From NCBI GenBank assembly GCA_026874595.1, contig CM049307.1, positions 53,071,870 to 53,135,869 of the forward strand: a stretch of 64,000 nt of DNA. Direction: 5' to 3'. Source of the DNA: Sipunculus nudus. Taxonomy: Eukaryota; Annelida; Sipuncula; Golfingiida; Sipunculidae. A model generated the notes under the pieces. The model was not told where the DNA came from, did not search any database, and saw only the letters and a list, made by a program, of their open reading frames with translations. This document shows, piece by piece, positions 1 to 64,000 of this stretch (the first letter of the stretch is position 1; every line of letters starts with the position of its first letter). Made by a program: the position numbers and the translations under genes.

Positions 1-2959
1 AGAAACCTGAAACTCTATCATAAGAAGCCCTTTTTTCGAAAGACTCTTTTTAGTGACCGCACTGTCTTGTTGGCAATGGGGATGCAGTTGCATCTTGTTC
101 ACTGACCCTTGTTTATTGACATTCACGTATTAGTGGAAACCAGTTTAAGTCTGGTTACCTAATTTTCGGTGACCTCCTACTGGGACCCAAAGCTCCGCCT
201 CCTTTGAATTTGTCCCCAACGGGATGGCTTGTTATAAGCCTTGCTAATTGTGCCCCGCCCCTACAATGGACCACTTTAGTGGACCCAAATGAACCTGCGG
301 ACTTGATATTTTTTTTACGCGTAATAAAAAATGAAATCGATGCTTTAACGAAGGAACCAAATACGAGCACAATATTGATTCATGTTAAAAGACTGTCAGT
401 TGCGTTCTTTCTTCAGTGAATAGCTATAGACAACGGTGTATGGACCGTGTCATGTAACCGAAATGGAATTCTCAAGATGAACATTGTAAAATATGGCATT
501 TGAAAAAAAAACCCGGTTACTTCAACAATATAAAAATGTCAGAGGCAGCCTGATTTTTTTTTCAAAGAAAAAAATCAATACTTTACACATATAATTAGAA
601 AAATGTTGAACCTTTAATTTTTAAATATATGCAAAAGGTCATTTAAATATAAAATACCACCTGTAGTAGGCTGTGAAATGAAAAATGTTTGTGAATAATT
701 TCACATGATGTTACTACATACTCATTTATTTCAAAATGTTATACACATACGTACATACAGGTGTGTGTTTGTGTGTGTATGTGTGCACCATTTACCGAGC
801 GATAAAGCCCAAAAAAGGCTTCTCCTCCTCAAAATCCTGGTTCCGCCCTTGGTTTCTCCCTCTTTCCTCTGATAAAAAAAGTAACTGCCTGACTCGTGGA
901 AATGCTTATCATATTTAAGCTACGAGAGTCATAAAAAATAAACAGTGGGCCACCCCTGCAGGGCAGCATCAGACATTCTGGGCATCACATATATAAGTGG
1001 CTCAGGAGAAGCTCTAGAATGTCCTTGTGTTCAGGCTGTCAAAGAAAATCCGGGCTGACAACCACAACGTTCCAAACATTCTCTCAGGATTTGGTTTCGG
1101 TGACCAGGGGTTAGCACCCGGCGTGTTTACTTAAAAGGTACCCCACGGCACACTGTCCAGGTTCAGCAGTATAAATGCTATATGGCCCACAAACAGCCGA
1201 ACGCGCTCTGTCATAGGCAGCATAAATTAAGCCAAGCTCCCCTGTTTATATGAATAAGGTTCATCAGTACGGTTATTGGGAAGATTCTAGGTGTCCTCTT
1301 GTAAGTAGCCGTTTGATCAAAGTTTCACATTTCATGCATATGCTAAATGCTTGCTTGTCTGTGTGACATTTTGTAATCAGCAAATTATTTTGCGAAAAAC
1401 AGTGAATGGATTGTCATGATGGGACGGTCACTCTCTTCCTACTGCAATTTAATGATATTATGGGTGACCTTCATTATAGGTATTTAAATTAAGTTTCCAT
1501 AGTGAAAGCAGTTTATACTAGTTACAATGACTAATATAAACATTTTTACTAATTAAAGTAAACTGATGGTATCACACAGACATAAATGAAACAAATACTG
1601 ATATTTAATTATCCAATTTGACAGGTATTTCCTTTATATTATCCTAGGGGCAGTCGTATCTACCATGGCCCTCCCAGAGACATATATTCAAAAGTGTTAT
1701 TATAATCGCCAGCAATCGTACCTAACTTACTTTCATCAACCGTTTTATTTTAAAGGTATTTTCAATATTGTTTAAGAGACGTCAATAATGATTATTAAGA
1801 GAATCAAAATTATTTACAGCGCACATGCGCTGGCAGCTAGACACCGTGACATCCAGAATTTCATTTTGAATTTATTATTTATTTATCACTTTAGGAAAAG
1901 ATGGGTCTTGGGTCAACGAAGAGAGGGACCATGTTATGCATGGAAATGAACTATAAAAATATTTGGTGTGGGCGAGGGCATGAGGTCTCACAGTGTTCTC
2001 TAGTTATTAAAGTTTCTGTACTAACCTCAGTCCTGGCTCAGGGTATATGTAAAAGGGGGAAGGGGGGGGGGGGTACTCACAGTTAAAGTTGTTTGAGGTG
2101 CCTGAAAAGAACATACTGGTATTATTTAGGTTAAATGTGAAGGAGTAAATTTAGTATCCAATTAATCTCTTTTTTAATAAATTGCGGAGGTGCAATTAAG
2201 CACAAGATGACACCGACGAACATTGGAAATCCAATAAAATGTTTTATTAATATATGTAGTGTAATCAAGCTATCCGACGATCCAATTAAATCACACTCGC
2301 TCTACATTAACACCTCCTTTTTACAAGGTAGTTTCATGCGTTGCAACGACGTATTTTGCGCACTGTTTACCACCAAAAAGACTATGTGAAAGAAGTTGTC
2401 TGCCTGTAAAAGGAACATGTCATGGAACGAGTTATGAGAAATGAAGCGCTTTTTGCATTTATTTTGCATCTGAGACGTTACGGTTATACCTGCACTTTCA
2501 CGTCCTACGTGATAAATCACGAAAAGAGACGTCACAAGATGGGATGTATACTTGAAGTAAATACTACATTTTATTCTACGTTGCAGATAAACAAAATGGC
2601 TTAAAATGAATACGTTCAGCGCATACTTCAGCGCGTGACCCATTTGTCATACTTTTTACTTATTAGGGTCGTTGGACAATCAAATTTGTATTTGTCAGCA
2701 CAGACTTTTGTACTGTAACAGGCATCTAGATACCACTGAAACAACTGAAGGAAATTGAAAATATTTAAAAGAATAGAACCATTCATTTTAATATATTTTT
2801 TTCAGATCTTGATTGGTACTGGGTTTATATACATGAGGATGTGAAAATTTATTTTTTTATATCTGTTTTTTCAATAAAAAATACATGTAATTGTTAATGA
2901 CACCGCTTTCCCTGTACAATCCATTAAACATTCAATAAACATATAGAGTAAAGTTAAGA

Positions 2960-3390
2960 TTTCTTATGAACGGAATGCGGAATGCGTGATATGGAATCCG
3001 ACATGCGGAATGCGTGTGGAGGAACTTCATATATACTGGCACGGCGGCATGCCAGTTTCTATATATGTTGCCTCTAGATAACACGTGGAACATGTACCGT
3101 TTCGTTTGCCAGATACGCATTCCGCATGCCAAATCCGCGCACAAGGAATCTCACCTTATTTATGTAAACAACAGCGATTTTGTCCGCCTACCTCATCACC
3201 CATTCCGTTCATTATGAATCTTTGCCCCTGGATACCATGCGGAACCGGCAAATATCTGATCGCTACATGTAGGGAACCGTTTTGACGGATACAAATTCCG
3301 AATGCTGGATCCGCGCATAAGAAATCTCACCTTATTTATTTAATCAATAGCGATTTTGTCCGCATCCCGCACATAATGAATCTTAGCTTA
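2960..3390. repeat. degenerate local repeat with GGAATGCG / CGCATTCCGC words
   Basis: GGAATGCG occurs several times at about 2975-3020 and its reverse complement CGCATTCC at about 3116. A unit containing 'aatctcacctta' followed by 'agcgattttgtccgc' occurs twice, at about 3147-3188 and 3325-3364. No terminal motif or target duplication was found. Confidence 0.45.
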
Positions 3391-3684
3391 AGTCATGGGA
3401 AATTTTAGCTTCATAACGCTTTGCCTTCTCAGTGCCACTTCTTACCATGTGTTCATATATATATGCTGCATTCTCCTCTCGCTTCACTAGTTCTTAAGCA
3501 GGGTTTGCTGGGTTACGCCACCAGGTTATTGGCACAGGAAAAATATTGTAATCAGACCAATGGGAGCATTGCATCGCGGGTTTCAAACTTGGAGTTGGAT
3601 GCACCGTGCGGTACTTCCAGGCCCCTGTAAGATGTACCGGACTACCGCTAATTATGGACCCCGCATTAAGATCTATAAATAAGG

Positions 3685-3686
<2 letters not shown>

Positions 3687-3719
<33 letters not shown>
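3687..3719. repeat. (TA)n microsatellite
   Basis: An uninterrupted TA dinucleotide run of about 16 units lies 265 bases upstream of the GPCR start codon. Confidence 0.9.
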
Positions 3720-3722
<3 letters not shown>

Positions 3723-3902
3723 GAACTTCATTTAATCGGTCTATGTAATTAAATAGCCATAGTCGGAGGTGCTTTTTTCAGACTGATAAATGCCGAGAAG
3801 ACTAGGAAAATACACTCTATGTTAACTCCATATATGAGAACTGTACAGTTTATAGGAAATTAACCTTGGTCTTTTCCACAACTGTACACCAATGACTCAT
3901 GT

Positions 3903-3918
3903 ACTTTTTTATTTTCAG
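3903..3918 (+). promoter_or_regulatory. candidate 3' splice acceptor upstream of the GPCR ORF
   Basis: A T-rich tract ending in CAG at 3916-3918 precedes the GPCR start codon by 66 bases. It would suit an intron in the 5' untranslated region followed by a single coding exon, a common arrangement for peptide GPCRs. This is inference from the motif alone; spliced transcripts would decide it. Confidence 0.4.
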
Positions 3919-3984
3919 GTTATACACTTGAACGGGCGACTTTGAAGGAACACTTTCGCGACAACAGGCCACTTTGGAGTAACC

Positions 3985-4983
3985 ATGGCATCCAACATTA
4001 CAACAGGGGCGCCGCGGGAGGATCCCCACCCGTTCGAAAAGACAGGCATGGATATGTTTAAATACGGGCTCCCCGTGTTTCTGGTGGTGGGTCTCACTGG
4101 AAACACCCTCAGCTTTATCATTATGCAAAAGCAGCGGATACGGCAGACTGCGATCCCAGTGTACCTTGCAGCGTTGGCGTGTGCAGATACGTCGGTACTG
4201 ATCTTGGATTTTATCAACAACTGGCCTGAAGCTGCTTTTAATGTAAAGCTGATCTCGCAGTCTTCGGCTGGCTGCAAGGTGCACCACTTTCTGTTTAACA
4301 CCTGTTACACATACGCTGGTTGGCTGGTGATGACGATAGCAATAGATCGTTTTATCGTCTTGACCTTCCCCCTAAAGGCGGAGGTTTATTCTAACCGGCG
4401 CCGCGCCACCATTGTGGTGTGCGTTTTGCCGGCAATGCTGCTTGTGATTTACCTGTATAACCTCTTCACCTGGGATATAGTGGATGGGAATTGTGACGCA
4501 CTTCCGCAACACGCGTACTTCATCGGGACAGTAGCCCCGTGGTTGACTGCTACACTGTATTCCTACATCCCCGTGGTGACTCTGTTCATCTGCAGTATTG
4601 TCATCATTGTACACCTCATTGGCGGAAAAACGCAGAAGTCCAAGGACACACGGCACATAGTTGTCCTGGTACTAGTTGTAAGCATCACGTACCTCGTCCT
4701 CACGGTACCAGTGACGGTCTTCTATCTGTACGTGTTTGGGGAAAAGATGTTTATAGACATGCCGCCTCACATCACACTGCTCCAGTCGATCGTCGTCTTC
4801 CTCGCGCTGCTGAATCACGTGATCAACTTCTTCCTCTACGTTCTGACCTCCAGACTTTTCCGGGCAGACCTCAAAAGCCTTTGCGGTTGCAAAAGCGACA
4901 CGAACGTACAAAAATCCGAGATCGATTACGGCACCGAACTTACGGGCAACACTGGAGACAGAGTAGAAAACGGCCGGATATGA
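3985..4983 (+). CDS. class A (rhodopsin-like) GPCR, peptide-receptor-like orphan
   Basis: The product is a 332-residue seven-transmembrane receptor encoded in one exon. TM1 (about 27-48) carries the GN pair at 39-40, and TM2 the LAxxxAD motif ending in D68. C97 and C170 could form the TM3-ECL2 disulphide. The DRY position reads DRF (121-123). TM5 spans about 186-212, TM6 about 222-250 with P242 and no CWxP, and TM7 about 264-286, where NPxxY is replaced by N281-FFL-Y285. After TM7 an LFRADLKSL segment suits helix 8, and C300 and C302 are possible palmitoylation sites. N4 lies in an NIT glycosylation sequon. The start is the first ATG of the frame and gives a short extracellular N-terminus. 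The pattern resembles the large lophotrochozoan group of FMRFamide-receptor-like orphans, but the ligand cannot be assigned. It would act at the plasma membrane through G proteins. The neighbours say nothing about its job. Confidence 0.92.
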   Translation: MASNITTGAPREDPHPFEKTGMDMFKYGLPVFLVVGLTGNTLSFIIMQKQRIRQTAIPVYLAALACADTSVLILDFINNWPEAAFNVKLISQSSAGCKVHHFLFNTCYTYAGWLVMTIAIDRFIVLTFPLKAEVYSNRRRATIVVCVLPAMLLVIYLYNLFTWDIVDGNCDALPQHAYFIGTVAPWLTATLYSYIPVVTLFICSIVIIVHLIGGKTQKSKDTRHIVVLVLVVSITYLVLTVPVTVFYLYVFGEKMFIDMPPHITLLQSIVVFLALLNHVINFFLYVLTSRLFRADLKSLCGCKSDTNVQKSEIDYGTELTGNTGDRVENGRI

Positions 4984-6372
4984 GTGTAGTCTGGTATTCT
5001 CTAACAGATGTCTATTTTTGTATCTTATGAATTCGATTATAATGCCTTGTAAGGATATAACTCAACGCAAGAACTGATTTTACTATACAATTAATAATGC
5101 CTAACCTTTACAGATAGGAGAAATGTTTGGTAACTTGTGTTTTTTTAACATATTGCATATCAATGCAAGAATATAATTCAACATGGGTAATTTAATTATT
5201 TTTTCATATAATTAACAAACGATCAAACGAGTCTATAACATCTAAAGGAAGGAGATACTGTCTTGTTTATCTTTCTGGTTAGAAAAACTCAGATCCATGA
5301 CCTAATTTACATATATTCTGGACAAGTTTTTTTATACTGGACAAGTAAGTAAACCTCTGTGGCTTCCCATGCATAAACAGATTTGAGAATGTTATATTTG
5401 TCTAAACCCGGTAGCGAACGTTGTAACAAATTCTATACTCCCAGAATTCACGCTTTAAGGAAAATGCCACTCGGTTTCATATACACAAATCGCAAATCTC
5501 TAAAGTCCTTAAGTGCTAATTTTTTATACCCAATAAGTTATATACAGGATATATTATTTTATATTTTAAGAAAAAAAATGTTTCACAAAGATGTATCGAA
5601 CACATACAACCAAAGCTATATGCACTTTACACAGCGCTTTACCTATAGGCCTACTATACCTATATCGTAAGCGCTGTTTGTTTTGACCTCGTATCCTGAA
5701 TCTCTACACCAGAGGGGAGCACTGTATTTTGGTCCAATCAGATGAGACCCTGTGCTGGAAGACAAAACGGTTTACAAGCCAATCGAGGAATACACGGAGC
5801 TAATGTTGTTCATTTCGTTTTGAGTGACAGCTTATCGCCCCGGCAACCGTTTGAACAGGCCACAGGCTCAGAGAGAATGGCCACGTGGTTTCTGGGCGGA
5901 GCCTGATGCCTGTCGAGTGATTGTTGACTGGCATTCTGTTGGCTGCTAGTCGCATCAGCAGTTCTTTTCAGCAGACAGGGCACACGTGTTTAAGTGCATC
6001 ATAAACGATCAAAGCGGGCAGCGGGAAAATCAGTAGCTCCTTTAGAAGCGCAAGATTTCCGCTGACTCGGAAGCGTACTAAATCTATAATGTCTTTGATG
6101 CAACTCAACTGCCATCCAGAAGAATGCACTCGCTTTCAGACATTTTATAAGGACATATCATAATTTAACCAGTCTTTTTGACAAAGATTATTTAAAGGTT
6201 TGCAAAGAACACCATATATGCATATACTACCAGTATTATACCAATAGTTTGTACATCGTAAGCTGCTTTAATAGCACTGAGCATTCTAAATAAGAATGCG
6301 GCCATTTCTTGATACAATAGATTATATGTCAAATATTGAAACGCAAGTGTTAATGTTAATGCCTTGTATAAA
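4984..6372. other. no gene recognised; 3' flank of the GPCR
   Basis: AT-rich sequence with short ORFs only. A more GC-balanced patch at about 5690-6010 has no recognisable coding pattern. The GPCR 3'UTR must lie in the first part, but I did not find a clear poly(A) signal to end it. Confidence 0.5.
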
Positions 6373-7737
6373 CTAGATGTGTCGGAACGACACGAATGCC
6401 CCCGCCTTGGGCAAATTAGAAACATTTGTAAAATTTGGAAAAATTTTTAAGTTCAGGAGGTGTCGTATGGTCAAAAGTAGGTCAACAAGGGCAAAATGCA
6501 AACTCAATCTGTAACGGGTCATTATCAAGCAACACACCAAAAATCATGCCAGTATATGCAGGCATTGTGAAAAAAAGTCCATACATGTGCATTTTCCATA
6601 AAAATTTCTGTCTTTCATGAAATTTTCTATGTTTAGGAGCCCTAAAACAATCAAAAGTAGGTCAACCGGGATGAAATGCAAACTCGATCTGTAACTGTCA
6701 TTATTTACCCACACAAAAAAAATCAGGGTGGTATCTGCAGGCTTTGAGGAAAAAAAGTCAGTATATATGCATTTGTTATGAAAATTTATATTTTCATGAA
6801 ACTTTCTATGTTCAGGAGCAGTCAAATGGTCAAAAGTAGGTCAACTGAGACAAAACAAGAACTCGATCTGTAACTGGTCATTATCTGCCTACACACCAAA
6901 AATCAGGCCTGTATCTGCAGGAACTGCGAAAAAAAGTCCATACATGTGCACCTTTTTATGAAATTTTCTATGTAAGGGCACCGTCAAACGGTCAAAAATA
7001 GGTCAACTGGGACAAAACGTGAACTTGATCTGTAACTGGTCATTATGTGCCCACACACTAAAAATCAGGCCAATATCTGCAGGTATTGTGAAGAAAAGTC
7101 TGTACAAGTGTATTTGTCATGAAAATATATATTTTACATGAAATTTTCTATGTTCAGGAGCCGTAAAAAACAGTCAAAAGTAGGTCAACCGGGACGAAAT
7201 GCGAACTCCATCTGTAACTACTCAATATCTGCCGACACACCAAAAATCAGGCCAATATCTGCAGGCATTGCGAAAAAAAGTCCGTACATGTGTATTTGTC
7301 ATGAAATTTCATATTTTTCATGAAATTTTCTATGTTCAGGAGCCGTAAAACGGTCAAAAGTATGTCAACCAGGATGAAACGCGAACTCGATCTGTAACTG
7401 GTCTATATCTGCTCACACACCAAAAATCAGGCCAATATCTGCAGGCATTGCGAAAAAAAGTCCGTACATGTGTATCTGTCATGAATATTTCTATTTTTCA
7501 TGAAATTTTCTATGTTCAGGAGCCGTAAAACGGTCAAAAGTAGGTCAACCAGGACGAAACGCGAAATCGATCTGTAACTGGTCTATATCTGCTCACACAC
7601 CAAAAATCAGGCCAATATCTGCAGGCATTGCGAAAAAAAAGTCCGTACAACTGTTTGATTTCGGAATGACGGAAGGACGGAATGACGGACATGGGTAAAA
7701 CTATATGCCCCGGCCACTTTGTGGCGGGGGCATAAAA
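6373..7737 (-). mobile_element. B1: Helitron2-like non-autonomous element with ~180-bp tandem core
   Basis: The left end reads CTAG (6373) and then a perfect hairpin, GTGTCG-GAA-CGACAC (6379-6393), followed by ATGCCCCCGCC (6396-6406). The right end carries the inverted copy GGCGGGGGCAT (7723-7733) followed by an A-run. The core is tandem units; two late copies are exactly 180 bp apart (same motif at 7338 and 7518). Read on the minus strand this gives a terminal inverted repeat at the 5' end and an internal copy plus hairpin plus CTAG at the 3' end, the plan of asymmetrical-TIR rolling-circle elements. There is no Rep/helicase ORF, so it is non-autonomous. Assignment to the superfamily is inference. 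Confidence 0.75.
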
Positions 7738-8278
7738 ATACATGTATACTGATAATCTGGTGTATTACTATTACGCATGGGAGAAAATACTATGAGAAGC
7801 TGCTGTATTTGATTTTATGCCGTTCTGTTCGACTGATGTGTAGCGATCCTTTAAGCTCACCGCACACAGGACAAATTGAGCTTATATGTCATGGCGATGC
7901 TGCGTCTGTTCGTAATTTTCAAAATGCTTCTACTTAATTTCTTGAAGGATTTCGATTCTATTTGTTTCATAAGATAGGCCAAGGCTATAGCTACAATCTG
8001 TACCTTAGACGATAGTTAACAGATAAAGTTTTGCGTTCGTGTATATGTCGGTGAGAGTCTATCCTGCAGTATACTAGCTTTGACGGATCTGTCCAAATAC
8101 ATAAAGGCAAATGTTCCCTATGTAGCGATTAGACAGCAAGTACCCCCTACATACTATCATTACTACAGACGTTAAGACTCCACTTTGACTATAATTATTG
8201 CGGAACGATCGGTATATGACAAAAGCGTGGGTGCTAACTGTGAGAAAATTAAATATTAGGCAATAAAAAAAGAGGTAA
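7738..8278. other. no gene or repeat recognised
   Basis: Unique-looking intergenic sequence between element B1 and the MITE at 8279. Only short ORFs occur, without domains. Confidence 0.5.
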
Positions 8279-8723
8279 GGTTCTCAGAAACCGCGTGCGT
8301 CAATTTTAACCAGACGCATCAAAAATTTTAATTTTGATTTTCAATGGAACCTTACCAATTTAGAGCTTAAGTCGCTCGGACATTTCTTTCAAGAAGATAA
8401 AATAATACAATTTGATTTGTTATGTAGTGCTTTTACTTGTTTAGCAAAACAATTCTGTTATTAATATACTTTTTCCCTGATCATATGACATATTTATCGA
8501 AATTTACAAAACAAGGTAAAAAAGAAAAAAACAAGGCCTACAGGCCTAATGCGAACCTGTGCAATGAGATTACACCAGGTATAATGCTTCAATGCTGGAC
8601 CATTACTTTTCAAGAACATGTGTAACATGTATATGAACAATGCAAGTACTAAACACTCAGAACAAGAAACAATTAAACAAACATCACTGCTGCAGTTCTG
8701 GCATGGGTGCACACAACAGAAAT

Positions 8724-11271
8724 CTAGAATATTGGTAGTCAACAAGCCACTACGTATATCCGCCAAAATCAGAGTAGGAAAGGTGAAGTGAGGCATGGAT
8801 TGAGTGGCAAGGGGAAATAGAGTGAGGTGTGTTGCATAATTGCCTGTATGTCTGCAGCCGAAATGTGTATGAAGGTTGCGCCACCTACCACAAAATCGAG
8901 GAAGCTGTCCAAGATATATAAACATGCAAAATTTTAGGCAGATGAGTCAAACCACTACTGAGATATGAGTGATCTTAGCCCACAGCAGAAAAACAGATGG
9001 ACTCTGTGCAAAAATGGTGGCAGGTGACGCCACCAATTTTGTGTATGATTAAGAGCTATGTGAGATCTATACACATGCAAATTTTCAGGGGGATATGTCA
9101 AACCAGTCCTGAGATATAAGCCTGAATGTCTGCAGCGTATACATAAATGTAGGTAGCGCCACCTGCCACAAATTCAGAAAGCTATTAAAGATGTATAATC
9201 CTGCAAAATTTAAGGCAGAAATGTCAAACCACTGCCGAGATATGAGTGATTTTATGCCACGGCAAACAGACGGATGCTGTGCAAAAATGATTGCAGGTGG
9301 CACCACCAGTTTTCCGTATGTTTAAGAGCTATTTGAGATCTATAAATATGCAAAATTTTGGCCCAATCGGTCAAATGGTTCCTAAGATATGAGCTGGGAT
9401 GTATGCAGCATAAATGAATGTAGGTGGCGCCACCTGTCTTAAAACAAGAAAGCTGTCAATGATGTATAAACCTGCAAAATTTCAGGTGGATAAGTCAAAC
9501 AACTGCCAAGATACGAGTGATTTTATCCCAAGGCAGCTGAACAGATGGACGCTGTGCAAAAATGGTTGCAGATGGCGCCACCAGTTTTGCGTATGATAAA
9601 GAGCTATGGGAGATCTATAGACATGCAAAATATTTGCTCAATCGGTCGTATGGTTCCTGAGATATGAGCTTGGAATTCTGCAGCGTAAATTTGAATGTAG
9701 GTGGCGCCATCTGTCATAAAATCAAGAAAGCTGTCAAGGATGAATAAACCTGCAAAATATCAGGTGGAAAAGTCAAACCACTGCCGAGATATGAGTGATT
9801 TTATCCCAAAGCAGATGAACAGATATGCAAAAATGGTTGCAGGTGGCACCACCAGTTTTGCGTATGATAAGGAGCTATGGGAGATCTACACACATGCAAA
9901 TTTTCAGGGGGATATGTCAAACCAGTCCTGAGATATAAGCCTGAATGTCTGCAGCGTATACATAAATGTAGGTAGCGCCACCTGCCACAAATTCAGAAAG
10001 CTATTAAAGATGTATAATCCTGCAAAATTTAAGGCAGAAATGTCAAACCACTGCCGAGATATGAGTGATTTTATGCCACGGCAAACAGACGGATGCTGTG
10101 CAAAAATGATTGCAGGTGGCACCACCAGTTTTCCGTATGTTTAAGAGCTATTTGAGATCTATAAATATGCAAAATTTTGGCCCAATCGGTCAAATGGTTC
10201 CTAAGATATGAGCTGGGATGTATGCAGCATAAATGAATGTAGGTGGCGCCACCTGTCTTAAAACAAGAAAGCTGTCAATGATGTATAAACCTGCAAAATT
10301 TCAGGTGGATAAGTCAAACAACTGCCAAGATACGAGTGATTTTATCCCAAGGCAGCTGAACAGATGGACGCTGTGCAAAAATGGTTGCAGATGGCGCCAC
10401 CAGTTTTGCGTATGATAAAGAGCTATGGGAGATCTATAGACATGCAAAATATTTGCTCAATCGGTCGTATGGTTCCTGAGATATGAGCTTGGAATTCTGC
10501 AGCGTAAATTTGAATGTAGGTGGCGCCATCTGTCATAAAATCAAGAAAGCTGTCAAGGATGAATAAACCTGCAAAATATCAGGTGGAAAAGTCAAACCAC
10601 TGCCGAGATATGAGTGATTTTATCCCAAAGCAGATGAACAGATATGCAAAAATGGTTGCAGGTGGCACCACCAGTTTTGCGTATGATAAGGAGCTATGGG
10701 AGATCTACACACATGCAAAATTTTGGCCCAACTGGTCAAACGGTTCCCGAGTTTTGAGCTTGGGTGTCTGCAGCTTAAATGTGAATGTAGGTGGCGCCAC
10801 CTGTCATAAAATCAAAAAGGCTGTCCAGGATGTATACACATGCAAAATTTAAGGTGGATAAGTCCAACCAATGCAGAGATATGAGTGATTTCATCTCAAG
10901 GCAGATGAACAGATGGACGCTGTGCAAAAATGGTTGCAGGTGGCGCCACCATTTTTAGTATATGTTATAAAGCTTTTCCAGGGCTACATTTGTACAAAAA
11001 CCTTAAGCCTTATCAGTCACACGTTTCCCGAGATATGAGGGTTTATGTGTGGAAACAGACGCACAAATGGACGCTGGGCAGAGAGGAAAGGTCAGAGGTC
11101 AATCAAAAATGAGGGCGCAGCAGTTCACATTTGACCGATCATAATTCCGAATTTTAAAAATTCTCCCCAGTGGTTATGGAGGAGTTCTCCAGAAACCAAT
11201 GAGGCGATGGCGGCAGCGTCTGCGTCCGACTGAATACATAGTATCCGCAAAACTTTGTTTTGCCGGATACA
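8724..11271 (-). mobile_element. C1: Helitron2-like element with tandem GGTGGCGCCACC core
   Basis: It starts CTAG (8724) with a degenerate GTAGTC hairpin and a TATCCGCC motif. It ends with GTATCCGC...GCCGGATAC (11241-11270), a ~30-nt inverted end. The interior is tandem units of about 270-280 bp, each with two palindromic GGTGGCGCCACC-type boxes. It interrupts A1: the sequence either side of it is continuous in copies A2 (about 12930-12960) and A3 (about 32430-32470). Confidence 0.7.
9083..10720. repeat. 819-bp segment duplicated head to tail
   Basis: Positions 9083-9901 and 9902-10720 appear identical by eye: the same ORFs recur at an offset of 819. Flanking units of the same array are clearly more diverged, so this is a very recent duplication or an assembly collapse/expansion artefact. 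Confidence 0.8.
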
Positions 11272-11689
11272 TTGATTGTAGCTGGCACCACCGGTCTTAT
11301 ATACAACGAAGAGATATATACATATGCCCAATGTCAGACTGATATGTCAAACCCCTCCTGTGAAATAAGCAGGGACATACACTGTGCAAAAATTATTGTA
11401 GGTGGCGCCACCAGTCTTGTACACTATAAAGCTACCCTATATGTATAAACATACCCAATTTTTAGGCTGATGTATTATATTCCTCTGTAGAAATAAGCAG
11501 GCACATACACTGCATAAATCAATGTAGGTGGCACCACCTGTCTTATTAATGAGAATACCATCAAAGACGACTAGACAGGTATCAGTCCAATACATCAAAC
11601 TTCCCCAGAGTTTGATGCGCTGGGCTGACAAGGCTAAGGTGAGTAAGGCAGTTGCCCCCGAGTGACCTGTGACAAATTGCTGCCTCAAG

Positions 11690-11870
11690 CTACTGCACTG
11701 CGTGAACTCTTGACCTGCACCTGGCTAGACTGAGTGAATTTTTTACCTGTACCTGGCTGCACTGAGTGAACTCTTGACCTGCACCTGGCTAGACTGAGTA
11801 AACTTTTGACCTCTACCTGGCTGCACTGAGTGAACTCTTGACCTGTTGCATAATCTGACACAGTTGGCAG
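11690..11870. repeat. ~35-bp tandem repeat 'tgaactcttgacctg' of family A
   Basis: The phrase 'actgagtgaactcttgacct' and variants recur about every 35 bases. Homologous blocks lie at about 13230-13450, 32880-33140 and 59170-59410, so this is part of the A-family interior. Confidence 0.7.
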
Positions 11871-12767
11871 TCTGCCAAAGCTATAAATAGATTCAGGCTG
11901 AACTTTGGTGCCAAATATGATACAGTGAGCAGTCTGCCAAAGCTATAAATAGAATGCAGCTACTGCACTGAGTGAACTCTTGATCTATACCTGGCTGCAC
12001 ATTTTCCAATCCTGGCACTGTGCCAAAACTATTTATAGAGCTGACATCATTTTGGCTAATGGCCAATATCAAGGCACTGGCAATCTGCCAATGGTAAACA
12101 CAGTGCTGCCCTCTGTACACAAAAGTGGTCCCTAATTGAAATAACTTTGAAATTTATTTTCCTAATACAAAATGCTTTTCAGCTGACTTTTTATAAAAAA
12201 AGAAATCAGGAATATATGTAAAATTATTACGGATGCATACTGAATGCAAAATTAAAATACAGATATATATAATTGATGGCAAAATCTTGAATTAAGTTGA
12301 GTAGGGATACCAATAATTTATAATCCACATTCAGTTGTCTTTATATAGCCACAGAGAGCTGAATATCAATGATTGTAACATTGCCTGGTATGATAAATAA
12401 CTTAAATCATAAATCTGAATTTTTTAAAAGCTTTTTCCTCAATATTAACCAAATATAACCTGAAATCTAAATGTCTAGTGGCATGATGTAATAGATGCTG
12501 ATTAACTGGTGCCAGGCTAGATGTAACATCATCACACAACTAACATATATGGTAAAATGACTCAATTCAATCTCCATAATTAAGCCAAAAATCATTCATG
12601 TGGAACCATTTATGACAATTATTATAAGAATTATTGTAGGGATTATTCTTGTAAAATATTTAACAAACTGGCTTCAGTGGCATCAGTCGAAAAATGTTTC
12701 GCAAGTTTATAACTCATATAGGAAGATACAGCAAACTGGCTAAGTTCAGCTTCCCGTAACTCATCAA

Positions 12768-14934
12768 CAAGGCCTACAGGCCTAATGCGAACCTGTGCAA
12801 ATGGATATACACCTGGTATAACGCTTCAATGCTGAACCACTACTTTTCATATATAAGAACAATGCAAGTACTAAACATTTTGAACAAGAAACAATACACA
12901 AACATCACTGCTGAAATTCTAGCATGGGTGCACACAACACAAAAATTATTGTAGGTGGCACCACCAGTTTTGTATACGACAAAGCTATTTGACATGTATA
13001 AATATGCCCAATTTAAGGCTGATATATCAAATTCCTCCATAGAATTAAGCAGGCACATACACTTTGCAAAAGTCATTGTAGATGGCGACACCTGTCTTGT
13101 GAACGAGAAAGCCATTAAAGACACATAGACAGGTCAGAATATCAGGCCTTGAGTCTGATGCACCGGGCTGACCAGGCTTTGGTGAGAAAGGCTGTTGCCG
13201 AGAGTGTACTGTGACAAATTACTGGCTCAGTCTACTGCACTGAGTGAACTCTTGACTTGCACCTGGCTAGACTGAGTGAACTTTTGACCTGTACTTGGCT
13301 GTACTGAATGAACATGAGAAGATCACATGATACTCATGAGGTGATCACATGCTACCCATGAAATGATCACATGCTGCCCATGAGGTGATCACATGCCTTG
13401 TGCTTGGCTGCACTCATTGAACTCTTGGCCTAAATCTGGCTGCACTGAATGAACTCTTGATCTGTTGCCAAATCTGAAACAGTTGGCAGTTTCTCAACCT
13501 ATTCAAGAAACATACACAATCTTGGCCTGTTATGTAACTCTGCTAAAATTTATCCAACACAAACCATTTGAACAAACTTGAGAAGGCTCGCCTCTGGGAT
13601 CATTTCTGTAAAATATTGAACAATTTGGCTGGACTCTTTACAAGAAGAAGAAGTTTTTATCAGCTTTTTCCCTGTAAAATCTAAGTAAATGCAGATAGCA
13701 AAAATAAGCTGAATCCATCAACATTTGATATGTGACTGATAATTGCATAAAATTTGGGGATGGTAGCTCCTGCTATTCCTGAGAAATTATGAATAATGTA
13801 CAGATGATATGTAATATCATAAATCTACATTTTTTAAAAGCTTTTAAAAAACATTCTTGTCAATATTTTCCATAGATATTCTAAAATCTAAATGTCTAGA
13901 GGCATGATGTAATGGATGCTGATTAAACTTGCCATAACTCAGCCAAAGTCACTGAACTGAGACCATTTGAACAAACTTGAATTATCAACATCTAAGGATA
14001 ATTAATGTGTGAGATTTAAGAATTTGGCCCAGTGGTTTTTGAGAAGAAGATTTTTGTAGCCACTTAGCTTACACGGGCTGTTATGGCACATGACTAAATT
14101 CAGCTTCCCATAACTCAGCCAAAAGTCACTGAACTGAGACCATTTGAACAAACTTGAATTATCAACATCTAAGGATAATTAATGTGTGAGATTTAAGAAT
14201 TTGGCAAATTGGTTTTTGAGAAGATTTTTGTAGCTACTTAGCTAAAATGGGCTATTATGGCATATGACTTAATTCAGCTTCCCATAACTTAGCCAAAAGT
14301 CACTGAACTGAGACCATTTGAACAATCTTAAGAACGCACTACCCTAGGAGCATTTCTGTGCGATATTAAACAATTAGGCCATTTCGTTTCAGAGAAGAAG
14401 TTATTTGTAGCTGTCAGTATGATACGGGCACTGATGACCCCCGTACAAAAAAGGCTGATGCAGATGGTGCCGCCAATACCTAAATTTCAGATATGACTCA
14501 TGTGACCAACATTGGCATAAAATTTGGTGATGATAGCTCAAGCCATTTCTGAGATTGTAATTTTAGTATGCTTTTTCGGACAGATGACTAAGTTCAACTT
14601 CCTGTAACTCGGCCAAAAATCACCAAACTCAAACCATTCGAACAAACTTGAGAGAGATTGTTCCAGGGATCATTTTTGTGAAATATTGGACAATTTGGCT
14701 GAACAGTTTCGGAAAAGAAGATTTTTAAATGTTTTTTAGATTTTTCCCTATAAAATCTAAGAAAATGCAGTTAGCCATAAAATAAGCGAAATCCAATAGA
14801 GTTTTTCAGATGCCTAATATTTTGCATAAAAATTCGTTATGCTAATTCTTGCCGTTTCAAGATAGTATGGGTTAACGTACAGACGACGGACAACGGACGC
14901 CGGAACACCATCGCATAAGCTCACAGGTTCGCTA
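12768..14934 (-). mobile_element. A2: complete family-A element nested in A1
   Basis: It begins with CAAG (12768) plus the AGGCCT-AC-AGGCCT hairpin and GCGAACCTGTG. It ends with CACAGGTTCGC (14922-14932) and TAAAA. At 2.17 kb it is the cleanest full-length copy here. The target is an A-run: the empty site 'gccaaaaagcactgaac' is visible at about 61906-61922, and A2 sits inside its As. Confidence 0.8.
13321..13400. repeat. 22-bp tandem repeat (GATCACATG units) in A2
   Basis: GATCACATG-type words start at 13321, 13343, 13365 and 13387, exactly 22 bases apart. A degenerate homologous block occurs at about 33295-33395. Confidence 0.85.
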
Positions 14935-15786
14935 AAAAAGCACTGAACCAAAACCATTTGAACAAACTTGAATTATCAACATCTGAGGATAATTAATGTG
15001 TGAGATTTAAGAATTTGGCCCAGTGGTTTTTGAGTAGAAGATCTTTGTAGCCACTGAGCTAAAATGGGCTGTTATGGGATATGACTAAATTCAGCTTCCC
15101 ATAACTTAGCCAAAAGTCACTGAACTGAGACCATTTGAACAAACTTCAGAAAGCACTACCCTAGGATCATTTTTGTGCAATATTAAATATTTTGGCCATA
15201 TGGTTTCAGAGAAGAAGTTTTTTGTAGCCCTCTGTGTGATACAGTCACTAATGACACCATACAAAAAAGGCCGATGCAGGTGGCGCCACCAATGCCTTAA
15301 TTTCAGATATGACCTATTTGACCAACATTGGCATAAAATTTGGTGATGTTAGCTCCAGCCGTTTCTGAGATTTAAATTTTTAATATGCTTTTTTGCACAG
15401 TTAACAAAGTTCAACCTCCTGTAACTCGGCCAAAAATCTCCAAACTGGAACCATTCGAACAAACTTTAGAAAAATTGTTCCAGGGATCATTCCTGTAAAA
15501 TATTGGACAATTTGGCTGGACAGTTTCAGAGAAGAAGATTATTAATTTAAAGCGTTTTCAGCTTTTTCCCTATAAAATGCAGTAAGAAAAAAAATTTTTT
15601 TTAAAACCTATAGTTTTTTGGATGACTGATTATTTGCAAAAAATTTGGTGATGCTAGCCGTTTTTTAGATAGCTATGGTTAACGTACAGACGACGCACGA
15701 CACACCACGGACGCCGCCGCACAAGCTCACAGGTTCGCTAAAAATCGCCCTCGCGCACTGATTTCTAAAAGAAGTGTCTGAGAACC

Positions 15787-16647
15787 AAACATTTTTTGGC
15801 GCCTTTCCCTACAGCGCTATTGGAGTTTTTCGTTTGGAAAAACCAATAGGAACATACATGAGCATGGTTCCAAATACCATGTGCACAATGTGGTGCGCCA
15901 CGCACAGAAATATCCCGGTGACAGCGTCCAGGCGGGATTCCATATTCGGAGTTTGGCAAAAAGTGGACGTTATCTGCAAATTTCAAAACGAAGTAACGCA
16001 TTTTTTTACCAAGCCTAAATCCTCAATTTATAGAAGGATATAGCCATGGCTACATATAAAACATTTCCATAAGAACGCGGTCCACGTGCTATGCCTTGCA
16101 CTGGTATACAGTCCGTAATATAAACGATTAGATCATTTTCCATTTGCACTCTTCCTCCGTATTCATTTAGGCACCAGTGTGATTATGTGAGGACAATGTC
16201 CCCCTATCCCTCACTTATAAACCTCACTTTTTATTCAATACCATATCTTATCCCCCCCCCCCTTTCAAATTGAAAATTTTGCCACACAAATATTGGATTT
16301 AATTTCAATCTGTAAATCAGCAAATTGTGCGTAATACGCCCGTCGCATATCTAGTGACTTTTTGCCTCAGTAAATATACATAAACTTGCAGGGAATGCAA
16401 CCGAGGTGAAAACCTGTATTGGTTAATATTCATTTGGAGTTCCATGAAAATACACTAATTTTTTGGTAAACCGTCAAATTTTAAAAAACAAATCCAACCT
16501 TGCACAAGGGGATACTCCATTTGAACCCTACACACGCACGAATAGGTTTCTTTAATGTTTGTGGCAACCTTTTTTCCATTAACACACATTTCTTGTTCAC
16601 TTTTATAACTTTCAAATAGACAAACTTTGAAAAAATATTGTGTAAAA
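15787..16647. other. no gene recognised; 3' flank of RPUSD1-like gene
   Basis: Intergenic sequence with a poly-C run at about 16253-16262. The opposing ORFs at about 15765-16043 overlap each other and lack any domain. Confidence 0.5.
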
Positions 16648-16653
16648 TTTATT
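16648..16653 (-). terminator. candidate poly(A) signal AATAAA of the RPUSD1-like gene
   Basis: On the minus strand AATAAA occurs at 16653-16648, only two bases after the stop codon (16658-16656). If used, it would give a very short 3'UTR; a later signal may be the real one. Confidence 0.4.
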
Positions 16654-16655
16654 CA

Positions 16656-17071
16656 TCAACTAAACCCAGACCCAGAATTTGTTTCATTAATATTAAGAGT
16701 TTCTTCAAATTCAGGACAGTCATTGTCAGATTCCTTGGTGACAGTGATATTTGTCTCCATGGCAACAGCACCTAAGCCCTCAGCAACCTTTTTGGTCCCC
16801 TGTGAAGAACACTGTGTTTTCCTCTTTAGAAAGTCACTAAGATCACTATATTTTTTAATTACATGAGTAACACTCCATTTAGGATCCACTTGGGGAACAA
16901 ATGGATCACTAGCAGTAACATCAATGTGTTCATGTTTCATGGGAATGATTAATCTGTATGCGTGAAGCATCATGCGGTATGGCCACACATCCTGTCGATT
17001 GCTGTAGGTGTAGTCGCCAACTATCAGGTGACCCACATGGCCACAGTGTACTCGTAGCTGATGTGTTCGTC
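16656..17071 (-). CDS. RPUSD1: RPUSD1-like exon 4 (C-terminal)
   Basis: The acceptor CTGTTTCAG ends at 17072. The exon completes Gly166 and encodes RTHQLRVHCGHVGHLIVGD, YRMMLHAYRLIIP and a hydrophilic tail to the stop at 16658-16656. The acidic, low-complexity tail is typical of the poorly conserved C-terminus. Confidence 0.92.
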
Positions 17072-20000
17072 CTGAAACAGCAAGATAAATGGACTACTCA
17101 TCAGGGTTGGGCAAAACCTGGGTTTTAAGTATAAAACCCAGCCCAGTGGGTTTTACAGGTTTAACCCGGGTAAACCCGGGTTTTATGGGTTTTATGGCCA
17201 ATATAGTCTCAAATGGCAACTGACTGATCTCTAAATTTCTTGTACCAGCTTAGGAAATACTGGGATCAGTATGTTTCTTTGCTTTAAAATGTATATAACT
17301 ATATAAATATATATAATATATAACTGATATTGGTGATATATAGCAGTTATAATGATAATTTTAAACTAGATGTGTCGGAACAACACGAATGCCCCCGCCT
17401 TGGGCAAATTAGAAACATTTGTAAAATTTGGAAAATTTTTTAAGTTCAGGAGGTGTTGTATGGTCAAAAGTAGGTCAACAAGGGCAAAATGCAAACTCGA
17501 TCTGTTACGGGTCATTATCAAGCAACACACCAAAAATCATGGGAGTATATGCAGGCATTGTGAAAAAAGTCCATACATGTGCATTTTCCATAAGAATCTG
17601 TGTCTTTCATGAAATTTTCTATGTTTAGGAGCCTTAAAACAATCAAAAGTAGATCAACCGGGATGAAACACAAACTCGATCTGTAACTGTCATTATCTGC
17701 CCACACAAAAAAAATCAGGGTGGTATCTGCAGGCAATGAGGAAAAAAAGTCAGTACATATGCATTTGTTATGAAAATTTATATTTTTCATGAAACTTTCT
17801 ATGTTAAGGAGCAGTCAAATGGTCAAAAATAGGTCAACTGGGACAAAACGTGAACTTGATCTATAACTGGTCATTATCTGCCCACACACCAAATATCAGG
17901 CCAATTTCTGCAGGTATTGTGAAGAAAAGTCTGTACAAGTGTATTTGTCATGAAAATATATATTTTACATGAAATTTCTATGTTCAGGAGCCGTAAAACA
18001 GTCAAAAGTAGGTCAACCGGGAAGAAATGCGAACTCCATCTGTAACTAGTCAATATCTGCCGACACACCAAAAATCAGGCCAATATCTGCAGGCATTGCG
18101 AAAAAAAGTCTGTACATGTGTATTTGTCATGAAATTTCATATTTTTCATGAAATTTTCTATGTTCAGGAGCCGTAAAACGGTCAAAACTAGGTCAACTGA
18201 GATGAAACGCGAACTCAATCTGTAACTATTCTATATCTGCCCACACACCAAAAATTAGGCCAATATCTGCAGGCATTGCGAAAAAAATTCTGTACATGTG
18301 TATCTGTCATGAATATTTCTATTTATCATTAAAATTTTCTAAGTTTAGGAGCCGTAAAACGGTCAAAAGTATGTCAACCGAGACAAAACGCGAACTCCAT
18401 CTGTAACTGGTCTATATCTGCCCACACACCAAAAATCAGACCAATATCTGCAGGCACTGCGAAAAAAAAGTCCGTACATGTGTATCTGTCATGAATATTT
18501 CTATTTTTCATGAAAATTTCTAAGTTTAGGAGCCGTAAAACGGTCAAAAGTAGGTCAACCAGGACAAAACGCGAACTCGATCTGTAACTGGTCTATATCT
18601 GTCCACACACCAAAAATCAGGCCAATATCTGCAGGCACTGCAAAAAAAGTCCGTACATGTGTTTTGTCATGAAATTTCATATTTTTCATGAAATTTTCTA
18701 TGTTTAGGAGCAGTAGGTCAAAAGTAGGTCAACAAGGACGAAACGCGAACTCGATCTGTAACTGGTCTATATCTGCTCACACACCAAAAATCAGGCCAAT
18801 ATCTGCAGGCATTGCGAAAAAAAGTCCGTACAACTGTTTGATTTCGGAATGACGGAAGGACGGAATGACGGACATGGGTAAAACTATATGCCCCAGCCAC
18901 TTTGTGGCAGGGGCATAAAAATCAGGAGTCTTTAAAATGGAGTATAAACCTACCGTGCTATGTAACTCCGATTATTTCAATCATATTTCTATCTGAATCT
19001 GTCATTTGTAATAATTTAATGATTTTAAAAAAATAATTTCCTTTGAATCAATGAAAGATTGAAAGTGGATGGATTACTTAATTTGGTATGTACACACACT
19101 GGCTAACTGGTCGACACAAGATGGTTACTGGTTGCAAAGTGTCAACTGATTAGCAGTACATGTATAAGATACCACACAGGTGAAGCCACAGTGACACCTC
19201 ACTGGGACTTTGCTGCAAAAGCAATGGCATCCACTGGGCACTGACACTTTGGGAGTTATTGTTATTACAAGAATATGACAGGTTGTAGTGGAGTACAGCC
19301 TAGGTAATCAAGAGTTACAAAGGATTTCATTATGGTATGATTCTGCTATATATATCCAGGGCATGTGAGAGATCTTTAGTTCTAGGTCTTTTCAGTCATA
19401 CTCATAGTGATCTCTGACCCATGAAACCTAAACTTATTGCATGGACAATCACTGTAGTTTTCCTCTTTATTTGATTATATGCATTTTATGCAGCCATTCT
19501 TATATTGAACAGAATGCTTCTAGAAAAGCCCTAATCATATTGCCCATTAAAAAATGCATGTGGGTTTTAAGGCTTATTGCCCGCCCAGGTAATAAGGTGT
19601 ATTACCCGCCAAGGTTTACCCACCCCGGTATTACCCGCCCAACCCTGCTACTCATACATTAATTATATATCCTAAAAACCTTTAAAACATATAAATTCTA
19701 GTTTCATATTTGATATTTGAATAATTTCAAGTCTTATTACAGTGGGTAACACTTCAAAGAATATTGAATATTAATACAACCTAAATAGCAAAATAAATGG
19801 ACTAAAAATATATTCTACAAGCATTTATTCCTGTAAATTGAAGCTTAATCCATATTAAATATTTATATAATTAATATAATAATTGTAATTATATACTGAT
19901 ATTATTACAGTAAAGACATAAATGAAACATTTAATACTAACCTTCAGGAAATATTATAAGCAAAGCAAATGTAATATTTGACTTGGTTTTACAATACCAA

Positions 20001-20880
20001 TTTACATAAATGTTAACAAAATAACATAAAAAGACAATGAATTAAATATGTTCATTTTAAAAATTTATATATTTACCTGTTTGTGGGATCAGTAAAATTT
20101 TAGAAGCTGGGGAGCCGTCATATTCACCGTGCTCCAAAGTGACAATGGTGGTTGAGGCTGCTCGAGGATTCTCACAAGCAGGGTTGTCTGTTGTCGCCAT
20201 CTTGTGGCACTCACAGACACTAGAATCCCTCCCAATTGCAATATCCACATCCTGCCTGTCTTGTTGAACATGCCCACGCACCTATTAAATAAACAGTGTT
20301 TCTTATCTGGTGAATAATACAAAGTATTCTTAAATTTCAGTATATTTGTATATATACTATGATATGTATTTCTGTTCTGTAATATATTACAGTCTAGCTA
20401 AAACTGAACAATGTTACTAAAGCAAGAAGAGATTTGTTATAATGATTAAATTTTTCTCCAAAGACTTTGAGCATTATTAAATGGGTGAAAAATGAGAAAT
20501 AAATTTAAAAGCTTACCAGTGCTAAGTAATGTTTTGTTACATACTGGTTCCTGAAGGCTTTGGAGGCCCAACGCGCTCCTTTTTTGTTGAATGCAACACA
20601 GAGGGCTCCACTGGTGGCATAATCCAGGCGATGACAAAATCTGAAGCAACCATAAACCTGGGTCACATTTACATTACTATATAACTATACATGTTGTCAC
20701 AGGAGCTGATTTCCTTGCCATCAATAACACACACTCTAGTGATTAAACATATTTGAAAGAGCATCATCAGTCCCTCCAGAAATTCCAGAAAATTTGGAAA
20801 ACCTATCATATTTATCCATATATTAAATTAAATGTAATGAATAAACATATTTTATGCATAATCAAGCATAAAATACATAC

Positions 20881-20932
<52 letters not shown>

Positions 20933-21440
20933 GTATAATTGGCAAACCATTCCAATGCAACATTTTTTTTATCTTCAACACTATATAAAACATCAGTCTG
21001 TACCACATATAGTTTTATAGATAGTTCTAGTATATAATTGTACCTTAGTACCACATAATACATGTACTTTATACAGTAAAAACCTTGCCTAAGGACCACC
21101 TCAATTTAGCAACCACCCCAAAATAACGACCACATTTTAAGGTAAAAAATTTTTTGCTCATTATATCATAACTCATTGACCACCTGGAAAATGTGAACCC
21201 TTATCAAGGTCCTGTTGATGGTCCTAATTTTGTGCTTTCACTGTTCCCTCTTATATACACTATATATACCAACCTAAATCCATGAGTTGCTGAAGCAGAT
21301 ACAAGGTCAGGGAAGAGCTTCCGGAGCTGTGTTTCCACTGTGATACAGTCCACTGGGTCATCGCTGTTGACCTTGATATCCTGACGTTTGTTAACAACCA
21401 CAAAGTTGTCACTTTTGTACATCACTGTTATGTCCGTCAT
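16656..21440 (-). CDS. RPUSD1: RPUSD1-like RNA pseudouridine synthase (RluA family), four coding exons
   Basis: Joining exons 21440-21274, 20640-20517, 20281-20077 and 17071-16656 gives 912 nt, a 303-residue protein; human RPUSD1 is about 312. RluA-family enzymes isomerise uridine to pseudouridine in RNA. The catalytic motif HRLDYATSG lies at residues 59-67 with Asp62 as the predicted nucleophile, and it is formed only after splicing. GRTHQLRVH (166-174) is the conserved C-terminal core motif, followed by GHLIVGDYTY and RMMLHAYRL. All three introns are GT-AG and keep frame (phases 2, 0, 1). I chose ATG 21440 because its position matches the human start and it has A at -3. An in-frame ATG at 21605, directly preceded by a stop, would add 55 residues that resemble nothing. 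Intron 3 is 3.0 kb and carries nested mobile elements. Substrate RNA and cell compartment are not shown by the sequence. Confidence 0.92.
17102..19647. mobile_element. hAT-like element in RPUSD1 intron 3, perfect 8-bp TSD
   Basis: The termini are CAGGGTTGGGC (17102-17112) and its inverted copy GCCCAACCCTG (19637-19647). They are flanked by the direct repeat CTACTCAT at 17094-17101 and 19648-19655. An 8-bp duplication with CAGGG termini is the hAT signature. Subterminal 'aacccggg' and 'ttacccgcc' words repeat near the ends. There is no transposase ORF. It contains the nested element B2. Confidence 0.85.
17366..18921 (-). mobile_element. B2: Helitron2-like element nested in the hAT-like element
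   Basis: The start CTAG (17366) is followed by the B hairpin with one mismatch (GTGTCGGAACAACAC) and ATGCCCCCGCC. The end GGCAGGGGCAT (18906-18916) plus A-run is a one-base variant of the inverted copy. The core is the same ~180-bp tandem unit as B1 and B3. It sits within RPUSD1 intron 3. Confidence 0.75.
20077..20281 (-). CDS. RPUSD1: RPUSD1-like exon 3
   Basis: The acceptor AATAG ends at 20282 and the donor GTAAAT starts at 20076. It encodes residues 98-165 (VRGHVQQDRQDVDIAIGRDS ... SKILLIPQT) plus one base of Gly166. The stretch IAIGRDS and the VxLEHGxY segment match the vertebrate RPUSD1 pattern. Confidence 0.92.
20517..20640 (-). CDS. RPUSD1: RPUSD1-like exon 2 (catalytic HRLD motif)
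   Basis: The acceptor TTGCTTCAG ends at 20641 and the donor GTAAGC starts at 20516. The 124 nt encode residues 57-97, FCHRLDYATSGALCVAF onward to HYLAL, and contain the catalytic aspartate. Confidence 0.92.
20881..20936. repeat. (TA)n(CA)n(TA)n microsatellite in RPUSD1 intron 1 vicinity
   Basis: A compound dinucleotide repeat lies within intron 1 (20641-21273). It gives rise to spurious YIYI-rich ORFs on both strands. Confidence 0.9.
21274..21440 (-). CDS. RPUSD1: RPUSD1-like exon 1
   Basis: It encodes residues 1-55 plus two bases of codon 56 (VMYKSDNFVVVNKRQDIKV... HGF). The donor is AG|GTTGGT at 21273-21272. It is phase 2, completed by the A that begins exon 2 to give Arg56 ahead of FCHRLD. 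The frame is open upstream to 21605. Confidence 0.88.
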
Positions 21441-21605
21441 CTTTACCCTACATGCCTGACCGAGTGCGATGCGCAATATATTGATGTAGATCCATCGGAT
21501 TTGGTTTGAGACTTTTAAGGACAACGAATACAGAAATGTTTGAAACCATGTCACAAGCAAGTTCAACTTTGGATTGGTCCGATCATTCTTGGAATGGTTG
21601 TCCAT

Positions 21606-22210
21606 CTATACTTGTAACTGATCCTCCTCAGTAACAGCACTGACCTGGTGTACAAAAAGAATATACAGTATGTTATCAATATAAACCCTTTTCTGATTAA
21701 TATTGCATTTTTTTAAATTTTTAAACATGACTTTGTATAAATTTTTTAAACACATATACTCCATAACCATGGAAGACATCTTTGTGAAATTTTCAGCATT
21801 TACAGACAGGTAAATGTTCATTATGTCAGTTTGTGCTAATTACCTTTGTTGGTTCACCTGAAACACCCAAAACCCAGTGTTTTGTGTACCTGTGATGAAA
21901 CACCATGAAACACTCATTTGAATTCTACTTTGAAGCAAAAAGCTGGCATCAGTATATAAATTATCATCTGTTGGAAGTTTTAATGCAGTATTGTACCAAT
22001 CCTTTGTGAAATTAAAGCAAACAAGTTGTTTTGTACACCTGCAAGTGTTCAGTGTAAGTGCAACTAGGGCCACTAGGGGGCAGCATCATAGCTGGCATAA
22101 TTAGCTGCTGTGTTTGCCGTTGAAACTGATTGCAACATGAAATGCTCTTTTTTGACTTGATTTTATATTATCATGTTACAATATTCCAAAGATGTATTCA
22201 ACAGATGATT
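21606..22210. other. 5' flank of the RPUSD1-like gene; no gene recognised
   Basis: This is the probable promoter and 5'UTR side of the minus-strand RPUSD1-like gene, ending where element C5 begins. Short ORFs here have no domains. I could not place a promoter. Confidence 0.45.
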
Positions 22211-23311
22211 ATTGTATCCACCAAATCAGAGTTTTGCAGAAACTATGTTTTCAGCTGGACACTGCCACCACACAGGTTCCCAGAGAACTCTTCTGTAACC
22301 ACTCACCGCAAATTTATGAAACTCGGAATTATGATCAGGTCACATGTGAACTGCTGAGCCCTCATTTAGGTTGACCTCTGACCTTTCCTCTCTGCAGAGC
22401 ATCCATCTATTTGTCTGTTTTCACACATAAACCCAAATATCTTGGGATTGTTTGACACATCAGGCTATGAGTTTACATGAGTGTAGATCTTGTATAGCGC
22501 TATATCAATCTTAAAACTGGAGGTGCCATCTACAACTATTTTTGCACAGCTTCTATCCACTGTTTGTCTGCCTTGGGTTAAAATCAATCTTTCTCTTCAG
22601 TGGTTGGATTTATTGCCTGGTAATTTAGCACATATGGACATCATGGATACGTTTCTCATTTATATGACAGGTGGTGCCACCTACAATCACGCTTACGTTT
22701 CAGACATTCATGCTACTATCTCAGGACTGGTTTGAGATAGTATATATCTTGCATAGCTCTTTATCATACACAAAAAACGGTGGTGCCACCTGCACCTTTT
22801 TTTGCATTTTGTGATCTGTTTGTCTGTCTAGGGTACAAATCACTCATAACTCAGCAGTGGTTGACTTATCATGTGGATACAATGTTGATATATTGTGGAT
22901 ACAATCATGGATAGATTTTTTTGTTGAGTTGCCAGATGGCGCCACCTATAAACACATTAACATTTAAATGGCAGACATCAATGCTAATATCTCAGGACTG
23001 TTTGATGTCTCAGATGGAAATTTTTCTTGAGTAAAAACCTTACATAGCTCTACAGCTTATTAAAATTTGGTGGCTCAACCAACAACAATGTTTGCGTGGT
23101 GTCCATCTGTTCATCAGATTAGGGTAAAAAATCACTCATGTCTCAGCAATGGTTTGACTTATCCACCTGAAATTTTGCATATGTATACATCTTGGATAGC
23201 TTTTTCATTCAAATGACAGTTGGCGCTACCTACAATCATGTTAAAGTGGCAGACATCCATGATTAAATCTAAGGACTGATATAACATATCGGCCTAACCC
23301 TAGTTGTCACA

Positions 23312-23327
23312 CCCCCCCCCCCCCCCC
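23312..23327. repeat. poly-C run of 16
   Basis: An uninterrupted run of 16 C in C5, just before the small element at 23341. Confidence 0.85.
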
Positions 23328-23340
23328 ATGAACAATAATA

Positions 23341-23754
23341 TGCTGCATTCGTTACCATTGGAATAGATGGTACGTACGAGTTTCCCAGTGGGAAACCTGT
23401 TCGACATGTGACCCAAGTGGAACATACCACTGGGAAACTGGGATTTGACAGAGCAAGTCAATCTGTTCCACTTGGCAACCTTCACCTTTATTCACTGCTT
23501 TTCGAGAAGTAGGGAGCAAATAAATAAACCAATAATGGCAATATCTGACTGGTTTACATAAAAGTTTTAAATGACAAATAAAGTTGAACCAATGTAACAT
23601 GAAACATATTTTATTAATTAGTTTCTCTTCAGTAACTATCACAAAATAAACATCCGGTCAGTGGGTCTTTTGTTGGGTACCGAAAGTTTGCAAGTCGTAC
23701 GAACAAGCTGCCATCTGGTACATACCATCTGTACGAGCGTTAACAAACGCAGCA
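23341..23754. mobile_element. small TIR element (MITE) inside C5
   Basis: The left end TGCTGCATTCGTTA and the inverted right end (TGCTGCGTTTGTTA read on the minus strand) form imperfect terminal repeats; 'gatggtacgtacgag' and its near complement follow inside. It separates two parts of C5. The target duplication is not clear. Confidence 0.5.
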
Positions 23755-24109
23755 TGATGCAACAAATCTCACTCTATTTCCCCTTACCACTCAATCCATG
23801 CTTCACTTCACCCATACCACTCTGATTTCGTAGGATACATTCTGGTCCCTTGTCGTCTACCTGTATCTCAGGTTATCAACTAGTGTAACTTATACTAGCT
23901 TCAAATTTGAAGTTAAGTGCATATTTTGTCATAGGTACCAAAACCTCACAGGTGTTTTAGCTGGCTGCCTTTGACTTGTATGTAGCAAAGGTAAATACAG
24001 GTAAAATGTAGAACTTTTCTTTCCTCTCACTGACATTTATTAACTCATAACTGACCAATATATCCTTATCATATGAACAAATTAAAGAAATGAAACCTGC
24101 ACTATAACA

Positions 24110-24112
<3 letters not shown>

Positions 24113-24161
<49 letters not shown>
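24113..24161. repeat. (TA)n microsatellite
   Basis: About 24 TA units. The IYIYIY ORF reading through it is spurious. Confidence 0.9.
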
Positions 24162-24164
<3 letters not shown>

Positions 24165-25800
24165 CGGAATAACATTTTCATTTTGTTTGAAAAGACAGCA
24201 CACCGGTCAGTTATACTGTGTGTCTGAGGGGTGTTAGTCAATCCCTGGACCCTATTGGCCCATGCTAGATCAGGTTCGACTTTTTACCGAAACTAGCCTC
24301 TTTCACCGGAACTGACAGGAACTGACCGGAACTGACTTTAAAATATATTAAATTACATTTAATTTACATTTTCTATTTCCATATTCTCAGACAATGTGAA
24401 AAATATTGTAATACAGTAACAACACAACATAATAAACACGATAAAATACAAGGTTTTGTGAAATGATCATAACATAAAAGTACCTCATTTTCCATTTATG
24501 GTCATTTGTAAATATTTGTTCAGTTTTATAAAATCTTTCAATTTTTATGTTAAGTGGACAATTTCATGTAATTTTCAATTAAATTTATATTTGGACAAGT
24601 ATAATTTCCTCAGTAAAATTATAATATTTTCAGCATCTTTTCCAAAACAATTTTGAATATTCTGAACAGACAGTTAAAGCAGAATGACAGAATTTTAGAA
24701 TGAAAGAAACCATGCTGATTAGGCCATCACCCTCTGATCTGTTTTTGTTTTTTGTTTTTTTTTTTTTTTTGAGCAACTGCAGGGTGTGATGAGCTGATTA
24801 GGGGTGCTAATGACTGGCTGGCTGCCCTCACCCCTAGGCTTGTCACTCTGAGCTGTTGAGACTTTAATGAGTTTGCTCATTGATGCTTTTTTACTGGTTG
24901 TCAGGATAGTTCTTAGTGAATAAAGAGAAGACATATTTTCTGCAGCTCTATACAAGGAAACCCCCCACTTTACTGTGCAAAACTTTGAGTGAAACATTTA
25001 ATTTAATATTTGAGAAAGCAGTTTATTTTGACATTTTGACTTAATTATCATAAATATGATAAAATACATCAGCAGCTGAAAGACACCATCTAGCGCTGTC
25101 AATTTATGACGAAACATGTAGAAAGTTGCAAAGTATACATTAATAAGTTTATATAAAATGTTCTGCCATTGTAACATCATGTCCTAAATATTGCCAAAAA
25201 ACGATGGGCGCCCCTTGGTGGGACAAATTTTATTGACTGGAAGGGCCTATATATATAGCAGCATCCCCACAGGAATATTTGTTAGTATTTGTAGATTCCT
25301 GATGGCCCAGGTATTAAAATTAATGCAAAAAAAAAATATGTTAAAAAGAAAACTTCTCCTTAGCGTTCATATAATTATTTCTGAATTTAAATTTCAAATA
25401 TGGTACATGTGCAACACTAAGAGATAAATAAATCTAACAATCCAAGGTGATGACTGAAATGTTCAAGGCATTCCATGCATTTGTCATGAATAAATAAGCT
25501 GTTTGAATGAATTCTTACTCAAACTGATCATGATTGACTGTATAGTGAAATTTCACATTTATTTTTCAAATGGTACAAATTGTAATCATTAAACCCAGCA
25601 ACTTGATGCTTAACATCGATAGGTCCAGATGAAATAGATTTTAAAACCGGAGTCATGAGCTGTTGGTCACTGTCTTTGTAATAATATGTGTGTTCTTCAA
25701 GTCAGTTCCAGTACCATTTTAAGCAGATCCACGCAAGATATTGGTAGTCACACTTGGTTATAACTCATCAAGTTATGTTATTATAAAGGCTGTTGCTATT

Positions 25801-25816
25801 GGTCCGGGCCCGGACC
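25801..25816. repeat. perfect 16-bp palindrome GGTCCGGGCCCGGACC
   Basis: The palindrome lies within the TIR element, upstream of a 73-bp satellite whose units also carry CCGGAC words. It may be the end of a second, nested element. Confidence 0.85.
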
Positions 25817-25984
25817 CATTATGCAGCCGGCTATTCGTCCGGCACTTCCTGTGCACATGCGCAGTTGCACCGTTATGCAGAAGTGCCGGGCGCAGACTAT
25901 GCAAAGCTAATGGTCCGGCACTCTTTGAATCTGGCTCAGTACCGGTACTTCATATAATATACGCACGGCGCGGCAGTGAGTGCC

Positions 25985-26355
25985 GGACCCGCAACAATTG
26001 AGGTAATGGTTCGGCAGTTTTATCTTATGTCACTTATAAAGCAAAAAAGACACTGCCGGATCCGCATCAATTGAGCTATTCGTCCCGCAGTTTTATTTTA
26101 TGTCACTTAAATAGTAAAAGAGACGGTGCCGGACCCGCAACAACTGAGCTATTCGTCCGGCAGTTTTATTTTATGTCACTTATAAAGCAAAGAAGACACT
26201 GCCGGATCTGCATCAATTGAGCTATTCGTCCGGCAGTTTTATTTTATGTCACTTAAATAGTAAAAGAGACGGTGCCGGACCCGCAACAACTGAGCTATCC
26301 GTCCGGCAGTTTTATTTTATGTTACTTATATAGTAAAAATAGTCAGTGCCGGACA
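25985..26355. repeat. 73-bp tandem repeat, about five units
   Basis: The word GCAGTTTTAT starts at 26014, 26087, 26160, 26233 and 26306, exactly 73 bases apart. Units carry GTCCGGCAG and GTGCCGGACC-type words in opposite orientation. Alternate units resemble each other more ('tataaagcaaa' against 'aaatagtaaaa'), suggesting a 146-bp higher-order unit. Confidence 0.85.
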
Positions 26356-26802
26356 GGTCACCAACCACGACGGCAGCCATAGCGTTTGAAACGTTTTGTC
26401 CTTCTCGATGCTGGATGCTGTTCTTGCAATGCCGTACGCAGAAATGGAGGCTGCTTTTTGAAGCCTCATTTAACAGCTTATTCACAGCCATTTTAGCGGG
26501 AGAACGCCGTCGCTGGCACAGCACGGCTCAGTTTGGCTGTACCAGTCAAAACAAGATGCCCGTTTTCGGTTATCTGCGCAGTACGCCACTGCGCATGTAA
26601 ACCGGAACTAGTACGGAAAAATAGCTGCACGGCAGTATTCACGGGTCCGGAGCTCTAGACACTTCGTATTATAAAATATGTTTTAAAATAACATAACAAG
26701 TGCTTTATTTTTCTTTAAGTTCCGATAAAATGCAGTCAGTTTTGGTCAGTTCCGGTAATATGAACTCAGTTTCGGTCAGTTCCTGTAAAAAGTCGAGCCC
26801 TG

Positions 26803-28094
26803 CTAGATCGGTCCGTCATCCAGGCTGGACACATAGGACGCTGGTGTCCAGAGATGGACTATAAGTGGCAACAAAAGATCCTTTAATCTGAGATTTGGCC
26901 TTCTATATTTTATGTCAACAAGCCAATGTATCTTCCATACCTGTTTAAAACACCTGCAGATGATAACTTGCTGGAAATATACGAGACTCCAGAGTTCAGG
27001 CCTTGATATCAGTGGTCAATCCCAATGGATGCATGAAAAGATGGTCGATAATAGATGAATCGATATCCGCAAATTCGGAAAGATTCCAGAAATCTCGGAG
27101 AATACGATTCAATACAATCCTAAATGGCACATTTGTTTGAGATCATGGTAAATGGGCGTAGTTTCATTGACGCTATTTCCTTTTGCAATGTGAGGGGACA
27201 GGGAAACATTATTGTTAATAACTTATATTAATACATTGAAATCGGGAACTATTTTTATGGGGAAATTGCATTGGGGGGGGGGGGGGGGGATTGACATGAT
27301 ATATGCCCCCCCCCCGGGCCGCTTGTTCAAAAAGTGGAAGGGACATGTCCCCCTCACCCTTCCCCACCAAACTGCACCCGTGCGTTGTTTGCCGAAAAAA
27401 AACAAGGGATGCAGGCTGGGAGCAGTCCACAATATATAGCCTACTACCTCATTTATAGGTAATATATTATTATGGAACTTGAACTGGAGTGGGAAAAAAA
27501 GTTATAAAATGGTATATACACCGTCCACGTCTGAGCACCAAAAAAATTACAAAAAATTATTTAAATGTAACTGATGTTTCAATTAAACATGTAAAACAAA
27601 ACACCAATAAACATCAACAAATCATATATCTTACTTAAAAGATTAATGGTTGCTAAAATACAAGTATGTTTAAAATATTGGATGAAACATAGGATTTAAT
27701 AAACAGAACAAATACGTAAAACAGGTACGAAAAACAGTCAACAGAGCGCGAATATATATATTGTATGATTGACAATCTATGTAACACTTTACAATCATAC
27801 GTAATAAAATAGTTTGTTTTGCACCGCAAACATGTCTAATTTCCTCTGTATTTTTATTCCGTTAAAATAAAATTTTAAAAATTAAAAAAAAAAATTTGGG
27901 TAAAAAAATGCCACAAATCATGTTTTCATTTTATTTTACATGTAATTTTAATGTTTCGATGGAATGATCATTCTAAAAATCAATGGATCATCAACATTAC
28001 AAAGCATGTTAACTTTAGCTCTAGAAAGATTCACCTCATTATCATATCATTATCATATCTCTTACTCAATGTTGTGCAGAAGCACATTTGATAA
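26803..28094. other. no gene recognised
   Basis: AT-rich intergenic DNA with a poly-G run (27273-27289) and a poly-C run (27308-27316). The overlapping ORFs on both strands at about 27212-27439 read through these runs and are not credible genes. Confidence 0.5.
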
Positions 28095-29566
28095 CTAGAC
28101 ATTTCTTGGAACCACAGGTGCCATAGTATCACCAGACAATTTATCCCCCCCCCCCTTTAAGAATAGGCCCCCATCTTTAGCAGCATATACTGACACTTGG
28201 CAAGCGATCATAGTTCCATCTATCAACTTGAAATACAATATTTTTCACCAAATACGGGGGCCAAAATGGTGAATCACTCTTGAGAAAAGGGGAAGCATTA
28301 AATTTGTCATACCATTAAAATGGTAAGGTAAGTGGGGCCACCAGTCAGGTTGATGAGAAAACTCTCAAAGATGGATGTACATGCCAAAACTGTTGCAGAC
28401 CAATACATTGAACGTTTCCTCAGTTAAGAGCAATTTTCACCTAAAGCAAATACATGTACGAATGGACGCCGCACAAAAACTATAACAGGTGGTGTCCCCA
28501 GCCTTGAATATGAGATGGAGGTATCAAGGATCTAAGGACAGGCACATATTCAGGTCAATACGGCAAACCATTCCAGAAAAAGGGCATTAATTTATACTAT
28601 GAAAACAGTATGATAGGTGGCGCCACCTTTCTGCCACACGAGAAAAGGGGATTCATTTAATACTATTAAAAAAGTAAGGGAGGTGGCGCCACCTGTCAGG
28701 TTGATAAGAAAACTCTCCAAGATTGAGGTACATGCCAAATTTCAGACCAATACATTGAACCACTCCTGAGATATGAGAAATTTCAACTAAAACAAAGGTA
28801 AAGGTTGAATGACGCCACATGAAAACGATTGCAGATGGCGATAGCAGTTTTGAAAACAAGATTGACGTATCCAAGATCAATGGACATGCACAATTTCAGA
28901 CCAATCTGTCCATTAGTTTTTTACTTATATAATGTTCACAATAATGTCAAGTGGCAATGAAAACAAGATAAGGACAAATGGCGCCACATGTCTTTCGCAG
29001 AAGACAAAGCTATCCAAGACCTTCAATCAATATGATTTTCACCATTTATGACAATATTCAAGGTCAAGGTCACACTCATGGGAAAGGTCATAACCCTGTT
29101 TTAAATATATATCATCTCATAACCCATACCTATGTATATGCATACTGTGAAAGAAATCTGTTCATCAGTTATTGACTTATTGACTATACTGTCAAGTTGC
29201 TATGATGGGGATATAAAACGGCACGAAAACAAGAAAAGAATAATAGGTGGAGCCACCAGTTTCCCGTACCTGACAACACTATCAAAGATCTTCGGTCAAC
29301 ATTTTTTTTGGATCAATTACTTTAATATTTCTTCAGATGTTTAAGAATTTAAGAATTTGTGTGATTTCCCCCCAAAATGGACCTTTTCTAGGTCACTCTC
29401 CTAGTAAAGGTCATGACCCATTTTTTAAAAGGCTTCGTCCTCTCACCAATATCTATTGGACATGTCAAGTTTTGTAAAGATTCGTGAAATATTGTTCGAG
29501 TTATCTCGCCTAAATAAATCTCTGCGGCCCAAACCATAGTATCCCGACTTTGTCTGGGGATACAAT
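28095..29566 (-). mobile_element. F1: Helitron2-like element
   Basis: CTAG (28095), an imperfect TGGAACC...GGTGCCA hairpin and GTATCACCAGACAA (28126-28139) mark the left end. TTGTCTGGGGATAC (29550-29563) is the near-perfect inverted copy at the right end and is the outer arm of a second hairpin (GTATCCCGACTTTGTCTGGG region). A poly-C run directly follows the left motif. The core has GGTGGCGCCACC boxes and 'aaggtcaaggtca'-like words. Confidence 0.7.
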
Positions 29567-31258
29567 AAAATGACTTGTTAATAATAGATTAAAACTCCCT
29601 AGAAATGTGTATTGAATCTGATTTGGACAACATGATTTGAACTGAATTGGATTATAGACCTATTGGAATGCAGTGGTACCTGTCTGAAAACCAACATAAA
29701 GTCTTGTAAGACCGCCTATTATGACCGCCCGAAAGCGAACCGAAAGCATTGAATTTCACCTTTTTTTAAATTGAGCGGTGTTAAAAGACCTCTGATTTAA
29801 GATCACTTTTTGCAAGTCCCATGGGTGGTCTTATTTAACAAGTTTCACTGTATATTTCACAGGTTTAACTGTATATATTTCCTATATGCAGTACAAAGCA
29901 ACAATACTGAGGCGACGCAGTGCACCGACTATTTTGAATCATATATATTAGGCAATAAGTGAGGAAGTAAATTATAAAAAATATGTATTTTCGCCTATAT
30001 CATGACTGCAGCTTTTTCTACCTCAAGCAGTGATAAAGGACTCGAGGCTGGAACGGAGTCTATTTTTTAGGGACTCGGACTCAAGGGACTCGGATTTGTA
30101 CTTGGAGTCCATCTCACAATGATAGGAACAAAAACATCCTACACGTGTGTAATAAACGTGTGCGAACTACTATAACACGATATTACAAAATAATATCACT
30201 GTATATATCAAGCTTCACCTATGGATATTGAGCTCTCTGTAATCAACCACTACAGTTAAATCATGGGTAGGCCTGTAAACTAAGTAAACTTTATAGGTAC
30301 ACACGATAAACTGAATTTTTCATTAAAATTGCTTTAGGAGGGTATTTGTTTATTGGGCTCTGACCTGGACTCGGGTTCCAAATAACTCGGACTCGAAGAA
30401 GGTGGACTTGGACTCGAACCTCAAGGACTCTGACTTGAACTCGGAGTAGTTTGAATTCGGACTTGCACGCGTCCGAAGGTGCGTATACTCGACCACATCA
30501 CTGAGTGGAGAGAGTAAATTGGACATAACCAGGAGCTAAATTATGGCTATTCTTTCACACTGTCAGTTCAGTTTTACTTTATACAAATGTTTACCAGCAA
30601 AACAATCCCAGCAAACGGTCTCATTTCCTCGCATACGGTTGTTTAACACCATTTGTGGTAAACACAGTCTGTTTACAATAACAAGGCCGCGTGACCGGAG
30701 GTCCGATTAAGGGGGGCAACACGCTGTGTTTCAGCCAGCAGAAACATGTATTACAATTTTTGGGCCAAGTCAGACCGGGCATCTCCTGATTGACACGTGC
30801 TTTGGCTCAGCAATGCACACAGCCCCACGCGCTGTGTTTATGTTAACACCTTTCATCTATTTTTAACATTTGTTTACAAGAGAAAGTAATCGGTTTCAGG
30901 ACAATATTTTGGCAGGTACAGATTTATTTTAAAGGGAAGAAGCTATTTTCGTGTTAACTCAACATGCCTTATGGGTGATTGGCCCCCCCTTAAAGTTTCT
31001 TTGCAATTAATTTTACCTTGCCATATTTTAATTGGAAGTGTGCACAACAAGGAGTAAATAATTTAATAACTGTAAACAGAAACTGCGGAAAAGACCATAT
31101 ATTCATTTGTGCCATTTTATGTAGAAGACTGGAACATATATTGAAAGCGAATGAAATGCGCCATTAATTGCGTTAAACAAAAACCTAGTAATAAAGAAAT
31201 TAACAACTGGCATTTGTTTTAACAAATATTCATACTTGTAATCTATACCATGAGTATA
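29567..31258. other. no gene recognised; degenerate GGACTCGGACT repeat
   Basis: Apart from a patch of 'ggactcgg' / 'gacttggactcg' repeats (about 30041-30480) I see no structure. Short ORFs have no domains. The patch at about 30600-30860 is more GC-balanced but not recognisably coding. Confidence 0.45.
30041..30480. repeat. GGACTCGGACT-rich degenerate repeat in two blocks
   Basis: Blocks at about 30041-30118 and 30355-30475 consist of variants of 'ggactcggactc', separated by unrelated AT-rich sequence. They may be the two ends of an old element. Confidence 0.5.
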
Positions 31259-31800
31259 CTAGGGACCCATGGGTCACGTCGCTCAGCTGAATTTGGGAAA
31301 ATATTAGCAAATGTAAAATATATATATATATATATATACCTACGTAAACATTCTTATTGCTTCTGTCATGGCTGTTATGAGAGGTTTGACCCGTGTCTTC
31401 TTGGACCAAAATACACAAAAACTAAAGTAAAATGCACTTACAGCTACTAATATGTTGCAGTTGTATTGTTAATAAGATACTTTTGCCATGGAGAAGAAGT
31501 TCATTGACCCATTGTCCCAGATACACATGCATGAGATTATTGTAAATGCATGAGGTCCAGGGACCGATCGAAGATCTAGGAAAAGGGGAAGGGGGTCCTT
31601 ATGATTTGTGCCCGCTGCTTTGGTATCATATTTTCAATTATGCTGGGGGGGGGGGGGGTGCTTAAAAGCCCCATAGCTCAGAGAATATGGGTAACAGAGA
31701 CCTAATTTCAAGTTCCCAAGGATATTTATCATGGTACTCGCTGGATGTTAGAAGATTCTAGGACCAAATTTTACGATTTGTGCCTTGTTAACAGACGACC
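31259..31800 (-). mobile_element. E1: family-E fragment
   Basis: It starts CTAG, then the GACCCATGGGTC palindrome (hairpin) and GCTCAGCTGA (about 31281-31290), the E left-end signature. Its interior at about 31620-31790 matches one unit of the ~155-bp repeat at 40240-41440. No right end is present. A TA microsatellite lies at about 31318-31338 and a poly-G run at 31645-31658. Confidence 0.55.
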
Positions 31801-31859
31801 GCATCTATAGAGGTCTCCAAAATAGAGAGAGAGAAACAAGGGACCCTTGGACCCACATC

Positions 31860-32136
31860 AATTTTAAACTCGCGCATCAAAAATTTGTATTTATGTTTTC
31901 AATAGAAACTTACCAATTTTGAGCTGTAGCTGCTCGGACATAAATTCTTTCAAGAAGATAAAATCATACAATTTCCTTTGTTATGTAGTGCTTTTACTTG
32001 TTTAGCAAAATAAATCTGCTATTATCATGCTCTTCCCTTAAAATTTGACATTTTTTTCTAAACATACCATAAAAATTAAAAAAAAAAAAAAATACTCCGC
32101 CCGCATTGATTTCTGAAAAAAAGTGCCTGAGAACCA
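31860..32136. mobile_element. second copy of MITE family I
   Basis: Its interior matches 8300-8520 and its right end has CCTGAGAACC like the copy at 15786. The left GGTTCTCAGA end is missing. It carries no A element, so it serves as the empty allele for the A1 insertion. Confidence 0.55.
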
Positions 32137-32302
32137 TACCTTTTTTTCATTTCGGCCTTAACAGAATTAATTTCTGGCATGTACATGGGAACTATATAGA
32201 GGAATATTTATGGTACATATTAGGAAAAACAGATGAGTGGTTTTGATATTAGGCAGTTTAAAATTGATGCGGGCGATGCCTGAGAACCATACCTTTTTTT
32301 TT

Positions 32303-33490
32303 GGCCTAATGCTTCAATGCTGGACCATTACTTTTCATGCAAATACACGTGTAACATGTATATGAACAATGCTAGTACTAAACATTTTGAATAAGAAACA
32401 ATTACACAAATTTCACTGCTGGAATTCTGGCATGGATGCACACAACACAAAAATGATTGTAGCTGGCACCACCAGTCTTGTATCAACGAAACTATCAGAG
32501 ATATATGTCCAATTTCAGACATATATATTACACCCCTCCTAAGAAATAAGCAGGGCCATACACTGTGCAAAAAATTGTTGTAGGTGGCACCACAAGTCTT
32601 GTATATGACAAAGCTAACCGAAATGTATAAATATGCCCAATTTCAGGCTGATATATCAAATTCCTCTGTAGAAATAAGCAGGCCAGACACTACGCAAAAG
32701 TCATTGTAGGTGGCGACACCTGTCTTTGGAACGAGAAAGCCATCAAAGGCGCATAGACAGGTCAAAATAACAGGCCAATACATCAAACTTACCTTGAGTC
32801 TGATGCACTGGGCTTACCATGCTTAGGTGAGAAAGGTAAGTTGCCCCGAGTGAACTGTGACAAATTGCTGACTCAAGCTGCTGCACTGAGTGAACTCTTG
32901 ACCTGCACCTGGCTAGACTGAGTAAACTTTTGACCTCTACCTGGCTGCACTGAGTGAACTCTTGACCTGCAGCATTATCTGACACAGTTGGCAATCTGTC
33001 AAAGCTTTAAATAGATCCAGGCTGAACGTTGGTGCCAAATCTGATGCAGTGGGCAGTCTACCAAAGCTATAAACAGAATGCAGCTACTGAACTGAGTGAA
33101 CTCTTGACCTATACCTGGCTGCACTGAGTGAACTCTTGCCTAATCTGATACAGTTGGCCATCTGCCGAAGCTATAAACAGATCCAGACTGACCTTTGGCC
33201 TGTTGCAAAATCTAAAATTGAATTGTAGTCACACCATTGCATTAGCTCGCAGATTGGCTCCACATGCAGCCCTGAGGGGCATGCCACCATTGAAATGATC
33301 ACATGATACTCATATGGTGATCAAATGCTACCCATGAGGTGATCACATTGTGCCCATGAGGTATTCACACGACACTCATGAGGTGATGACATGCCTTGTG
33401 CCTGTCAGCCCTGACTGAACTCTTGACATATATCTGGCTGCACTGAATGAACGGTGTTGACCTGTTGCCATATCTGAAACAGTTGGCAGA
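32303..33490 (-). mobile_element. A3: truncated family-A element
   Basis: It matches the interior of A2, including the tgaactcttgacctg tandem and the GATCACATG block. The left end keeps half of the hairpin (GGCCTAATGC) but the GCGAACCTGTG motif is lost, apparently by deletion between two AATGC words. The right end is absent. Confidence 0.65.
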
Positions 33491-33663
33491 GTTATTCACA
33501 TATAAATTTTATATCTAAATTTACAGTTATTGAAGCAGCAATAAATACTTTGATAAGACCTGGTACACCATCTGGTAATAGGGGGTTAGTTAATATGTTA
33601 ACTCTGGTTTTCTACATGTACACCCAAAACACACAGTAACACGTACACACTCTTGTATTATCT

Positions 33664-34032
33664 ACTTTATTATACTAAAAAGGCACTACCTACACTAAAT
33701 ACCTTATAAATTGATGGATAAACTACAGTAGTTAGGGTGAGCATGGACATCAAAATGGGTAATAACAAGAAGGATTGTATGGCATGTTTACCATCGTTAC
33801 TTCAAAGGTAAAGACATTAATCCTTGTTTACCATGATTAACCTCTCAGGGGTAAGGGAAACCCTGAAATACTATAGCGGCCATATCTCTCTACAGATTTA
33901 CAGTATTTCGTAAAAATTTGTTTTTAAGCACAACTAATTTCAGTTTACTTTAGTACCGTGGATGAACTGGGGTCACGGAAATGATGATTTGTAATGTCAT
34001 TTATGTCAAAATCTAAAATAAAAAAAAGTGCG
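33664..34032. repeat. family J repeat, copy 1
   Basis: It matches 41862-42110 plus about 42480-42585 ('gcactacct', 'gattaaccnct', 'ggtcatatctctctacag', 'atttgtaatgtcatttatgt'). The second copy is interrupted by a GC-rich segment. The function is unknown. Confidence 0.55.
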
Positions 34033-34047
34033 ACTCCGGGTATAAGA

Positions 34048-34175
34048 CAAGTGGTCCATGGGCCATGACGCTCAGCTAATTTTGACTGGGTGCTCATTTC
34101 CTATTATTAATTTTTTATATTGTGTGTGAGAATAGCCTATGGCTAATGTTACTGTGTTGAAAAATGGACAGAAAA
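34048..34175 (-). mobile_element. E3: fragment of a family-E left end
   Basis: CAAG, a GGTCCATGGGCCA hairpin variant and GCTCAGCT are present; the rest is short and abuts element F2. Confidence 0.45.
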
Positions 34176-35544
34176 CTAGATATTTCTTGGCACTGCAGGT
34201 GCCATAGTATCTCAAGACAATTAACCCCCCCCCCCCTCCCCCCAGCCCTTGATAAGATACATTTTACCTGTAAGTTTGGTGACTGTACCAACAATTTTTT
34301 TGAGTTATTGTCGTAATTTCATTTTAACATTATCGCTGCTATGACCTTGAACAAATGTATCAAGGTCATCCATGTTCAAATTTGACCTAGCCATTGATAA
34401 GATGCATCAAACTTGTGGGTTTGCTGACTGAACCTCAAATTCTTACAAAGTTATTCCGTTTAAACATCATTTTAGCAAGAAAACACCTTTGGCGCCACCT
34501 GTCTTTTGCAGAAAACAATGCTATCAATGATCTTATGTCAATTTGATTTTTGGACCAAACCATGCATCCCTCAGTGAGTTCACATCTGTGACCTTTAAAA
34601 ATGCATCAAGGTCATCCATATTCGAACTTTCACTAGCCCTTGATAAGATGCATCTAAACTGTAGGTTTGGTGACTATACCACAAATTCTTGTTGAGTTAT
34701 TGCCCTAATATCATTTGAGCATAATCGCTGCTGTGACCTTGAAAAAATGCATCAAGGTCATCCATGTTTGAACTTGACCTAGCCGTTGATAAGATGCATC
34801 AAACCTGTGGGTTTGGTGACTGTACCTCAAATTCTTAAAAGGTTTTTGCACTAATATCATTTTAGCATAATCGCTGCTGTGACCTTGAAACAAGGGACCC
34901 ATGGGTAACGGCGCTCAGCTGTTATATATGATAAAAAATATGATTTAAAAATGAGGCACATGCTTGTTTTGTGTGGAAATAAATATAAGCTGTATTATGA
35001 GTTGTGGGTGTTTAGCTTATGTATGATTTGATATTATCTTTGGAGACAAGGAAGAGGATTGATTTCATTTATTTTATTAACAAATGGAGTGCTATTGTCA
35101 CACAGATTTTGACTTGGCCATATAACTTATAAGCAGAACATATACTATAAGAGTTTAACTATTTATTAAAAATAATTACAAATTGTCCCAAATATAATTT
35201 TTATTAAAAATAATAAGAGAATCGTATATTTTTTATAATAAAATACAACTGAAATGATTATTAAAATAGTATCAAAGAATATATTCATGAATGCATTCAT
35301 GAATAATTTTGAAAGTATTTGCACTGGTATTCATTTACTTTCATTTTTACCTGAATTCCCATTCTTATGCAAGAAATTTTATAATGGAGTACATATTCAT
35401 ACATTTGCAAAGTATTCGCACCATGTCTGGTATTTATTCAGTTTTCACCAAACAATGATGTTGAGAATCCAGAATATACAAAATTCACACATTTAAATAA
35501 TGATCATAAGTACCTGGTTTTATGGCTTTTATTCATATTAAAAA

Positions 35545-37404
35545 CTAGATGTGTCGGTACGACACGAATGCCCCCGCCTGGGGCAAATTAGAAACATTTG
35601 TTAAATTTTGTAAAATTTTTCAAGTTCAGGAGGTGTTGTAATGTCAAAAGTAGGTCAAGAAGAGCAAAATGCAAACTCGATCTGTAACGGGTCATTATCA
35701 AGGAACACACCAAAAATCAGGCCAGTATGCAGGCATTGTGAAAAAAAAGTCTATTCATGTGCATTTTTCATAAAAATTTCTGTCTTTCATGAAATTTTTT
35801 ATGTTCAGGATCTGTCATATGGTCAAAAATAGGTTAACTGGGACGAAACGCGAACTCGACCTGTAAGTGGTCATTATGCGCCCACAGACCAGACATTGGG
35901 CCAGTATCTGTAAGCATTGCATTGCGAAACTAGAATATTAGCAAAACCTGGTAATCAGTTATAAATTTAAATTTGAGAGGTATGTACCATGTTTTATAAC
36001 AATCCACCAAATGCTTCCTGAGAAATATCCCCCTAAGTTTTTTTTTCTATACTAAGCTCTGTGACCTTGAAAAGTAGGTCAAGACCACCCATCTCTGAAC
36101 CTGACCAAGATTTTGTAAATATGATGCAAAAGCACTGAAGTAATGAAGTTCCTTAGTTGAATACCTTTGGAGATATCCTGCACAAAGGCCAAAATTGAAA
36201 AATCCGATAAAATTTCATTAAAAAATCAGGAATTGCAGGTGACGCCACCAAAACTGTGCAGCACGTACAGACCATCAGTCCCAATGATCATAGTAAGTTT
36301 TGTGAAAATCCACACAATGGTTCCTGAGATATAAGCTTCTGAGTGTTTTTCTATAATCAGCTCTAAAATGTAGAAAAATGGGTCAAGGTCACCCATCTTC
36401 GAACTTGACCGAGATTTTATCGATATACATCCTCACTGATGAAATAAATTCCAACGGTGAATCCTTTTAGAGATATCCTGCTCACAAGGTTAAAGTTAAC
36501 AGACGCGGAGCGGACGGACGGACGGACATCCGACAGACAGATGGACGGATAGCTTCGGTGACGACAATAGCCCATCAGCCTACGAGATGAGGGCTAAAAA
36601 CGGCTGTACATGTACATTTGTCATGAAAATTTATATTTTTCATGAAATTTTCTATGTTTAGGAGCCATAAAACAATCAAAAGTAGGTCAACCGGGACGAA
36701 ACGCGAACTCGATCTGTAACTGGTCATTATCTGCTTACACATAAATAATCAGGCCAATATCTGCAGGCATTGCGAAAAAAAGTCCGTACATGTGTATTTG
36801 TCATGAAAATTTCTATTTTTCATGAAATTTACTAAGTTAAGGAGCCGTAAATGGTCAAAAGTAGGTCAACCGGGAGGAAACGCGAACTCGATCTGTAACT
36901 GGTCAATATCTGCATACACACCAAAAATCAGGCCAATATCTGCAGGCATTGCGAAAAAAAGTCCGTACATGTGTATTTGTCATGAAAATTTCTATTTTTC
37001 ATGAAATTTTCTAAGTTAAGGAGCCGTAAAACGGTCAAAAGTAGGTCAACCGAGAGGAAACGCGAACTCGATCCGTAACTGGTCAATATCTGCATACACA
37101 CAAAAATCAGGCCAATATCTGCAGGCATTGTGAAAGAAAGTCCGTACATGTGTATTTGTCATGAAAATTTCTATTTTTCATGAAATTTTCTAAGTTAAGG
37201 AGCGTAAAACGGTCAAAAGTAGGTCAACCGGGACGAAACGCGAACTCGATCTGTAACTGGTCATTATCTGCCCACACACCAAAAATCAGGCCAATATCTG
37301 CAGGCATTGCGAAAAAAAGGCCGTACAACTGTTTGATCTCGGAAGGACGGAAGGACGGACATGGGTAAAACTACATGCCCCGGCCACTTTGTGGCGGGGG
37401 CATA
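35545..37404 (-). mobile_element. B3: family-B element nested in E2
   Basis: It starts CTAG (35545) with the perfect GTGTCG-GTA-CGACAC hairpin and ATGCCCCCGCC. It ends GGCGGGGGCAT (37393-37403). Tandem ~180-bp units fill the core, and G interrupts one of them. Confidence 0.8.
35930..36596 (-). mobile_element. G: innermost element of the nest, in B3
   Basis: It starts CTAG (35930) inside the B-core phrase 'gcattgcgaaa' and ends TAGCCCATC...GATGAGGGCTA (36569-36595), a ~27-nt inverted end, before A-run and 'cggctgtacatgt', the continuation of the B core. GACGGACGGAC microsatellite DNA lies near the right end. The left ATIR copy is not recognisable. Confidence 0.6.
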
Positions 37405-40239
37405 AAAATAAATGTAATATATTCATTTTGGACTAATTTCACATCAATGTACACACTAGACACAGCATGAATCTAGATTAATATTATCAACTGCATCTTT
37501 GTCTATCATTAATTTCCTTCATATGATCCTTAATCATTAGTAATGAATAATATGATTTATTTTTTTATCATTAAAATTGAACTAAAAAATACCATAGGTA
37601 ACTGCATGGTGTTATTTGGAATACCTGACATTCTATCAATCGAAACAAGATTCTTATATCATCAGTACCTTCAAGTTAATTTCCTGTTATTATCAACTAA
37701 CAAATTCCTTTTCAAATTTTCTTTAATTTGTTATTAAAAAGCAATAAAAATTTATTAATTTATTGTTTATTGTTATGTTGTTAGTTAAAACTACTAGATG
37801 AGTTGGGTTGAACACCTGGATCAACTGTGGCTGGCCATAAGCTGCCTGGCTGCCCCAGTGTATGCCCCGCGTCAAGCGTGCATAATTTGATGAAAGGTCA
37901 ACAAGTTCAACATACAGGTGACTCAAGAGGGGCTGGGGAGAGCCAAGGTCTGACATGGTCTCATAAAGACATTATTAAAAGCTACAATTTTTGGCCAATT
38001 CCTTTTAGCTTTTTAAACTAAAAAGCTGAAATCCTTATGTATGCATGATATGAAAATTATATCTATAGTGCTCTCAGGAAACAAACGTGCCATGGTCAAA
38101 TTTGGGCAAAATTTAAGGTACTAATTTTATTTTTATACTAATAACTTATAAAATTTGAAAAATTCAAACTAATTTTGGGTATTCAATTGAAACTTGATTA
38201 AATAATGTTACATCCCTGACAAAAAATCTCTAGCTTCAGCAATCCTCTTGTTAAGGGAGTAAATATATTTCTTGATTTTTTACAAAGTGCATTATGTTTG
38301 GGCCCATAACTTAAAACAATTACACAATACTGACATCATTTCTGGCATGTGCATAGAGACTGTATAGCAAATTTGTATATTATATATGATTAAAGTCAGA
38401 TCAGTTGTTTTGATATTAGGCAGTCTTGAAGTGTAAACAATGGGTTTTTAATGGAAAAATGAAGTTTTTCATTAATATCTCGAAGGTATTAAGTCCTAGT
38501 GACCAAATTCTTGGCATGGTAGGGGATTTTGGAGACATCTAATTGTATGCCAAATTTTTGGAACTGAGAGCTGAAGCTGGGGAGCTGAGCTCTTGCAAAC
38601 TGCATAACACTAGCTTGATGTAAACAAGGTGTTACATGGTGCTTAAAAACTTGAATAAAATCTACAGTTTTTGATCAACTGGTTTCAAATTTTTGGTGTT
38701 AACAGACAAAATGCTAACAAAAACATGCTGTGAAAAATAAAATCCACAGTACTTACAGGAAAAAAAACGTGCCATGGTCAAAGTTGGGCAAAATGTAAGG
38801 TACCAATTTTTTATTTTTGTTAATATTTCAAAAAATTTAAAAGATTTTAATCTAATTTTGGGTATTAATTTTGATTAATAAAAGTTATATTACTGGAAAA
38901 AAGTCCATAGCTTTAACATGTTTTGTGTTAAGTGATCAAATATATTTCCTGATTTTTTACAAAATGCATTTTGTTTGGGCCCATAACTTTTTTAAATTAT
39001 ATAATACAGACATAATTTCTGGGATGTACATAGGAACTATAAAGGGGAATATTCATGGTAAATATGAGGAAAAACAGATGAGCAGTTTTGATATTAGGCA
39101 TTCCTGAAGTGTGAAAATAGGTTTTTAATAAAAAATTGAGGTTTTTCCTTAATTTCTCAAAGGAACGAAGTCACAAAGACCCAGTTTTCGGCTTGGGAGG
39201 AGATCTTGGGGACATCTAACATTATGCCGTCTTTGGATTCCTAGGTCTTACGGTTTCAAAACGTGCCACATCAATGGACGGCCAGACGGACGGACGACGG
39301 ACAATGGACCATGACTATAGCTCAGATGACTTATAGTCAGCTGAGCTAAAAATGCATCAAGGTCATCCATGTTTAAAATTTACCTAGCCCTTGATAAGAT
39401 GCATCTCTAAACTGTAGGTTTGGTGACTGTACCTCAAATTCTTACAAAATTATTGCGTTTACATCATTTTAACGAGAAAACGACACAAGGTGGCGCCACC
39501 TGCCTTCTGCAAAAGACAAAGCTATCCAAGATCTTCGGTCAATTTGATTTTTTTATCATTCCATGTATCCCTTACTGAGATATTATAGATTTTGTGTGAA
39601 TTTCACCAAATATGGGAATATTAAAGGTCAAGCCCACTCTCATAGGAAAGGTCATGACCCCAATTTAAATAAACATCATGCCATAACCCATATGTATGTA
39701 TATGCATAATATCAAAGATATCTGTCCATTAGTTTTTGACTTATAATTCTCACAGTACTGTCAAGTGGCAATTTTGGGGGTATTAAAAGGCATGAAAACA
39801 AGAAAAGAAAGATAGTCGGCACCACCAGTTTCTGGAACTTGACAACCCTATCCCTGATCTTCGATCAACTTGATTTTGGGAATCCATGCAAGATTTTTTG
39901 AGATATTTAAGAATTTGTGAGATTTTCCCCAAAACTGGACCTATTCAAGGTCAAGGACACTCTCCTAGTTAAGATCATGACCTCTTTTTGAATAGGTGTT
40001 GTCCTCTCACCCATATCTATACATATACCGTGAAATATTTTTTGAGTTATCGCGCCAACAAGATTTATATGCGGCGGCGGCGGGGGGACCGGCATGAAAA
40101 CATAGTATCCCCCGACTTTGTCTGGGGATACAATAAATATTTCAGGATTCATAGGAGACCTGGCCAGGACCCCCCTGGATTTCACAATAGACGGTTCAAA
40201 GGAAAATGGATATAAATTGTACGCTGTCTGGGTGCTCAA

Positions 40240-41480
40240 AATCATATTTCTGGTCCATAGTTAGCATTATATACGTCACTATGACCCAATTTCGGGTTTC
40301 CAAGGGGAACTGCAAGGGACTTCCCTGAATGTCATGTTAGAAGAGTCTAGGGCTAATGGATACAATTTGTGTTTTCGGCCTGTAGGTCACAAAATATAGG
40401 TCACTATGGCCTAAATTCAGGTTTCCAAGGAGATATGCCTAGAACCTCCCTTGATATTGTGTTAGCAGATTCTAGGAGTCTAATGGATACAATTTGTGCC
40501 TTGTGTAACTTTATGTTTGCTCAAACCATTTTTTAGTGCAAGGGTCACAGAATATAGGTCACCATGAATTAATTTCAGGTGTCCAAGGACATTTGACTAG
40601 GACGACCCTGAATTTAATGTAAGAAGATTCTAGGCCTAATTGATACAATTGTTCCCCGTCTGACTGTCTGGGTGCTTATATGACATCTTTTCTGATAGAT
40701 TGCAAAATAACGGTCATTGTGAACTTATTTCAGTTTTCAAAGGACATTTGCCAAAGACTTCTCAGAATGTTAAATCAGGACATTCTAGGCTAAACAGATA
40801 CAATGTGTGCCCTAACTGACTGTTTGGGTGCATATATGACTTCTTTTTCCTATAGGTCGCAAAATATAGGTCATGGCGACTTAATTTAAGTTTTCCCAGG
40901 ACATTTGCCAAGGACGTATCAGAACGTTACATTAGAAGATTCTAGGCCTAAAAAATACAATCTATGCTGACTTTGTGGGTGCTCAAATCCTGTTTTTGGC
41001 CTGTGGGTCACATAATATAGGTCACTATGATGAAATTTCAGGTTTCAAAGGAGATTTGCAAAGAACCTCCAAAGATATTGTGTGAGAAGATTCTAGGCCA
41101 AACAGACATAATTTGTGCTTTGTCTGTCTGGGTGCTTAAAACCATTTATCAGCCCATAGGTCACAGAATATAGGTCACCATTACCTAATTTCAGGTTTCC
41201 AAGGACATTTGCCTAATTCCTGTCATGTCGGAGGATTCTAGGCCTAATTGATACAATTTGTGCACCATCTGACTGACTGGATGCTTATATGACTTCTTTT
41301 CCTTTAGGTAACATAATATAGGTCATGGTGACCTAACTTCGGGTTTCCAAGGAGAAACGCCCAGGACCTCCCTTAATGTACAGTTAGAAGTTTCTAGGTC
41401 TAACCGTTACGATTTTTGCCCTGTTAACAGACGGACGGACGCCAGACAAAGGGTGATCGCTATGGCTCAGATGACTTACA
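40240..41480. repeat. ~155-bp tandem repeat with 'tataggtcac' in each unit
   Basis: About eight units, spaced roughly 148-158 bases (marker at about 40395, 40553, 40865, 41016, 41169, 41317). The end at 41425-41480 (gttaacagacggacggac ... gctcagatgactta) resembles the right end of family E, so this may be a left-truncated E-type element. Confidence 0.7.
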
Positions 41481-41494
41481 GTTCATATTTCCCA

Positions 41495-42682
41495 TGGGTT
41501 GATTTTGGTGTAGACTTTCATTATGTCTAACTACATACCTTAAGAAAATGCATTGTGCAAACAGTAATTCTTTTGCAATTATTTTGACCTTTTTCACTAG
41601 TTCTACTGGGCTATCTGGCAGCAAGTCAGATAAACCAGACCTTTGCAAATGGCGTTTTGCAAAAAGAGACCTTTCTACATCCACTCACATTGCAGTTTTT
41701 ACAAACATCTTGTTGTTAAACAAGTTCATACAACCTTCACGAAGGCCTTATAAGAACTTTTCATAACCTTAATTGTTCTTAGGTCAATTACATATACACA
41801 GAGGAAGCCAGAAATCACAAATTCTTTTTGAAAAGGCATGTTAAAGGGCATCTTTAAATATTTTAAAAGGGCACTACCTAATCTTGAATACTTTATATAA
41901 ATTAATGGAGAAAAAATTACAGTATAGTTATAGTGACCAAGGATATCGAAATGTGTAATCAAAAGGTTTGTATTGCATATATTGCATCAATCGTTTCTTC
42001 AAATGTAAAGACGTTAATGCTCGTATATTATGATTAACCACTTGGGGGTAGGGGTCATATCTCTCTACAGAAACACAGCATTTCTTCCAAGTTTGTTTTA
42101 AAAAGACAGCTAAGATATTATAGAATGTATCTCACTATAAAATACAACACTATATGTGTGCATAGATGCAAGGGATGAGAAAGAAGTCTGTAAAGTGACC
42201 CTATGTAAGGCCAAAACACACTGGCGCGGTCGGCACGTGCCCGTCATTCGTGCGGAAAGCAGGCGGCAAGCGTTCACGCGACAGGTATGCGGCATTTTCA
42301 TAGCGGATTGGCGCGGGCAGTACGCGGCAAATTTTGTCGAATAGTTTTGGAATATCGTGACTTTTATATGTTTGTCTCAGAAATATACCCCTGTATAGCG
42401 TAAATTTCAAGATATCACTCGGTTTATTTTAAGAAAAATAAAGCAGAATCATATTTTTATCCGAAATACATTAACTTTACACTTTTTTGTATCTAATGTG
42501 GTTGGAAATGGTGTGAGTAATATGAGGATTTGTAATGTCATTTATGTGAAAATCTTATATTTAAATAAAATTGCGATTCCCCGTGTAAATTGATTTTGGT
42601 AGACTTTCAGTATGTCAAACTACATACCTTATGAAAAAGCATTGTGCAAACTGAAATTCTGTTGCAATTTTTTTTTACCCTT

Positions 42683-42697
<15 letters not shown>
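41495..42697. repeat. ~110-bp direct repeats flanking a family J copy with a GC-rich insert
   Basis: Segments 41495-41605 and 42585-42697 are clearly related ('gattttggt', 'actacatacctta', 'gcattgtgcaaac', 'ttctactgg'). Between them lies family J (41862-42110 and 42480-42585). It is interrupted by a GC-rich block (about 42195-42345) with GGCACGTGCC and many GCGG words. No gene is recognisable. Confidence 0.5.
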
Positions 42698-45010
<2,313 letters not shown>

Positions 45011-45029
45011 GAGATATTTATTTTTATTA

Positions 45030-52068
<7,039 letters not shown>

Positions 52069-52131
52069 GAATGGTTTTTCCCCAGTGTGTTTCCTTGCAT
52101 GGTCTGTGAAGTTCCTTTTTACCCTAAAACC

Positions 52132-53096
52132 TTAACCACAGTCTTCACAAATGTATGGTTTTCCATGACAGTGTTTCCTTTGATGTGCCAACAGGGAGTG
52201 TCTTGTGGGGAAGCAGTCACCACAATCTTTACACATGCAAGGTTTACTCAAAGTGTGTATTTTCTTGTGTTTCCCACAGAAAGCAGTGAACCTTTGATCA
52301 GATAAAATGTCATTCAGATAAACACGTAAGAAAGTCTTTACCTGATGACTCGCTTCAGGGAAAGCAGTGTTATTTTTGGCACACTTGTTCATAGTCCTGT
52401 ACAAACCTGTCTTTGTGACAGCTGAAACACGGTCACCAACTGAAGAACAAGAGTTTTTAATCGAACTACGTTGTTTCTGGATGAGTACTTTCAGATTTCT
52501 AGAGACAGGCTTACCACAGTTGTCACACTTATACATAGTCCTCTGCAAGCCTTTCTCACTGACAGTTGAAACATGGTCACCAACTGAAGGACAAGTGTTT
52601 TCTATTCGACTTGGTTGTTTTTGGATGGCTACTTTCAGATTTCCTGAGATAGGCTTGTCGACAGTCGAAACATGGCCAACAGTTGAAGAACTTGGTTGTT
52701 TATGTTTGTTTAGCACTTCCGGATTACTAGAGACAGGCCCGTCACACTTGTTCATATCACTGTGCAAACCTTTCTCAGTGACAGCTGAAACATTTGCACC
52801 CTTTGAAGTACATGTGTTTTCTATCAAACATGCTTGTTTTTGTTCAGGACCAGCTGGCACTGTAGCTGTGTTTTTACATTTCCTGATAAGTACCTTCATA
52901 TTTTCTGAGATACATTTTAAACAGTTGTCACATCTGTACATGGTTCTGTGAGAGCCCATCTTGGTCACTTTCACAACATGACCACCAAATGATGAGCATG
53001 TGTTTTCTGTTGAGCTTACTCCTTTTCCTACAGAATTTGTTTCAAAGTCAGCTCTGTTTTCTGCATCCATGGGGCAAGCTGTTTGTATCATCTTAA
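52132..53096 (-). CDS. N-terminal part of the zinc-finger protein, with a novel repeated module
   Basis: A likely acceptor (TTTTTTATTTTGTAG, ending 53097) opens the exon, and ATG 53091-53089 (MIQTACPMDAENR) is the probable first codon of the exon's frame. The region has no KRAB, BTB or ZAD pattern. Instead it repeats a ~50-residue module four to five times: ENTC(S/P)S-x-G-xHVxxVT-x-x-G-L-xRTMYKCDNCGKPVSxNLKVLIQKQ (modules near residues 38, 100, 144 truncated, 173 and 221 counting from 53118). One clear finger follows (C296, C299, H312, H316). The next finger is cut by TAA at 52134-52132 directly after CEDCG; the frame then stays open. The stop could be a real nonsense change, a polymorphism or an error. 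Confidence 0.7.
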
Positions 53097-53112
53097 CTAC
53101 AAAATAAAAAAG
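53097..53112 (-). promoter_or_regulatory. candidate 3' splice acceptor of the zinc-finger exon
   Basis: Read on the minus strand, a T-rich tract ends in GTAG at 53100-53097, five bases before ATG 53091. An upstream non-coding or coding exon is therefore likely, but I cannot identify it in 53.1-58 kb, which is all repeats. Confidence 0.45.
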
Positions 53113-53234
53113 TGACATGTATTATATACATGAAACAGTATTCTTCATCAGTTTAGGGTACTAATTACGCTGGTAATATGGTTAATATATTTAATATGGT
53201 TACTAAAAGCAGCATTCAACATCTGATTTTTAAA

Positions 53235-54150
53235 CAAGGGACCTATGGGTCACAACGCTCAGCCGAATTTTGTAAAATTTTAGCAAATGCAAAATTTACT
53301 TATTTCTTTTGTTTTTTTTAATAAATTAACACTTGAAAGGCTAAAAGGAAATGGCCCCGCTATTTGGTGATAAGCAAATACAGGTAACCCAAAAATCACA
53401 GAGGCATGGGTAAAGTGAGGCACTGAATGTTCCTGACAAGAAAAAACTCAAAATTTGTGGCTTCACAGATGCCAAAGTATCAAAAGACAGATGGATGAAA
53501 CTACAGAAAAATATTGGCAGATGACAGGCCATAACAAGTATTTAAAGAGTACACAGAAGGAAGTGGAAACTGTTGAGTGGCACCACTGGTCTTAGGTATG
53601 AGCTAAATATTGCAAGACATGTAAAATTTCTGGCCCATATGTCAAAGCACTCCTGAATTAAGTCCATCGACATGTTCCATTAAAACAGATTAAGCAATGT
53701 GAAAATAATAGTACTAGGTGGCACCACCAGTCATATGTATGCGATATAGCAATAAAAGACGTATATTTCCCTGTGCCTGAAAAAGTACACAGATTGAAGC
53801 CACATGAAAACAGTTTAATGGCACAAAAGGTCTTATGCAAGAGCTAAATAATCCCGGACGTGTGAAATTTCAGGCAAAAACGTCATATCACTCAAGCACC
53901 ACCCATTTTGTCTATCACAAAATTATCAAGGATGGATAAATTTGAAAATTTCAGACTGATATATGGTGAAACTCCTCATATAAATGCAATTTTCAACAAA
54001 AACATACCTACAGATGGATACAAGATGAAACTGATTGTAGGTGTCCCATGCAGTTTGCATATAAGATAAACCATTCCAAAATCTATGGAAATGCAAATTT
54101 TTGGGTGAATACATAAACCACTCCTGAGAAAAGGGCAATATATTCAAAGA
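53235..54150 (-). mobile_element. E4: left part of a family-E element
   Basis: CAAG (53235), GACCTATGGGTC and GCTCAGCCGA are a slightly decayed E left end. It continues into GGTGGCACCACC-box sequence and is cut by E5 at 54151. Confidence 0.55.
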
Positions 54151-57100
54151 CAAGGGACCCATGGTCATGACTTTTTTTAGCTCAGCTGACTATAAGTCAT
54201 CTGAGCTATAGTCATGGTCCATTGTCCGTCGTCCGTCCGTCTGTCTGTCCGTCCATCCGTCTGGATGTCCGTCCGTAAGACTGGCACGTTTCGACACTGT
54301 TGGACCTACGAATCTGAATTTCGGCATACAGTTAGATGTCCCCATAATCTCCTACCATGCCAAAAATTGGGTCAATAGGACTTCGTTCCTTTGAGATATT
54401 AAGGAAAAACCTCAATTTTTTATTAGAAATCTATTTTCACACTTCAGGACTGCCTAATATCAAAACCACTCATCCAGTTTTCTTCATATTTACCATAAAT
54501 ATTCCTCTATATAGTTCCTATGTACATGCCAGATATTAAGTCAGTATTTTATAATTTAAAAAAGTTATGGGCCCAAACATAATGGACTTTGTAAAAAAAT
54601 CAGGATGATATTTGGTCACTTAAGACCAAAAGTGTTAAAGGTAGGGACTTTTTTCCAGTAATACAACTTTAATTAATCAAAATTTAATTGCATACCAAAA
54701 ATTAGATCAAAATTTGTTAAATTTTTTTAAATATTGGCAAAAATATAAAATTGGTACCTTAAATTTTGCCCAACTTTGGCCATGGCACGTTTTTTTCCTG
54801 TAAGTACTGTGGATTTAATTTTCACACCATGTATACATAAGGATTTAATCTGTTAAAATCTGAAATTTGAAAATAAAAGCTGCAAAATTAGGCTAGTTAT
54901 TGAATTTTTTTTGGAGGCTCTTGTTGTATTCCCTTACATTGTCAAGCAGTCCACTTTGATGACTGTAGGTCATTCAGTGCACATCTCTATGCTCCCCAGG
55001 CTGTTGACATTATTTTAGATGTCCCCAAAATCTCCTACCATACCGAAAATTGGGTCATTAGGACTTTGTTCCTTCGAGATATTAAGGAAAAAAAACTCCG
55101 TTTTCCATAAAAAAAAGCCATTGTTACACTTCAAGGCTGCCTAATATCAAAACCACTGATCTGTTTTTGATCGTATTTAGTATTCACATTCTTTTATACA
55201 TTTTCTATTAACATACCAAAAATTAGGTCAGTATTGGGTATTATTTTGAAGTTATGGGCCAAAACATAATGCAATTTTTTAAAAAATCAGGAAATATATT
55301 TACTCACCTAACATGAGAATTGCTGAACCTAGAGACTTTTTTTCAGGAATATAACTTTATTTAATCAAGATTCAATTGTTTACCCAAAATTAGATCTGAA
55401 TTTTGCAAATTTTTCAAGTTATTAGCATAAATAAAAAATCAATACCTTAAATTTTGTCCAACTTTGGCACTGTTGATTTACAGTGTTGAAGTGTTGTTTA
55501 CATCTAGCCCACCTAGTAGTACAGCCTTCACTTGCATTATGTAACCCACCCCAGGCAGCTTACCTTGGCCCAGCTTGGCCACTACTAGCAGGCTTCCCCT
55601 CTGCCCTGCACTCATCCCCCCTCCAGCGGGTGCATAAACTAGATGAATGTTATTATTTTATTTTATTCTTGGACATGCTACATTTTAGATTTTGTATTGA
55701 ACCACCAGGGTTACAATGATTAAAGTGTACATTTAATTGTGTCCACAAAGTGGTGTATTGCTGTGAAAGTGTGGATGTTCATGAGATAAGTAATTCCTTA
55801 CTTCAGAGGAGTAAAAACTTCACCAGGTGTGAAACTGACTATTAATTCAAGTAATTAATTAAAACTGGGATAGTAATTAGCACAATGATATTGTTTGTCC
55901 CTCATTCAACCAACAGTGTGTATACTTTATTTGAAAAGATGTTTTATTTTATCAAATTTACTTTTATTTTATTTTGGTGAATAAAATTAAGCATGTCCTG
56001 AAAACTCCAATGTGGAGAATATTCTTGTAGATGCCATGTTGTGGCATTATTTTCTTTTAAAATTAGTTTAAACATTTATGATTTAAAAATAATAAAATAT
56101 ATGTGTATGCATAATATGACCCAATTTTTTTACTCTGTATATATAATGATTGCAACTTTTGCAACAATTCTAATATTTTAACTTATATTTTCAGGTTTTT
56201 TAATTAAGAATTTATAAACCTGTAAATAAAAAAATGATTCAGATAAAAACTTCTTAATGGAAAAAGTGGATCTGCTTAAAAAAATAGGATTATATATAAA
56301 CTTAAAAGCATTATTCTCTTGAAAGTGAAATTAAGGTATTAGTCCATTCTGTCCACTTGCCTGTCCATCTGTAAATTTTCGTATGCAACACAGTATCTCA
56401 AAACTTTTACTGTTTTTCTTCATGACAGTCTTGTCAGAGTATTAGTTTGCAATCATATATTTAGAACTTTACTATAACCAAGTAGGAGGGTCCCTTTCCT
56501 CTTAGCTTTTCATATTCTTATATAAATGAAAAACATTACAATAGAATATTTCTACATCCACCTTCGTGCTGCCCTCACTTTTCCCTTCTCCGAACCCCAT
56601 CCCAAAGTCAGCCTCAGTAAGCAAGAACAAGACGAATCAGATATATTCATACTTTAAAATTTGTATAACTATTCGTCCATAGGTACCTATGTACATGCCA
56701 GAAATTATGTCAATATTGTGTAATATGTAGACATAGTGGGCATCACAATAATGTACCTTGTCAAGACTAAAGAGATATTGTGTCATACAGTCACATATTC
56801 ATAAATCACTTCATCAGCATAGTTAATCATAACATCATATCTGTCAAATTGAATGCTTGCAGACTACCATACACTTTAGATCCTTCAACAAATAACCTTA
56901 TCATCATTCTACTACTGCTTATTACTGCTGTCATTGATTTCATATTTGCTCAAATATATCACAATTTTCAACCCCTCCTAAATAAATAAAAAATAAACCA
57001 CTTTATTTGACTCTATTAATCCATCAGTCAGGTAATTTCATTTATCATTTACTCACATATTACATAACATTCCTTCATAATAGCCCAACATGTATATGAT

Positions 57101-58158
57101 ATTCATAAGCTTTATCGACTCGATATAGTATCACAGTGGAGAAACATTTATAGTCCAATCACGATCAGCTGAGCGCCGTGACCCATGGGTCCCTTGTTTT
57201 AATTTTAGCCAATTATTTTGGTTTTTCATAGATATAAGCATTTGATAAGCTAAGAGGAAATTGCCCTGCTAAAACTGCAGACAGCCTGATCAAGCTCAAC
57301 TCATAGAGAGAGGGCTTGCCCTAGTGATGGGATTGCATAACATTATGCCAACAACTTGGGGGGGAATCATAGAGAGCTGCACTGAATGACCTACAGTGAC
57401 CAAAGTGGACTGCTTGACAATTTACGGGAATACAACAAGAGCCTCCAAAAAAAATCAATAACTAGCCTAATTTTGCAGCTTTTTTTTCAAATTTCAGATT
57501 TTAACAGATTAAATCCTTATGTGCACATGCTGTGAAAATTAAATCCACAGTACTTACAAGAAAAAAATGTGCCGTGGCCAAAGCTGGGCAAAATTTAAGG
57601 TACCAATTTTTTATTTTTGTTAATATTTTGAAAAATTTAAAAGATTTTGATCTAATTTTGGGTATACAATTCAATTTTGATTAATTAAAAATATATAACT
57701 GGAAAAAAAGTCTTTAGCTTTAACATGTTTTGTGTTAAGCGATCAAATATCTTTCCAGATTTTTTACAAAATGCATTATGTTTGAGCCAATAACTTTTTT
57801 AAATGACATAATACAGATCTTATTTCTGGCATGTACATAGGAACTATATAGAGGAATATTTATGGTAAATATGAGGAAAAACAGATGAGTGTTTTTGATA
57901 TTAGGCAGTCCTGAAGTGTGAAAATAGGTTTTCAATAAAAAATTGAGGTTTTTCCTTAATTTCTCATAGGAACGAAGTTGCAAAGACCCAGTTTTCAGCT
58001 TGGTAGGAGATCTTGGGGACATCGAACGTTATGCCAAATTTTGGATTCCTAGGTCCTACAGTTTCAAAACGTGCCACATCTACGGATGGACGGACATTCG
58101 GAAGGACTATGGACAATGCACCAGGACTATTGCTGAGATGACCTATAGTCAGCTGAGA
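54151..58158 (-). mobile_element. E5: family-E element split by the inverted copy E6
   Basis: The left end is CAAG (54151) and GGGACCCATGG. The right end is TATAGTCAGCTGAGATA (58145-58158). The sequence after E6 (57197 onward, 'gataagctaagaggaaattgcc') matches E4 interior at about 53330-53355, showing that it continues E5. Confidence 0.6.
54178..57196 (+). mobile_element. E6: 3.0-kb family-E element, plus orientation
   Basis: The start AGCTCAGCTGA (54179-54189), with the CTGAGCTATAG hairpin arm after it, follows a T-run. The end is TCAGCTGAGCG (about 57166-57176), GACCCATGGGTC and CTTG (57196), then TTTT. It is the exact mirror of E2. Near the start is a GTCCGTCC microsatellite stretch. This copy shows the canonical orientation best: T-run, terminal repeat, body, inverted repeat, hairpin, CTTG, T-run. 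Confidence 0.8.
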
Positions 58159-58161
58159 TAA

Positions 58162-58761
58162 CTAGAATACGGGAAGTCAACAAGCAATTACGTGTATCCG
58201 CCAAAATCAGAGTGGGACGGGTGAAGTGAGGCATGGATTGAGTGGCAAGGGGAAATAGAGTGAGGTGTGTTGCATAATAACCTGGATGTCTGCAGCCGAA
58301 ATGTATATGTAGGCTGCCACCTACCACAAAATCCAGAGAGCGGTCCAAGTTGTATACATACATTTTAGGCAGATAAGTCAAACCACTACTTGTATATGAG
58401 TGATTTTATTCCACAGCAGACAAACAGAAGGACGCTATGCAAAAATGGTGGCAGGTTGCGCCACAAATATTGTGTATGACTGAGAGCTATGTGAGATCTA
58501 TACACATACAAAATTTCCCGAGATATGTGGGTTTATGTGTGGAAACAGACGCACAAATGGACGCTGGGCAGAAAAAGGGTCAGAGGTCAACCAAAAATGA
58601 GGGCGCAGCAGTTCACATGTGCTATGAACATGATTCCTAATTTAAAAAAATTCTGCCCAGTGGTTACGGAGGAGTTCTCCAGAAACCTATGCAGCAGTGG
58701 CAGTGGCAGAAGTGTCCAACTGCAAACATAGTATCTGCAAAACTCTGATTTGGCGGATACA
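58162..58761 (-). mobile_element. C3: short family-C element
   Basis: CTAG (58162), a degenerate hairpin and GTGTATCCGCC mark the left end. GTATCTGC...GGCGGATAC (58731-58760) marks the right end. Only about 0.6 kb: the tandem core is reduced to about one unit. Confidence 0.7.
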
Positions 58762-59668
58762 ATGATTGTAGCTGTCTTGTATACAACAAAGAGATATATA
58801 CATATGCCCAATTTCAGACTGATATGTCAAACCCCTCCTGTGAAATAAGCAAGGACATACACTGTGCCAAAATTATTGCAGGTGGCACCACCAGTTTTGT
58901 ACACTATAAAGCTACCCGATATGTATAAACATGCCCAATTTTATGCTGATGTATCGAATTCTTCTGCAGAAATAAGCAGGCGCATACACTGCAAAAGTCA
59001 ATGTAGGTGGCACCACCTGTCTTGTAAATGAGAATACCATCAAAGTCGCAGAGACAGGTCAAAATATCAGGCCAATACATCAAACTTCCCCAGAGTTTGG
59101 TGCACTGGGCTGACGAGGCTTAGGTGAGTAAGGCAGTTGCCCCCGAGTGACCTGTGACAAATTGCTGCCTCAAGCTACTGCACAGAGTGAACTCTTGACC
59201 TGCACCTGGCTAGACTGAGTGAACTATTGACCTGTACCTGGCTGCACTGAGAGAATTCGACCTGACACAGTTTGCAGTCTGCCAAAGCTAAAAAATAGAT
59301 CCAGGCTGAAATTTGGTGCCAAATCTGATGCAGTGAGCAGTCTGCCAAAGCCATAAATAGAATGCAGCTACTGCACTGAGTGAACTCTTGACTTATACCT
59401 GGCGGCACTTCTTCCAATCCTGGCACTGTGCAAAAACTATTTATAGAGCTGACATCATCTTGGCTAATGGTCAACATCAAGGCATTGGCAGTCTGCCAAT
59501 GGTAAACCAAGTGCTGCCATCTGTACATAAAAGTGGTCCCTACTTGAACTTGAAATAACGTTGAAATTAATTTTCGTAATTCAAAATGCTTTTCAGCTGA
59601 CTTTTATAAAAAAGAAATTAGGAATACATGTAAAATTATTACAGATGCATACTGGATGCAAAATTAAA

Positions 59669-61435
59669 CTAGAATACGGGTAGTCGACAAGCGACTACGT
59701 GTATCCGCCTAAATCAGAGTGGAACGGGTGAAGTGAGGCATGGATTAAGTGGCAAGGGGAAATAGAGTGAAGTGTTGCATATTAGCATGTATGTCTGCAG
59801 CCAAATTGTGTATGAAGGTTGCCACCCCCCCCCCCCCCCACCACAAAATCCAGAGGGCCGTCCCAGTTGTATACATATGCAAAATTTAAGGCAGATAATT
59901 AAAACCACTACATGTACATGAGTGATTTTAGCCCGTGGCAGACAATCAGATGAACGCTGAGCAAAAATGGTTGCAGGTGACGGCACCAGTTTTGCATATG
60001 ATAAAGAGCTATGTGAGAACTATACACATGCAAAACTTTGGCCCAATCGGTCAAACGGTTCCCAAGATATGAGCTTGGAAGTCTGCTGCATAAACTAGAA
60101 TGCAGGTGGCTCCACCTGTCATAAAATCAAGAGAGCTGTCGGGGATGTATAAACCTGCAAAATTTTAGCCAGATATGTCAAACCACTGCCGAGATATGAG
60201 TGATTTTATCCCATGGCAGACAAACAGACAGGAGCTGTGCAAAAATGGCTGCAGGTGGCACCACCAGTTTTGCGTATGTTATAAAGCTCTCCAAGGGCTA
60301 CGTTTGCGCAAAAAAATTTCCCTGATCGGTCTAACGGTTCCCGAGATATGAGCTTGGATGTCTGCAGCGTAAACGTGAATGTAGGTGGCGCCACCTGTCA
60401 TAAAATCAGAAAAGCTATCCAGGATGTATACGCATGCCAAATTTCAGGTGAATTAGTCAAGTCACTGCAGAGATATGAGTGATTTTAACCCAAGGCAGAC
60501 AAACAGATGGACACTGTGCAAACATGGTTGCAGGTGGCGCCACCATTTTTTGTGTATGTTATAAAGCTCTCCAAGGGCTACATTTGTGCAAAAAAATTTT
60601 CCTGATCCGTCAAACGGTTCCCGAGATATGAGCTTGGATGTCTGCAGCGTAAACGTGAATGTAGGTGGCGCCACCTGTCACAAAATCAGAAAAGCTATCC
60701 AGGATATATACGCATGCCAAATTTCAGGTGAATTAGTCAAGTCACTGCAGAGATATGAGTGATTTTAACCCAAGGCAGACGAACAGATGGACAATGTGCA
60801 AACATGGTTGCAGGTGGCGCCACCATTTTTTGTGTATGTTATAAAGCTCTCCAAGGGCTACATTTGTGAAAAAAATTTTCCTGATCGGTCAAACGGTTCC
60901 CTAGATATGAGCTTGGATGTCTGCAGCGTAAACGTGAATGTAGGTGGCGCCACCTGTCACAAAATCAGAAAAGCCATCCAGGATGTATACGCATGCCAAA
61001 TTTCAGATGAATTTGTCATGTCACTGCAGAGATATGAGTGATTTTAACCTAAGGCAGATGAACAGATGGACACTGTGCAAACATGGTTGCAGGTGGCGCC
61101 ATCCTTTTTTGTGTATGTTATAAAGCTCTCCAAGGGCTACATTTGTGCAAAAAAATTTTCCTGATCCGTCAAACGGTTCCCGAGATATGTGGGTTTATGT
61201 GTGGAAACAGACGCACAAACGAACGCAGAGCGCAGAGGAAAGGTCAGAGGTCAAAACAAAATCGGGGCGCAGCAGTTCACATGTGACCCGAACATTATCC
61301 CGGGTTTCGTAAAATTCCGCCCAGCGGTTACGGAGGAGTTCTCCGGAAACCTACGCGGCGGCGGCAGCGGCGGCGGCGGCGGCGGCGTGCAGCTGAAAAC
61401 ATAGTATCCGCAAAACTCTGTTTTGGCGGATACAA
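59669..61435 (-). mobile_element. C4: family-C element nested in A4
   Basis: CTAG (59669), a perfect GTAGTCG-ACAAG-CGACTAC hairpin... (59680-59698) and GTGTATCCGCC mark the left end. GTATCCGC...GGCGGATAC (61404-61433) marks the right end. The A4 bases either side ('gcaaaattaaa' and 'attacagat') join as in A1 at about 12245-12262. Repeated ~275-bp units with GGTGGCGCCACC boxes fill it. Confidence 0.8.
61355..61387. repeat. (GGC)n microsatellite at the C4 end
   Basis: A run of GGC with one AGC interruption, in the conserved subterminal part of family C. The same place in C1 and C3 has shorter 'ggcggcagcg'/'agtggcagtgg' versions, so the repeat has expanded here. Confidence 0.85.
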
Positions 61436-62111
61436 TTACAGATGTACCATACTGATGGCAAATTCTTGAAATAAGTTGAGTAGGGATACCGATAGTTTAT
61501 AATCCATGTACAATTGTATTTATATAGCCACAGAGAGCTGAATATCCATGAATATCCCATTGCCTGGTGTGATGAATAACTTAAATTATAAATCTAATTT
61601 TTTAAACGCTTTAAAAAAAACTTTTTTTGTCAATATTAACCAAAGATAACCTGAACTCTAAATGTCTAGTGGCATGATGTAATAGATGCTGATAAACTGG
61701 TGCCAGGCTAGATGTAACAGCATCACACAGCTGACATATATGATAAAATGACTCAATTCAATCTCCAAAATTCAGCCAAAAATTATTCTTGTAAAATATT
61801 TAACAAACTGGCTTCAGTGGCATCAGTCAAAAATAGTTTTGCAAGTTTATAACCCATATATGAAGATACAGCAAACTGGCTAAGTTATGCTTCCTGTAAC
61901 TCAGCCAAAAAGCACTGAACCAAAACCATTTGAACCAACTTGAATTATCATCATCTGAGGATAATTAATGTGTGAGATTTAAGAAATTGGCCTAGTGGTT
62001 TTTGAGGAGAAGATCTGTGTAGCCACTGAACTAAAATGGGATGTTATGGCATATGACTAAATTCAGCTTCCCATAACTTAGCCAAAAGTCACTGAACAGA
62101 GACCATTTAAA

Positions 62112-63508
62112 CTAGATGACCTGAGGTCACGCGCTTGCCGGAAATGATGTAAAGTTAGTCAGATGAACGAGCAGTGTCAAAGTGAAAGAAAATAATCCAT
62201 AGTTTGTGAAGAAAGAACCAATATTAACAAAGTTCTAAAGAAAATAAGATTTTGATATATTTTGATCACCTTGACCTTGATCTTTAACTTATTTGAATAA
62301 TAAACATAGGGCTTCCAGATATCATCACGATATATGACAAGTGTAATTTACAAAACGATTCCTGCAAAACTGTGGCCAGTAGAATGCTACATGTGAGACG
62401 CAAGAACCAGGAAGCAGGCGAAATTGAGGACAACTGACAAACAGACAAACATACTGACCCAAGATTGAGAACAGATGACTTAATCATGTTATGAAGAAAC
62501 CTAAGAGGAAGATAATAAGCTATAATTTATGTAAATGAGGTTAATAGTTTTGGAGATATGGCCAAAAAATGATATGTTGTGCAAGTTTGAGTGCAGCGCC
62601 CCCTAGCGGCCAATTCTGGAAAATGAAAAATCGGTTTCGAGATATTAGTGTGAGACATAAGATGTAATAGTTTTAAAAAGATTCTTTCAAAACTGTGTCC
62701 TGTAGAATGCTATATGTGAGACGCAAGAACCGGCAAGCAAGCGGATTTGAGGACAACTAAGAAACAGACGGACACACAGACAAAGTGACAGAAGATTGAG
62801 ACCAGATGACTAAACGAATTCATGAAGAAGACTTAGTTGAAAAAAATAAACTATAGTTTTTGTAATTGAGGCTTATAATTTTGGTGATATTGCCGAAACA
62901 TGATAAGTTGGAGAGGTTTGCACCCAGCGCCCCCTAGCGGCCAAATTAAAAAAATGAAAAATTGGTTTCGAGATAATAGTGTAGGACTTAAGATATGCCA
63001 GTTTCAAAAAGATTCCTGCAAAACTGTGGCCTCCAGGGCAAGATTACTGAAATCTCGAAATATCTCGTTTGACGAGATATTATACGAGATATTGCGAGAC
63101 TCTTAATAGAATCTTGTAGTACTAGGTGAATGCTACTTGAAGCAAAAAACTAGACCTCTGTAGCTTTAAAACTGACAAATTTAGAAAAATATCAGCACTT
63201 TTCACCAAAAATGCGTTACCATGGTTACCACAAATTGAGTCAGCTACACACCAGAAAACAGGCCTTGGAATGACGATTAAAATGAGCTACTGTTGAAGTA
63301 GATATGACCAATATTAACACAGATATGAACAAAAAACCGTTTTGTGTACTTTTGATGACCTTGACCTTGACATTTGACCTATAATGCCCAAAAACAATAG
63401 GCCTCCAGGACTTTTGCTTGTCTACCAGCTGTATAAGTTTGAAAGCAATTGCTGGAAAATTGTGGCCTGTAGAGAGTACACAGACAGACAGACAGACAGA
63501 CAGACAAA
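62112..63508 (-). mobile_element. H1: family-H element
   Basis: CTAG (62112) and a TGACCT-G-AGGTCA hairpin (62118-62130), then 'cgcgcttgccgg', form a left end of the same type. The interior has repeated phrases with a 'gcgccccctagcgg' word (about 62591 and 62929) and GACAGACA microsatellite DNA at the right, where H2 begins. No inverted copy of the left motif is seen, so the right end may be lost. Confidence 0.55.
63356..63380 (-). promoter_or_regulatory. cluster of AGGTCA half-sites (nuclear-receptor-like) in H1
   Basis: TGACCTTGACCTTGACATTTGACC contains three AGGTCA-type half-sites on the minus strand; similar runs lie at 62271-62288 and 63664-63686. Direct repeats of AGGTCA are the known core of nuclear receptor sites. 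Here they are part of a repeat family, so function is not implied. Confidence 0.4.
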
Positions 63509-64000
63509 CTAGATGACCTGAGGTCACGCGCTTGCCGGAAATGATGTAAAGTTAGTCAGATGAACGAGCAGTGTCAAAGTGAAAGAAAATAATCCATAGT
63601 TTGTGAAGAAAGAACCAATATTAACAAAGTTCTAAAGAAAATAAGATTTTGATATATTTTGATCACCTTGACCTTGACCTTTGACTTATTTGAATAATAA
63701 TCATAGGACTTCCAGATATCATCACGATATATGACAAGTGTAATTTACAAAACGATTCCTGCAAAACTGTGGCCAGTAGAATGTTACATGTGAGACGCAA
63801 GAACCAGGAAGCAGGCGAAATTGAGGAAAACTGGCAAACAGACAAACATACTGACCCAATATTGAGAACAGATGACTTAATCATGTTATGAAGAAACCTA
63901 AGAGGAAGATAATAAGCAATAGATTATGTAAATGAGGTTAATAGTTTTGGAGATATGGCCAAAAAATGATATGTTGTGCAAGTTTGAGTGCACCGCCCCC
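63509..64000 (-). mobile_element. H2: second family-H element, runs off the window
   Basis: Its first ~490 bases match H1 almost base for base from CTAG (63509) on. It starts directly at the end of the GACA run of H1. Confidence 0.7.

Follow-up and report, generated by a model that had tools for sequence, protein, structure and literature searches.

Elements of the window and their ends

The window, the whole analyzed stretch of 64,000 nt of the Sipunculus nudus genome, contains a C2H2 zinc-finger array, a GPCR frame and elements of the A, B, C, E and F families, which are rolling-circle transposons of the non-autonomous Helentron type (HINEs). Ends were located using short-word BLAST; 33 were detected, 29 of which were oriented one way and four the opposite way. 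The strand given below is that on which the ends carry T-runs (T strand).

6371–7738, minus: B-family HINE, T strand on minus, central tandem repeats of ~180 bp
8530–15744, minus: outer A-family HINE, with a paralogous empty site at 31945–32146
8724–11271, minus: C-family HINE inside the outer A copy (8530–15744); empty sites 12811–13100 and 32307–32603
12766–14938, minus: A-family HINE lying within the outer A copy (8530–15744); empty site 61782–62060, an A-run without duplication
17364–18921, minus: B-family HINE
22212–23866, plus: C-family HINE, minority orientation, with a diverged 3' end (0.63 of consensus)
28093–29565, minus: F-family HINE
31258–31290, minus: E-family 3' end alone, end match
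34174–40133, minus: F-family HINE holding E, which holds B (all three minus); end pairing inferred
34889–39351, minus: E-family HINE nested in F (34174–40133); the empty site (A-run) is the uninterrupted neighbouring repeat unit 34597–34864
35543–37408, minus: B-family HINE nested in E (34889–39351); strict pair scan and end matches
45282–50532, minus: A-family HINE inserted within the C2H2 zinc-finger array; contains C-type repeats plus a C 3' end
53233–58161, minus: E-family HINE; end pairing inferred
54175–57198, plus: E-family HINE nested in E (53233–58161) in opposite orientation; pair scan and end matches
58160–58762, minus: C-family HINE, end matches
59667–61435, minus: C-family HINE, repeats of ~279 bp; empty site 12109–12406

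Nesting is frequent in the window, and the GPCR frame (3946–4977, plus) is located 1.4 kb from the minus-strand B element at 6371.

On the T strand, the 5' end of all five families consists of a T-run and the ATIR, and the 3' end consists of the reverse complement of the ATIR, a palindrome or hairpin, CTAG or CTTG, and a T-run. The subTIR (ATIR) near the 5' end recurs subterminally, in inverted form, at the 3' end; in the two window copies of the F family, the 3' ATIR is mismatched to the 5' ATIR at 1 and 2 bases. The B motif was found 11 times in the window with 0.22 matches expected (at most one mismatch allowed), and the A motif six times with 0.48 expected. The strict pair scan gave 27 rows in the window (both strands) versus 0–4 per Markov shuffle (n = 10, one strand each); the zinc-finger array was the source of 13 of the 27 rows.

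According to the folding analysis, the 3' palindrome or stem loop was equalled by 8 of 200 shuffles for B, 16 for A, four for C and two for F. The 3' end of E is palindromic, yet 156 of 200 shuffles fold equally well (z 0.77). As for the 5' end, an inverted structure involving the ATIR is present in B, C, E and F, and no hairpin was detected within the first 38 nt of A by folding against shuffles (z 0.32). Each of the four 5' hairpins has one interior defect, a feature not listed in the earlier note. No sign of selection was seen at the defect base: perfect pairing was found in three among the 97 F loci listed, and other rare bases in ten (both-strand loci, which are perfect palindromes, were counted once).

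The earlier note described unrelated families sharing one terminal design. The design extends over A, B, C, E and F, with the exceptions that A lacks the 5' hairpin and that the 3' palindrome of E folds poorly. The sequences are mostly private to each family; however, GGATACTATG is located downstream of the 5' hairpin in both C and F, indicating that the families are not wholly unrelated. Many families with one end plan and private sequences have already been published for oyster HINEs, according to the available text of PMC7492417.

Genome-wide, exact 3' ends numbered 10,364 for E, 4,446 for C, 3,947 for A and 3,066 for B, and exact 5' ends 28,672 for E and 1,830 for F. The reversed control pattern for the 3' ends of E, B, A and C gave 0 or 1 match per strand, so these 3' ends are found beyond chance. 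Paralogous empty sites were identified for A, C and E. As had been predicted from the sequence of the window, all fall within A-runs, which are T-runs when read on the strand of the element, and lack a target-site duplication. A search for paralogous empty sites of B and F found none.

RepHel elements and known systems

Eight RepHel loci were sampled for an element with the ends of the window families. Three of them (c17, c5 and c7) have the E 3' end downstream of the RepHel frame. Two of these, c17 and c5, were extended upstream, and both E ends were found in each, at a distance of 14.9 kb in c17 and 16.1 kb in c5. Homology between c17 and c5 extends from the TTTTTA at the 5' end to CTTGTTT (hits of >300 bases and 90% were used, and the remaining hits were inspected at the 5' end). 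The E family therefore has a RepHel-coding element with E ends at both sides. In c17, a single RepHel frame of 2,342 aa contains Helitron_like_N and PIF1 domains; the frame of c5 is in pieces of 1,124 and 741 aa. A match to Exo_endo_phos in the c17 frame is below the threshold (21.2 versus a cut-off of 24.5 bits), and this weak endonuclease match makes it likely that the c17 element is a Helentron rather than a Helitron2 in the narrow sense.

The other five sampled loci have no recognised end within the DNA examined, including c13b, where an end was sought. A, B, C or F ends bound the RepHel element in none of the eight, and C occurs at RepHel loci only as a nested copy. A second RepHel lineage is represented by c11a, c13a, c8 and c11b, the elements of which reach past the DNA examined. 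Strict end pairing in the eight 16-kb loci had given only two rows, and no believable pair of ends was among them, since the elements are longer. The search for a helicase element with the same ends, proposed in the earlier note, found one for E, with the endonuclease match below the threshold, and no partner for A, B, C and F.

That a single helicase works on the varied ends, as the earlier note further suggested, is not shown by these loci, where E ends alone were recognised (three loci, with none in the other five). A single RepHel serving all families through a common structural code, which would be compatible with any explanation of the strand domains described below, seems unlikely: the common end architecture and the strand domains common to the families agree with it, whereas the sampled loci, the lack of a 5' hairpin in A and the existence of a second RepHel lineage argue against it.

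Assignment to Helitron2/Helentron elements is supported by the ends, the T-run empty sites without duplication and the RepHel elements with E ends. Canonical Helitron1 (5'-TC start, CTRR end, A/T insertion, no 5' hairpin) was rejected on account of the T-run insertion and the 5' hairpins in four families. The available text of PMC4067079 describes for HINE/Helentron elements, Drosophila DINE-1 and mite HINE-Mo a RepHel with an endonuclease domain, a T-rich target and no target-site duplication. The 5' palindromic subTIR and the 3' subterminal copy with a palindrome are similar to those descriptions, whereas neither strand domains nor a single interior defect of the hairpin occur in that text. 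The Cg_HINE of Crassostrea gigas, as presented in the accessible part of PMC7492417, likewise comprise many families with their own ends, satellite-like central repeats and a 5' subTIR with a complementary inverted repeat; none of these could be linked there to an autonomous element, in contrast to E, which has one. Similarity with Helitron2 (PMC3627910, available text) includes the ATIRs, the 5' hairpin involving the 5' ATIR and the position of the 3' ATIR upstream of a hairpin.

Strand domains at the start of contig C1

Strands were analyzed at the start of contig C1, over the first 2–28 Mb depending on the family, from the matches listed. The strand rows comprised 77 of 100 in one listing of ends and 51 in another (to 19–20 Mb); 68 strand matches of the B arm pattern were kept out of the analysis, as was one both-strand F locus (a perfect palindrome, <19 Mb).

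Among the matches listed, copies of the five families located 10–50 kb from a copy of another family had the same strand in 318 of 385 cases (A 64/74, B 64/79, C 58/76, E 104/119, F 28/37), with same-family same-strand copies within 6 kb merged. Rotated tracks gave a mean of 0.524 (sd 0.045, maximum 0.691). For A versus B, the strand was the same in 78 of 99 listed cases, a value reached by 0 of 5000 rotations. Between-family agreement of A, B, C and E, again among the matches listed, was 0.947 at 0–10 kb, 0.899 at 10–30 kb, 0.741 at 30–100 kb and 0.719 at 100–200 kb; between-family values at 200–400 kb, 0.4–1 Mb and 1–2 Mb were 0.591, 0.574 and 0.515, respectively. Within-family values (A, B, C, E; matches listed) were close to the between-family ones.

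In the first 1.15 Mb of C1, one strand holds all 57 exact 3' ends listed. Viterbi domains over 0–2.26 Mb, constructed without F and with same-family same-strand copies within 5 kb merged, had 96/97, 15/17, 4/4, 6/6 and 19/23 agreeing copies among those listed. Hence, at the start of C1, the insertion strand goes with chromosomal domains common to five families. Stretches in which copies are mostly on one strand range from tens of kilobases up to roughly one megabase, which was unexpected and is not listed in the earlier note. Beyond the start of C1, the analysis covered the window and a small number of 10-kb pieces; of the four pieces that bear elements, two (L017 and L022) are mixed in strand.

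Replication forks as a proposed cause of the domains, and other explanations

By the mechanism known from the literature, a RepHel (HUH nuclease and PIF1-like helicase) would nick the T strand at the junction of the ATIR and the T-run, replicate or peel one strand, and stop at the 3' ATIR with its palindrome and CTAG or CTTG; the copy would be joined between two Ts without target-site duplication. In addition to this known mechanism, the single defect of the 5' hairpins may let the HUH nuclease distinguish the two strands. According to the available text of PMC8266576, the HUH nuclease of the TnpA-REP system, related to the IS200/IS605 group, reads similarly imperfect hairpins, and activity is lost once the bulge in the hairpin stem is corrected.

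The strand of insertion may be chosen through a target that is single-stranded during DNA replication, most simply by insertion of the T strand into the lagging-strand template, as for IS200/IS605, the orientation of which follows replication (PMC5371812, available text). Insertion into such a target would record fork direction. Replication-fork direction is the likeliest cause of the strand domains by analogy with IS200/IS605 and TnpA-REP, where a strand-specific single-strand target and replication-following orientation are described in the accessible parts of PMC5371812 and PMC8266576; these features are putative here. Those systems are bacterial and have no helicase, unlike the present elements, and the comparison concerns working, not membership. 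Work on Helraiser speaks against a single-stranded step in that its circles had to be double-stranded to be donors (available text of PMC5876387), so that single-strandedness of the target is a proposal of ours. Taken together, it is rather probable that the five families represent non-autonomous Helentrons with an insertion strand set by a single-stranded target at replication. The orientation of many thousands of copies of at least five families could well represent a map of germ-line fork direction, with a eukaryotic HUH transposon entering single-stranded T-runs of one template strand at forks.

The domains could instead follow transcription, through entry into the exposed non-template strand or selective loss within genes by orientation. 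Transcription fits too, since the zinc-finger genes of the window share the minus strand with most of its elements. However, agreement lasts to 100–200 kb and one 1.1-Mb domain has 96 of 97 listed copies on one strand, spans that probably exceed the usual distance between genes, and the plus-strand GPCR frame at 3946–4977 adjoins the minus-strand B element at 6371. We consider transcription a possible but rather doubtful cause. Of the gene-strand markers sought in C1 0–20 Mb, the zinc-finger linker had none among the 100 matches listed, and none of the nine kinase-motif matches in total is located there. As for local composition, elements that target T-runs would be co-oriented where such runs are denser on one strand of a domain, and a 6-kb sample of the strongest minus domain has 32 A-runs versus 19 T-runs (4+), the same direction as the elements. 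In the window, however, 239 T-runs versus 228 A-runs (4+, outside the elements and the zinc-finger region) fail to explain end orientations of 29 to 4, and the 6-kb sample of the minus domain in C1 has 553 TT versus 545 AA steps, making this explanation quite improbable. An initial window T-run count of 364 to 264 that included the zinc-finger arrays was replaced with the above count; composition skew outside the elements of the window is near zero overall. Least credible, and very improbable, is that new copies enter older ones on the T-rich strand and produce co-oriented local clusters. It agrees with the frequent nesting in the window and with several minus-strand elements being richer in A-runs than in T-runs on the plus strand (e.g., 35:12 and 40:12), yet it hardly links copies 30–200 kb apart, where agreement is 0.72–0.74 among the matches listed, and is disfavoured by the 318/385 agreement with listed partners 10–50 kb away only. 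A non-Helentron dispersed repeat was sought as a control; none in the sampled loci was usable (tRNA-SINE pattern, two matches; no tRNA-like genes or box A/B candidates).

If the domains reflect fork direction, a germ-line replication map could be read from the genome sequence alone in animals where it is unmeasurable, and origins and termini would lie where the strand switches. Single-stranded Helitron targets at forks would then be testable in species having both DINE-1/HINE elements and fork maps. The RepHel partner of E allows the ends and the enzyme of one HINE family to be studied together in one genome.

Fork polarity was also checked at contig ends, with element ends paired by hand; the outcome lent no support to the replication explanation. 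No TTAGGG run was found in eight contig ends (200 bp each). Elements were few: six left-end pieces contained four plus and four minus elements, and six right-end pieces contained one minus element. Tandem repeat makes up half or more of four of the six right-end pieces.

Terminal Structure and Insertion Sites

The window is located at 53.07 Mb of contig C2 in genome G000 (1.43 Gb). On the T strand, i.e., the element strand with T-run ends, families A, B, C, E, and F start with a T-run followed by a 10–14 nt terminal motif (ATIR) and the body; in four of the five, an inverted arm of the 5′ ATIR lies close by. At the 3′ side, the reverse complement of the ATIR is followed by a short palindrome or hairpin, CTAG or CTTG, and a T-run. 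The shared end design claimed in the earlier note was recovered in these families, and the private motifs agree with its list. The bodies of several copies contain 180- or 278-bp tandem repeats. The elements are of a well-known kind; the families themselves are new.

In the window, the A and B motifs occur much more often than in shuffled sequences. Genome-wide, exact 3′ ends numbered 10,364 (E), 3,947 (A), 4,446 (C), and 3,066 (B), with nearly equal strand totals, and exact 5′ hairpins 28,672 (E) and 2,971 (B), plus 1,830 strand matches for F. The reversed-pattern control for each end count gave 0 or 1 match per strand. The excess of E 5′ hairpins over E 3′ ends indicates either more variable 3′ ends or multiplied 5′ ends.

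Element flanks were joined and uninterrupted paralogous copies (empty sites) were sought.

Empty sites matching joined flanks (window coordinates)
12766-14938, family A element: empty site 61782-62060
8530-15744, family A element: empty site 31945-32146
8724-11271, family C element: empty sites 32307-32603 and 12811-13100
59667-61435, family C element: empty site 12109-12406
34889-39351, family E element: empty site in the neighbouring repeat unit 34597-34864

At the empty sites, the sequence picks up again across an A-run (a T-run on the element strand), and no fixed-length target duplication was seen at the four junctions inspected; this applies to families A, C, and E. Among the matches listed for joined flanks of window elements, no empty sites of B and F were found. 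An A-family Helentron also interrupts an array in the window:

42710-52270, minus strand: C2H2 zinc-finger array, interrupted at 45282-50532

RepHel Elements with E Ends

For the Helitron_like_N domain (PF14214), scoring 150 of 195 candidates gave 143 genome matches, some of them fragments. Eight loci were picked for their long frames, a sample that is not random. In three of them (c17, c5, and c7), the E 3′ end lies ~0.9–1.4 kb past the RepHel frame. The homology between c17 and c5 ends at CTTGTTT and begins at the TTTTTA preceding the ATIR, with unlike outer flanks; upstream extension of both loci reached E 5′ ATIRs with hairpins. Since these elements (about 14.9 kb and 16.1 kb, respectively) are bounded by E ends on both sides, the E HINEs have a RepHel partner in the same genome, which is a new result. 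In a report on oyster HINEs, in contrast, the authors could relate no autonomous element to them (PMC7492417).

Each autonomous E element carries two tandem E 5′ ends (pieces L005/L006/L037 and L013/L014/L038); multiple 5′ ends have been reported for Fusarium Helitrons (PMC5148889). A C HINE is nested inside both and seems to travel along with them. The 2342 aa frame of c17 contains Helitron_like_N, PIF1, and DUF6570; one further domain scores as Herpes_teg_N, and an Exo_endo_phos match falls below the cut-off. A second RepHel lineage (L001–L004, L011, L012, L015, and L016) has frames of up to 2426 aa with OTU and Exo_endo_phos above the cut-off, and no recognised ends within the fetched 16 kb.

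Within the DNA fetched, the other five loci showed no recognised element ends, and A, B, C, or F ends bounded RepHel at none of the eight loci sampled from the 143 PF14214 matches. The proposal of one helicase for all families was therefore not shown: only E ends were recognised as bounding these loci.

A Single Defect in the 5′ Hairpin

5′ hairpins on folding (stem read from base to loop; loop of 3 in each)
B: stem of 7 + 5 bp separated by one mismatch
E: stem of 6 + 5 bp separated by one mismatch
F: stem of 8 + 3 bp separated by one mismatch
C: stem of 8 + 5 bp separated by one bulged base
A: no such hairpin

The single defect common to four families is new. As tallied by eye among the matches listed, the pairing base occupied the defect position in 0/100 E ends (96 T, 2 C, 2 A), 0/100 B ends (96 C, 4 T), and 3/97 F loci (84 G, 9 A, 1 C). 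B ends starting with a perfect arm do occur, with 68 strand matches in which each palindrome counts double. The constancy at the defect can be due to plain inheritance, and these counts prove no depletion among the rare variants.

In some window copies of B, C, and E, the 3′ ATIR matches the 5′ ATIR perfectly; in the two F copies, the motifs show 1 and 2 base differences. According to the proposal of Bao and Jurka (PMC3627910), 5′–3′ ATIR pairing disrupts the 5′ hairpin; the defect would promote such pairing over the hairpin. For TnpA-REP, also an HUH enzyme, correction of hairpin-stem mismatches severely affected activity, and irregular features are reported to aid strand discrimination; a second group recognises perfect palindromes (PMC8266576).

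Strand Domains Shared by the Families

Exact ends among the matches listed were followed from the start of contig C1. Element strands form long blocks there, and blocks of different families overlap.

Pairs of ends from different families (A, B, C, and E) on the same strand, by distance
<10 kb: 72/76
10–30 kb: 134/149
30–100 kb: 355/479
100–200 kb: 419/583
200–400 kb: 655/1108
0.4–1 Mb: 1674/2917
>1 Mb: about one half

Within-family fractions were close to these. Strand is thus associated with location. Track rotations rarely or never reached the observed agreement: A versus B, 78/99 (0/5000 rotations); A, B, and C at 10–100 kb, 220/294 (1/5000); A, B, C, and E, 362/442 (0/5000). For five families at 10–50 kb, 318/385 copies agreed (0.826), against a null of 0.524 (sd 0.045, maximum 0.691, 1000 rotations); agreement was weaker for C (58/76) and F (28/37) than for A (64/74), B (64/79), and E (104/119). 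The first 1.15 Mb holds 57 exact 3′ ends (families A, B, C, and E), every one of them minus; once 5′ ends are included, one copy there is plus. Over 0–2.26 Mb, Viterbi segmentation gave domains of 1.11 Mb, 242 kb, 42 kb, and 83 kb, followed by one of 545 kb that is ended by the analysis limit. The window is in line with such domains (29/33 ends minus). Five F 5′ ends on one strand at ~2.6–2.8-kb spacing (C1:1407723-1418682) possibly form a head-to-tail tandem array.

The domains shared by five families on this stretch are new and the result worth following; Helitron strand domains were not found in print in the literature searched, which includes PMC5371812, PMC5876387, PMC9341512, and PMC12477816 but leaves out most subscription journals.

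With T-runs and A-runs at 239 to 228 in the window, T-run density does not account for the bias there, although A-runs exceed T-runs in 6 kb of the strongest domain (32 to 19), where dinucleotide steps are equal. Shared orientation through nesting of copies would be hard to achieve over 30–200 kb. Transcription possibly sets the strand, the zinc-finger genes of the window being on the same strand as most elements. Replication, the likeliest cause, would fit the domain scale and HUH chemistry: IS200/IS605 elements, whose movement depends on HUH nucleases, show a preference for the lagging-strand template, and their orientation tracks replication (PMC5371812).

Contig ends, when tested for fork polarity, lent replication no support, but they could tell little: elements were few, telomere repeats were not seen, and most right-end pieces were rich in tandem repeat. 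Two of the four contig-end pieces holding elements are mixed in strand. In the Helraiser work, Helitrons are described as HUH elements without duplications, but circles were found to need a double-stranded form to act as donors (PMC5876387). The mixed pieces and double-stranded donors reduce our confidence slightly, and the explanation combining Helentron families, the E partner, strand domains, and an inferred replication cause is, on balance, probable.

No TTAGGG runs were found at the eight contig ends examined. Half or more of the sequence is tandem repeat in 4/6 right-end pieces, 100–110 kb from contig ends (10,000, 5837, 5053, and 9911 per 10,000 bases in L024, L025, L026, and L028, respectively). 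Pieces near contig ends (L021, L025, and L028) also contain DNA related to a pair of direct repeats in the window:

62109-62603 and 63506-64000: direct repeats of 495 bp, 97.6% identical, truncated by the window end
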